This document shows, one piece after another, positions 1-64,000 of a stretch of DNA of 64,000 nucleotides; the stretch's first letter is position 1; each line of letters starts with the position of its first letter. Under the pieces are notes generated by a model. It had not been told where the DNA came from. It worked only from the letters and a program-made list of their open reading frames with translations, and made no database searches. The DNA comes from Astropecten irregularis (Eukaryota > Echinodermata > Asteroidea > Paxillosida > Astropectinidae), in assembly GCA_963971285.1 (NCBI GenBank), contig OZ020257.1, forward strand, positions 14,894,602 to 14,958,601. The letters run 5' to 3'. The translations under genes were made by a program, and so were the position numbers.

Positions 1-3000
1 AGAACCAGAAGTTACAACTTGATAGCAAATCTTGATTACCCATGACATGATCTAACAGTAACAGCCAGGCCATACACAGAAACCCAGATGTTTTTTTCCA
101 CTAGGACTGATGGGGTTAATGCATGTTCTGCATGTGCCTTGCATGGTGCAAGATTGGGCAATCCATGACCAGTCTCATCAATCAGAGGGGGGAGGGGGAG
201 GGGGTCCATAATTGGTCCACTGCTGGTTCCCAAGGGCAACTGTGAGGTGTGTCACTGCCCTGCAATTATATGTAATCGCCCATGAGTCCCAACAGCACAG
301 CACCATGTGAGGTCAATCAATGTCATCTGCAATTGCAGGTCATCAAAATTTTATTTCTCAATTTCCTAAAATTAAATTACCTGCATGGCTCAACTTCGTT
401 CACTCTGTTTTACAACAATTCATTGCTACAAAATATGAATGTCACTACTTTGTGGAGACAAAACAACATCATTCTTCCATGCTGTTTGTGAATGAATCTG
501 TACAAAAAAGGTGCTATTTTTTAACAGACTGGAGGCTTTTGACTCAACATTCGGGATGGTGTGCTCTGGCAATTTTGCTACCCATGACGAACTTAGTGGT
601 ATTTTCAAAGAGTTTGTCAGCATTAGGCCAATCTGGAATCAAATGGACTTTCTCATTGCAACATGCTCCACTGCCAAAAACAGGGGAAATCGAACAGGAG
701 ATTTCAACAAAGTGGAAACAATGTAGGGCCTACTTTATATGTAGGTCTAAAAGTGTAGATAAGTCCAAGCAAATTGCTGAAAATTGCTGATACCAAAGTT
801 TTGTCGCCCAGAGATAAAAAATGCCAAGGGTATGCCTGTGACTCAAGTCATACTCATTACATCTATCATGCTGAGGCTGACCATGAAAAATGTCTGTTCA
901 CGTTTGACTCAAAATGTCACATTCAATTATGAATCACGCAGCTTTCTTAGTCCTCACAAAAGTACAAGGAATGCAGTCCAAGAAGGCCATTGATTCCCTT
1001 CATTTTTCTCAGTCATTGAGAACTGGGAAAAAGGCACATGGATTTATTAAGTCTATCAGCATGTGTCACCTTGCATGAACCCTTGACCTGTACCTCCACA
1101 AGACAGGAGCTGCATACCACACATTACCACAGTCTCCACAGGGGGAGTGGATTCATAAACCATGCATATAACCACACAAACCACACTGAGGTATATTGTG
1201 ATATTCAGGATACCACACTTACCAGGTTAGGGTTAAAACGTATTCCAGTGCAATTCTCAATCAAGTTCCGTAGGCCTAAATGTGTTTTAATATGAAGCAA
1301 ATGGTAAGCATTGTTTTGCTGACTGATTTTTACATAATACACATTGTTAATGGGTTCTCAAACAGGGAACCCTGTGGGTTGGAAAATCAAAAACGGAACA
1401 AAACGTCTATAAAAATTTAGGCCCTACTGAATCCAGGAATTTGGTAGATAGGCCTACCCAATGTGTTTAGGTGTTTCTCATTGGGCAGCTAGACGGGAAT
1501 GAGTATTTGGCTCCAAGGTTTAGTAAACAGTAACAAATATTATGCACTGACACTGCAGTATCATGTGGTAATATGAGCTGAGTGTAAAGCCTCACACCAG
1601 AAGAATCAAGAATTGTCATGAAAGCTGATAGAGTGTGAGTTTATGCCTCTGGTAAATCATGGAGGAAGAAATGTAGCTCTGGCTGGATAACACAAGAGCT
1701 GTAAACTGACCAGAGGACTAGGGGCCTATAAAATGACCATGAGAGTGTCCAGGGGTGTACAAATGACCATAGAGGGATGACTGGACAACAAGTCAATGAC
1801 CACACATTCTTTATTCAGTACCTAGGTGCATGCTAGGTGTAACCATAAATGATCTTGGAGAGACTAAAAAATCCAATTTAATCACACCATTTGGGGTTTA
1901 GGGGTTGGATAGTCCATAGTCAAACCATGGAGGATTTCCTCCATGATCAAACCATGGAGCTGGCTTCTTCACTCCACACATACTGTACATCATTATTACC
2001 TGCAATTCAAGTCTAGTGTGATTGATTGGTTGTGATTACACTTTATACAGGGGCCGGACATGGGAGAGCTGTTACCACTGGACCATGAAATCACAGAGGC
2101 AACAAAGAATTGGTTGTTGTTTCAGTTACATGTATACATGTATAAGGGAACCTGTTATAACAACAGGTGGTCCTTGTTAAATTTTTACGATTTTCTAAGA
2201 CCATGGGGGCATCACAAAACCTGCAGCCTTCAACTGCCTTCACTCATAGAGCTGTAGCTCTATGCTTCACTGGACCATAGAGCTATTTTTCTTGCTGCAT
2301 AACCATATAACTAACTGGACATACCAGTATACAACATAGAGCCAGAAGAGATGCTATACCCATGGAGGAACTTTCCTCCATGCTATACCCAACAAACTTT
2401 CCCTGATTCATGCTTACAATACTAATCATAAGTTATACCATGGAGGAAAGAATGGTTATAGATGCATTACTTCCCCTGGCTGGCGCAGCCCTAACCTGGG
2501 AATGGTCGTGTATACTGCGTAAAACCAGTGAGAGGGTGTGGAGTACTGTGGACTGTGGACAAGGTTAACTGGTGTCGACCGACTGGTGGAAGCTAAATGA
2601 AGTGTCTCTAGTCTAAACCCTGTTATATAGGCTATGTGGTTCCTCTTCAAATTAGTTCAATGAGCCAATTTATCTTGCAATAATATGGTAGAATCTATAT
2701 CTTTCATAACCATCACCAGCTGGAGCATTCGTGACTCACTATCCTAGTTTTAATAATGTGTCCTACCTCCAATGTACTGATGTATCACCTTGTGTTGTTT
2801 ATTTTGCCAGCCCCCAGTCCAGTAAAAAAAAACAGCCCCTAGTTGACTTATGATATTTTGACAACCCACTTGCAATTGGTGCACATTCCGATTTTTTTCT
2901 GAAAAAATAAATAACACCTTTCACAGAACTTGCTTTTAAGTTTTAATGTTGGAGAGACAGGGACTGTTCTTCAACTGGACTTTGATTGAAAACTCTGAAA

Positions 3001-4686
3001 GGATTTTCAAGGATGGTACAGTCTGGTTTTCATCATGTCCCTATCACTTATCAAGTCTAGCATTCCAAAAAGCATTCCTTCATAAATCACTACAGCCAGT
3101 CAGCCACACCTATACCATCTAAACATTAGTGGATGTGGAATAGGACAGCATACAGACAATGCAACTGACATGAAATAAACTCTTCAGCATAACCAGACAA
3201 CCTTGCTCTCGACAGTAGCTTCTTGAAAACATAAAATACTTCTTGGTAAGTGCCGCCATGGGTGACTGGGGGAGGGGCATGTCCCATTTAAGGAGGTGGA
3301 ATAAAACTCCAAACATTCCACTTTCTCTCTGATCTTTTATTTTCTGTGCTGTTCATGTGCTCTTTGGAAATCTTAAAAATGTGTTCTTTCACCAATTGAA
3401 CTTGAAGTATGATGAACTTTCCTTTATTTCACTATCTCTCAAGTCGACTGCTATCAACATAGCGCGATACTTCAAAAATGCTCCGCCCTACCCCCCATTC
3501 AGAGAAATGTGTGATCCACGCCCCTGGATACCAGGTCACGCCCCTGGATACCAGGTCAAACTAAATCAATGCACGGCAATATGGTTGCAGCATTACTGTC
3601 CATGTTGCACGTGGAAGCGGAGGAAATACCATAGAGCATGCTAGGCTCCAAGGTAAAGCAGTCACCCACTACACCTATGTCACCCTAAGGCTAAAGGACA
3701 CGTGCCCATGGGAAAACGTCACATGCCAACAGTTTGTGCTAAAAAGAGACCTTTGGTATCTAAATCATTTATTACACTAAATTCACCCATCTGGGTCATG
3801 GGTTTCAATGGTGTATGTAAAACATCAGCAAACAGCTCTATCACAGTATCAGTATTCAAGATGTTCCAATTTTTCACATTAGAAGCCAGGGCCTACAGCA
3901 CATTACATCTGTACAAAAAGCAATTTCTTCTACTATAGCTAAACCATGGAGGTATAAAAAGGATCCTTGTTATACCTCCATGGCTAAACATGTCAGTATC
4001 CAGCATGGTTTTGACTAAAACACAAAGACATCACATCAGGGGGCCATTGAATTATTAAACGAAAATGTATGTGAACTTTCTCTCACCCTTTGGCAAATGT
4101 CAGCTTACATGTTCCATGTGACAATCAAAAGAAACAAGAATGGTAATTAAACATAAAAAGCACACTGTGTAGAGAGTATGTGGGAATAAAATTAAGTCCA
4201 TATACATCCATGAAAATATAACATCTGTTTCAAATAAATAGTAAGTAATGTCTAGAATAAAGTGTTGCAGCCTGGTGGAACTTTCAGTTATATTCATCAT
4301 TTAAGTCTGCATTTACATAGAGCCCCTGTGGTCACCTACATGCTGCCCATGCATAGAGCAGGATAAGAACTAAAGGGGTAAGAACAAAAACAAAATCAAG
4401 CAATTTGTGGAATCCATTGTTTCCAGTGCACCTAGCCCTTGAAACACTGGTGCACCCCTTCAGAAATTTAAGTGCCCCTACATGTACATTGGAGTGAATG
4501 TAGCCTACATGTACTTATTCCTTCATGATACAAATATTAATTGGTAGTAACTATAATCCTACCTCCATGGTGTAATGAATGATCATGGCAAGTGAGTGCC
4601 AGCATGTTGTGGCTATGCAATTTAGAAACGATTGAACCACTTGTAAAACAAAGTTGTTAAACTTTGCTAGATAAATCTTTACTTAC
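1..4686. other. Intron 1 of the second gene, no exon recognised
   Basis: Noncoding by inspection. It contains several palindromic CCATGGAGG motifs, including a hairpin at 3944-3983 and partial copies near 1921-1965 and 2346-2450, plus a duplicated 'cgcccctggataccaggtca' segment at about 3519-3558. None of the short open frames has flanking splice sites in phase with a known family. Confidence 0.5.
3944..3983. repeat. CCATGGAGGTATAA hairpin
   Basis: A perfect 14-bp inverted repeat, ccatggaggtataa (3944-3957) and ttatacctccatgg (3970-3983), around a 12-bp loop. Related half-sites occur near 1921-1965, 2346-2450, 4560, 59800 and 62456-62560, so this looks like the core of a short fold-back element. 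Confidence 0.7.
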
Positions 4687-4748
4687 TCCTCGCACCGAAC
4701 GACGACACACGAGGCCAGCAGCAGAAGAATCATGCTAACTCCCCTCAT
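4687..4748 (-). CDS. First exon (signal peptide) of a second secreted-protein gene
   Basis: ATG AGG GGA encodes MRGVSMILLLLASCVVVRCEE, a textbook signal peptide ending at a strong donor (GA|GTAAGT) in phase 2. Exon 1 of the giant gene also starts MRG and ends in phase 2, and the two genes are on the same strand about 3.7 kb apart. A tandem paralogue is therefore plausible. No second exon was recognised between 1 and 4686, so intron 1 would exceed 4.6 kb (the main gene's intron 1 is 3.8 kb). Family identity is not shown by this exon alone. Confidence 0.6.
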
Positions 4749-5146
4749 CTTGAATCCTCCTTGTCTCACTTTAGTCCAGAGCACGCCAGAAATCGACCGC
4801 AATTCAGACCTTAGACAGACCGGGACTCACCGAAGATCTCACGGCGTAGCTACGGGGACAGGACCGGTCAGCCGACGCTTTGTCTTCGGAGTTCGGACTA
4901 CCGAAGAAAAGTGTTTCAAAAACGGATTAGCAGAACTAGCTTCCTTGCAAATGCAGGTTACAATAACAGATTGTGTTTGGCAGGTGTAAATGAGATCAGG
5001 TTTTGGGTTTAGAGATGAAATTGTGAGCCCAAGTCCAGACCCTGGACTGCGGCTACAGTAAATTCGTTTGACACGTGCTGCACTGACACCACCGAACACT
5101 AGGGCGGTTTGTTGCCACACTGCGACGAGTCACAATGTGCACAAGG

Positions 5147-5154
5147 TTTTTATA
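5147..5154 (-). promoter_or_regulatory. TATA box of the second secreted-protein gene
   Basis: TATAAAAA on the minus strand, 400 bp before the signal-peptide start codon at 4748. Transcription start near 5120 would leave a 5' UTR of about 370 nt. The sequence is a good match; its use is inferred. Confidence 0.4.
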
Positions 5155-6261
5155 CTTAAATGGCGATGGACATATTTCCTCCCAGGGTCGAGTGTACTTC
5201 CGCGCTAACAAAAAATATAGATCCAAACATTATATAAGTTTGGTTGTTGTCTTTCACCCAGGCATTTTTCTCCACATCACTAGTAGCTTTCATTCGTATT
5301 AAAATACTCTTCATTCTCTTTTAAACCTTTTTTGGGGGAAATGTGTTTAAGTTGTTTTATAGATTTGTGAACTAGCTTACATAATCCCACTAATGATCAA
5401 GTTATCTAACAAGGTTCTGGAAGTGAAACTGGAGGGGAGGTTTTTTTAAAGAAAATATGCAAATCCTTCTCTTTTTACATCTATTGGGACTTAATATCGA
5501 TGAGATCAGGCTTAGACATTTCTTAAAACAGTGGTTTTCTGATCAAATTCTGGTTTCAGGAGCGCGGATCCAGCATTTTCCAGCGGGATGGGGGCTTGGA
5601 AATAAAATGTACAAATTTCACAGCGACGGATGCATGTTGGGGCGATCAAAGCTAGCAGATTACGGGTGGTATGGACGTGAACTCTGCCAAATTAATTTTG
5701 CCACCCCTCTTTTTTTCTTCTCTTAAATATCTTTCCATCTTTTTATGTAATATGTTTTCTTTCTGTTGTTTGTTTTTAACGAGAAAAAGGGGGCGTACAC
5801 CCCGCGCCCCTGGGCTTATTTAGCCTACATGTTTTTGCTTTGTGACGGGTTTATTTTTCTAACCTGTACGCCCATTATCATTCCAACAGCAGACATCCTG
5901 TTGTACCACCTTGTATCTTGTGAACCGTAAGCTAGGTACCACCGGGTACCAAAAGGCACCAGCCATTATTTTTCTCTGGGCCTGGGGTTAATTATTTATA
6001 TCCCATTTCAATCACGTACGTTCGCCCACTCACACAAACAAAGAGCAGACGATTTCCGGTCGGAAGGTGGTATATACCCGCCTTGGTACCACCTCGGTAT
6101 CACCACGTACTGACCACACGGTGCCAAGGCTCTATCATCTTCAGTCACGCAAGAACTGAGGTTTTTACTTTTTAGGCATACACAAACATATGCGTGTGGG
6201 CAAGGGTTCACTCACAGGTCTTGGTATGTGGGTCAAAAACTTAGTTAAGCAAGTCTTTTTG

Positions 6262-6490
6262 GTAAGCGAAACTTTGGTAAGTTACCATAGAGCTGCTTAA
6301 AATTTGCCAAATAAAAGTCATCCTTGATCAAACAGGACTACCAACCAAAATTGTTCACTCGTATTCGGCCATTGTTTGCTGAGCATAACATTCACAAGGG
6401 ATTTTGGCTGGCATACTGATTATATTAATAAGGTTTTGGTTCTTAAGCAAAATTTGGTGCTTAAGCAGCTCTATATGAAATTGACCCCAG
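6262..6490. repeat. R1 fold-back element copy
   Basis: The copy runs from 'catagagctgcttaa' to 'ttaagcagctctatatgaaattg', so the two ends are inverted repeats of each other, with 'ccttgatcaaacaggac' and 'cattgtttgctgagcat' in the middle. It belongs to the most frequent repeat family in this window. Confidence 0.75.
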
Positions 6491-7193
6491 TACTAATTTC
6501 AAGGGATATGTATTACTGCACAGTCTTGGACTTGCAATTGCTGCACATAGATTTCTGCTCAACAGGACCTATTTGCAATGCAATAAGCGAATTTCTCCAG
6601 CTTAGCAATTTCAAACAATGCAAGTCAAAAGGGAACAGAATTCAAAAGCCAATTAGGCCCCTCCGTTCTTTTAACAAAATGTAAACATAATGTAGACATA
6701 GTTTTTTCTAGTCATTATTCCAATACCAAAGACCCAATTTTATCCTAGTGGACACCAGTGGAATTTATACACGAGTTTTGATCGGTAACCAGTGTTTGCC
6801 GTGAAGCAAAACTTTGTCCACGCCGAGAAAAATTTGGGCGCCAAGCAGTAACTACTCTCTCAACTTATTTTAAGTTTTTTGCCTAGGTACCCCATTACTA
6901 TGTGTACTCGGAAAAAGTGCCCCACCCAGCAAATTACATACCATTAGGCCATACAAAAAAGTGTTGTATTGGCGTAACGGAGGTTTGGAAAATAGGGTAG
7001 GGCGGGCGGATTTTTTTTTTAATTTAATTTTTCCTGGGGTATTAAATGCTTTTCCCCTGTATATCACAGTATTTGACGTGTCAAATAAAGACAAGAAATG
7101 ACATAACAACTTTAACCAGTCTGATTTCCATCTTTTGCTCCTTTTAAGCTTTTAATCTGCATAGAAATTTGCGATTTCCCCCCCCCCCCCCGA

Positions 7194-7196
7194 TTT

Positions 7197-7227
<31 letters not shown>

Positions 7228-7232
7228 TTTTT
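7194..7232. repeat. (TTTA)n microsatellite
   Basis: About nine TTTA units, immediately preceded by a poly-C tract. Simple sequence. Confidence 0.9.
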
Positions 7233-7381
7233 GGTTTAAAATGTTTACGGTCGGGGCATATTTTTGGGTCGGGCGGGTTACGCCAATACAACAATTTTTT
7301 TTTATGGCCTTACCCAAAAAGCCTCAATGTAACAATCATACAAAAGACAGAAATTGATACAAAATTGAAAATGCTTTCTTC

Positions 7382-7387
7382 TTTATT
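7382..7387 (-). terminator. Candidate polyadenylation signal AATAAA
   Basis: This is the first AATAAA I found on the minus strand after the stop codon, about 1.0 kb downstream, with T/G-rich sequence (TTTTGTATC) following. It would make 7.37-8.41 kb the 3' UTR. A nearer variant signal cannot be excluded. Confidence 0.45.
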
Positions 7388-8411
7388 ACAATTGATTAAA
7401 ACATACTGAACAAATTACATCTAAAACAACAACATTCATTTCAAAAATTTAAACAAAATGAACAATCCTTAAAAAACAAAATCACTATGCTCATTTCTGA
7501 AATTAAGTACTTACAAGACAAACAAGAGTAAAGGTACATGCATCAAAGTACACAGGTGAGTAAAATTCAGAAGGACATTATGCCTAAACTTTAAGCCCCA
7601 TTACATAATTGGCAAATTGCCAAAGAGTGCATCGCAGAATTAAAACTTGAATCCATGCGTGATGTTTCATTGTCTTAGATACTGACATTTTCTCAAAATT
7701 TTGTAAAAATGTCAAAGGATTTTGTTTTGTGTTGAAACGCTGAAACAGTGCTTTCTTGCCCAATAAGCAGAAATCTTGAACGGTCGGTTTGAGCTCGGTA
7801 AAATTATCAGAACCGTTTCCAGCATTTTTTCTCACAAAATAGGAACATTAGGCACCCAGATATATTTGCAAGCCAATTCTGTGGTGTGTACCTACAAAGT
7901 TTTTGTGACAAATACATGTAGTATCAAAAACATTTGGTCGCCAATCATGATTTGGGGCTTAACAGACTTGAGGTAACCAATAAACAGCTTAAATACCTTC
8001 TCTAACTGTTGTGCAAGTATAAAATATTTGTGTATAAAAAGTACAAATAGACGGTATTGAAGGATAAACGTCATGGGATTTGTAAAGTATTTTAAAAAAT
8101 GCATACAATCCTAAGCACCTTCAAATTACAAAAATATGTAAACTATATGTATTCGATATTTAAGTAGTTTCATGAAAGGCTTACATATATAAGGTCTGCA
8201 AAAAAAAATGATAATTATGTTTTGGAGGTAAAAAACGTATATTAAGTTCTGTAAACAAGTTTAAGAAAATTTGTATGAATGTCAAAAACTGCTAAAATTT
8301 GAGGATTTGACAAACTCATGATTATATCTGTGCTCACTAAAAATTATCTATAAGAGTCAAAATGGATTGTGAAGATCCATTTGGGTATGTGCTTTGTTTG
8401 AGTGTTTTTTT

Positions 8412-11400
8412 TTAAGGGCAGTTGCTTCGGATTTCATCGAGAGCCTTCTTGAGTTTAGCATCGTTTCTGATGGCAAACGAGTTGGTGCTGAGGGTGACGG
8501 ATCTGGATTTCCCCTTCCCGGACAGAATGGAATCTTCCTGGCCGATGATGATGAAACGATCTTCTCCTGAACGAAATAAAGAAAAAATGGCGGGAAAACT
8601 GTGAGCTAAACAAGTTGACATGAAGGGTGAAAATTTTGTTCTAAAACTGAAGAGAAAGAGGTGATTTGTTTTGTGCACAGCCTATGAGTGTGTAGATTTT
8701 TCTGAACAGGGGCCAATTTCATGGAGCTAACAGTAACAGTCATCTGCGAAAATTCCCAGTCCTATACGGTGCCCCTTTTTAAAAAAGACGGTGAAAACTG
8801 TCCACAGTATTTAAAAATCTTTTTACAGGATTTTTGATCAAAATTGTTTTTGTTCAATTTGGTTTTTTTTTATTGATAAATACAGTACAGCATTTCAGGC
8901 AGAAAAATGTTAACAGCATGTTTCTACCATCACTGTCTTTATACCCTGTAAGTTATAGGTAAATATGTGAGGATTTCTGTTTGGGTATGCTACCAAAGTG
9001 TGATAGTACCTTTAAGACTCAGTATTTGTTAAGTTTATTCTTCTTTTTTGGTTGCTTTCTGACCATTAGTGGTGCATGAACAAATTCACCTGCCTAGTTG
9101 TTAAGAAAAATTGCTTGATGTGCTGTAAAGAGATAACCTAGTCAGGCAGCCACAGAATGCCCATGGAGTGAGGTCGTACAAGTAGGACGCTGCACTTTGG
9201 GGAATAATTATAACAAAAAGGTATGACATGCAATGCTCCTATGTGATACAACATCCAGCCATTTCAACAAGGTACAAAGCAGACCGTCTAGTAGCAAGAA
9301 GTTCATGAAACTTTTTTATTTGCCATTTCTGTCAAATCACTTGATTTCTTTGATCATCCCAAGTTGTTTTTATTTGTGGTAATTGGCCAAGGACAGACCG
9401 AGCTCCAAAAACCCATGCACCACTTGCAACTGGCCACAATCGCATGATCACATCGGCCTGATCTGAGAAAAGTACGTGCAGAAGTACGTTGACATCGCCG
9501 TATAAAAAAATGGCAACCACATTCTAACAAACAAGTTTGACAACTCTGGTCACTTGTGGACAAAAAATCTCCGATAATAAATAGCATTCGCTGAACATTT
9601 TTCCAGTCGTCTTGGTCTACTGTAAGATGAGACAAATTTGAACTTGAGTCTTGGCTTCCTTATGATGTTTCAAAATTTTCTTTCCTGTATAAAAAAACTT
9701 TTTATGGGGAGCTTGCTTTGCAAACTTCACGATGGGGAGACAAGGGTTGGGATTTTATTGTAATTTATGGCAGTTAGCAGGTCATAGGTGGCAAGGATAG
9801 TTCACTGTAGGTAGGTGCCCCTCCAGGGACTAGATAGCTCAAATGGTCGAGCACAGGTATGGCAGTTAATGGGTTATATGGCTTCCGACTGGCACCCTCA
9901 GCAAAGATAGATGACTATATGGAGGACCCATCATAGGGCTGGACAGCTCAGGTGGTAGAGCACTGGTATGGCAGTTAATGGGTTATATGGCTTCTGACTG
10001 ACACCCAGACCAAAGAAGTTGACTAGGGAGGCCCCATCATAGGGCTAGATAGCTCAGGTGGTAGAGCACTGGTATACCGTTCCAGGGGTCTAAATGTCAT
10101 GTTCCTCAGGCCTAAAGCACCTGTCTGAAGATGAGCGAGACTTACCATTAGCTCCAATGGTGCTGCAGGGGCAGGTCTCATCCACGTCCAAGAGGCGTGA
10201 CGGCTGGGAAACTTCCACATTCTGGATCAGGTCTCGTAGCATCCTTACACGGTTGTCCCTGGCCCTCCACTTCAACACCATCACTGCAGATAATACAATA
10301 CCAACAGGGTTATGCAAAAGACCTTTCTATGAGGCACCTGCAAGATAGCCCCTCCTCCTGACCACATCTGTATGCCATCTATCTCCTCTTTGCAGATTCC
10401 CAGCCTCATTGCATGCTTTCCCTGTTTTCCTACACTCCCTTTACCCCTTTGTTTTGATCCTCTCATCAATTTATGTGTATCTTAACTTGTATGTTCTTGT
10501 CCTCTTTTCATTTAGCCTTTGAGAAAGGCATCAAAAGTCCCGACCTCAGTAAAGATACTATCTTACTTTGGTATGGTTGATAGAACAGCTGTGGTCTGTT
10601 CATAATTTGATTTGTCATGGAATAAAAACACACCTGTGAAATGTTCTCATTTGATCATTTGGAACAGTAGAAAACAGTGAAAAACAGTTGCAACCTTGAG
10701 GTCTGGGAGGTGGAAGGGTGGGGGGTGGGTGGGGGTGGGGGTAGACTGAGGTCCATGATCAACCATCATATCAGATTGCAACCCAATGACACCAGCCAAT
10801 GTTTCCATAATCTAATTAACTGTATCCAGGTACGTTGACAACTTGCAACATATCACATCCCAGGGGAAGTAAAAAAAAATGGACATTTTTTAAATTGATT
10901 TGCCACTTCCACGACCCAGAAATGGAAAAAAGGGGAGCGGGATATCTTACCGACCTTGAGAGAGTACAAAGATAGTACAACATAGCCCCCCAACTCATTT
11001 TGATGGGCGCTTCACAGACCACATGTTTTCTATTTATAATACAGAATTTGGCTAGTAAGGACCATGATCCCACAGTTTGAATACTTGTAACTCTGATTGA
11101 ACATTCTCCTGGGTCTCTTCACATGTTTCCCGTATTGGTATCATGACGGACAGGGGCAAACTTTCACGGCGGTGTCTAATTTGCGTCTGTGCATTTGTAC
11201 ACCTGTTAAACTTTATAAATAAATGCACCACTCACAGCTGTTCTTTGGATCATAGTGGAAACCAATTATTTGATTCTTCAATCGGAAAAAAAAATGCAAC
11301 ATCATGACAAGGGTAACAGATTGTACACACAGTTTAGATGATGTCAGACAGACACACTGCCACATATGCTGCCAGCCCAAACCTCGAGCAATGACAAAAT

Positions 11401-12085
11401 ATTGAAATGAAATATGAATTCTAAATTCACAAGTCTTGAGCCAATTTCAGAATCTCCTGTTATCTTTGGACTACATCAGGGGGCTTTAGTCAATGAAAGG
11501 GCCTTGTACTTTAACAGGACTTTATCAATTAAAGGTAATTTCATACTTTGAGTTTTTGTCAAAGAATACAGGTTCATGGGCAAAAATATCAAGAAAGATA
11601 CAGTAACAGTCATCTGTGTAATTCCCAGTCCCATATGGTGCCCACTTTTTTTTAAAGAAAAACAGTGAAAAACGCCCAAGGTATTTTTAAATCTTTTCAC
11701 AGGATGTTTGTTGTTCCGAAGATCAAAATTTTGTTTTTGGTCAAATGGTTTTAATACTCTTTTCTGAATAAATACAGCATTTCAGACAGAAACATTTTAA
11801 CAGTTTGTTTCTACCATCACCATCTTTATACCCTGAAAGTTATAGGTAAATCTGTGAAGATTTCTGTTTCGGTATGCTACCAAAGTATGATACTACCTTT
11901 AAAGACCCCCTACTCGTTTGCTCAACTTATAGAGCACGACTCCAACGTTGAAAGGGCATTTTCTATCGAGGACCTTGCTCCTAAGGGCATTACTCCACTG
12001 CCATACTTACTGAGGTTAGCTTCACAAATCAGGGTAGTGATGTCATCAGGCAAGTCGGATAGATCGTTAAGACAGTACGGGCAAT
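8412..12085 (-). CDS. Exons 66-68: C-terminal NTR/C345C-like domain and stop
   Basis: Exons: 12011-12085, 10146-10283 and 8412-8566. They encode about 121 residues with six Cys: [58 protein letters not shown] and a final IRSNCP followed by TAA. The order CxxC, LIC-A, CxC, IIG and a C-terminal Cys fits the netrin-like fold of C3/C4/C5, TIMPs and WFIKKN. In C3-C5 this domain docks partner proteases; its role here is inferred. Confidence 0.85.
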
Positions 12086-15000
12086 CTGTGCCATATAAAA
12101 AAGAAATATGTAGCCAAGTTTAATACCGGAATATTCTAGAACATCTCAAAGTTCAATTGTAGCTCGGGGAGCGATATAAACATCTGTTCCTTCAATTTTC
12201 CTCATCAAGTTCACCAGAGTAATCTGGGGTCGATTTCACGAAGTCCTACAATCGATCGTAACTCGAGTTACGAATGATAACCCATCATATCCTACGTAGG
12301 GCTGCAATGCATCATAAGTCCTATGATTGATAGTAAGTTACGATGAGTCGAGAACCTTTACCCTCCACAAGTAATAATAATCTTTTACTGTAACCAAAAC
12401 CAATCCATGGTACCAACAAAATTACGAGGGGGATTTTTTAAAAGTAGATGGCCAAAAACAAAGAAACTGGGAGAAAATGAAAGCTCACAGTATGCATTTG
12501 ATGAACTTCGATATTTCTTTATATGTCAATACAAATGAAGAAAATATGGAAGTCATGAACAGATCAATTACAAATCTGCAGATGTCATAATCTGCATCAG
12601 TAAGAGATTTAGATTGCATCCCAATTCTTTGGCTGAAGCTAAGACTTAGATAGGCACCAATGGCAGTCACCGGCTATTAGTGACTGCAGCCGTTTCCATA
12701 GACATGATAGACTTGTGTATGATTTGTAGACACAGCCAGAGATATGGATCATGGCTTAATTCAAATCAAACCTTGGCCTATTCCACACATCAACCAGCAG
12801 ATGTCTGCTCGTTATTTTCAAACTTGGCAAACTTACGGAGAGAGATCGGATCAACTGGAGGCGGTGGCTGCACTAAGGAGATGCAGGTATGTCCACAGCC
12901 GTTGAAGCAGCATATCTGATCAGCACTCGGGCAGTCAGAATCGGCCGAGCAGTCCTCCACGCAGACACCCAAGTCAGTCACCAAGGGGCACTCGCTGAAG
13001 TTGTTGACTGTTTTAGAGGGAGAGCAACGACAAACATCATGCTTGATAAATAGGTTCTTTAATTTAAATTCATTATTGTGTAATACATGATTGGTAAAGG
13101 TCACAGAGCAGCACTCACACATTATCTGATCCAACATGTATATGAAATGATAACCTGTGAAAAATTTTAGCTCAATCGGACATCCCAGTCACAAGAACAA
13201 AACTGTTTTTAGTATTGGACTAATTTCTGGATAAATACACCATTTCAGGCAGAAATATTTTAATGGTATGTTTCTACCAGCACCATCTTCATATCCTGAA
13301 AGTTGTACGTAAATCTGTGAACATTTCTGTTTGGGTCTGTTACCAATCCTGTACTGTACCTTTAAGGTGCTTGGAATGAAGTAAAGATCAGCCAAGCAAG
13401 AGATAGGAATTAGGATTCACAGTTTTTAAAAGCAAACATTTTTCTGCTTTAACAGCATTTTTGTCAGGAGTAGATAAAGTTGACCTTCTCCAGGTCTTGT
13501 ATTTTCTCAGGAGAGACTCGGTTAAGAGCAGGGATTTGAATTTCTCTCTCTCCAGGGTTCCACGGCGGGAACTTACCGGAAGGATCGTAGGCCGGCATGC
13601 AGGTATTACCGCAGCCATTGGTGCAGCACTTCATGGTGCCATCGCAGGAGAAGTCGTCGCTGCAATCCTGAATGCAGATGCCCAGGGTACCCAGATCAAT
13701 CATGGGGCATACGCCGGGCTTGGGATCTGCCGGGAGGAAGAGAATAAAAGGAAGGAGATTATAAACCTATCATACCTTGTTGGAACCTTGTTGAAGATTG
13801 AAGGAAAGAGGAAGAGAGGACGTCAGAAGAAACAGTGGATTGATAATATCAAAGAGTGGACAGGAATGAGCTTAGTGCAAGCCAAGCGTCTAGCTCAAAA
13901 CAGAGCTGCTTGGAAGAAACAGTGGATTGATAACATCAAAGAGTGGACAGGAATGAGCTTGGCCAAGCGTCTAGCTCACAACAGAGCTGCTTGGAAGAAG
14001 GAGATAAGGAGATGCGTCCAGATGGTAGCCAATCGTCAGTATTGATGGCGGCCAAAGAAGAAGATCTCTATTCTCAAGAAGGATTGGTTGGGCTGCTGAC
14101 TGAACCATGTGCATATCTGGCTCCTTCACACACCTGGATTACCTCACCAAGTTGTATTTTCAACTAGTTTGCAAACTTACCAAACACTAACTTGGTTTGA
14201 CTTTGAAATATTCTTCTACTATACAAATAAAATGGGGATTATTACTAACCTCTGGGCTGGACTGGTTCAACTGGTTCAACTGGTTCCACAGGATCCACCA
14301 AAACAACTGGACCCAACGGTAAAACTGGGTCAACTGGTTTGGGTTCAACTGGATCCACCAATATAACTGGATCAACCAATATAACTGGATCAACTGGTTC
14401 AACTGGTTTGGGTTCAACTGGATCCACCAATATAACTGGATCCACCAATATAACTGGATCCACTGGTTCAACTGGTTTGGGTTCAACTGGATCCACCAAT
14501 ATAACTGGATCCACTGGTTCAACTGGTTTGGGTTCAACTGGATCCACCAATATAACTGGATCCACCAATATAACTGGATCCACTGGTTCAACTGGTTTGG
14601 GTTCAACTGGATCCACCAATATAACTGGATCCACTGGTTCAACTGGTTTGGGTTCAACTGGATCCACCAATATAACTGGATCCACTGGTTCAACTGGTTT
14701 GGGTTCAACTGGATCCACCAATATAACTGGATCCACTGGTTCAACTGGTTTGGGTTCAACTGGATCCACCAATATAACTGGATCCACTGGTACAACTGCA
14801 TCAACAACAGAAGAAAGAAAAACAAAGAAATATTTTTTTTTAAATTCACAATCGAAGTACCAACTGAGTTCAAAGAACTACAAACGGACAATGGCAACTT
14901 AACAACAAGAGTAAATTGTTGATTTCATCTGGATATGAGGCCATTTTCCTCAAAAGAAGAAAGAAACCATCAAAAGCCTGTCACCACTTGAATCTCAACA

Positions 15001-18000
15001 ATACAAAAGAAGGCTTCAGTTAAAATTGTGGGCCAATCAGATTGGAAATCCATAGCTGCAGTGACTGGGGCTCAATATTACAGCAGTCCTTCAACATCCT
15101 GCAAATTAAGACTTGCATGTGAGCAGACTGGGGAGGCCGGGGGTTAAAGGTCAAACAAAACAGACTACAAACTCCTAGTGAATTAAAATGTCGGATATGC
15201 ATTCTGCAAATACATGTACAGCATCCTCCTGGCTTATGGGAACTGTGGGGCAAAAGCTTCAAGCCAATAGGAAAAACAAAGAATGAAAATGAGCAAATGT
15301 TACCATCTATAATTGGTTTCATGCAAGCTTGTCCACATCCATTGGCGCAACATTTATTATCATCGGTACATCCGCTATCATCTTCACATTCCTGGATACA
15401 GATACCAAATCCACCAGCCTCTACCACTGGGCACTGACCAGGCTTAGGAGGGCTGGGTGGGGCTGTAAGGGGCGAGAAAATACAAGCGGCGTAACGAATA
15501 AGAACAAAGCAAATGAAACATATGACAAGAATACTTGCAAATGTGCCACTTTTGGTGTCAATTAAAACATTTAAGGTTTCTTTAAAAAGAGTTTAAGTGA
15601 GCATAGTCATAGAGCTACATATTGACAAATATTCTAAACCTGAGAAAAAAATTGATATGAATCATAGAGTGAAAATGAGCAAATGTTACCATCTATAATT
15701 GGTTTCATGCAAGCTTTTCCACATCCATTGGCACAACATTTATTATCATCAGTACAGCCGCTATCATCTTCACATTCCTGGATACAGATACCAAATCCAC
15801 CAGCCTCTACCACTGGGCACTGACCAGGCTTAGGAGGGCTGGGTGGGGCTGTAAGGGGCGAGAAAATACAAGCAGCGCAACGAATAAGAGCAAAGCAAAC
15901 AAAATATACAACAAGAATACTTCAAAATGTGCCACTTTTACAGTCAATTTTAAAATTTGAGTTTTCTTTAGAAAGAATTTAAGTGAGCATAGCCACAGAG
16001 CTAGCTCCATATTGACCAAAATCCTACTGAAATGAACCTGGTACCTGAAAAAAAATCAACAAGAATGAAAATGAGCAAATGTTACCATCTAAAATTGGTT
16101 TCATGCAAGCTTTTCCACATCCATTGGCGCAACATTTATTATCGTCAGTACAGCCGCTATCATCTTCACATTCCTGGATACAGATACCAAATCCACCAGC
16201 CTCTACCACTGGGCACTGACCAGGCTTAGGAGGGCTGGGTGGGGCTGTAAGGGGCGAGAAAATACAAGCAGCGCAACGTATAAGAGCAAAGCAAACAAAA
16301 CATACGAAAGAAATACTTCAAAATGTGCCACTTTTAGTGTCATATTTTAAATTTGAGCTTTCTTAGAAAGAATTTAAGCAAGCATAGCCATAGAGATTCA
16401 TATAGACAAAAAACCTATTGAAATGAACCTGGTACCTGAAAAAAAATCGACCTGAATCTTATAAAAGTGAAAATGAGCAAATGTTACCATCATCTATAAT
16501 TGGTTTCATGCAAGCTTTTCCACATCCATTGGCGCAACATTTATTATCGTCGGTACAGCCGCTATCATCTTCACATTCCTGGATACAGATACCAAATCCA
16601 CCAGCCTCTACCACTGGGCACTGACCAGGCTTAGGAGGGCTGGGTGGGACTGTAAGGGGCGAGAAAATACAAGCAGCGCAATGAATAAGAGCAAAGCAAA
16701 CAAAATATACAACAGAAATTCTTGCAAATGTGCCACTTTTAGTGTCAATTTCAAAATCTGAGCTTCTTTAGAAAGAATTTAAGTGAGCATAGCCATAGAG
16801 CTCCATATTGACAAAAAAATATTGAAATAACCCTGGTACCTGAGAAAAAATCAACAAGAATGAAAATGAGCAAATGTTACCATCTATAATTGGTTTCATG
16901 CAAGCTTTTCCACATCCATTGGCGCAACATTTATTATCATCGGTACAGCCGCTATCATCTTCACATTCCTGGATACAGATACCAAATCCACCAGCCTCTA
17001 CCACTGGGCACTGACCAGGCTTAGGAGGGCTGGGTGGGGCTGTAAGGGGCGAGAAAATACAAGCAGCGCAACGTATAAGAGCAAAGCAAACAAAACATAC
17101 GAAAGAAATACTTCAAAATGTGCCACTTTTAGTGTCATATTTTAAATTTGAGCTTTCTTAGAAAGATAATATTTAAGCAAGCATAGCCATAGAGCTTCAT
17201 ATAGACAAAAAACCTATTGAAATGAACCTGGTACCTGAAAAAAAATCGACCTGAATCGTATAAAAGTGAAAATGAGCAAATGTTACCATCATCTATAATT
17301 GGTTTCATGCAAGCTTTTCCACATCCATTGGCGCAACATTTATTATCATCGGTACAGTCGCTATCATCTTCACATTCCTGGATACAGATACCAAATCCAC
17401 CAGCCTCTACCACTGGGCACTGACCAGGCTTAGGAGGGCTGGGTGGGGCTGTAAGGGGCGAGAAAATACAAGCAGCGCAACGTATAAGAGCAAAGCAAAC
17501 AAAAAATACGAAAGAATACTAAATGAGCCACTTTTAGTATCAATTTTAAAATCTGAGCTTTCTTAGAAAGAATTTAAGCAAGCATATAGCCACAGAGCTC
17601 AAACCTATTGAAATGAACCTGGTACCTGACAAAAATTGACCCGAATCTTATAAAAGTGAAAATGAGCAAATGTTACCATCATCTATAATTGGTTTCAAGC
17701 AAGCTTTTCCACATCCATTGGCACAACATTTATTATCATCGGTACAGCCGCTATCATCTTCACATTCCTGGATACAGATACCAAATCCACCAGCCTCTAC
17801 CACTGGGCACTGACCAGGCTTAGAAGGGCTGGGTGGGGCTGTAAGGGGCGAGAAAATACAAGCGGCGTAACGAATAAGAGCAAAGCAAACAAAAAATACG
17901 ACAAGAATACTTCAAAATGTGCCACTTTTGGTGTCAATTTTTAAATTTGAGCTTTCTTTAGAAATAATTTAAGTCAGCATATTCATAGAGCTTCATATTG

Positions 18001-21000
18001 AAAAAAAAATCCTATTGAAATGAAAGTGGTACCTAAAAAGCAAAATCGACATGAATCATACGAATGAAAATGAGCAAATGTTACCATCTAAAATTGGTTT
18101 CATGCAAGCTTTTCCACATCCATTGGCGCAACATTTATTATCGTCAGTACAGCCGCTATCATCTTCACATTCCTGAATACAGATACCAAATCCACCAGCC
18201 TCTACCACTGGGCACTGACCAGGCTTAGGAGGGCTGGGTGGGGCTGTAAGGGGCAAGAAAATACAAGCAGCGCAACAAATAAGAGCAAAGCAAACAAAAC
18301 ATATGACAAGAATACTAATTGCAAATGAGCCACTTTTAGAGTCAATTTTAAAATTTGAGTATTCTTTAGAAAGAATTTAAGTGAGCATAGCCACAGAGCT
18401 CCATATTGACAAAAATCCTATTGAAATGAACCTGGTACCTGAAAAAAAATCAACAAGAATGAAAATGAGCAAATGTTACCATCTATAATTGGTTTCATGC
18501 AAGCTTTTCCACATCCATTGGCGCAACATTTATTATCGTCGGTACAGCCGCTATCATCTTCACATTCCTGGATACAGATACCAAATCCACCAGCCTCTAC
18601 CACTGGGCACTGACCAGGCTTAGGAGGGCTGGGTGGGACTGTAAGGGGCAAGAAAATACAAGCAGCGCAATGAATAAGAGCAAAGCAAACAAAATATACA
18701 ACAGAAATTCTTGCAAATGTGCCACTTTTAGTGTCAATTTCAAAATCTGAGCTTCTTTAGAAAGAATTTTAGTGAGCATAGCCATAGAGCTCCATATTGA
18801 CAAAAAACTATTGAAATAACCCTGGTACCTGAAAAAAAATCAACAAGAATAAAAATGAGCAAATGTTACCATCTATAATTGGTTTCATGCAAGCTTTTCC
18901 ACATCCATTGGCGCAACATTTATTATCGTCGGTACAGCCGCTATCATCTTCACATTCCTGGATACAGATACCAAATCCACCAGCCTCTACCACTGGGCAC
19001 TGACCAGGCTTAGGAGGGCTGGGTGGGACTGTAAGGGGCAAGAAAATACAAGCAGCGCAATGAATAAGAGCAAAGCAAACAAAATATACAACAGAAATTC
19101 TTGCAAATGTGCCACTTTTAGTGTCAATTTCAAAATCTGAGCTTCTTTAGAAAGAATTTAAGTGAGCAGAGCCATAGAGCTCCATATTGAAAAAAAACTA
19201 TTGAAATAACCCTGGTACCTGAGAAAAAATCAACAAGAATGAAAATTAGCAAATGTTACCATCTAAAATTGGTTTCATGCAAGCTTTTCCACATCCATTG
19301 GCGCAACATTTATTATCATCGGTACAGCCGCTATCATCTTCACATTCCTGGATACAGATACCAAATCCACCAGCCTCTACCACTGGGCACTGACCAGGCT
19401 TAGGAGGGCTGGGTGGGGCTGTAAGGGGCAAGACAATACAAGCAGCGCAACTTAGCAAAGCAAACAAAACATACGACAGAAATACTTGCAAATATGCCAC
19501 TTTAAATGTCAATTTTAAAATCTGAGCTTTCTAAGAAACAAAAATAAAGTGAGCATAGCCATAGAGCTTTGTCCTGACAAAAGTTTCATTGAAATGAACC
19601 TGGTACCTGAAAAGAAAATCAACATGAATGAAAATGAGCAAATGTTACCATCTATAATTGGTTTCATGCAAGCTTTTCCACATCCATTGGCGCAACATTT
19701 ATTATCGTCGGTACAGCCGCTATCATCTTCACATTCCTGGATACAGATACCAAATCCACCAGCCTCTACCACTGGGCACTGACCAGGCTTAGGAGGGCTG
19801 GGTGGGGCTGTAAGGGGCAAGACAATACAAGCAGCGCAACTTAGCAAAGCAAACAAAACATACGACAGAAATACTTGCAAATATGCCACTTTAAATGTCA
19901 ATTTTAAAATCTGAGCTTTCTAAGAAACAAAAATAAAGTGAGCATAGCCATAGAGCTTTGTCCTGACAAAAGTTTCATTGAAATGAACCTGGTACCTGAA
20001 AAGAAAATCAACATGAATGAAAATGAGCAAATGTTACCATCTATAATTGGTTTCATGCAAGCTTTTCCACATCCATTGGCGCAACATTTATTATCGTCGG
20101 TACAGCCGCTATCATCTTCACATTCCTGGATACAGATACCAAATCCACCAGCCTCTACCACTGGGCACTGACCAGGCTTAGGAGGGCTGGGTGGGACTGT
20201 AAGGGGCAAGAAAATACAAGCAGCGCAACAAATAAGAGCAAAGCAAACATACAGCAAGACCATTTCAAAATGTGCCTTTTTTGTGTTGATTATTAGTAGG
20301 GCTGTAAAAAGGGTTCCGAAAATTACAATTAATCTAGAAGGGCTGGGTAGGGCTGTAAGGGGCGAGAAAATACAAGCATTGCAACAAATACGGACAAAGC
20401 AAACAAAGCATTCAGCGGGACCATTTCAAAATGTGCCTTTTTTGTGTTGATTATTAGTAGGGCTGTAAAAAGGGTTCCGAAAATTACAATTAATCTAGAA
20501 GGGCTGGGTAGGGCTGTAAGGGGCGAGAAAATACAAGCATTGCAACAAATACGGACAAAGCAAACAAAGCATTCAGCGGGACCATTTCAAAATGTGCCTT
20601 TTTTGTGTTGATTATTAGTAGGGCTGTAAAAAGGGTTCCGAAAATTACAATTAATCTAGAAGGGCTGGGTAGGGCTGTAAGGGGCGAGAAAATACAAGCA
20701 TTGCAACAAATACGGACAAAGCAAACAAAGCATTCAGCGGGACCATTTCAAAATGTGCCTTTTGTGTCGATTCTTAGTAGGGCTGTAAAGAGGTTTGAGA
20801 AAATTGAAATCAAAATTTGGATAAAACGAGGAGGTTGATTATTAGTACTGCATACCGGGCTGAATGCAAATGCGACTGTCGCATTCCATGCTGCAACATT
20901 TGCCAGGTCCCTCGCAGTCTCCGTCGTCCTGGCATTCATTGACGGAAATGAAGCACTGTACGTCGTCCTTGGCAGCAGGGCACTGGCCGGGTTTAGACAG

Positions 21001-24000
21001 GACTGTTCAATTAAAGATTACTAGATTAGAGTGTGTGCCATGTTCAATTGATGGGACGATATAAAGAACTACTCAAACTTCTTTGTGGTGTGAAGAAACC
21101 AGGGGCCAATTTCATAGAGCTGCTTAAGCACAAAATTTGTTTAAGCATGAAAAGTCTTCCTTGATCAAACAGGATTAACAACCAAATCTTCATGTGATGT
21201 TTACTGCTTTTGACTTTGACATTGTTTGCTGAGCATAACATTCACAAGGAGTTTGGGCCAGCATGCTGATAATATTTAGCAAGGTTTTTGTTTACGAAAC
21301 GGCGGATTAGGCTCAGGCTCGGGCTCCAGCTCTGCCGGACATCCATAATGCTGAAAATATAGGTTGCGGTTTTTCATTGAAGCTAAATCTGTGTTTTCCT
21401 TTTCAAACCAGAGAATCTACTTAAGAACCACAGCCAAAAGCCTCTATTTTGATACCCAATATTTTATAGTGGATTCATGAAATGGAGCCGGAGCTGGAGC
21501 CCGAGTCTGAGCCTCGAAAAATAAATCTCGTTGTCAGTACCTGGAGGGAGGATTTCAATCTTCGGGCTTGGCATACACTCAAAGCCACAGCCGTTGCTGC
21601 AGCACTTCTCTCCTCTGCTGCAGTCGTAGTCAAACTGGCAGAAGTCGGCGCAAGGTCCTATGGCACCCTCGGGGAGTGCCGGGCACTGACCAGGTCTTGG
21701 TGCTGGAGGAAGGAAGAACACAAGGTCAAAAGTCTTTATAGGACAAGCCCCACAACATGCCACAGGAACAGAATACAAGTTCTGGGATCGATTTCACGAA
21801 GCCGTACGATCAATCGCAACTCAAGTTACGAAGGATAACCCATCGTATCCTACGTAGGGGCTGCATTGCATCCTACGTCCTATGATTGATAGTAAGTTAC
21901 GATGAGTTTGGTGAAATCAACCCCTGGGCTCAATTTAACAGCTCTGCTTACCGCAGCGATTCGGCGCTTATGATTCACATTCTACGCTTACTGGATTAGA
22001 GCCGTTAGAAACCTACGTCTCAACCATTCATACCAACTGAAATGGCATCACAAAACAGACAGAGAGTCATCAGAGGTCATTAGCTGTTCAGCTTGTCAAA
22101 GCCAACATTCTTCAGTCACTAGCAGTCAGCGCGCAGCCCCCGCTATAATGAGGCGCCCGCAAGCATTTGTTTGCAGGAAAAAAACACTCTCGTGCGTTTT
22201 GGAGGTTTGCGAGAAAACACGAGAGTTCAGTAGTAACCCTGCAAAAGCTCTCGGGAAACCTGGCAAGGTCACTGCTGGGCCATCATGGCGTGGTGAGTGC
22301 ATTGTTTATGATTAAAGCAATGAAAAAAAATCGTTTTTTATCAGTTAATTTTTAGATTTTCGCGTGAAAAATAGCCCCAATGTGTGTCTTAATTCTCGAA
22401 CAACGCTTGTAGTATCTTAGACGTTTTTAGTGCTCCTGACTGTTTCCGAAATGATACGTTGAAATGGTGACGATATTTGGCGAGATTGAGGTTTTCCCCA
22501 TCGTTCAATATCAATAATGTTTCTACGGTGCGGAGTATTTATCTCATTTTTTACATTTCAAAACTGCGAGATTTGGTGGTTTAGCGTGCGATTCTGCTAT
22601 GAATTGTGACGTCACATGTTTATTATTTATTTTTGCCATCCATTGACTTGTGCAACCAATATCAGTCACCTAATGTGTGCCTTGCCTAAATACATATATA
22701 TTTTTTTTATTACTTTATACTTTATATTTTGTACCATTTACTTTCATGTGACAATTAAGTGTATAGACATGGGTAAAAGTTTACCACACTCGTCTTGTAT
22801 CCAGCAAGTATTTACTTTTTTGTTTATAAGCATGAGGTGTTAAAACCTTTACTCTTGACCAAAGATTGCCAAAACGGGTACTTGCCTAAACATGTATGCA
22901 ATGTAAATGATGTCACATGTGATTACTTTTTTGTTTCTGTGTACAGTATTTATACATTTGCGTGTACTAGCAAGTGTAATTTGTGTTTATGCATATACAT
23001 TTTCTGTTGTATTTGGATATTTGTACTGAAGATCTGTTTTGGTCTACATGAAGTCTTTGTGTTATAATTGATATATGTCTGAATACTGTATACATGTCTT
23101 AAAAATGTGTGTTCATTGTTATGCTTATTCTCAGGGTCCACATGGAGAAACAAAATGTGCTAATTTATCACTACTAAAGTTGAACAGCACTTGCAATAAT
23201 ATCATTTTTATTATGTAAGATTGATTTTTGTCTTATTTTGTTTACTAAATGTTTTAGAAAATGCCAATGGTTTCAGAACCAGTTAAGTAAAACAAGTGTG
23301 TGGACAAAAGTTGACAATTCCTCTATTTAACAAATATTTTCAACTCTATTTTTTAAAGATGGTAAAAATGTTGAGGGGTGTTAAAATCTTGAATATTGCC
23401 CAAAGCTAGCCAAAAGGGGTACTTGCCTTGCTTAAACATGCCTACAAATGTATACAATGTGATTATTTTGTTGTGTGTTGACTTCTATTTTTTGTTTGTA
23501 TTATTTATAAAGTGGCGTTGCAATTTTGTTAATGTTTACTGAAATTACTTTAATGTGTGTACTCAGTCTTTGTGCTATTAATATTATTGATATGTTTCCA
23601 TTGTTACGTTCTCTCCCAGCCAGCTGAATGGAGGAACGGTTACAGTAACAGTTAACAAAACTGCCAAGTTTGTTGGTTTTCATGTTCATGTGTTATTGTG
23701 TTACAATAGGAATCAGTTGAAGAGCAGTTGAACTAATAAATGCTACACTATTGCCCAAAAGAAACAAAACTCTTGTTTTAGTCTTGTTCATGTTTAATGT
23801 TGTGGACCTTTGGATTGTGCCTTAACTTTTGAGAAAATGCTGAAGGTTGTAGTGGGAAAACATTCTCTTCCTCCACTGAGCAAGAAGTAAATGAGATCTT
23901 GTAAAAGGCAACATTTTAAATTTTATTAATTTTTAAAAAGTGGTGCACTTATTTAACTTCGTAGGCCTACCATTCATAATTGTTTTCAAATAAATGCAAC

Positions 24001-27000
24001 CCGAGGGCCTGGCCTCAGTCACACCCATATTAATTTACACAAAATTGCAGAAGACCCATTAAAAATAGAAGGCAAAAAATCAAGACCGTATTTAATAAAC
24101 ATCGATATTCTCATAACCATTTTTCTCAGGACAACGCTGCCACGTCTGTACACACATGGTTGCTTCACGTGGCGAAGATTTGAACTGATTTTTGCGTATG
24201 GAGTCTGGGCATCAAACTTGATGTCGTTGCCTTGCGTACTGTACTGTAGTACATGATTGGCTGATATCCGAGGATAAATGACCTCCAACAACCAATTGAC
24301 CAACCACAGCTGCGCTTCATTGAGGACGGGGTAGCGGGTTAAGACTCATGTTTCGTTACATTTTTGGGAGGAGAGGGTGAACATTTTGACTGCTCCTGAC
24401 TGTTTCCCAAAATTTAAAGCGTAGGATTTTAGATAATGATGAAAAGGAATGTTTTCTCTACCGGTTCGTATATGGTTCATTTCTACGGGGAAATTGTGAG
24501 ACAACATATGAAGACCATTTCTACGCCAGTTTTTCTTATACAAAAAGACAAGTGGTTTTGCCGCTAAATCTCACGTAATGCATACGTCCCAAACATGTTT
24601 TCATTTCAGAATGAAAAATTAACCTCTATACCCCACATAATCCAATCCAATTATAACAAAAGACCCATTAGTATGGACGTTACGATCTTTTTAAAACGCG
24701 TACTCCGAGCTCATTATATATGCAAAGTCAGTCAGTGCCGGTCGGAATGTGCATACGTAGAAAACAAACGGAAGCTATTTGCAGTGGGCTGCGCGCTGAC
24801 TGCTAGAATTCTCCACGACTCCCTGACTTCAATGGGCAGAGGAAATGGCGCTCTCTTTTTAACAAGAGAACAAAGCAAGCTGACTCAAGTGAGATTCGAA
24901 CCCGCAACATCAGGAATAGTGCTGGTTATAGCTCAGTTGGAACCAGTTTTTCTGAGGTCACAGCTTCACATCCCGCTTCGGTCAGTTTTCTCCGTTTACA
25001 CCTTAATGGAATGACCAGCCCGATTCCCTAGGGGCTCATTGGATGATTTCATTGTTGCTTCTTTCATTCTGTCCATCTTCTTTGGGGGCGGGGTAAGGAG
25101 GTTGGGGGGAAGGTCCCTCATTCATAAGCACATAATAATGACTTACGCAAAGGATCTATGACCACTGCATAGGTGCAAACGTATCCGCAGCCAGTGTAGC
25201 AACAGATGCCTTCTCGTTCACAGTCCGAATCCACGCTGCATTCCTCGGGACAGGTTCCTGTTTCTGTCATGGGTGGACACTCACCAAACTCATGAACTGT
25301 TAAAAAAAATTGCTTTAAATTAAGGTTTGCAGTAGAACTGTGATAGAAAATTCACGAGAGTAACTATTACTATTCCAAGCTATTAAGGAAATATGATCCT
25401 GAATATTTAAGATGGAAGCAAATTGTGACAAAGAGCCTTGCCTGAGGACACCGAACCACCTAACCAATAATAGATTCAAGATCTTCTTCAGTTTAAAGGG
25501 CCTACATATTTTGGGTCTTTACTTTGGTAGATGAGATGACCAGTTTGCAGCAGTTTAATACTTGTTTTTTCAGTAGGAAATGCCAGGCCACTTAGCTCCA
25601 GCACTCCACATGCATAGCTTCTGAATGGGTTCGATAATCCAAGACTAAATTTTGACGGCGCAGGACACTCCACCACCCTCTCAGGCTGCGGGAAGTTTGT
25701 CACATCAAGACGTTGGGACCGACTTACCGATTGGATTGTACGCAGGCATGCATCTCAGCCCACAGCCGTTGCTGCAACATTTCTGACTGTCCGGACAGGA
25801 ATAGTCATCGGAGCAATCGTTGGTGCAGGCACCTTCCATGGTCTTCATATCCACGGCGGGACAGAGGCCTGCCTTGGCTTCTTCATCTGACAAAAACAGA
25901 CGATAAAACTGTCATGAGCCATGTTGGTGTTAAAATTTCGGCTGGTGATCGGTGTTGAAATTTCGGCTGGTAACTGGTGTTGAAATTTCGGCTGGTAACT
26001 GGTGTTGAAATTCCGGCAGGTAACCGGTGTTGAAATGTCTGCAGATAACCGGTGTCAACATTTTGGCTGGTAACCAGTGTTGAAATTTCGGCTGGTAACC
26101 GGTGTTGAAATTTTGGCTGGTAATCAGTGTCGAAATTTCGGCTGGTAACTGGTGTCGTCAAGTTAACTGTGTTGACAATTCGGGAGGTAACCGGTGTCAA
26201 TATTTCAGCTGGTAACCGGTGTTTCAACTGTTGGACCTTTCCTGCACTTACAAAAGTACTATGCTTAGCAGTTTTATGAAATGATACTGCAATAGTTCCC
26301 GTGATATCGTCATGATATCTCCTACTCTAAGCCAGTCTTGAGGTGGCAAAAACTTACCGGACTTTGGTGGGGCAGTTTCCATCGGCTCCACACACATAGA
26401 GTTGCAGCCGTCCTGGCAGCATTTCAGCTCTCCATCGCAATTGTAGTCATAGTAACACTCCGTGACGACCTCGTCATTGATGCACGGGACATAATCTTCG
26501 GGATGTACAGGAGGGCACGTGCCTTGCTTGGGCTCTGATTGGTCAAAATAGACAGTTCAATTTCAAGTTGTCTTATACGTAGTTCAAAACCTTACATCTA
26601 CAAACGGAGGAGGAAATAAAATAGTTTTTGGGGATGTAGTGTTTTACTAGTCTAAGCATCACCCATTCTACTCAGTGTCACTACGTACCAACGTCTGATA
26701 CATGCGTGCATGCAAATTTTATGCAACATGGCACATCAGTCAATCAGATCTGTTTTGAGAACATTTCCGTCAGGATCGTGACAGAGGATGTTGATTGGCC
26801 CAGCAGCTATCTACATGATAGATGCGCTCGGCAAACGGTATGATAGTAGATGCCCCCTGATTGGTCAAAACTTAGAGAAGTCAGTCCTGGGTTGGTTTGC
26901 ATAATTAATCAGGAAATCTGCACGCATGCAATAGACGCTCGCTCGCTGGTATGGTGAGTGCGTCTATCACATAGACTAGTGTTTTACCTGGGGCCTCTTC

Positions 27001-30000
27001 CAATGTGAAAGGTGTACACTGGAAGCCGCATCCGTTGAAGCAGCAGATTCTGTTTCCAGGGCAATCGGCATCGTCGCCGAGGCATTCCAGCTCACAGGGA
27101 CCGTTGTCATCAATGTACCGTCGGCAATGGCCATACTTGGCATCTAGGTATGGGAAGTATGACCGAGAGGAAGGAACAGTCAATGATCATACAGGAGTGG
27201 CAATAACTGAACTGCAAACATTTCTAGCAGCATTTCTAGCAGCATTTCTAGCAGCGTTAGTATCATAGGGGATATGGCCTGTTGATCATGACCCATTATC
27301 GCAAACCGAATCCATGTATGAACCATCATATCATCAAATAAAACTGAGTGATGCAGCCTAACTAACATTGCTAGTATCTCAATCAGTTCTTGAAATCTCT
27401 CGAATGTATTGGGTGAAACGATCAAGGACAATGCCAGGATGAAGTAAGAACTTACCGGGGTACTTCTTGGGAATGAAAGGGGGAATGCCACGAGGAAGTG
27501 ATCCGCACATCGCCGTGCAATTCTCCATCGACTCAAACCGGTTGACAGAGCCTCCGCAACCTCCCCAGGTGAACTCTTCACACTCTCCAGTCTCCGGGTT
27601 GTAGCCGTACATGGGAATGATGGCCTCGCACAGACCAGCCTTCATGGGCAGCGTGCAAAGCTCTGCAAAGACAGACCACAAAAATTGGTTCCTGATCTTT
27701 CAAGTCCATTCCTGGACTGGGGTGATGGAATCCGTTACCCTAAGCAAAAAGTCTTTGCTTACGATAGCAGACTTTTTTTTGCTTATTTCACGGGAGAGTC
27801 TCCTTTCTCACTATGCTAAGCAAGGACTTTCTGCAGAATGCACATGACAACACGTTGGCAGAAAATGATCAAGCTTAGCCTAGAAATTCTTCGCTAACTG
27901 ATTTAGCGCCGATTGAGCGCTTACTTACCTGGTAAGAGACTTGGTAAGACGATTTCAACCTCGGGCTCTGGCAGCAAAATGCAGGCCTCCTCGCAAGCCT
28001 CCAGGGTATCAAAGTTGTTCTCGTTGGCATCGCAGCCACCAAAGATGAACTCTTCGCAGCTCTGGGATTTCTGGACGTAGCCATACTTTCGGAAACGGGC
28101 CCGGCACTTGCCAGTCTTCAGAGGCTGAAGGCAGATATCTATAGGGGGAAGGGGAGGAGGTGGGGGGTTTCAGGTAAACAAGAAAGTGGTTTTGTGTGCC
28201 TTTGCTTCTGGCTTTGGTGAGCACTTCTCAAATTCGGCTACTGAGGAAGCAAGCTTGCCCTCCAACCTCAAGGCCTTGCTTGTTCAACATGGAATCGGCT
28301 CTTGGTCAATGGCACACTTATTTGTTTCCACACTTCATACTACCTCATGGACGGCGAGAGCCAGTGGGCTGGATTTCACAAAAGTCTTAGATTAATCTTA
28401 AGATGAGTTGTCAGTATCACCATAGTGATTTGTTTTGTGACATTACACTTTGCTTAGCAATTTGGATTTATCTCACACTTAAGATTTCTACTGCGATGCT
28501 ACTACATGAATATACGCTACTGCGCATTACAAATTTATTATTATCCCTGATCATCAAGACAGAATTTGCATTCCTGAAACCATCTCAACTTCCTGGGGAG
28601 TAAACAGTCCCGGATACCATAAGGTGCACAGAGGCTAATCAAATAACAAAGCCATCTCAACCTTCCTGTGACAAAGTGTCTTGCCCAAGGACGCAAGCAC
28701 CACTAGCCCATGGCTGGATTCGAACCTACCATCTTTAGATTGACCACAAGATCTTGAGTACGACACGCCAGACCACAAGGCCACAGCACTCCATAAGAGG
28801 GACATGCAGGCTCATCCGTTTAAGACTTACCAGATTTATACAACTTGGAATCGACGACCACTGCAGGAGGTCTCACATCGACTGGATCCCCACCTATTTG
28901 GGGAACATCCTGAGGACAAGATGCCTCACAGTCGTCTATGGTGTCAAACCGGTTGTCGTTGCCGCCACAGCCGCCATAGATAAACTCCTCGCATGCCCCT
29001 GCCTCGCTGTTGTAACCAAACTTGGGAAATAATCCAAGACACATCCCTGTTTCCATGGGCATGCCGCAAAGTCCTAAAAAAGAATGGAGAATCGCACACA
29101 GATGAACAAGAGAAGAATAACGAAGTAATTAAAACAACTAAAGAAAGATCCTGTGATAAAGATTTTTCATACCTGGGGCCAATTTCATAGAGCAACTTAA
29201 GCACCAAAATGTGCGTAAGCACGAAATAACCTTGGCAAATAAAATCAGTATGCCAGCCAGAACTCCTTGTGAATGCTATGCTCAGCAAACAATGGCCGAA
29301 TACAAGTCAAACACAGCAAACATCACATGACCATTTGGTTGGTAATCCTGTTTGATCAAGGAAGACTTTTCATGCTTTAGCAATTTCTGCGCTTGATCAG
29401 CTTGATGAAACTGTCCCAAGGGTATATCTTAATATACTTAAAGCACTTTTCAGATCAGAGCATCATATCTCACCTCCGGCATCAACAGGAACTAGAGGGT
29501 CCACAATAACTTCTGGGATTCCTGGATAAGACAATAAAAATATCAATCAATGGCTTCTATATAATTCAGTCTAAATGTCACACATCACCTTCAGGATCAC
29601 ATTTTTTATTTTTCAAAATTATAAAAAAAGGTCTGAGCCAATCACATGGGGAAACTAGACTTGAACTAAAATTCAAAATAGGTGGGTCAGCTCTGCTACT
29701 GTAAACAAAAAACAAAAAGTAGGAGCACCAGAAATATTGAGGATTCCTCAGCAATGGTATTTGACTTTTATCAAAAAATGCAAACAAATTCCAAATTTTC
29801 ATCAAAACTGTTTTTTTTTGCGGCTTGTTTGGATTGAAAAAAAGAAAAGTTTTCGCTTTGAGTTCAAAAAGGAACACACGTCTTACTCTTGCAATCCACT
29901 AGACCATCCTCGTTTGTTACGGCTTGGAATCCTTCAGCACATTCTAATTTTAGGCAGTCAAAGCTTCCTTGCAAGTTACCACAGATACTTCCTGGATCAC

Positions 30001-33000
30001 AGGCATCTGGTTCTTGGCACTCATCAATGTCTGGTTCCCAACGGAAATTATAAAAATGAAGAAGAAAACAATCCAATCAAGTTAATGTCTTGATCTGCAT
30101 AGCCAATATCAAGTGATGCTATCCTAATTATGATGCTGCCTCGCAAGGTATACGTCGTTGCTGAGAATCTGTTTCCAATCTCTTGTTAGCAGCTACTTGT
30201 AGTGAATTCTAATGGACTGTTATACATGCACATTTTTTGCTTTAGGGTCTTAAATGGCAGTAGCTAAATAAGTCCCAAGAGTAGCCTCAAGCCTGGTTTC
30301 TTAAAGGCCCTATAAAACCCCTACAGAGATTATGGATTTATAGTTACTCTTAGAGTAAGCGTGAACACTTACCAAGGCAGAAGCTGTCCACACATGAGTA
30401 GCCCTTTTCACACTCGACACCTTCGCATGTACCTCCCAATGGAGCTATCCAATAACAAAAACAATCAAACGGCTGGTTAATACATGATTAATATATGATG
30501 CTGCCTCACAAGGTACGATGCTGTTGCCAAGAATCTGTTTCCAATCTCTTGTTAGCAGCTAATAATATATATAGTGAATTCTGAGGGACAGTATATACTG
30601 CATGCAAATGTTTGCTTTAGGATATTGAAAGACACAAGTTGATACTAGTGGATACCAAGAGGTAACTCCTGAAAAGTAGAGGATACTTAAAGATGCTAGT
30701 CAGGATTGCTAGATACCAGATACCTGTAACCTAGTGGATGCCAGATACTAGCAGATATGCCAGAAACTAAGGGATGCCAGATACTAGAGAATGATAGATA
30801 CTAGTTGATGCTAGATACTAGCGGATGCCAGATAGTAGCGAATGCCAGATACTGGTGGATATGCCAGATACTAGGGAATGCCAGATACTAGTTGATGCTA
30901 GATATTAGTGGATGCTGGATACTTGTGGATGTTAGATACTAGTGGATGCCATCGATACTAATGGATGCCAGATACCAGTGGAAGCTTATACATAACAATG
31001 AATGCTTGTGGATACAAGAAGTGCCAGTGGTAGATACTAGTTGATACCCAGAGCTGCTAGTTAATGCTAAATACTTGTGGATGCTGGTAGATATTAGTGG
31101 ATGTTAGATACTGATGGCTAGTTATTACTTGTACCAAACTGTTGTTCAAAACAAGTGAAACTCTTACCAACACAGTTGCCGGTATCATCTTTCATGAAGC
31201 CAAATCCACATTCCAGTATAGCACAGTCATAGCTACCAGGGGTATTGGCACAAAGGTTACCCAACCCGCAAATATCCGCGATTTCACTGCATTCATCTAT
31301 GTCTGTGGATGGAAATTTCATGGGAAAATTTGGTATGAATGCTTGTGCACAGCCAACAAGCGAAAAGAAAAACACACATCCATCCAAAAATGAACAAACA
31401 ACCCAACAACAAAAAACAAACCGGTTCGCCGGTTTGAATCCCGCTCCAGTCAATTTTTCTTTGATCAATTTTTAAATTACTCCAAACAACAGACAAACAA
31501 AATGCTATCCACAAAGAAATGGTGTTAGCTAGTTTGCATTTGAGATCACTTTTAATAAATCAAGCAATTGTGAGCTTGACGGACAGTAAAGAGAGCAACA
31601 TATGGGGACTTGAACCACGTACCCTCGCACTCCAAGTCTGGGGTGAGCCTGAATCCCTCAATGCATGCCACCTGGATGGTCACGCAGTCATAGCTTCCTT
31701 CTCTGTTCGTGCAGACGCCGAAGACTCCACAGATATCCGGCGTGTCGCATTCGTTCAAGTCTGGTAGGGGTAGGGGTGGAGGGGAGGGTTGTGCAAAGGA
31801 GGATCATTAGTAAAGATGTGCGATGCTGAAAATTGTTCAAGACCAAGGAGGATCACTCCACTTTCTCCCATTGGATCTTAGTCTGTACTGATTTATACTG
31901 AAAGAAGGATCATTTCAAATTTTGCCGGATGACGCTTGGGAAATGCCCAGAGCTCCCTCGAAAGCCTAAAGAGGCGCTTCATGAAGCCTACCTTCACAGT
32001 GGCCGTCGGAGGACATTTTGTAGCCCGAACCACAGTCCAGCACGGCGCACAGATAGCTGCCCTCCATGTTAGTACAGATGGAGCCATCCTTGCAAATATC
32101 AGGATACTTGGAGCACTCGTCCAGATCTGTAAATACCAAGAGAGGTCAGAAGCCATATTACAAATCAAAGAATATTGAGGGCGTCCCATGTTGGCTCTGA
32201 AGTAACCTTTGTTAATCTGACTCAGGGCGTTGTACGAAACGGAGGGTGAGGCTCAGGCTCCGTCTCTGTCATCCATATGCTGAAAATATAGGTTGTGGTT
32301 GTTCATTGAAACTGAAGCTCTTTCAAACCAGAGAATCTACTTCTGAACAGCAGCCAAAAGCCTCTATTTCACGAAATTCACGAAATGGAGCCGTAGACTG
32401 AGCCTGAACCCTTTACAAAATAAGGCTTGAGGCTAGGCTTGAGATTAATTTTGCTGCTTCCATTTTGTTTCCTACAATGAAATGAAGGGCTTGAGATACA
32501 TTGCGAAGCTGGAGCCTTTCTTCAGGTTCGTCATGTGGCCCATTCCCTTCGTTTAATTTTGAGAGCATTAAAATGGCAGTAGCGAAATAGGTCCCAAGCC
32601 TAGCCCCAAGACTGGTTTCATAAAAATGCCCTAGCTATTAAACCCCACAAAGATTATGACAATTACTCTTAGGGTAGAGCCTTAGGATTAAAGTAAGCGT
32701 GAACACTTACCAAGGCAGAGGCTGTCCACACATGTGTAGCCCTTGTCACACTTGACACCTTCGCATGACTCTCCCAATGGAGCTATCCAAAAACAAAAAC
32801 AATCAAACGACCGGTTAATACAAGAAATGGCAAGTTATGTTGCCCTTCCATTTTAATTGATACTATAAAGAGATGATATGTCGAAGCCATCATTGGTTTC
32901 TGTCAAGGAAAAGTGGAATCATCAAAGATCCAGATATTTGAAAGAACTTACAAATGCATTTCTTGACGCCGTCAGCGAACACTTTCCCCTCGGGACACTG

Positions 33001-36000
33001 GTTGAACTCTGTAAAACCAAGACGTCACAATAATTACGTCTCATCCATAACTTATAGCAACAGATTTACATTGCAAAGATCAAATATGAAGATGTGCGCT
33101 CAAAGATAATTGACTTTTAGGGACACCGCCAACATAGGGCTGGGTAGCTCAGTTGGTAAGAGCACCAGTATGGTATTCAGGAGGTCGCTGGTTCAAATCC
33201 CGCTCCAGTGAATTTATCTTGGTTCACATTTCAATGTTTTACAAACTACTTACGGGAAATATCCAGATCTTGGATGATTTCGAGTTCGGGTATCTCGGGC
33301 TCTACCGGGTCGACAGCTGCTAGGGGACCTCCTGCTCTGGCGGGCCCCAGAGGCTCGGCAAATGGACCTCTGGGTCTCGGGGGTAGAAGGGGCTCATTAA
33401 AGGGTCCGAAGGGTTCGGCAGAGTCCCTGAAGGTAGGGTCCAAGTAGACTGGTTCAACCGGGCAAGGAAGCTTCACCATTTCAGACAAGGCAAGACCTGA
33501 TGAGCGAAGACAGAAAGCAGGAAGTTTAGGAAGAATTCAGAAGAAGGAGGAAAAATTGGCTTCCACAGAAACATTTCACGTTTGTGGGAGTGGAGATTGA
33601 TTGAATCATTCCATGAACTGTAAACATACTTTGATATTAGAGAATGATAAGGGCTTCAAGTTGTTACAGAGGAGTGAGCAAGTCAGGCTCCTAATCTTTG
33701 TGAATAATTCTACAGGTTTGATGGTTGGTGCTCGATTCCCTAGGGCCTTTCTCAATCCTCGGCTCTGACTGAGGCTCCGTCTCTGTCGTGCTTTGTCTCT
33801 GTCATCCATATGCTGAAAATATAGGTTGTGGTTTTTCATTGAAGCTGAAGCTCTGTTTTCTTTTTCAAACCAGAGAATCTACTTCCGAACCGCATCCAAA
33901 AGCCTCTATTTTGATACCCGTTATTTTAGAATGGATTCACAAAGTGGACCCGGAGCCTGAGCCGGAGCCAAGCTTTGAGAAAGGGCCCAGGTCTTCCCGT
34001 CATCATTTGCTTCCCTCCATCCAGTACTATGGGTAACCAACCACTGCGGGTACCAGTCAATATGAGCAGACAACCAGTTGCAAACAGCATACACTTCAAA
34101 CTAATTTCATTGGTAACCAGTGCCTCCTCGGCTTCTGGCTCTACTCACTCTGCTCGTAGTAATCCAGGATGGTGACGGCTCCGTCCTTCACGTCCTTGAC
34201 ATCAATGTTCTTCTCAATGCTGAACACGAGGCAGGTCTCTTCTGCCGTGAGCTGAAATGAAGTACAGAGGTTATGCTCTAAATGATTCCAAATTGGTCCA
34301 GCGTTCCCTGAAAACACTTGGCTTAGACAGGATTACCGACCTGTGGTCCAGCGTTCCCTGAAAACACTTGGCTTAGAAAGGATTACCGACCCGTTATGCA
34401 TATTCAAATTGCATAAATGGAATTTTTTAGGCTGTGACTAGAGGAAGCGCAGATGAGGACAGTATCTGATATTAAATCAAATTGCTGGCTTCTGAGATGA
34501 CCCCAATGTAAACTGTGCATTGCTGTTTGACTGTAAACGTGACCATCTCTTCAAAGAGTTGTCACATCAAACAACGGCGACAAGATATTAATGTCCCATT
34601 TACATCGTGGTCAACTGTATAATGTCAGCAAACAGCACAAGCTATGCTCTCCTAATGTGGATCGGCTCCATTGAGCAAAAAGAAATAGACTCTTGCTCTT
34701 GATCACTAACTCTCTCACCTCATCAAAGTAGATGTTGATCATCTTGCCGTCCAGTTCCACCTTCCTGAAGGCCTTGGTCTGGCGTTTCAGAGCCGCAGAG
34801 GACACGGTTCCCTTGACAGGGATGAATCCAGTTTGCATCTTGACTCTGAGCAGGGCCATGTTGGACACCTCGTCCTCACCAGTGTAACTGATTCAACATG
34901 AAGAAGACAATAAGAGTAATAATTAGAGAGGATTAAACCAAATTTGGCATCTGAGACCACCAGTGAGAAAGTCAAACTTGAGAAATCTAATTTTAGCCAG
35001 TGTTGATCAGAAGTGCTTTTTATGAAGAAAAGTGCCATTGTAGAACTACAAGAAATATTCTCATGACTACCTGGGGCCAATTTCATAGAGCTGCTTATCA
35101 GCACAAAATTTGCTTAGGTATGAAAAGTCTTCCTTGATCAAACAGGACTGCCAACCAAATGTTTATGTGATGTTTACTGCTTTTGAATTGTATTTTGGTC
35201 ATTGTTTGTTGAGCATAACATTCATAAGGAGTTTTGGCTGGCATACTGATTTTATTTACCAAGGTTTTTGGTGCTTAATCAAATTGTGGTGCTTAAGCAG
35301 CTGTATGAAAATGGCCCCTGTACTTCTCCACCACTGTGAGAACATTCAAATGACTTGAAGTATAAGTACTTCTTACCTTGTGCATACTTGCATGGAGTAC
35401 TGGTAGCACCGTTTGGCTGTCTGTATTTCTCGGACTTCGTGGGAGATTGTAAAGGCTGGAACGGTTGGTGGCCTTGGGATGACATTGTAGCTCACAGCGG
35501 TCTGAAACCAGACAGTGAAAAATACATGGCGTGTACCGGTATTAATTAGACTGGACCCAGATTATGACTGTGGCTATGGATTTTGCTGATGGCAACACTA
35601 GAGCATAGGGTGCACATAGGAACACACTTAGCCACAGTTATAGCCATTCATTTTAGATCTGACCGTAGAAGCAAGGCTCAATCAAATCAATGACAATCCA
35701 TCTCTAGTTACTGCAAGTAGATACTATAAAGTCCTGTGCCTTGCTATGGGGCATGCTGGCCCAAATCTGTCAAAGCCTAGAGATGGGTCACAAGGATATT
35801 GTATTCAGGGAGATTCCCTAGCAAAATGGCCAAGATGTAAGGGTTACAGAACGTGCAGTATTAAAGGGATGCAACACTGCAGAGTGTAAAATATTGCCGA
35901 CTTCACTTTGGGGTTTAACGGAAATGGAAAACTACAGAGAAACTCTCTGATAAAAAAAGCATCAATCAAAATGAAAAAGATCAAAGTTTCATTACCTATT

Positions 36001-39000
36001 ACCTGCAAATGGGTTTACTTGGAGGACAACTTCAGATAATTCGACCTTTAGAACACTCCCAGATCCAAACACTATCCATCAAACCAAGAAAGATCCAAGT
36101 TTGACAAGCTCTTACCTGAAGGAGGGCACATCCAAGCCCCCGGCCCTCGAAGCTGATCCGAGTGGGGACATTCTTGGCATCCAGGGTCATCTCCTGCATG
36201 AGGAGGCGGTTGTCCGAGGTGATGCGGAAGCTGTTCTTGACCCTCTGGGGATGGGTGCGGACCTTGAGGTGGATGGAGACTCCACCGGTGTAGGCAAGGT
36301 CAGCGTAGGTGGCCAGGGCCTGTAGACCTATGACAGTATCCTAGATAACAAAAAAAAAGGTAAATGCATCAGTGAGAGCAACTTAAACACTGGTCTGGCC
36401 CAACCTTTAGAAACCCTGGCCAGGCCCAAGCCTTCAGACCTTTTAGTGTCTAGCTCTGAAAGTCAAGACATTACAGCTTCTTGAAATGCAACTGTGCAAA
36501 TTCAGTTTGGGTAAAATACCATGGTGGACTTTGTCAAGTTCTTTTACCATCACACTGTAAAATGATGTTCTTGCTGAAGATATTCAGTGCAGGGTGATGG
36601 CGTTATGCTGCAGTTTTGCCAAAGAGAAATGAGGGGACAGGAAGTCATGGATAAACACCTGTGTTGAAGAGAAACCACCTTGAGAGTTTCTCTGGGAGAC
36701 GATCCAACGTGCGATGGGGTTACCGGCCACCAGGGCATCACCGCCCTCACTCTGCTTCAGGTAGGCCAGCAGGGCGTAGCCGGTCATCTCAATGTCCTGG
36801 GCCGGAACGCCGTAGTAGCTGAAGTCCCTGGGCTGGGGTCGATTCGATCGCCAGAACTTGTTGCCATCTTAATACGTAAATGCAATCATCAGAGAAACGA
36901 AAATAAAGATTGTCAAGAGAAAAGCCCAAGTTTGGGTTCCTGGAGTTGATTTCACCAAACTCATCGTAACTTACTATCAATCATAGGACTTATAATGCAT
37001 TGCAGCCCTACGTAGGATACGATGGGTTATCCTTTGTAACTTGAGTTACGACCAAACATTTGGCCTCGTGAAATCGACCCTGAGGTTATGAGTCACAGTG
37101 GGTCACCCAGGATGCTCTGAGTAAGCAGCGCAAGAGAGATTTCATTACCTTCTTCAACGGCAGTTTCCTCCAGCTTGGCCATGACGGCATCCAGGTCGGG
37201 GCTCCCGGCCAGAGTCAGGGCGTAGGCCATCTGGGTGGTAGTGTAGGTGTCGCTCAGGGTGGGGAGTCCGTCGGCCAGGCATCGCAGACCACCGGCCACA
37301 GCGAGATCCTGTAAGGCGACGACAAATCAAAATATTTTAAATGTTGGTGACAGCAGCGCTGATACTAAAAGACTTTGTGTTTTAGCTTCGATAATGTCAC
37401 CAACTCCCTTCTACGTCTATGCTATTTTTCTGGACAGCATCTACGGTCACTTACCTCAACGGTCAGTCCTGTCTCCAGCATAGTGATTACAATGTAGGCG
37501 GTCAGTGTCAGCTCACTATTGACTCCGCCCTGGGAGGAAAGAAAAAGATAATTTCCAAAGATGACATGAACTGACACAAAACTGATGTTTCAGGCAGCCA
37601 CTCCAGGACAAACATGCATAAAAGAATGAAAATGACTGAAATTATTTCTCTAATCATCAAATAACCATCCACTTTGAGTGATCTCCGTGTACCGTTCCCA
37701 GGTTGCAGCATTGCTGCGCGTATCAGTGAAATGATCCTTGGGGTACGGCGGTGTGTGCGTGGTTTCATGGCTTCTGAATGCCAAACGAACAAAGATAATT
37801 GACTATTGAGGTCACCACCAACGTAGGGTTGGATGGCTCAGTTGGTAGAGCGCCTGTACGGTATTCAGGAGGTCACCGGTTCGAAATCCGCTCCAGTCAA
37901 TTTTTCTTTGTTAAATTTTCAATGAAATTATTTCTGTTTGAATTGAAAGAGCAAACAATTTAGAAACAAACCGAATCACGTAGAGTCTTACCGACATGGC
38001 CTTGTGACAAAGCTTCCCTGAGGATTGGAAGCAGCCCGTCACGTTGTCCTGGCGCTCTCTCAGGAAATTGATGCTCAGGTCCAAGTCGTCCTGGTCAATG
38101 TAGATGTACTGTCTGGCCTGAGCATACGAGCGCACAACGAAGGCGGTCAGCCAGGTGCTGCCCTCAGGGTCACTCATTCCAAACGCTGAGTACGAGTTGT
38201 CAGTCCGACGGTAGTTCAGCTCCCGTTGGTAGCCAATTTTCATGTTACCCTTTGCCTGAAAAAACAAAAACGTAAAATCAAACCATGATTTTTGTTTTAC
38301 TCAATTAACTACTTGTAATTTTACTGATACTAACCTTTCTGGCAAAAATTCACTTGAGGGTCATTCCACTATGCTAAATTGAGAGGATCCGTTTTAGTCA
38401 GCTTTTCAAGAAGTATGCAGAATTGATAAGGATAAAAAGATATCAAATTTTATAGTTTTCAGTTATTTGCAAAGCTGACTATTTGTGAGACGTTTTCTTG
38501 CCTGGTAATTAGCTCCAGTCCCATATAAAACTTCGCCAAAAATCTTGAACCAAAAACTGCTTAGCATGAAATAAAATTGCTAAGTGCAATAAACTTGCTT
38601 AGCAAACTTAGGTTACCGACCAAAATTTAATGTGATGAGTATGGTTTGTGGCTGGTACTCTGTTGTTGATTCTTACCTTTTCTTCGATTGCCGGGGTGAG
38701 TTGCTCGGTGCTCTCCAGGTACTGAGTCACAAAGATATTTGGCACGAAGCCCAGCATGTTCTGCTCACCACAGCCTGTTGGCACACGCAGCAACTTGTCC
38801 AGGTTGGACAAGGTGGGTCCCATCAGATCACCTGCAATGAATATGCATGAGTATTTCAGTGGCTGTTCATGAATATTCAACATCTTTACAAGTTATGCAA
38901 ATGGGAAAAAAATATTCATCATGAGGTCAACTCAGATTTTGAAACATTTTTCTTTCAGTCTTCTTTCTTTAGGGGATGTTTAATGGAATCTGAGTGAGCA

Positions 39001-42000
39001 AAGGGTAAGTCTTACCTGTGACGGTGATCTTGGCCTTCTGGGAGTCCTTCACTACATTGACTGGCAGAGCAAGCTGGTTGACAGATGTGAAGAGGCCGGT
39101 TTCTATGGTTCAGAGTGGAGAACAAGATTTACAAATTCAAGGTCTTATTTTTTATAATAGTCTTGCCCTGAATCTGATATGTTAACCCAAGGCAAAATTG
39201 TGACAGAAAAATTTTCAGGCGAGAGCTACATAGTGCTCAGAAGTGGCAATTAAAGCCAGTCCTTTTAAACTGAAAACACTATTGGTCTCAAGGCTACCTT
39301 TAGTCCACAGTCTGGCAATTATTGACTGAGTTCCCTATACCCCTGTGGCATTTCAAGTCTACCCCTCAAACTGAAACTAGACTGACGGTCTCTTTGAAGT
39401 TTAAAATGGGACTGGAAGGGTTACACTGTTCAACCGCTGTTAAATTCTACAAACCTTCTGGGCAGAAGTATGAGTTGATAGTGTATTCCTCTTCTACTCC
39501 TTCAGCCTACAAACAGAAACAAAAAGAAAAAGGATTAATAGACAATTGCTAAATAAAGGGGTCGATGTCGCCAAATATCTAAAAATAACTGACAGGGGGC
39601 ATAAAAATATGAAATCTCCTGTACTTTTGTACATAGCCTTCGAGTAAAAAATTTGAAATCCGAAACAAAAAATCTGAAATCAGATAAAAATGGGAGAAAT
39701 CTCATCCCTGATGACTTGTGGATATTTGCCAACTCTGGGCGGGTCTTGAGGGAATTTTGGGTGAGTGGGTGGAGGGGGAACCAACATACCTCGACCAGGA
39801 GTTCCCTACGTATGCCGTCACTGAACCCAGTACCAGTGGAGCTGACGACATCATTACCACACATAGCAGTGGAGTCTTCCACGGAAATAGCAATCACTGC
39901 AAGTTATTCAGAGAAAAACCCAAACAAAGTGAACAATTTGGGCAAGGAAAACTTCCTGAATCCACCATTATAAAGTACTGCACAGTATCCCAACGGCACA
40001 TATCTTTAGTCACCAATGACTTAAATGTCATCCATCCATTTTAAAGCGAAGGAATCAATTTATAGAGGCTTATAGCAAGAGTTTGGAAAATACTGTTTTT
40101 GGAACAAGAAAACTGATCAGCAGCTGCAACACAAAATTAAAACCTGTATTTTCAGCTTTTGGGTGGCCGAGGCAAAGCCAAAGCCCAATATGTGCTTAAG
40201 AAAAGGTCTACAGACTCTCTGCTCGGTTAGATGACATCCCGCACCCATCCTAGCTCCCTCTGATCTCACCTTCGATGGGAATCATTCCCAGGTTGGTGAA
40301 GGAGACGTTGAAGACAGCCGTCTTGGAATCGGCTCCGCAGACGCACATGCGCTGTGCCCTGTCCTCACCCTTCAGCACAAAGTCATTGGATTCCTGCAGC
40401 GTCAGCTCAACCTTTTAAAGTGTCAAAGGTGAAAAGGGTCAAGATTCAGGAGCAAAGACACGCTGCTTCAGGTCAAAAGCATTGCTGAACAAATTTCCAC
40501 GCTTAGCAAATTTTCAAAGTGCCATGCTAAAAAATTCGAACTCCAAGCAAGACCCTTTCCGAGACAATAAGTGGTATTACCGGAAAGTAACAGTTTGCAG
40601 TAACACCATGTATCAATTGCACTTTTTATTTCATTGCACTTCTTGGATGAAATATCACATGATGTTTCCACAACTATCGCCATGCAAATAAGCCTCATGC
40701 AAGTTTTTCTTGAAGAGGTATAAAAATTAACCTTCAGAAAATATGGTGAATTAGGGGCAAAATTCCAGTGTCTTCTAGCTTATGTCCCAACACCAACTTC
40801 TATCAAGAACTTCTGTACTTACCACGAGACATTCAGAGAGATAATTGAACACGGTGACAGAGATGGGTACCTCCTCCCCGCGGATGACAGAATAGGGGAG
40901 GTTGTAGGATGCAAAGAAGGGCTGGAAGGCACGTAGGGTGGTTGGACCGGACACACCGATGCCGTACTCGCTGGACGTACAGAAGCCGCTGCCCACCCAC
41001 TCCGTGATGGTGTCCGGCACTTCCACGTTCAGTGTTGCTTCGCTGGACTCTGGACTGTTTGTGGAAAGACACAAGAGGGGTAGGTTCTTCAGATTTGCCC
41101 CAAACATGGCTAAGCGCCTCTTTAAGTACGGTGCACGGTAAATAAGATAAGACAACCACCAAACAAGGGATTCTTGAGAGAGAAAGCTGGAGAAAGCTGA
41201 GTAAACTATGAAGAAGAGGATATGGCATGAATCAGCAGGGCCCAATTTCATGGAATCCGTTACGGCCTATTTTTGTGGTTACAGGCTACTGCTAGCGCTA
41301 AATAGCTCGAGCGTGGAGCCCTATTGGCACTTACAAGAGCAGAAAATTTGATGCATTTTGTGATCTGCAATTTAGGACCACAGCACCATGTGGCCCTGCG
41401 ATCAATCAGCTTAGATACGCACACCGTGACGCAGACCCACACTTACCCGACTCGGACAAGATCCCAAAGGAAGGTCTCTGGGAAGTACGTCCTGACCTTG
41501 ACTTCAGCTGCCTCATCTGGGAGTCCGTCTTCATCCGCTTCAATTTTTTCTTCCGCAAAGACGGCATCAGCAATGTCAGCATCAAAGAGGACAGGCACAG
41601 CCTGCGGGAGGGCGAGAGGACCATCCAAAAAATCCCCTAGACCTGCAGCATTTTGTATTCAAATCCAATGAAAAGGGTGTCAAGGCATTCAATCTGTTTC
41701 CTCACATCCTCGATAAGAAAGTCCTCTTGCAATTAGAACGCAATCAATAGATGACATTTGATTATAATTTCAAAAATGAAATTAAAAAAAAACTTCTTAA
41801 AGGGCATGTGCACCATTGGGAAAGGTGCCAGAGCAGCTGCAGGCTGCTCATGATTTGATTTGTCATGGAATAAAATCAAACCTGTGAAATTTACAGCTCA
41901 AATGATCGTTGGAAACAGTAGAAAACAGACAAAAACTGGTGCCATTGTTATGCCAAATTGTGTGGGAATAGCTGTCTCATGATTACAAATGTTCTGATGT

Positions 42001-45000
42001 TTGGCTTTAATCTGTTCTGGATAAATACAGCATTTCAGGCAGAAATGTTTCTACCATTACCGTCTTTATACCCTGCAAGTTATACGTAAATCTGTGAACA
42101 TTTCTGTTTTGGTAATATGTTGTATATGCTCTGACTATGCCCGTACTGCAGTAATGGGCAGATAATTTGACCAAAAAAACGGTATTGTATGATTTACCTC
42201 GACCACGGTAGTACAGGTCTCTATTTCGGCAAGGGCGTGTCTCCACTTGAATGTTGGTCAGGAAGACAAGACCCATTTGCTGCGAGAACAAAAATGTTTC
42301 AATCAATCATAGCTACCTCTTATAAATCATCCCAAAGCAATGTAATAAATTCATGCCAGGGGCCAATTTCATAGAGCTGCTTAAGCAACAAAATTTGCTT
42401 AAGCACCAACAACCTTGGTAAATAAATCGGTATGCCAACCAAAACTCCCTGTGAATGTTGTGCTCAGCAAACAATGGCCGAAAACAAGTCCAGCAGTAAA
42501 CATCACATGAACATTTGGTTGGGAATTCTGTTTGATCAAGGAAGCCTTTTCATGCTTAAGCAAATCTTTGTGCTAAGCAGGGCCGTAAAATTGGCTCCCT
42601 GTATTTAAGATTGCTGCTAAGCGGGACTCACCTTGAATGCTAGTGAGGCATCCTCGTAGGTCTGGTAAGGGCTGTAAATGATGGAACGCTTCCTGCGACC
42701 ACCAAATTGAGCCCACCAGGGCACAAACTCAGGACAGTGCTTGCTGGACTCAAGCTGGCCGTCTTCATCAGAGAGTTGATGCTTCTCCAGTGAAGCAAAG
42801 ACCTTTAAAAGTAAAGCATCCCCCAACAAGTCAGATTCAGAATGGGTTTCAAACTTCAATGGTAAACAACAACAATTTTTTTTTTAATTTAAAAAACAAG
42901 TCGATGTGCATTTTTTACTAACTATACGAAATAATTTTCTTTAGTGAGAGGACAGGTAGACATTTCATCCATGAGCTCTAAGACACCAAGAGTTATATGT
43001 TTTTTGTTTCACCAATTTAGGAGCACTACTACATGTACTTTGTAACAAGCAAATTTGATTTGAAATCCCAAGACAAATGCATGCCAACAAATCCTGCAGG
43101 ATTTCCAAAAAAATGGGGGAAAAACAAATTCTGTGGCCTTGTATCTGCCACCTAGACTAGATGGGTGATGCCTAAAACTGAGGAGGGCCAGTGGCTTATA
43201 GACAACACCGAGGACCTAAGGACTGCCATGCTGGATAGAATGGCCTGGAGTTGGATATGTTCATAGTGACCGAGTAGGCACTGGCTAAATCCAATGTCCA
43301 CCCGACATAATAGTAGTAGAAATTCTCACGACAGTACCTTGCTCTTCTTCAGCTGGTTGTCTCCTCCGAGGAGTTGGACGCTCTTGTCCACGACCCCGAT
43401 TCCACAAAGTGAACCAGGAGCGGCCTGGATCTTCAGGTTGGTCATCTCTCCTGGGACGGCCTGTTTATCCTCAAACTGCACAGTTACCTACAAATATTCA
43501 TGACAAAAATAAATAAATGTTAAAGTGTTTTGACAAAGTAGCAATCAAAAAGGTACTTTGATTTTTTACTAAGTACAGTGGAACGGCGCTATAATGAAAA
43601 ATCGCTATAACGAACATTCGGCTACTGAACATCATCCTTGGCTCCCACATACCACTTTACCAGACGATTTCTATCAATCCCGCGGTGTTCCCCATAGTGA
43701 TATTACATTGTACCACTTTCTTGTTAAATACCTTTATTTTACACCCCATATCTTTTTTCTCTGGGTTAAATTTGGTGAGAAAATTTTCATGAAGATAATA
43801 TATCCACAACATGTTAAGATGTAAACACTGAGAATTCCACCGAATGTGCAAACATTGCCAGGGTGAAACACATCCTATTGAAATGCCAGGCCCAGTGAAA
43901 CAATTGACTTTCCCAGCCTGTCAATCAAAACTGTGCATTGACCAATAGGAGGATGCCTTTTGATCAGGTGACCACAAAAGGAGCACGAATACACGTGGGC
44001 GGGGCTTAAGAGCAAAGGTGGAACGTTACATTCCTGTCCCTACCTTACATAAAAAGGCATTTTTGGTAAAAAAATTATAAAATTCAGACGTACATCATTC
44101 TCGAAGACCTCCTTCACTTGAAGCATCACCGAGTCGGTGATGACCTCTCCGTCCTTCCGGATGTAGTAGACCAGGATGCGGGTTAGCGGCATCATCTCCT
44201 TGGTGATGGTGACCTGGGCCTGGACGGTGTTCAGCTGGCCGGGCTTGGCGATGACGATGGGCTTTTCTGTGGGGTTCGGGGGTTTGACAAAGCTGAATTG
44301 GGAGCTGGAAGCTGCTTAGGATTGGGGGAGTTTGGATCATTTTGGGTTTTTTATCCCCAGGGGTTCAGTCAGCAAAATTAGTAAGGGTTTGAGGGGCGAG
44401 AGAAAGGAAATTTGAGAATGATTTGGTTTCAGACGACTTTTTTCAGTCAGAAATATTCAGGGCCCAAAATGATAAAAATTAGATTACAGTTGTAGAGGAG
44501 ATGAGACGAAAAACCCATGGAATTAGGTAGGGGGACTGAAAAACACCAATCCACTTGTGTGCATTGGAAGACCAAGTAAAACCATAAGTAACAACTGTGC
44601 CTGAGTAGAGCAAAGCCCGCTCCGAAACTCATTTTGGCTACGGCTTAATTCACACAGGTCTATGATAATGGGTTCAGCCGCATCCCATAGACTCCTATGC
44701 AATTCCAAACCACTGCAGGGTATTTCTGACACAATCTTATTGGCACTTCCCTGAAATGGCTCATCATAGATGACTACACTGTTATCTTGTGTACTGGACG
44801 CGACAGCAATCGCAAATTCACTGTGGTCAATGTTACCAGGATTAATGGGCCACTGAGTTCTTCAAGATGTTTCGTCCATATACTCACCATCGGAACTGTC
44901 TACGCTCGATTCAAATGGGTCAATAATGATTGAGGAGAAGGCGTCTACTGGCACGTCTTCTGTAGGTTCTTCTGCTTGACGAGCTTCGCGGACGGGAGAT

Positions 45001-48000
45001 CCTGAATCTACAGCCTCCAGGCTATCAATTCCACTTCGCAGGATGTTACCCCTTGACATGAACTACAAGTAACAAAAAAATAAATAAATTATGTTCAAAA
45101 CAAAATGGAAATCACCCGACTGTGTTTTTTTGTAATTTCTTAAGAGGCCTCCCAAAACAGGCTTGGTCATTTCACAGAGTCAAGACAATGAGAAGAAAAT
45201 AACACCAAGCAGTAGGGATACAACTGGGTACCAGTCAGTATAACATAGCATACCACATATTATGGCTGGTAACCTGCAATATTTCTGTTTTGGTTTCAGT
45301 TGCCAAATGAAGCATAAATTGAAAAAAAAAATGAGCCACAGAAATGCTGTTAACTATTTCGCTGGTTCGAATCCCACTCCAGTCAATTTGTCTTTGTTCA
45401 CTTTTCAATGACATTAAATTCAGTCAGTTTCCCCCATGGCTATTTGATGATGATATTGTTATTGCTTCTTGTGAGAAGGTCCATGGAACTCATCACCATT
45501 TGTCTTTGTAATGTGCAACGTCAAACAGCATTGGATTGAAACATTTTTGATGTGGAAGGCAAGGTCTGGTAGAGATCAGCTCTTCAAGTGCAATAATACA
45601 CTCTGTATTAAACCACTGCAGGTTTCTGAGCTCAAGAATCTTATTCACACAAAGTTCAAGGCAGGGAGAGTTCCTGGAGATGACGCCTTACCAGAAAACT
45701 GAAATCAATATTCTCTTTCTCTGCATCCCTGGCTGTGAAGTCGATGTTCAGGGTCTGAACGGAGCCGATGTCCACCGTCTCAAGGATGGGAGCCACCTGG
45801 ATGAAGCTGCCTGACGGGGAGAACTGAGGCTGGGCAGTGAAGGACGCTGATGGATCGTACATGAACTGGATTCGGAGGCTGTAGTCGTAGTTGTCAGGTC
45901 TGTTGTTGTATCCTGGTGCCAATGCCTGCATGAGAGAAAGGAAGAAGGAGAGACAACTTGATAGATGACGCCTGCTTAAGGCTACATGAGTCAGCAAGAG
46001 CTAATTACAGCAAGCAGCAGAGCGTTGTTTGAGGGGAACTTGAGGTTGCGGACATCTCTGGGGAGCTACAGAAGCCTCCTAGAGAGTACAGAAGTGCAAA
46101 AGAGGTTGCACATGTCAGCAGATGTTTGCTGGAGGTTACAGTAGCCTACAGGAGGTTGCAGGAGGTTGCAGTAGTCTGCTAAAGCTTGCAGCAGTCTACT
46201 AGAGGTTGCAGTAGTCTGCTAAAGGTTGCAGTAGTCTGCAGGTTACAGGAGGTTGCGGCAGTCTGCTAGAGGTTGCAGTAGTATGCAGGAGGTTACAGTA
46301 GTCTGCTATAGGTTGCAGCAGCAGTCTGCTGGAGGTTGCAGCAGTTTGCTAGAGGTTGCAGCAGTCTGCTGGAGGTTACAGCAGTTTGCTAGAGGTTGCA
46401 GAAGGTTGCAGCAGTCTGCTAGAGGTTGCAGCAGTCTGCTAGAGGCCACAAGTGTCTTTCAGGTGTAATATTAGAAGGCGAATGTTCACCCGTACTTACA
46501 TAAAAGTTCAAGGTGGAGGACTGGATTGAGATGTTCTTGGCAGCAAAATCAATGACCCCATTTGGCGGGGAAACCAGCATCTCATCGAAGATCCGACCTT
46601 CATTGGTATCTGCGGTCAGCTCAATTGTCCTTCCTCCAGCTGGAGTTCCATCCGGGTAGGTGACAAAAATCTAGATGAGTCAATTTCAACAAAAGAATCA
46701 TGATTCCGAACCGCAACATATACATTTCTTTAATAAAAGGATAAAAAAAAAAAAAAAATTGGAGATCTAATTTTCAATGATATTCCGCTGAATTTATCTT
46801 AAGCACATAAGCAATATTTAAATACGTATTCAACATTTCATATAGAGATAAAGGTGTCATATTTCATATAAAAGTTATATTTGGGGAGATTTATCAACTT
46901 TCTATAAACATTTATGTGGGAATGAATAGGAATGAAAGGTGATAAAAGTAAATTCTCTTTACCTTTCCATAGAAGGGCACACCGGGTTTAAACGTCTCTG
47001 GAGCCTTGAACTCTAGGTTAAGCCCTGTCGATGATATCTTGGAGATATCCTTGGATTCCGACAGTTTGATACCTGTGCACAAAGTTCAAAGCACTAATAG
47101 CAATGTACACGTACCGGGCTTATGTGACCTACCATAACCTTCGGCAGGTCAACGACCTCAAATATGGGTCATCTTGTGGACAAGAAGCAACAGCTGGGTC
47201 ATTCTCTAGGAAAATTCTTTTCAGATTGATGAATTACAATATTCTTCACCTTATCATCATTGTATGCTCATTCTTGTATGATTTTTATTTTCATTGTAAG
47301 GAATTAAGTCTTGGTAATTTTTCTACTATTATGTATGTACATGTATTCATTGTCTCTCAATATTTATACATCGTCAAGAGCATGCGTTGATAAGAGTATG
47401 AGAGTTCAGACATATTTTGAGAATCAAACAAAGACACATTTCGATGGAAGATCACTTGATAGAGTGACTCCTTAACTATTTCAACAGCGTGTACGTTGTC
47501 TCAGTTGAGAGGGACAAAACATCTACAAGCATACAATTTATGGTAAAAATTTCATCAAATTATCATCACCGAGTGTATTTGAATGATTCATTACCAGTTG
47601 CAGTTTCGGTGAACTCCACAGCTGCGGTGAGCCGGGCGTTCCACAGACCAAAGTCGGTGCTGTTCAGCTCCAGCCGGTACACTTCCACCACGATATCCTG
47701 GCAACCGTCCCTCCCGGTATCCTGCAGGCGGAAACCGACAACAGATTGTTTTCTAATCACGGCCAAGTTCAAGTTGGTGCCATGCACGTACAGGCCAAAA
47801 AGTAAAAACCAAAAGAAAAATAACAAGATCACCTCATCCTCCTTTGGTCCAGGAAAGACCCACACATGAACCAACCAAAAACAAAATTCCGGTGGCACAT
47901 TCCAAAACAAACATTCTATACCAATTTCATCGGGACAACGTTAAGTCACGAGAAGGAAAGAGATACAAAAAAAAACATCGAAGGAAGGAAGGAAATTTGT

Positions 48001-51000
48001 AATCATGGTTTCCTACTCTGAAAACAATGTGCAACATGAAATGAAAGTATGAAACAGAACATTTAAACATAAAAGTTGCCTAAGAACCAGCTGCTTGCAT
48101 CAGTATTATTTTATGTGCACTTACAAAGCCATTGGTAGGCGCCCCCCCCCCCCCACAATTGAAAAAATTAGAAATGTCTTTATAAAATAAGCCAAAACCT
48201 TGATATAAAATATAAAGCTGTGAATTTTTAACCAGCAATTTTAAAAATTTAACAGATAACACTACACAACAATAACAGAGTTGCTATATGCACACATATT
48301 TCATATTAAGTACAGAAGTGTTGAGCCTCTACAGCAGATAACAGTTACTAACCAAATTTCTTTGCTAGGTACTGTACACAGCTTGTGACTGGTTCCCTGG
48401 GCTTTTCTCTTTTTGTTTCGTTTTGTATTCTCACTTTAAAAATGTGTAAAACAATACGTTATATACATGACATTGGACCCACATCCAAAACGTAGTTTCT
48501 GACTTCAAAACAAAACAAATATCAAGTTCCATCAACAGTATTAAAGAATTGCAAAATATTATCTTGCGTATAGCATGACATTTCTAAGAATCAAACATAA
48601 CTATCCTATGCCTGCATATACAGATATGTGGCCCACCCAAGTTAATCATGCAGCTACGCCTACAGTTGATAACCCCATTCAGTGATATCATATGGTATTT
48701 GTTTTATACCTTCCTACTGGGTATTTACAGATAACAAAATCACCAGATATTAATTTCCTGTACAAATTGATTGCTGTAAATTTAAGCAATTGTGAAAAAA
48801 ATACCCCAAATTCCTGACGCTCTGACCATTATTTATTTGCAAGAGAATTGTACACAATATGTAAATGTGTCTACTACTGTATTGGGCCCAAGTAATCTTC
48901 AGCACAAGAAATTATTTCTGGGGCCGATTTCACCAAAATCATAGTAATTTATTATCAGTCGTAGGACTAATGATGCATTGCTGCCCCAAGTACAAATCTA
49001 AGGATACGATGGGTTATCCTTCGTATCCCGAGTTACGATCGATCGTAGGTCTTTGTGAAATCAACCACTAGTGGTTGAAACTCTTCTGACATCTCATACA
49101 TTAGCATGCTTAGCTATACGTCTTCTTTGGTAGTTACTTGAATAGTGATCGAACCTGAAATTCTCACCTCAATTTGGTATCTGATGGTGGCTCTTGGTCT
49201 TGCACTCCAGCCGTCACTGCTGACCGAGAAGGCAGCCTTGATGGATCCCCGGACAGGCTGCCCATATGTGTACCTGAAAATAACCAATGCAATTACACTG
49301 AGACTGAAAAAGAGTCTATGGAATTTGCTTACTTTTGATGGAAATAAAAACAAGTACGGATTGATCAAAGGACAAATCTCTAGGAACTGCTAAGCATAAA
49401 TGCATTGGCTTATCAAAAAAGATTTTGTAATTAAAATAATGGACTGCTCCTCTAAATTCTGCAAGATTTTGATTGTATATAGGCACACTGTTTGAATTAA
49501 GTATATATTTTGCAAATTTCAAACCATTATATATTTTCCCTCGTAATTAATGTAAAATCATCCTAAAACTTTGTTATTTGCCCCCAAAATGGATTGATTT
49601 ATAAATCTTAATAAAACATTTTTGGATATCCAAAATAGTTAGGGAATACATTGCACATAAATCTACTTGATGGTATCCCAGCACCACAAACCAGACAGAA
49701 ACTGGACTGGGGTCGGTTACATAACAGACGACATAATATCCTAACAATGGGTAATAAAACACGTCCTCTACCCTGGGAATCATGCCATAGTCCTGTAATT
49801 GTGTGCCAGAGTTTGTTTAATTGCAAGTTGAAATCCAAACGCCACCATATAATTAAACCCTATACCACTGGTTTCATTCTTTGTTTTGATGGACCCCCAC
49901 CATCAGTAGTCTCACAATATGCATGCATTAATAAGCATTGACCAAGGCGTCTGATGAACAAAGCACTGGGGTCGATTTCACCAAACTCATCGTAACTTGC
50001 TATCAATCATAGGACTTATGATGCATTGCAAACCTACGTAGGATAGGCCCCCTGCAATGGGTTACCCTTCGTAACTTGAGTTACGATCGATCGTAGGGCT
50101 TCGTGAAATCGCCCCCACGACACATAAACAAATCAAGTGCTGTTCTCTATTAGATTTCAAGTCGCCAAGAACTCACATATATCAATTTACAAATTTATAG
50201 ACAGAACTTGCCACAGCAAGTTGTCAGGTGTTAAGGGCCTGTTTATTTCAGGCACGAGATAAGTGATCCTGCCGATCCGTATACCATTTTAACGTATCCT
50301 GCATGGGACGTGGATCTGGAAGATCACTGATCACATGCCTAAACAAACAGACCCATAATCTCCGGGATTGAATTAATTCTACAAATTTGGTTCAATCTCA
50401 AGAATACATTGTCCGTACGATTCTTGCACTAACTGTTTCATTTATCACGCAGTAAAGTTTGGAAACACGAGATGCGATTAGGGAGAAACAAAGAGTTATG
50501 AACTAAAACAATCTGGCCTTTATTTTATCAGCCTGCATCTTGGAACAAGGCATTATCTAGATGGCATTGTGGACAAGGCTGTATTATAATGACCAGACCG
50601 CCCTGGGCATAGGTCAACACATAACAAAAAAAACAGTTGTAAAATCATCTGTGTGATGATGCAACCGGCCGTGATGATAAAGAGTCTGCCTGAATATAAT
50701 GCATTAATTTTACTTACAGTTTATGACCCCGAGTAGGATCTTCCTTGATTTATTTGCTCAAGTTATCTGGTTTATTTGTTCTGGGAATTATGACCTGGCC
50801 TGGATAAGCAATCAGGACGGGAGTAGATGACCATTATGGTTCTCTGCAGCTGCTGTTAAAACTTGGCCAGACCCAGCAGGGCTAAAATTCCAACAGCTTA
50901 AGGAGTCATGTTCCAATGTTCTTCATGACTTTATGTTGTGACATCACAATTTGCTTCAGCCATTAATATTCATGTACATTCACCTTAAAAGGTAATTTCA

Positions 51001-54000
51001 CACTTTGATTTTTGTCAAAGAAATGCAGATTCATGGGCAAAACTATCAAGAAAGATACAGCAACAGTCATCTGTGAAATTCGCAGTCCCACACAGTGCCC
51101 ACCTTTTGAGAATACAGTAAAAACTGCCCACGGTATTATTATTGTTCACCGTTATTGTTCATCTTCCGAAGATCAAAATTCTTGGCCCATGGCCAATTTT
51201 TGGTCACTTACTTGGCACAAATTTTGGCTTCCACTCGGGTTTCGTTCACCATGATGTAGGCCGGTGCTTGGATGTCAATCTCAAACTTTGGCAGGACTGC
51301 AAAACAAAACCAAGCAGATGAAAAACTATCAAGCTCACAACTTACCCGGTAATCCATGTTTATTTTATTAACCACTACAGTTTACTTCCTATGAAATCCC
51401 CCAATGCAATATCTGATGATCAATTTCCAGTTATCTCTGATACCACTAGTTCTTGTATTTTTTTTCTCCTCTTATTTGCTGTTTGACCTTTAATGTTTTT
51501 TCTTTTGTGCTTCCCCCTTTGTCCGTATCTATCCTCATCTTATTTGTATGTCTCTGAGTCATTTAGCCAATGTTGCCAATGAAATTCTCTGAAATTTTGT
51601 TTTTCCAACAACATGCCAACATACATAACGGTGCCCACCGAGAAGGGATTCGACTCACTCCGCTGACCCAAGCTAGCTCGGTAGCCTATGGCATCTGCAC
51701 TAGTAAGCAGGAGGTCATGGGTTTGAATCCCACCTGAGCCAACGCATGATTTTTCCATGTGTGCTCAAAAGGCACTTAAAGAAGTGCTTATCTACGTCGT
51801 TGAAGGGCAATAAATTGCTTGCATAATTCTATCTCCTTGACAAATAAATCAATAAAAACATGGCAACACTTCAGGGACTTTCTGATGCCCACTGCTTGTA
51901 AAAAGTGGAGCAAATTCTGATGATTAGTAAAGGGAAGAGACCAAAAAATCTCGCATTTGAACCAGCTGGACAGGCTGGAGACACCTGGCAACTTTTCAAT
52001 CACTTAGTCAGGATATGACATCCGGCACTCACCGTATTCGTCCACGGTGAACGTCTGCGTGACATCCTTCCCTTGATGGACAGCCTTGATCTTCCAGTCA
52101 CCCAGCGGAGGGTCAGAGGTCATAGGCATCTCCAGGTCTACGATGCCGCCGTTTTCCTCTGTGTTCACGTCCAGCCACTGGGCCATGCGGATGCCGCTGG
52201 GCGTCTCCACCCAAATTTTGGAAACCTGAAATTTGGGAGCGGAGATGCATAAATGGTATTGCTTTGAAATAGGTCATTCCAACAGGTTAGAGCAAGATTT
52301 GTTTCATACGTTTCTCCCCAGCAGAATTGCCACTAATAGCATCTGAGAAGTTCACCATTTGCTTTCCCATCATGTCAAAATTACCAAAATAACCACAAAC
52401 AGAAGGCTACAAATTAACCAAATGAAATGGTACCGATTGACAAGTTATTGCACATCAATTTTTTTTATTGATTTTCCAAGAATTCATTCCAATAATCTAA
52501 TACATGTAACCAAAATATGCAGTTTATGTCATTCATTCCAATACATAGGCCTATATCACTTGTTTCTATCTTTCAATGCTGTCAGATAATAGTTTTGTAA
52601 CACAAGTTGCACAACTTTGTTGAAATATGAAATAATGTCAACAATTCTTTCTTTTTTCTGAAAAACAATGGAACAAACACCCAAGTGTATGGTTTCCAAA
52701 TGGAATGCGGATAGAAAAAAAACACAAACATCAATGTTCTGTAATGAAATAGCTTTCGGTTTTCAATACAATTTTAAAATAGGACTTCTAGGAAAGCTTT
52801 TGTTTTTACTAAGTACTACCAAAACAAATTTCACAAAAGTTTCTATTCTTTACCGGAGTCAGGTCTGGTCGGAAGTTCTGGTCAATGGTCAGCATGCGGA
52901 ATTTCACTGTGAAACAGAAACAAAAAGACAATGACAACAAAATATGTCAAACTGATGAAACCAAAAACGCTGACGCTATCGAGCGCTGAAAGAAAAAAAA
53001 ACTCAAAATTACGAATGCAATTCCTGATCTTATAATCTGGCCGCAAGAGATTTACGACACGCATCTGCTGATTGTACTAGGTTGGAGCTAATAAGTCTAA
53101 CTCGTAAAATCTGAGCAGGATTTATTGACTCTCTGTGAGACATTTATAGCTGTTTCGATCGTCTGATCTGATTAAAATGAGAGTGCAATAGAAGTCTTAC
53201 TTGATAAACTCACAATATCTACAACTTAATTTTGACACGTACAACTTTGGTAACACACAGTATCTACTTCCTGTAGACTCATGGCGTGATATCCCACAAA
53301 AGTCTAGAAATTTGCCCACAGCCTTTTATTGTTTTCTGTTTCTTTTTTAAGGGAAACCACAGATTAGCCATAAAAGATGATTTTGCAAAATGGATATTGT
53401 CTTTGGTTTGATTTCCCCTGGTGTCAGAAAGCAGAAATATCTAGAGTCTAGACCCAAGGGCAATAAGGCAATTCCTTTGAAGCACCAATGCAACGGCCTG
53501 GCTGGACAAACTTAAACGACTGATCAGATGCACAAAATAATTTTGAAAAGTTTGTACCAAGGCATTGCCTCCATTGTATCCATCAAGTAAACAACTAGGG
53601 CACCAAGGCAATGATCAGGGGCATCAAAAACAGTTTCGTTCCAGGTAGCCTTTGCAAAAATTGAAACCCTTGATCATGTATTACATGCAGGATACATGCC
53701 TTTGACAAGCCAGAATTTCAAACTCTTCCATTTCATTTCACAGATTAATCAGTAATTCAAGCAGCCTTTCAAGTTTCAGAACTTACACATGCACGACAAC
53801 ACATGTAGGCCTATCTGAAAATGCAAAGAGCTTTAGGACCTGCCTCATTATATCAACTACAAACACCAGCCCTGACACAAAATATTCCCAGTGGTTCTCG
53901 GGCTTCACTCGCTGGGTCAAAGGCTAACAAGGTAATATTCCACTGCATATCTCTGATGGGATTGTCCAAGGTTTCCCATTTCCCTCGAGTGGCAATGATG

Positions 54001-57000
54001 GTATTGACGGTTGAACCTGAGCTGGTATGTCTTTAGCGACTGAATTCACTGAAAGTAGACTTTTCCCTTGGGGTACCAGCCTTGCAGACAGATTTCTTTT
54101 TTTCTAGACGTTATTTCTGTCGGGAATCCATAAGAGGAATTTGATTTCAGTCTGCTTGGAGTTAATTTGATTAGGAGCTTGTTTTTTAAAGAATCTCTAG
54201 GATTGGTCAAATATAATTCTTTTCAATTCGAAATTCTAGCAGTGGTGGAAACTGGAAACTAAAAGTTCATGTGTAAGAATGGGATGATGTTACATTGTTA
54301 ATGGGATAAATAATTACCACACCACTGAACTGAGAGTATCTTCACATCAAATTCTGAGAAATGGCATATTAGGTATCAGTCAAAAAGATTTGGGAGGCTA
54401 AGAGTGTAAACGTGGAAATGACAACATTTCCTTTTGTATTGATGTATGTAAGGGGGGATATGGGATTCACCTGAACTTATTAATCATTGTTCCTCATCAT
54501 GTAGTACCAGCATTGTACTTTTGCGGTTTGGTCTCATTTTTTGAAACACGTTTGTCCAAATCAGTGATTTCTCGGCAAATCGAAACTCGACTTTGCCAAC
54601 ATTTGGACACCAAAAGTACTTTTTAAGGTCACACAACCAAGAGGTGATTCTGGGGGCATCCAGTTCCGGTCTGTTTCTAATAATGGACACGTGTATTGCA
54701 AGCCATCCACCCAATTAAAAAAGTACATTGGCCCAGCCGATCAAAAGGGTTTAAAGTAAAAATGCACATGTTGCAAAGATGCAAGTGACTAGATTCTATA
54801 TCATTTTAATATAAGATTTTGAGGTTTATATTGTGGGATGATAATGAAACTAGACTGCTGGATTCAGACTGGGCCTGTACGTGGCTTGTATGAGAGAACC
54901 CTGTTCTCCCTGAGAGCTAGATGCCTTCTAATGGGCTGGCAGAAGCCTTCCAGAGGGCCACATTACCTTGCATCCCTGAGGTCAAATCTTTTGAGGAGTT
55001 TCTTACTGAAGAAGTGAACTCACTATTTCCACAAAAGATCAATGCATTGCGGCATGGGCACAACAAAATAAACTTCACTGAAGCAACAGAGGCAATTGTC
55101 ATTGCCTTGAAGCTCCTGGAAATACATGTTTTCCAGACAAAACCTCTACAGAAGTAACCTATTTTTTTTTATGAACATATACTTTACCATTTACTATACT
55201 ACCTGAATACAACACAACAATTCTAAATATTCTAACTTCTATGAACTTTTATATGACCAACATTCGCAAAGTACGTGGATACATACCGGTCTGTCCTGGT
55301 TTATAGATTGACTTGTCTGTCTGAATGAAGCTTTCAAAGTTGTTTCCTCGAATCCAAACCTTCTTGCTGTCTGTAAAGGTCAGTTCGGGGTCGTATTCAG
55401 AACGACCTTCGACCACAAAGACGGCTTTCTTCTGTTCTTCAGCCATGGCTGGAACCTAAGTTACAAAACAAAAAAGAGAGAAAAATTGAACATTATCAAT
55501 TGAATCTTCACGAAATCAACCCAAACTACTAGTACTTTGCATAAAAACTACTAAAACAAAGCATCCCCTCCGCCATAAAATAAAAATCAAGATAGAAATA
55601 AACCAGCTTAGTACCAATTATAAGCAATATCATACATCACATGAAATTCTGGCTGGTAACCTGTGTTTGCTCAGAACCTTTGTGGTGCTTATCAACCTTC
55701 ATGAAACTGGTCCCTTTGGCCAATTTCATAGAGCTGCTTAAGCACCAAAAAAAAAATCTGTTTGCCAGCCCAAACTCCTTGTGAATGTAAGCTTGGTAAA
55801 AATAGCCCAATAAAAGTCAAAAACGGTAAACATCACATGAAAATTTGGTTGGACATTCATCCTGTTTGATCAAGGGAGACTTTTCATGCTTTAAAAGCAA
55901 TTTTTGTTCTTAAGCAGCTCTATGAAATTGGCCCCTGTACACTTAAGACATGTACTCTGTAAAGTCTGTCAACCAGATTGTTATTAAACTTATTTCCAAC
56001 AATTTGAAATACATTACAATACCAACCTCCAGACTGAGACAAGCAAAATGGAACTCCATGAAGTACGGAGGTAAGGATGCCAAGATGTCCCGAGACTCTG
56101 AATCCTCTCGGAGGCTGACTGTCACGGTGATGGGACCGGTCATATTCAGCAGGCGGATGCAGAAGGTCTCTGAAGTGCCGGCCGTCATGGCCTTTGGGGC
56201 CATGATGAGGTAGCCCATGTCAAACCTGTTGGTGGAAATATGAAAGTCAATTACAACACATGTGCTCAATCCATCTTGCCCGTTTAAAATGCCAAGGTTT
56301 TCGGCAAATTATGCGTGGATATACATGTAGTATAGTTCATCTTGATGCACGAATTTCTCACGACTAAATTTAATGGTCTTATAGGCCCACCACCTGATTT
56401 CACAGGATTTAAAATGTTTTTGCACAGTAACCTCCAGCTTTGAAATGATCTGGTTGCCATATATATTATTGTTGCCCAAGGGCCCAATATGATTACGAAC
56501 AATGTTTTAGTTCTGACTTTCTCTTATAAAATTGTACAATGCCTTTGCCATTGCTTGCCCTGAAAAAGTAGTGTCTTAAATTCAAATCTAAATGTTGGAT
56601 ATTTGTATACGTGTGTGAACAGTTCAGCAGTTATTTTAATTCAATGCAAAAACAGCTCATTTCATTGAGCTGCTACTGATGAATAAATTCATCTGATGAA
56701 CTTTATGAGCTCAAATTCATAATACATGGGAAAGGATAGACCGATGCTCTAACAGGTGAGACCAATTTCATGAAGCTGCTAAGCACACACAAATTGCTAA
56801 GCACAAAATGTTTTGCTCAATAAAACTAACTACCATAAAAAAAAAATCCATTTGATATTCATAGTCAGCGAATAACAGCCAAAGAACAACCCTAAGCGAC
56901 ACAAAGCAAATTGTTGTGCTGTGTAGGGCCACGAAATTGGCCCCAGTCCCTCAAACCCATCAAAAGACTCACACTGCACATTATATGGAGAACATGTTTT

Positions 57001-60000
57001 GTCAATCTTTATAAACCACCCACAGTGAGAAAGTGCATCCTAACTGTTGGGCCAGCCCATTTAATGCTTTTAAAATCAAGCCCAATGACAGACCCAGACC
57101 ATAGGTTAACTCCAAGGACTATACAAATTCTAGTAACAGCCAGGTAAGAAATTGGGGTCAGGTGGCAAGTTCAAATGTGTGGAAGATTTTTGCTTGAGGC
57201 AAATGGTGCTTCACAGTTTCAAAACCACTGTTCAATTCAAGCATACAGGAATAACACTCAACAGACATGTTCAAGGCTATGTAAACATGTAGGCATAACT
57301 AACTTTTGGTCTTTAAAAGGGGCATTTAGTTTCCACAGCAAAGGGCACTTTCTACCAGAGAAACTGGAATGTCTAATGGAGCAATTACAATGGGCACAGA
57401 GACAAAGACCAGGGGCTTTCATATTGCCTTGCCTCTCCAATGATACAAGTCTAGGCCTGTTACAAGTCAACACAATCCCGCTGATCCAAAACACAAGTTA
57501 TATCTTGCTGGTCGGTAGATACTCTTACTCCATATATCAGCTGATTAAACCTGTTGAGCAAAGAATTTGTTCAACCAATGTGCATTTATAAAAGCCAAAT
57601 TCTCATCCATCACTCTTTGTGAAGGAGCCTATAGCAAGCTTTGAACGGATCAATATACATAATTACTCTCTACTACATTGTACATTGTGACAGGGAGGGA
57701 CTGGATCAGTGTAAACCAGAGAGTAAAGCTGCAAATGCAGAAAACAACTCTCCAACACATGTCCATTTCAAACACCTCCAAGAGGCTGAATATCTGTCAG
57801 AAACTCCCTCACAATGAAACCTACTACAAGCAGCTTAATACACAGTTAATACCATCTGTTTGTCAGACAGCAGGCCACAACATGCAGAGCTCGGGCAAAC
57901 AACTTTATTGTCCCCAACTGGGAAAGGCTCTGTGAAAGCATGGAGCTCCCAGAGTGTGAGGAACATGACCACTTTAAAGAGGGACTAGACAATGTTATTA
58001 GCAGAAACTCCCTAAAAAGACACTTGAGGCCTGAGCCCAATTTCACGGTACTGCTTACGGCAGAATTCAGCGCTTATATGATTCTCAATCATTCTACACT
58101 TTAATACTGGGTTAGTGTCAAATTTCTACTCTAGTCAGGTAAGCATATATCCTTAGACTAGTTCAGCAAACTACACATAATAATGCACATAACTGACAAT
58201 TTCTTGGCTTTTCTTGCTAATCCATCGGATCTCGTAAGCAATTCCTTTAGGCCTATCCTTCTACAAGCGTCAATTCTGCGCTTACAGTAAGCAGAGCCAC
58301 GAAATTTGGCCCTGACCATTTCATAGACTTTGATTCATTGTCTGAACATACTGTTGTCAATCTGAACAACATTTTCAAGAGGTTTGGGAATTTGTCTCGA
58401 GTCTAGACCTGGTATCATGGATGGGATGATTCAAAAGAGTGCATTATCACCTTGTATTTAAAAAAGTAATCTAGAAGTTGTTGTTTACATCCCTATTGCC
58501 AGAAAAGCCCAGAAAGATCAATTTACAAGTCGTTGAGAATGAGTCTAACTTACTTCAATACAAGCACAGTGAGCAAATTTTCTCTTTAAGATGGGGATTA
58601 GTTTTGCAAAGCTCATGAAACTTGGTAATGAATCCTTGAATGCAGTCAACAGTCTGAGCACCCGTTGAGCCAGAGAACTTAACCAGACTGTTTCAATACT
58701 AGCAGTACTCACCCCATAAACAACATGTGCACTTTTGTGCAGGTGCCATAAAGAAGGGGCACAGAGAACGCCTACAATGTTGTCAATTAAGAGGCTTCAA
58801 GAATTGCCAGGATAACACCTGGCCTTTCTTTGGAAGTGCCAAGAAGTTGTTACCCATAGACTACAACAAACAGGGGATCAGCTACTTGGTACAAGTACTA
58901 GATTCTTAAGGTCTAAGAAGATGGAAGCTAAATTACTTTTCGTTCATCCTTTGAGAAGGATCATGCTTGGACTGAAACATCAGGTCCTCTAAGCATTTTA
59001 TACATTACAGGTCATTATTTTGGTTGATGGGCAGTTTGCAGAGCAGTTTATTACCAGCACTCAAGTATTCTCCTTTAGAAAAGAAAATATCAATGACAAT
59101 CTTAACATCTAGATACTAGATAGCAATAGATAAAACTTTGGAGGATACAACACTTGGGGTATTAAGGACAGGAACTTCAAGGAGAGAGGAATTAAAGCTA
59201 CTTCATGTCCAACACTTGGTGCCTCCGCAGTCCGCACCCATCAAAACATGATGCATTATATGTCTATCATGGAGATCCTGTGCTTTAGAAGCTCCCCGAA
59301 ATTGGCCCCTGGCCAACATATGATGTATTTGATTGGTTGACATTTGATTGCACAGGGATCGTCATCAAATCTACACACCCTAATGCAAATATACATTTAA
59401 AGTACCTGGCTGAAACTTCTTTGTGTTTGTTCCATTTGTATCGTTGACTTAAACATGGATGGTAAACCTGTAAGTCCCTGTGCAATAAAAGCTAATATTG
59501 CTACACAACTGTATAGGCTGCAACTATGTGGAGATTTATTTTATAAGAAAAGTTTGTAAAACACAACCATGGGAATTGTAACATTCCTTTTTACAATAAA
59601 TATTATGTATTCCGTTTGAGATTAAATAAAAAATACTGCAAAAATCACATTCTACAACCAGGATGCTACAAGTACAACTGAGTTATAAGATCTCAACTTT
59701 GTCAACTTCATCATGATCAAAATAAGAAACTTAGTTTATACCTTGAGCATTCTACAAGACGTTCTAGAAGAAGTAGGTCAAGTCAAGCTGAGTGAGGTCT
59801 TATTCCTCCATGGTTATGACTTAAACACTTAATTATGGTACAATCTTGAAAACATTTACAATTGATATTCAGCAAAACTCAATCAAACTAAAATCCTTTT
59901 CTTGCCTTAATGCCCCTTTACTTCATTAATTCATCAATCGCAACATTGTCACAGTAAGTTACAAAAGTACGAAAATGTTGGCATGATATACCAGCTCGAA

Positions 60001-60160
60001 GGCACATGGCTCAGTATGCTTACCCAGCAGGCTCGGGTGATGTTTCCACCGGGCCATTGGTGGGTTCTGGCGGCGGCAGCAGTTCTTCTTGCCCGAAGCC
60101 CACGGAGCAGCAGCCCAACAACAGTGCCAGCACCGCAGCTCCACAACAAGTACCCCTCAT
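8412..60160 (-). CDS. Giant thioester (A2M/C3/CD109-like) protein with EGF, Kunitz, WAP and NTR tail, 68 exons
   Basis: Seen: 68 exons joined on GT-AG introns with matching phases sum to 10,602 nt (3,533 residues plus TAA) without an internal stop. Domain order: signal peptide (1-23), macroglobulin domains (about 46-780), furin-type RRKR (730-733), MG7/CUB (about 779-1050), thioester domain with GCGEQN (1070-1075) and His1186, MG8 (about 1414-1546), proline-rich linker (1546-1627), Cys-rich and four EGF modules (1627-1878), three Kunitz (1894-2114), 19 WAP (2114-3123), Val/Pro repeat (3123-3305), two WAP (3305-3412), NTR (3412-3533). Known: thioester proteins bind targets covalently or trap proteases; Kunitz and WAP domains often inhibit serine proteases; C3/C4/C5 end in an NTR-type C345C domain. 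Inferred: a secreted humoral defence or protease-control protein. Closest vertebrate relatives are probably CPAMD8/CD109/C3, but orthology is unproven. Typical A2M-family proteins are 1,400-1,900 residues, so this is about twice as long. The exon joins are hand-made and not supported by transcript data. Confidence 0.9.
8725..9013. repeat. R3 element, partial (intron 67)
   Basis: Shares 'cagtaacagtcatctg', 'cagcatttcaggcagaaa' and 'gtttctaccatcac' with the complete copy at 11529-11902. The right end 'tagtacctttaa' is kept and the left end is missing. Confidence 0.65.
9825..10080 (+). repeat. Tandemly repeated tRNA-like SINE heads (intron 67)
   Basis: Three heads start at about 9825, 9935 and 10041, each with 'agggct.ga.agctca..tggt.gagcac' and then 'ggtatggcagttaatgggtt'. 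The period is about 108 bp. The third is cut short close to exon 67. Confidence 0.7.
11529..11902. repeat. R3 MITE with TTAAAGGTA ends (intron 66)
   Basis: A 374-bp element. Its left 22 bp (ttaaaggtaatttcatactttg region) is inverted at the right end (caaagtatgatactacctttaa region), with about 19 of 22 matching. The TTAA at each outer edge could be a target-site duplication, as used by piggyBac-type elements. Related pieces occur at 8725-9013, 13190-13364, 41795-42120 and 50985-51180. Confidence 0.7.
12226..12350. repeat. Partial R2 palindromic MITE (intron 65)
   Basis: Begins ggggtcgatttcacgaagtc and continues through 'cctacgtagg' to 'gttacgatgagtcg', where the terminal arm is lost. Confidence 0.7.
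12837..13007 (-). CDS. Exon 65: WAP-type domain 21 plus linker
   Basis: [22 protein letters not shown], then [12 protein letters not shown], followed by a proline-rich linker ([12 protein letters not shown]) leading to the NTR domain. Phase 1-1 with donor C|GTAAGT. Confidence 0.92.
13190..13364. repeat. R3 element, right half (intron 64)
   Basis: Contains 'ccatttcaggcagaaat', 'gtttctaccagcaccatc' and ends 'tgtacctttaa', matching the 3' half of the 11529 copy. Confidence 0.6.
13577..13726 (-). CDS. Exon 64: WAP-type domain 20
   Basis: [21 protein letters not shown], then [17 protein letters not shown]. Eight Cys; the GICIQDC string shows kinship with the array (GICIQEC). Phase 1-1. Confidence 0.92.
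13735..14045 (+). mobile_element. LINE reverse-transcriptase C-terminal fragment with internal duplication
   Basis: The plus frame encodes [20 protein letters not shown], then [18 protein letters not shown]. The [10 protein letters not shown] block is repeated once (about 81-87 nt unit) before a stop at 14043-14045. This '[16 protein letters not shown]...A.RLA..R..W' string is typical of the extreme C-terminus of non-LTR endonuclease/reverse-transcriptase proteins. No catalytic domain remains. The fragment sits in the intron between the minisatellite exon and WAP 20. Confidence 0.7.
14250..14795 (-). CDS. Exon 63: Val/Pro-rich coding minisatellite
   Basis: The 546-nt exon encodes about 182 residues built from a 17-residue unit ([17 protein letters not shown], 51 nt), sometimes lengthened by 18 nt (PVILVD). 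Eight copies of the KPVEP core are visible. Because the period is a multiple of three, all frames of this strand and the reverse are open, which makes large but spurious ORFs. Both ends splice in phase 1 (acceptor TGCAG, donor G|GTTAGT). It likely forms an extended stalk between the WAP array and the last two WAP domains. It has no Cys. Confidence 0.8.
15304..20196 (-). CDS. Exons 50-62: tandem array of 13 near-identical WAP exons
   Basis: Exons in transcript order: 20038-20196, 19649-19807, 19260-19418, 18870-19028, 18480-18638, 18085-18243, 17677-17838, 17287-17448, 16881-17039, 16488-16649, 16086-16244, 15690-15848, 15304-15462. Ten are 159 nt and three are 162 nt (an extra Asp codon at the donor). 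Each encodes one WAP domain ([40 protein letters not shown]). Unit period is 386-408 bp, and introns are nearly as similar as exons. Differences are few: SDC for SGC in 17287-17448, GQAC for GKAC in 15304-15462, and CLKP for CMKP in 17677-17838. All are phase 1-1, so copy number can change without breaking the frame. Confidence 0.93.
20288..20770. repeat. Three copies of a 161-bp tandem repeat made from a broken WAP unit
   Basis: Units start at 20288, 20449 and 20610 (period 161). Each contains the acceptor side of the WAP array unit ('gctgtaaggggcgagaaaat' and 'agggctgggtagggct') but only about 20 bp of WAP exon sequence before unrelated sequence. They lie directly beside the first array exon, so they look like a truncated unit that was then amplified separately. 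Confidence 0.8.
20856..21002 (-). CDS. Exon 49: WAP-type domain 6
   Basis: [21 protein letters not shown], then [18 protein letters not shown]. Eight Cys are kept, but the usual NGCG after the Cys pair is changed to SMEC. It is the last WAP exon before the near-identical array. Phase 1-1. Confidence 0.88.
21102..21300. repeat. R1 fold-back element copy (intron 48)
   Basis: Starts 'ggggccaatttcatagagct' and keeps the internal 'ccttgatcaaacaggatta' and 'attgtttgctgagcataaca' motifs. The right end is truncated against an R4 element. Confidence 0.75.
21309..21514. repeat. R4 GC-rich fold-back element (intron 48)
   Basis: Left arm 'aggctcaggctcgggctcc' is inverted on the right as 'ggagcccgagtctgagcct', with an AT-rich centre ('gaaaatataggttgcgg', 'ccaaaagcctctattttgat'). 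Two relatives lie at 32240-32412 and 33757-33975. Confidence 0.75.
21541..21702 (-). CDS. Exon 48: WAP-type domain 5
   Basis: [19 protein letters not shown], then [17 protein letters not shown]. Its PPRPGQCP opening matches the 'PPKPGQCP' start of the array units. Phase 1-1. An R4 fold-back repeat ends about 30 bp from this exon. Confidence 0.9.
21783..21924. repeat. R2 palindromic MITE (intron 47)
   Basis: Begins tgggatcgatttcacgaag and ends ttggtgaaatcaacccc, orientation reversed relative to 36942. It lies just upstream of the WAP 5 exon. Confidence 0.75.
22122..24803. mobile_element. 2.7 kb TA-flanked terminal-inverted-repeat element (non-autonomous)
   Basis: gcagtcagcgcgcagccc at 22122-22139 is perfectly inverted at 24786-24803, and each is bounded outside by TA (22120-22121, 24804-24805). 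The TA target duplication suggests Tc1/mariner-type or related mobilisation. The AT-rich interior has imperfect direct repeats (about 22860-22960 and 23397-23500) and no transposase-like open frame. It accounts for most of the 3.4 kb intron between WAP 4 and WAP 5. Confidence 0.65.
25147..25296 (-). CDS. Exon 47: WAP-type domain 4
   Basis: [22 protein letters not shown], then [12 protein letters not shown]: eight Cys with WAP spacing. Donor C|GTAAGT, phase 1-1. The intron that follows in transcript order is the longest of the tail (3.4 kb) because of the TA-flanked element at 22122-24803. Confidence 0.9.
25728..25886 (-). CDS. Exon 46: WAP-type domain 3
   Basis: [19 protein letters not shown], then [17 protein letters not shown] gives the eight-Cys WAP pattern. 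C-terminal MPAYNPI resembles exon 64 (MPAYDPS), so the two are probably close relatives flanking the array. Phase 1-1. Confidence 0.9.
25925..26225. repeat. Minisatellite, about 22-bp unit (intron 45)
   Basis: About 13 imperfect copies of 'gtgttgaaatttcggctggtaacc'-type text. It is noncoding, although it opens a false repetitive frame on the minus strand. Confidence 0.85.
26358..26534 (-). CDS. Exon 45: WAP-type domain 2
   Basis: Eight Cys ([33 protein letters not shown]). The spacing between the second and third Cys is longer than in standard WAP, so this is a divergent member. A short linker ([10 protein letters not shown]) follows. Phase 1-1. Confidence 0.8.
26988..27143 (-). CDS. Exon 44: WAP-type four-disulfide-core domain 1
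   Basis: Eight Cys in WAP spacing: [17 protein letters not shown], then [17 protein letters not shown]. It is more diverged from the array than the others. Phase 1-1. Confidence 0.85.
27456..27662 (-). CDS. Exon 43: Kunitz domain 3 plus linker
   Basis: Residues 2045-2114. [27 protein letters not shown] and NCTAMC complete the six Cys. P1 is Glu (AGLC-E-A), an uncommon choice that may mean a glutamyl-type target or loss of inhibition. N-C-T is an N-glycosylation sequon. Phase 1-1. Confidence 0.92.
27929..28138 (-). CDS. Exon 42: Kunitz domain 2 plus linker
   Basis: Residues 1975-2045. The BPTI pattern is [11 protein letters not shown], then [16 protein letters not shown], then ACEEAC. P1 is Arg (TGKC-R-A), as in trypsin inhibitors. 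The tail [15 protein letters not shown] is a linker. Phase 1-1. Confidence 0.92.
28676..28795 (-). mobile_element. Possible SINE head, reverse orientation (intron 41)
   Basis: Read on the minus strand, it has a B-box-like 'aggttcgaatccagccatgg' and 'ggcgtgtcgtactcaagatc'. It resembles tRNA-related SINEs seen widely in invertebrate introns. Confidence 0.4.
28831..29073 (-). CDS. Exon 41: Kunitz domain 1 plus linker
   Basis: Residues 1894-1975. Six Cys follow the BPTI pattern ([11 protein letters not shown], then [16 protein letters not shown], then DCEASC). By alignment to BPTI (TGPC-K), the P1 residue after Cys14 is Leu, which suggests a chymotrypsin- or elastase-like specificity. A 30-residue Pro/Val linker follows the domain. 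Confidence 0.92.
29174..29415. repeat. R1 fold-back element copy (intron 40)
   Basis: Begins 'ggggccaatttcatagagca' and is inverted internally relative to the 21102 copy ('gctcagcaaacaatgg', then 'tgtttgatcaaggaag'). This fits a palindromic element that can insert either way. Confidence 0.75.
29474..29521 (-). CDS. Exon 40: 16-residue linker
   Basis: The 48-nt exon encodes [15 protein letters not shown] between the last EGF and the first Kunitz domain. Its VDP/VP content resembles the Val/Pro repeat of exon 63. It has good splice sites (CCAG acceptor, G|GTGAGA donor) and phase 1-1, so it could be skipped without changing the frame. Confidence 0.7.
29887..30030 (-). CDS. Exon 39: calcium-binding EGF domain 4
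   Basis: Residues 1830-1878. [17 protein letters not shown] and [14 protein letters not shown] show a six-Cys EGF with the calcium motif. It is separated from EGF 1-3 by the short Cys-rich exon 38. Donor is A|GTAAGA, phase 1. Confidence 0.88.
30117..30625. repeat. Tandem duplication flanking exon 38
   Basis: About 130 bp at 30117-30250 ('gatgctgcctcgcaaggta' and 'ctgtttccaatctcttgtta') recurs at 30493-30625, about 376 bp away, with exon 38 between them. The intron beside exon 38 also matches that beside exon 34 (30250-30480 against 32570-32820). Confidence 0.75.
30373..30444 (-). CDS. Exon 38: short Cys-rich module, copy of exon 34
   Basis: The 72-nt exon encodes [18 protein letters not shown], near-identical to exon 34 ([18 protein letters not shown]). 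The flanking introns also match for more than 150 nt, so this is a segmental duplication of exon plus introns. Both junctions are phase 1. Confidence 0.78.
30640..31130. repeat. Degenerate minisatellite 'gatgccagatactagtg' (intron 37)
   Basis: Roughly 25 loose copies of a 14-18 bp unit containing 'agatactag' and 'tggatgcc'. Divergent, so an older array. It lies between Cys-rich exon 38 and EGF 3. Confidence 0.8.
31168..31302 (-). CDS. Exon 37: calcium-binding EGF domain 3
   Basis: Residues 1761-1806. It begins [18 protein letters not shown] and includes [14 protein letters not shown], six Cys in all. It is a phase 1-1 exon with acceptor CCACAG and donor G|GTAAGA. Confidence 0.88.
31623..31760 (-). 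CDS. Exon 36: calcium-binding EGF domain 2
   Basis: Residues 1715-1761. [17 protein letters not shown] opens a six-Cys EGF with the D-x-N-E calcium motif and GSYDC in the middle. It is a phase 1-1 exon, directly following EGF 1. Confidence 0.88.
31992..32126 (-). CDS. Exon 35: calcium-binding EGF domain 1
   Basis: Residues 1670-1715. It starts DLDEC and has six Cys with a final CxxGY-type turn (CGSGYKM). The D-x-D-E motif at the start fits a calcium-binding EGF. It is a single phase 1-1 exon. Confidence 0.88.
32240..32412. repeat. R4 fold-back element (intron 34)
   Basis: Arms 'gaggctcaggctccgtctc' and 'ggagccgtagactgagcctg', centre 'gaaaatataggttgtgg' and 'gccaaaagcctctattt'. Confidence 0.7.
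32711..33008 (-). CDS. Exons 33-34: two short Cys-rich modules
   Basis: Exon 33 (32952-33008) encodes [17 protein letters not shown]. Exon 34 (32711-32782) encodes a 24-residue module, [18 protein letters not shown], with four Cys in a C-x4-C-x5-C-x4-C pattern. Exon 34 is a near copy of exon 38 (30373-30444). Family not identified; it resembles small Cys-rich repeats preceding EGF domains. Both exons are flanked by phase 1 introns. Confidence 0.75.
33131..33215 (+). mobile_element. tRNA-derived SINE (intron 32)
   Basis: Carries a tRNA-like A box (gtagctcagttggtaagagc) and B box (ggttcaaatccc) 46 bp apart with no cloverleaf acceptor stem, followed by 'gctccagtgaattt'. This is the head of a tRNA-derived SINE; the tail 'cttggttcacatttcaatg' recurs in other copies. 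Confidence 0.75.
33254..33496 (-). CDS. Exon 32: proline-rich linker
   Basis: Residues 1546-1627. It is rich in Pro, Glu and Gly (short stretches such as [16 protein letters not shown]) and has one Cys near its start (KLPCPVEP). No known fold is visible. It joins the A2M core to the modular tail and is probably an extended flexible spacer. Both ends are phase 1. Confidence 0.8.
33757..33975. repeat. R4 fold-back element (intron 31)
   Basis: Arms 'tcctcggctctgactgaggc' and 'ggacccggagcctgagccgg', same centre as the other two copies. Confidence 0.7.
34149..35501 (-). CDS. Exons 29-31: MG8 (A2M receptor-binding-type) domain
   Basis: Exons: 35377-35501, 34719-34887 and 34149-34251 (residues 1414-1546). 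Landmarks are [16 protein letters not shown] (family 'M..ivdv.l.SGF.p'), [23 protein letters not shown], and [10 protein letters not shown] (family 'a.v.VYDYYep'), which ends the A2M core. From this donor onward every splice junction in the gene is phase 1. Confidence 0.92.
35074..35325. repeat. R1 fold-back element copy (intron 29)
   Basis: Nearly complete copy with both ends: 'ggggccaatttcatagagct' on the left and 'gcagctgtatgaaaatggcccc' on the right. Confidence 0.8.
36116..37529 (-). CDS. Exons 25-28: end of thioester domain and second CUB half
   Basis: Exons: 37455-37529, 37149-37308, 36659-36867 and 36116-36340 (residues 1191-1413). They show [58 protein letters not shown] and [13 protein letters not shown], the ordered helical motifs of the thioester domain. 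Exon 27 ends in a weaker donor (CAG|GTGTTT). The join is fixed by phase and by the family string 'GGFsSTQDTVvaLqALa'. Confidence 0.92.
36942..37080. repeat. R2 palindromic MITE (intron 26)
   Basis: Begins ggagttgatttcaccaaac, has 'cctacgtagg' in the middle and ends cctcgtgaaatcgaccc. It fills about half of this short intron. Confidence 0.78.
37815..37918 (+). mobile_element. tRNA-derived SINE (intron 24)
   Basis: A box 'tggctcagttggtagagcg', B box 'ggttcgaaatcc', then 'gctccagtcaatttttcttt'. Same family as the copy at 33131. Confidence 0.78.
37992..38255 (-). CDS. Exon 24: thioester domain with catalytic His
   Basis: Residues 1103-1190. It includes [21 protein letters not shown] (family 'GSTWLTAFV...F..A') and [15 protein letters not shown]. 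His1186 aligns with human C3 His1126, lying 115 residues after the thioester Cys (116 in C3). A2M has Asn at this place. Known from C3/C4: His here favours fast ester bond formation with hydroxyl groups, so carbohydrate surfaces are likely targets. Confidence 0.9.
38677..38831 (-). CDS. Exon 23: thioester site GCGEQNM
   Basis: Residues 1051-1102. The motif [13 protein letters not shown] contains the thioester Cys1071 and Gln1074 (codons within 38758-38775), followed by [11 protein letters not shown], the conserved first helices of the thioester domain. An intact CGEQ predicts an internal thioester able to bind nucleophiles on target surfaces after activation, as in C3, A2M, CD109 and insect TEP1. 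Confidence 0.95.
39016..39896 (-). CDS. Exons 20-22: CUB segment preceding the thioester domain
   Basis: Exons: 39790-39896, 39455-39506 and 39016-39102 (residues 969-1051). The segment includes [15 protein letters not shown], matching the family 'D.v.R.L.V.PEG' motif before the thioester domain. All three junctions are in phase. Exon 21 is only 52 nt. Confidence 0.85.
40270..42279 (-). CDS. Exons 16-19: end of MG6 and MG7
   Basis: Exons: 42198-42279, 41447-41642, 40823-41054 and 40270-40411 (residues 752-969). Hallmarks in order: [16 protein letters not shown], then [10 protein letters not shown] (family 'YFPETWLWDL'), then [14 protein letters not shown] (family 'vPDtITtW.a.a.C'), and [18 protein letters not shown] of MG7. 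These are among the most conserved strings of the superfamily, so placement is secure. Confidence 0.92.
41795..42120. repeat. R3-related repeat (intron 16)
   Basis: Contains 'catttcaggcagaaatg', 'tttctaccattaccgtc' and 'atttctgttttggta' of the R3 family, preceded by a segment also found near 10590-10690 ('gatttgtcatggaataaaa'). Confidence 0.55.
42358..42598. repeat. R1 fold-back element copy (intron 15)
   Basis: Starts 'ggggccaatttcatagagct' and ends 'gtaaaattggctcc'. The central motifs are in the inverted order compared with the 35074 copy. Confidence 0.78.
42632..42802 (-). CDS. Exon 15: bait-region position with RRKR processing site
   Basis: Residues 695-751. The exon holds [13 protein letters not shown] followed by RRKR (730-733) and SIIYSPY, a consensus furin site. 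In C3/C4/C5 the chain-processing site is followed by a six-Cys anaphylatoxin domain. Here no such domain follows: only Cys717 (before the site) and Cys768 (in exon 16) fall in the region. Inferred: a two-chain mature protein lacking a C3a-like fragment. Confidence 0.85.
43338..45925 (-). CDS. Exons 11-14: MG5, linker and MG6
   Basis: Exons: 45692-45925, 44888-45062, 44094-44266 and 43338-43487 (residues 451-694). Exon 12 begins with an MG5-like strand ([11 protein letters not shown]) and then carries an acidic, apparently low-order segment ([15 protein letters not shown]). Exon 13 has the MG6 motif [19 protein letters not shown], very like the 'LLVYYI.EDGEVV.DS' of the family. Exon 14 has [12 protein letters not shown], corresponding to the '.AVDKSV.LL' motif that precedes the bait or anaphylatoxin position. 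Confidence 0.88.
46110..46450. repeat. Minisatellite 'gcagtctgctagaggtt' (intron 10)
   Basis: About 17 copies of an 18-21 bp unit such as 'ggttgcagcagtctgctaga'. Noncoding; it produces a false plus-strand frame with repeated Cys/Ser. Confidence 0.85.
46500..51296 (-). CDS. Exons 6-10: macroglobulin domains MG3-MG4
   Basis: Exons: 51212-51296, 49168-49273, 47595-47721, 46963-47072 and 46500-46670 (residues 251-450). The conserved MG3 opening [15 protein letters not shown] and the [10 protein letters not shown] strand are clear (A2M family 'VLPKFEV...YTYGKPV.G'). MG4 includes [20 protein letters not shown], matching the family 'F.PG.P..G' pattern. All joins are GT-AG with consistent phases. 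Confidence 0.9.
47722..49167. other. Intron 7 of the thioester-protein gene
   Basis: 1.4 kb. Holds a poly-C run near 48140 and an R2 palindrome at 48920-49066. No coding signal. Confidence 0.45.
48920..49066. repeat. R2 palindromic MITE (intron 7)
   Basis: Begins ggggccgatttcacc and ends ctttgtgaaatcaacc, with the same palindromic arms as the 49968 copy. Confidence 0.75.
49968..50115. repeat. R2 palindromic MITE (intron 6)
   Basis: It runs from ggggtcgatttcacc to tgaaatcgcccc, with inverted halves (atcgtaacttgctatcaatc against gttacgatcgatcg) and a central 'cctacgtagg' palindrome. The whole 148 bp could fold back on itself. Confidence 0.8.
50985..51180. repeat. R3 element, left half (intron 6)
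   Basis: Starts 'ttaaaaggtaatttcacact' and includes 'cagtcatctgtgaaat' and 'ggttcatgggc'-like text ('gattcatgggcaaaac'). It ends about 30 bp from exon 6, so it may overlap the branch/donor side of this intron. Confidence 0.6.
51655..51790 (+). mobile_element. tRNA-like SINE, second family (intron 5)
   Basis: Contains an A-box-like 'tagctcggtagcctatggc' and a B box 'gggtttgaatccca', followed by 'cacctgagcc'. The body differs from the 33131 family. I read it as a SINE rather than a tRNA gene because no acceptor stem pairs. Confidence 0.5.
52033..56225 (-). CDS. Exons 2-5: macroglobulin domains MG1-MG2
   Basis: Exons: 56027-56225, 55287-55455, 52854-52906 and 52033-52225 (residues 46-251). MG1 begins [10 protein letters not shown], the usual 'YL..AP' opening of A2M-family proteins. 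The superfamily signature [14 protein letters not shown] followed by VKFRMLTID spans the exon 3/4 junction, and MG2 continues to [12 protein letters not shown]. Phases run 2-0-1-0-1. Introns between them include an R1 repeat copy and otherwise no coding signal. Confidence 0.9.
52907..55286. other. Intron 3 of the thioester-protein gene
   Basis: 2.4 kb between the MG2 exons. No repeat family or coding signal recognised. Confidence 0.45.
55716..55937. repeat. R1 fold-back element copy (intron 2)
   Basis: Left end 'ggccaatttcatagagctgc' and right end 'gcagctctatgaaattggcc' are near-perfect inverted repeats, the clearest definition of the family termini. Confidence 0.82.
56226..60023. other. Intron 1 of the thioester-protein gene
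   Basis: 3.8 kb with no exon recognised on either strand. Holds divergent R1-type copies (56758-56945, 58030-58310) and otherwise single-copy AT-rich sequence. First introns often carry regulatory sites, but none is identified here. Confidence 0.5.
56758..56945. repeat. Divergent R1 copy (intron 1)
   Basis: Has 'gaccaatttcatgaagctgc' at the left and 'gggccacgaaattggcccc' at the right with a changed interior. It is a sub-family related to the copy at 63129-63383. Confidence 0.65.
60024..60160 (-). CDS. Exon 1: signal peptide and N-terminus
   Basis: The exon starts ATG AGG GGT and encodes MRGTCC, then a hydrophobic core ([16 protein letters not shown]) with likely cleavage after Gly23 before QEE. 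A short Glu/Pro-rich stretch follows. The donor is GG|GTAAGC, phase 2, and it joins exon 2 to give A-G-F-D-M-G. This is the only in-frame Met with a secretion signal upstream of the MG1 exon, which decides the start. The protein is therefore expected to be secreted. Confidence 0.85.
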
Positions 60161-60312
60161 GGCTGGAAACTTCTAGCTGCAGTCTCCCGTTATAACACAA
60201 ATTTACTGCAACTGGAAGTGGAAGAGGTGGATTAACTAGCTCAGTTTTCAGTCCGCTGTCCCCCTGAGGTGGTCAGAGTAGAGACTGATGTCAGTAGCGG
60301 TATTGTTTGTTG

Positions 60313-60320
60313 ATTTTATA
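60313..60320 (-). promoter_or_regulatory. TATA box of the thioester-protein gene
   Basis: TATAAAAT on the minus strand lies about 155 bp upstream of the start codon. It would place transcription start near 60285 and give a 5' UTR of roughly 125 nt. Position and sequence fit a core promoter; usage is inferred. Confidence 0.5.
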
Positions 60321-61103
60321 CTGCGAACCAGCATTGTTTGCGTGCGTGGGTTTACACATGCAGAACAGCTGCTATCACACTGTACAAGTATGTTGACCTT
60401 TACACCACCACACACGATCGCGACGTAGTACCGACAAATCCATCCGCGAGAACTATCTTCTCCGTTTGTTTTTTCCCCAATGCTAAGGTATGACACATTT
60501 AGAGTTTCGATATCTGTTTTGGAATTGTCCATATTGTGTTTTATTGCATATTTCATAGTGCATTGTCCATGATAACTGTCCCAACATCGTGAAACTGTCT
60601 TTTGCGGATGGATATGTTGAGTTGGTCTTTTGATAAGCCGGGCAAACGTAGCAGACGACACGACGGCGACTGAGTTCCAAGAAAAGGCGATCTACTTTTC
60701 TCAGTAGCAGCATTTACCATTACGTATTACTTTTTACTTCTATGGTCCGATCTTGAAGGTCATCATAATATGGTTGGAACCATGGGCGTAGATCCCGGGG
60801 GGCTAGGGGGGTTGCAACCCCCCCCCCCCCCCCAGGTTTTCCCTTTTTATATATATAAAAAAATATTTTGTGCATAAACGTATAGAACGACCCATGTACA
60901 CGATCAACCCCCAGGTCTGAGGACGTGTCTACACTACTGGTTGGAACGTGTTTGTAAGTTATAACTAAGTTAAATTAACTGACAGACTGGAAATCATGGA
61001 GGAAAGTATTCCAAATAAATAATGAGTAATAAGTAATAAACTGCTGCAAACTGCTGCAAACTGCTCATCAGCCAAAATGACCTGATTTTTTTGTTTAATG
61101 TTA

Positions 61104-61211
61104 AAGAGTTGGGAGGGCCGGCCTGGCGCGTTTTGATCCTAGCATGATCTTTATAGCCTTCGAGAAAGACCCTGCTAGGATCGAAACGCGTCAAGCCTTC
61201 CCAACTCTAAG
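61104..61211. repeat. Inverted repeat around 'tcctagca...tgctagga'
   Basis: Arms 'gagttgggagg...gcgttttgatcctagca' and 'tgctaggatcgaaacgcg...cttcccaactc' pair with few mismatches around a loop with 'ccttcgagaaagacc'. It is a fold-back element in the spacer between the main gene and SIRT6; a related single copy is at 61555-61600. Confidence 0.7.
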
Positions 61212-63128
61212 CAAAATATCAAACAATTAAATTATTGTTTTAATTGCCGATCGGTTTTCGTTATTAGAAAACTGAAACACCAAGTTACAGAAGTCTATAT
61301 AAGTTAACCGGAGTTTAGTTACAATTAATTAACAAGTTTTATAATCCATCAATTTGTCAAACGATTTGTACTGGAGTATATTTTGAAGAAAACTGCATCG
61401 CTGGTTTGTCTATCAGATCACATTGAAAAAGTAATAAACTGCTGAAATCTTCTCTTTAACCAGAATAATTGACCTGAATATATATAATGCTGCAGTGCTG
61501 AGGTCCTGACAGTGACATTGCGATCCTGAACTTTTTTTCAAAATGACTAAAGTTGGTGAACATCCTGCTGGATCGAAACGGAGTCGGGGCCCTCCTAAGC
61601 AACTTCTTTTGAGTTTAATGTTTGAATTGAATCAAACATCTATTTTGGAGACGTATATCCATGTGGTTGACTATTTTTCTTCCGTTCTTTAATTCTGTCC
61701 ATCTATTCATTCATCAGTGTTTTTGTTTTTAGAAAGACCGAGGAAGTGTGTGGGGGTGGACTGCGCGCCGCGGTGCCGGAGACATGTGATATTTGGATTA
61801 ATGTGTGAGTGCCAGTCTGGAAATGTCACTGCCAGGTAGTAAGAGTGATAATTATGGGAACGCGGTCATCATTGATGGTACCGCCCGCTCAGTAGTCTTT
61901 TTGCGAACTAAGTCCTTGTCAGTGTCTTGCGTGAGAAAGAAGCACAATGGAACGAGCCCATTCGAAGATTCAATCAACAGTCACGTTTGAGTCGCCCACT
62001 CAGTGAACTTCCAGTGAGCCCTGTACGACCGGGTACCATTTCTGGGAATTTCCGCCACTCATCCCCCGTCCCAGACGTCGAGGCGTCCGTGAAGGTGGTC
62101 ATCTCTGAGACGGTGAGACATGTGCCGTACTGTAGGAGGAGGGTCTATTGGCAGCAAAAAAGATTATTAGCCTACTCCACATGAAATAATCAATGAAATC
62201 AAAGATTATCGGAAAATGAGAGTTCAATATTATTAGTTACAAGTTTGAACAAAATTACTACACTAAATTTCTTCCACTGCTTGCCATTTTTGCTGGCCAG
62301 TTTGTTCGAGGCTCTCGAATCATGGAGGAATTTGCCCATAGTCGGATTTAGGGTAGGCCTATCTTTCAGTTTTAGCATGGAGACCATCGTGGTTTCAGTA
62401 TGGTTTTCAGTCGAATCTGTGGCCGTTTTTCTATTGAGGTAAAAAAAGAATTATAGCCTACCTCCGTGGTTGGTCCGCGGTTTGGCCATGGACTCATGGT
62501 CGGTCAAGATGTTGATGATTCCTCCATGGTTAAATGTACCACGGAAGAAAGATGGTGGAGGAATAAAAGGCCCTCCTCCGAGTGGTTGTACAGTGTGAGA
62601 CACAAAAGAAACGGAAATCCTTGAAACAGCTATACGCGTCCTCATAATATTACGTATACAGTATATCAAATACTTCAAAATTTGTAATAGGTAAATTTTA
62701 TAAAATCATCAACTAACCACTAGGAAAACTGACTGTTTAATTTGAAGTCATCATTGAAAAGTGAACAAAGAGAAATTGACTGGACTGCAGGGACGGATCT
62801 AGCTTTTTGCTAAGGGGTGTTTACCCGGAGTGAAATTTTGTACCCACGAGGGGGCGGGGGGAAGGTGTGGAAGTGGGGTTTCATGTAGCCTAATGGACAT
62901 CCCTATACTCTCCCCAACTCTCAAACCCTTCAATTTTGGGATTTTTTTATTTTAATGCGAATTCCAAAAACAACGGTATCATTGCTTGCTTTGTTTTGTT
63001 TTCCTTCTTCTTTTTTTATGAGTAAAACAGGCCTTGCACTCCATCCACAAAGCCTATCCCATCACCCCATAGCTCAAAATCACTGTGGATAGTATTAGTA
63101 GTCGGATTACGAGACGAAAACATTCTCA

Positions 63129-63383
63129 GGGTCCAGTTTCATGAAGCTGCTAAGCACAAAAATTTGCTTACCACAAAAATGTCTTGCCCAATAAAACAAA
63201 CCAACGTTAAACAATTTCATTTGATGTTCATGGTTAGCGAACAACAGCCAAAGAACAATCACAAGCGATACACAACACATGGAAATTTGGTTGTTAACCT
63301 TGTTTTTATTAAGACAGAAATGTCATGCTTAACTTACACATTTTTGTGCTAAGCAGTAAGCAGCGCCGTGAATTGGGCCCCTG
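63129..63383. repeat. Divergent R1 copy upstream of SIRT6
   Basis: Left end 'gggtccagtttcatgaagct' and right end 'cgccgtgaattgggcccc'. It ends about 140 bp upstream of the SIRT6 start codon, so it bounds the likely SIRT6 5' UTR and core promoter. Confidence 0.65.
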
Positions 63384-63522
63384 CAGATGGTCACGTTAAG
63401 ACTAAAGAGGGCGCTAGATATGAAAACAATGCAGAAAATGAGAAGTGCAAAAACCGGGCTGCAACGTTGCGAATATTTATTAAAATAGTGGGTTAGGGGT
63501 TCGAATTCCTTTCTATTTAATC

Positions 63523-63588
63523 ATGTCTGTGAATTACTCGGAGGGATTATCCCCGTACGAGCATAAGGGGAAATGCGGAATGCCAGAG
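63523..63588 (+). CDS. SIRT6: SIRT6 first coding exon (NAD-dependent deacylase)
   Basis: The exon encodes MSVNYSEGLSPYEHKGKCG then MPE and ends at GAG|GTATGT in phase 0. From memory, human SIRT6 begins MSVNYAAGLSPYADKGKCG and its first exon also ends right after the corresponding PE. Seventeen or so of 22 positions agree. SIRT6 is a nuclear NAD-dependent histone deacylase acting in DNA repair and metabolism. Only the N-terminal exon is in the window; the catalytic sirtuin domain would lie beyond 64000. Confidence 0.88.
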
Positions 63589-63915
63589 GTATGTGTTATT
63601 ATTGGAATTTCTTTGGTCAAACTCAAACATCTTGCTGTCGACTGCTAATCAAATGTAAATAACAACTGCATCCATTTCGGGAAATTCTACTATGCATGTG
63701 AGATTATATAATATCATTATTTTATAATTTATACTAAAATTACGGCGATTGTGGGTTGACGGGATCCCAAAACACATTGATTTTTTTTGGCTCTGAACTA
63801 ACTTCTACTCCTCAAAAATGATACTATTGACTTCCAGCAAATGTTCCTGGGTCCTTAAAAGCCTAGATTGAAGAAATTTGTTAAACATTTCAGGGTTAAA
63901 ATTCAATTTTCTTAC

Positions 63916-63963
63916 GCGCTTCTTGTAAACTTTAAAACAGGCCGTCTGATCGCGTGAGGCCAT
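63916..63963 (-). CDS. Weak candidate first exon antisense to SIRT6 intron 1
   Basis: ATG opens a 16-codon run (MASRDQTACFKVYKKR) ending at a strong donor (CGC|GTAAGA) in phase 0. No further exon was recognised. It would start inside SIRT6 intron 1 and run back across SIRT6 exon 1, an unusual overlap, so chance is a serious alternative. Confidence 0.18.
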
Positions 63964-64000
63964 TTTGTCTGGTCTGGTTAGTCTAGTGCCCAGACCCAAC

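Follow-up and report, generated by a model that had tools for sequence, protein, structure and literature searches.

The locus studied here lies in a 64,000-nucleotide stretch of Astropecten irregularis DNA (the window, by which we mean that whole stretch) and raises the question whether a thioester protein body and a long tail of EGF, Kunitz and WAP modules can be the product of one gene, and what such a molecule would do. We approached this with a splice-aware exon-chain search that used no homology, a dynamic program with generic splice weights, a codon table derived from seed peptides of the same gene, and unconstrained start and stop. On the minus strand this free search returned a chain of 65 exons running from an ATG at 60160 to a stop codon at 8412, which are the limits that the original prediction had given. 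Its score of 703 is partly circular, the same gene having supplied the training peptides for the codon table; the plus strand scored 41 and eight first-order Markov shuffles scored 3.6 to 13.9. WAP, Kunitz, EGF and A2M pieces are visible in minus-strand open reading frames, and inspection by eye of the longer plus-strand frames found no domain of the WAP, Kunitz, EGF or A2M type. The strand had not been specified earlier; all coordinates given below are on the minus strand.

Refinement by comparison with relatives led to a model of 68 exons and 3,548 amino acids in which all 67 introns are GT-AG. The exon number is thus as originally predicted, and the length replaces the earlier 3,533 residues. 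Exon boundaries in this model are predictions, and single boundaries may move since several splice scores are weak (-2.1 for the acceptor at 36867 and 0.3 for the donors of the 13 array exons described below). The boundaries of exons 26, 47 and 65 were set by hand, and exon 63, which was missing in the first dynamic-program models, was added from splice sites and phase. A model built with a strong homology bonus (76 exons, 4,402 aa) was rejected because its exons ran into introns, and an extra 11-residue exon at 51694-51659 was discarded as spurious. The encoded order of domains is a signal peptide, an A2M body, a proline-rich linker, four EGF, three Kunitz and 19 WAP domains, a proline-rich repeat, two more WAP domains and an NTR-like end. 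Exon 1 (60024..60160) holds the start codon, placed identically by the free search and the final model, and an N-terminus that looks like a signal peptide by eye. Introns 1-30 have mixed phases (17, 9 and 4 introns of phase 0, 1 and 2, respectively) and introns 31-67 are of phase 1 in 37 out of 37 cases; an unbroken phase-1 run of this kind may be read as the usual sign of exon-shuffled modules.

The body occupies exons 2-31 (34149..56225) and comprises MG domains, bait region, A2M domain, thioester domain (TED) and receptor-binding domain, as delimited by Pfam and by tblastn with P0121, the X1 isoform (3,394 aa) of the uncharacterized Asterias rubens gene LOC117296122. Pfam matches over cut-off are TED_complement (7e-89), A2M (4e-28), A2M_BRD (3e-27), MG3 (2e-19), A2M_recep (2e-17), MG2 (5e-17) and MG4 (1e-7), with MG1 and SVA matching below cut-off. 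The A2M-family set of MG2, MG3, MG4, bait region, A2M, TED and receptor-binding domains is therefore present, together with the intact CGEQ thioester that the family requires. When the TED was compared with solved structures, the strongest matches were to A2M (6e-75), A2ML1 (2e-73) and CD109 (6e-64), followed by TEP1 (7e-43) and C3 (7e-34), and no Pfam match to the anaphylatoxin family was obtained at E values up to 1. Judged by these matches the body is of the A2M/A2ML1/CD109 type rather than the C3 type, and membership in complement C3/C4/C5 was rejected since C3 is much the weaker match by TED sequence. The locus had been described as a complement-like thioester protein; the thioester part of that description stands and "complement-like" is too loose.

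The thioester itself, GCGEQNM, is in exon 23 (38677..38831) and the GCGEQ motif recurs in all 41 rows of our alignment of A2M-family proteins. Exon 24 (37992..38255) encodes a part of the TED in which alignment to PDB entries puts a histidine (KLCHKAM) at the catalytic position. The CD109 and A2ML1 structures, which share the thioester domain with the window protein, also have His here, in contrast to A2M, which has Asn; to our knowledge, none of the three carries a comparable modular tail. Histidine occupies this position in 26 of the 41 rows, including all eight long-tailed proteins introduced below, and Asn stands there in the two vertebrate rows, A2M of Xenopus and an A2ML1-like protein of an alligator. 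In C3 and C4B the catalytic His is established as promoting fast reaction with hydroxyls. With a thioester present and His at the catalytic position as in C3, covalent attachment of the window protein through its thioester is plausible. Two further features of the body bear on its processing. A variable segment with several Arg residues in exons 12-13 (44094..45062) adjoins the stretch matched by Pfam A2M_BRD, has lower identity to P0121 and presumably surrounds the bait region. Exon 15 (42632..42802) carries a basic RRKR-S site, a possible furin-type cleavage site that would give two chains; RRKR or RKKR recurs at this position in all 8 long-tailed rows and in several further rows of the 41-row alignment.

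The tail that follows is about 1,970 residues long. It begins with a proline-rich linker in exon 32 (33254..33496 in the final model; the start of the exon matches P0121), followed by a small module in exon 33 (32952..33008) that is common to long-tailed echinoderm relatives, and by a short cysteine module in exon 34 (32711..32782, final model) with a similar stretch in P0121 by eye; the final model places a second copy of this cysteine module in exon 38 (30373..30444). Four calcium-binding EGF domains are encoded by exons 35, 36, 37 and 39 (29887..32126; four Pfam EGF_CA stretches) and three Kunitz domains by exons 41-43 (27456..29073; three Pfam stretches, 1e-52). Scanning the three frames of the minus strand for domain patterns, we recovered three Kunitz and 21 WAP cores, all within model exons, and no thyroglobulin type-1 core. 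The predicted four EGF, three Kunitz and 21 WAP domains were thereby confirmed in number, by Pfam for EGF and Kunitz and by pattern scan for Kunitz and WAP.

The Kunitz domains look standard: they have the six-cysteine spacing of the Kunitz/BPTI family with P1 after the second Cys, and the second of them matches solved Kunitz inhibitors in the PDB. Their proposed role as protease inhibitors is supported by the Pfam and PDB matches and by predicted P1 residues of Leu, Arg and Glu. The corresponding residues are Arg/Arg/Gly in P0121, Lys/Arg/Arg/Gly in the related protein P0123 (2,850 aa) and Arg/Leu in both crinoid relatives. Because P1 varies among species, with one Gly in A. rubens, a fixed target is unlikely.

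The WAP domains present a different picture. WAP domains 1-6 (exons 44-49, 20856..27143; Pfam) are diverged, and the first five match A. rubens WAPs 1-5 by position. They are followed by 13 near-identical WAP exons (exons 50-62, 15304..20196) which TRF reports as a tandem array of ~390 bp units, with a mean DNA identity of 98.6% among exons. Next comes the proline-rich repeat of exon 63 (14250..14795, 182 aa, phase 1-1), between the array and the last two WAPs, at the very place where P0121 has its own proline-rich repeat, and then WAP domains 20 and 21 (exons 64-65, 12837..13726; Pfam), which match A. rubens WAPs 16 and 17 best. Pfam reported a WAP domain in every copy submitted (6 + 2 + 2, or 10 of the 21). 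The spacing between the second and third cysteines is 3 residues in 19 domains, 6 in WAP6 and 8 in WAP2 only; for reference it is 8 in SLPI and 3 in both anosmin and nawaprin. The SLPI-type 8-residue loop spacing is hence absent from 20 of the 21 domains, and spacing alone is no proof of lost inhibition. In a search of the PDB an array WAP matched nawaprin (9e-6) and anosmin (3e-5) best, then SLPI weakly (1.5e-4) and elafin (0.03). The suggestion that the molecule presents about two dozen inhibitor modules is for these reasons unsupported for the WAPs, and inhibitor function appears credible chiefly for the Kunitz domains.

The 13 array WAPs have a mean mutual identity of 99% and at most 77% identity to any A. 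rubens WAP, which suggests that they were amplified or homogenized separately. Summed over the 78 pairs of array exons there are 117 synonymous and 48 non-synonymous codon differences, and the central WAPs diverge more between the window and A. rubens than within a species.

The protein ends, with its stop codon, in an NTR-like domain encoded by exons 66-68 (8412..12085), as placed by the final model, C-terminal alignments and hhalign. This 122-residue piece had no Pfam match, NTR included. Alignment with six other A2M C-termini revealed four invariant cysteines at 19-28% identity, and Pfam NTR (PF01759) is matched by 3 of these 7 sequences, the window protein's not being among them. With hhalign, a profile of 12 echinoderm-type C-termini, including those of the window protein and P0123, matched one built from the C-termini of eight A2M proteins of amphioxus, molluscs and annelids at 98.4% (E 6e-15). 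When the NTR alignment was used to search the PDB, all matches were at chance level. We use the label "NTR-like" on the strength of the cysteine alignment, the Pfam matches in 3 of 7 and the profile match; the predicted NTR end holds at this level of profile comparison and not as a direct Pfam match in the window protein.

Are body and tail parts of one gene? The exact coincidence of the switch from mixed to uniform phase 1 with intron 31 is what one might expect of two neighboring genes, the first for A2M with exon 31 as its last exon and the second for EGF-Kunitz-WAP-NTR with exon 32 as its first. Against this, A. rubens, urchin, crinoid and brittle star proteins, most of them gene predictions, run past the joint. 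A protein search with the tail region returned LOC117296122 X1 and X3 (P0122, 3,243 aa) and P0123 among the best 120 of 196. Searching the window with P0121 by tblastn, we kept 55 pieces, which lie between 56.2 kb and 8.4 kb and follow the order of P0121 except in repeated domains (EGF 3 and 4, Kunitz 1 and 2, and the WAP array); exons 1, 34, 38, 40, 49, 63 and 66 have no piece of their own at threshold. In blastp comparisons, residues 9-3132 of the model are 58% identical to residues 7-3214 of P0121, and residues 14-2612 are 62% identical to residues 12-2692 of P0123. The latter protein spans the joint on a contig of 10,452 bases, of which ~8,550 are coding; as this leaves no room for dozens of introns, the contig should be a spliced transcript. 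Intron 31 is short (652 bp), contains neither AATAAA nor ATTAAA, and is flanked by exons 31 and 32 that are in phase with each other. The relatives spanning the joint, the intron and the phase strongly disfavor the two-gene model, which we consider extremely improbable and rejected. The predicted body and tail thus are one gene and one molecule, and the earlier claim of a single molecule is borne out.

This arrangement is not confined to Astropecten. In a search with body residues of the 3,548-residue query, candidates of ~1,950-6,200 aa were considered, the 2,362 sharing most words were scored and 18 proteins were returned. Further long-tailed relatives are Lytechinus LOC446192 (3,625 aa), Strongylocentrotus purpuratus LOC757285 (3,554) and proteins of Amphiura (2,982 aa), Antedon (3,324) and Anneissia (2,854). 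The BLAST-type comparison with echinoderms that had been proposed as a check therefore finds long-tailed relatives in a sea star, urchins, a brittle star and crinoids. Among the matches listed there is none from Patiria or Acanthaster, an absence that proves little. The motif of the exon 33 module after the receptor-binding domain occurs in 8 of 247 proteins: the window protein, two A. rubens isoforms, P0123, two crinoid and two urchin proteins. It is present twice in each urchin protein and absent from the brittle star. The window protein has the A2M body, linker module, EGF/WAP tail and NTR-like end by which we recognize the group. Taken as a claim of uniqueness, the earlier remark that no well-described protein of this scale and order was known does not hold; databases contain echinoderm relatives under the label uncharacterized or under generic names. 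In the literature searched, which excluded preprints and most subscription journals, we found no published description of a long-tailed protein. From sequence comparison, the long-tailed A2M proteins are an uncharacterized echinoderm group and not unique to the window.

LOC117296122 has a body 70% identical to that of the window protein (75-79% for P0123 over body columns) and shows, in the same order, the linker module, four EGF, three Kunitz, a run of WAPs, the proline-rich repeat, two WAPs and the NTR-like end. By these body identities the window would come from a sea star outside Asteriidae. It differs in that its X1 isoform has 17 WAPs instead of 21 and three thyroglobulin type-1 (Tg1) patterns among them. 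The long urchin (LOC757285, LOC446192) and crinoid proteins (together P0242, P0241, P0194 and P0177) share the A2M body, a CPxGKxF-type module, EGF, WAP and the NTR-like end. The urchin proteins differ by lacking a Kunitz pattern and by having 5 WAPs with TIL-like and thyroglobulin modules, and the crinoid proteins by having 2 Kunitz domains, 4-6 WAPs and antistasin- and thyroglobulin-like patterns. Pattern maps, in which counts are rough, read TE-EGF-Kunitz-WAP with Tg1 among the WAPs in A. rubens, TE-EGF-Kunitz-WAP-antistasin-Tg1-EGF-WAP in crinoids, and TE-EGF-WAP with TIL-like stretches in urchins. In the Amphiura protein, WAP and Tg1 patterns precede the body, and domains that we take, from Pfam accessions and placement by eye, to be of von Willebrand C, frizzled-like, EGF and FN3 type come after it. 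P0015 (1,708 aa) and the amphioxus A2M-like proteins P0016 and P0018 also combine an A2M body with an NTR-type C-terminus; P0015 has one WAP between the two, and in pattern maps P0015 and P0016 have no EGF, Kunitz or WAP array.

We also built a quick maximum-likelihood tree (41 rows, 1,424 columns, SH-aLRT; P0044, P0246 and P0070 left out). The window protein is sister to the pair of P0121 and P0123 (100), these three are sister to the two long urchin proteins plus Diadema P0011 (98), and the crinoid pair branches first in a clade of 20 rows (100) that consists of echinoderm members plus P0015, P0123 and the window protein. The eight long-tailed rows need four changes on this tree, all four forced by starred branches, which counts against one simple origin of the long tails as the sequences place them. 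Constraining the long-tailed rows together with P0011 (9 rows) cost 29 log units (p-AU 0.068), and the same constraint without Amphiura (8 rows) cost 21 log units (p-AU 0.127); neither constraint was rejected. Another way to account for the pattern would be that paralogues have lost their tails. We tentatively suggest, as a possibility rather than an expectation, that echinoderms have kept a self-anchoring protease trap since before the crinoid split, in which a covalent A2M body is permanently joined to its own matrix stalk and to further inhibitors that act reversibly. Shuffling of phase-1 exons and tandem amplification would have remodeled the tail class by class, retuning one A2M gene to local proteases and matrices.

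We also compared the window protein with known modular inhibitors. Papilin joins a thrombospondin type-1 cassette to Kunitz domains; Pfam found no thrombospondin family in the window protein, and the papilin rows examined cover 13-51% of the tail query. In WFIKKN/GASP a single secreted chain combines WAP, two Kunitz domains and NTR, and we know of none with an A2M body, which the window protein has; no Ig or Kazal domain was found in it by Pfam. According to PMC3427181, follistatin/Kazal and Ig modules are among those of WFIKKN/GASP. CPAMD8 is, similarly, an A2M-family protein with an added inhibitor-type domain, its additions being Kazal and farnesoic acid methyltransferase according to passages of PMC9363628, and Pfam detected neither of these in the window protein.

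As to function, we rather favor, on domain knowledge, a secreted covalent protease trap of the A2M type with its own tethering, partly inhibitory tail, so that proteases would be controlled in two modes by a tethered molecule. After secretion the protein would be cleaved at RRKR-S to give linked chains. Cleavage of the bait region by a protease would collapse the body and expose the thioester, which would form a covalent bond with the protease itself or with a surface or matrix molecule close by; the catalytic-position His would favor a rapid reaction with hydroxyls. A long multivalent stalk made up of the EGF, WAP, proline-rich and NTR parts may hold the trap in extracellular matrix or secretion, and the Kunitz domains, with P1 residues Leu, Arg and Glu, may block serine proteases directly. 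A precedent for the coupling step is A2ML1, which is reported to rely on its thioester for linkage to the protease (PMC9156758). Echinoderm A2M relatives also turn up in suitable places: passages of the respective papers report Sfp9, an A2M-like A. rubens footprint protein of 1,562 aa on chromosome 10 (PMC9382459), an A2M-like protein in sea urchin adhesive (PMC10057474), and A2M-like proteins in the skeleton of a sea star and a brittle star, with a separate "WAP domains" entry for Patiria (PMC5460417, PMC4336488). That A2M relatives occur in footprints and in the skeleton is in keeping with protection of the matrix as a role.

The same occurrences can be turned toward a mainly structural or adhesive matrix protein, cross-linked by its thioester into footprint, skeleton or mucus, with the tail as a sticky flexible scaffold and inhibition secondary. 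The footprint contains, beside the A2M-like Sfp9, Sfp8 with WAP repeats (in passages of PMC9382459), echinoderm skeleton proteomes include A2M-like proteins (in passages of PMC5460417 and PMC4336488), the WAP loops are mostly not SLPI-type, and 13 recently amplified WAPs with proline-rich repeats resemble structural repeats. We nevertheless regard this as unlikely, because bait region, thioester and receptor-binding domain are all retained and Kunitz domains with P1 Arg, Lys or Leu occur in sea stars and crinoids. A complement-like opsonin, with the thioester attaching to microbes and the tail recruiting cells or blocking microbial proteases, would account for the His at the C3-type position and the basic two-chain-type site, as well as for an NTR-like C-terminus, since C3-C5 carry an NTR C-terminus. 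It is the less probable for a sequence nearest to A2M, A2ML1 and CD109, with C3 far weaker, with a Pfam A2M bait region domain and without any anaphylatoxin family match, and we give it little weight. Still more doubtful is that the tail serves as an antimicrobial or inhibitor store, from which individual WAP/Kunitz peptides would be freed by cleavage from the body once the protein is secreted. The many repeated WAP units with proline-rich spacers would suit such a store, and titles cited in PMC9382459 describe crustins and single-WAP proteins as antimicrobial, but the NTR-like end and the linker motif common to echinoderm relatives suit one molecule better. We thus retain the tethered protease trap as the working interpretation.

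A2M proteins are generally regarded as traps that are either free or bound to a membrane. An echinoderm A2M with 28 C-terminal EGF, Kunitz and WAP modules would be evidence that such a trap can also form part of a matrix, and scaffolds of covalently attached inhibitors could be modeled on it. With its 37 consecutive phase-1 introns and class-by-class turnover of modules it would also be a clear case of exon shuffling.

Two observations concern the literature on echinoderm A2M proteins. Passages of the footprint, skeleton and adhesive papers do not name the window gene, and the A2M proteins in them may be paralogues of it; Sfp9, row P0023 in our tree, is one. Echinoderms are said, in a passage of PMC10381214, to lack A2M, and the A2M domain set found in the predicted window protein and in other echinoderm proteins speaks against that absence.

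Protein searches recovered A2M proteins from echinoderms, which conflicts with a passage of a review (PMC10381214) stating that alpha-2-macroglobulin is absent from these animals. In one long A2M protein from the brittle star Amphiura filiformis (P0243), the pattern map placed WAP and thyroglobulin patterns ahead of the A2M body; this protein is perhaps a fused gene model.

Among the matches listed from the search with the tail region (the best 120 of 196) we observed two giant proteins, P0125 from Ptychodera and P0127 from Asterias rubens, of 2,068 and 2,215 aa respectively. The Pfam domains listed for them in this search are solely WAP, or WAP and one more, and these proteins are a possible source of WAP modules.

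The WAP array has a minisatellite with a 161-bp unit at its upstream edge (20179-20805), and others with 25-, 17- and 20-bp units are located at 25926-26155, 30731-30986 and 46162-46445, respectively. A plus-strand ORF of 212 residues at 13407-14042, which contains a repeated 16-residue sequence, gave no match in a Pfam search; we take it to resemble a LINE fragment. Two intronic plus-strand tRNA-like matches, one detected by both ARAGORN and Rfam as tRNA-Thr GGT (33138-33211) and the other by Rfam only (37827-37899), are possibly tRNA-derived SINEs.
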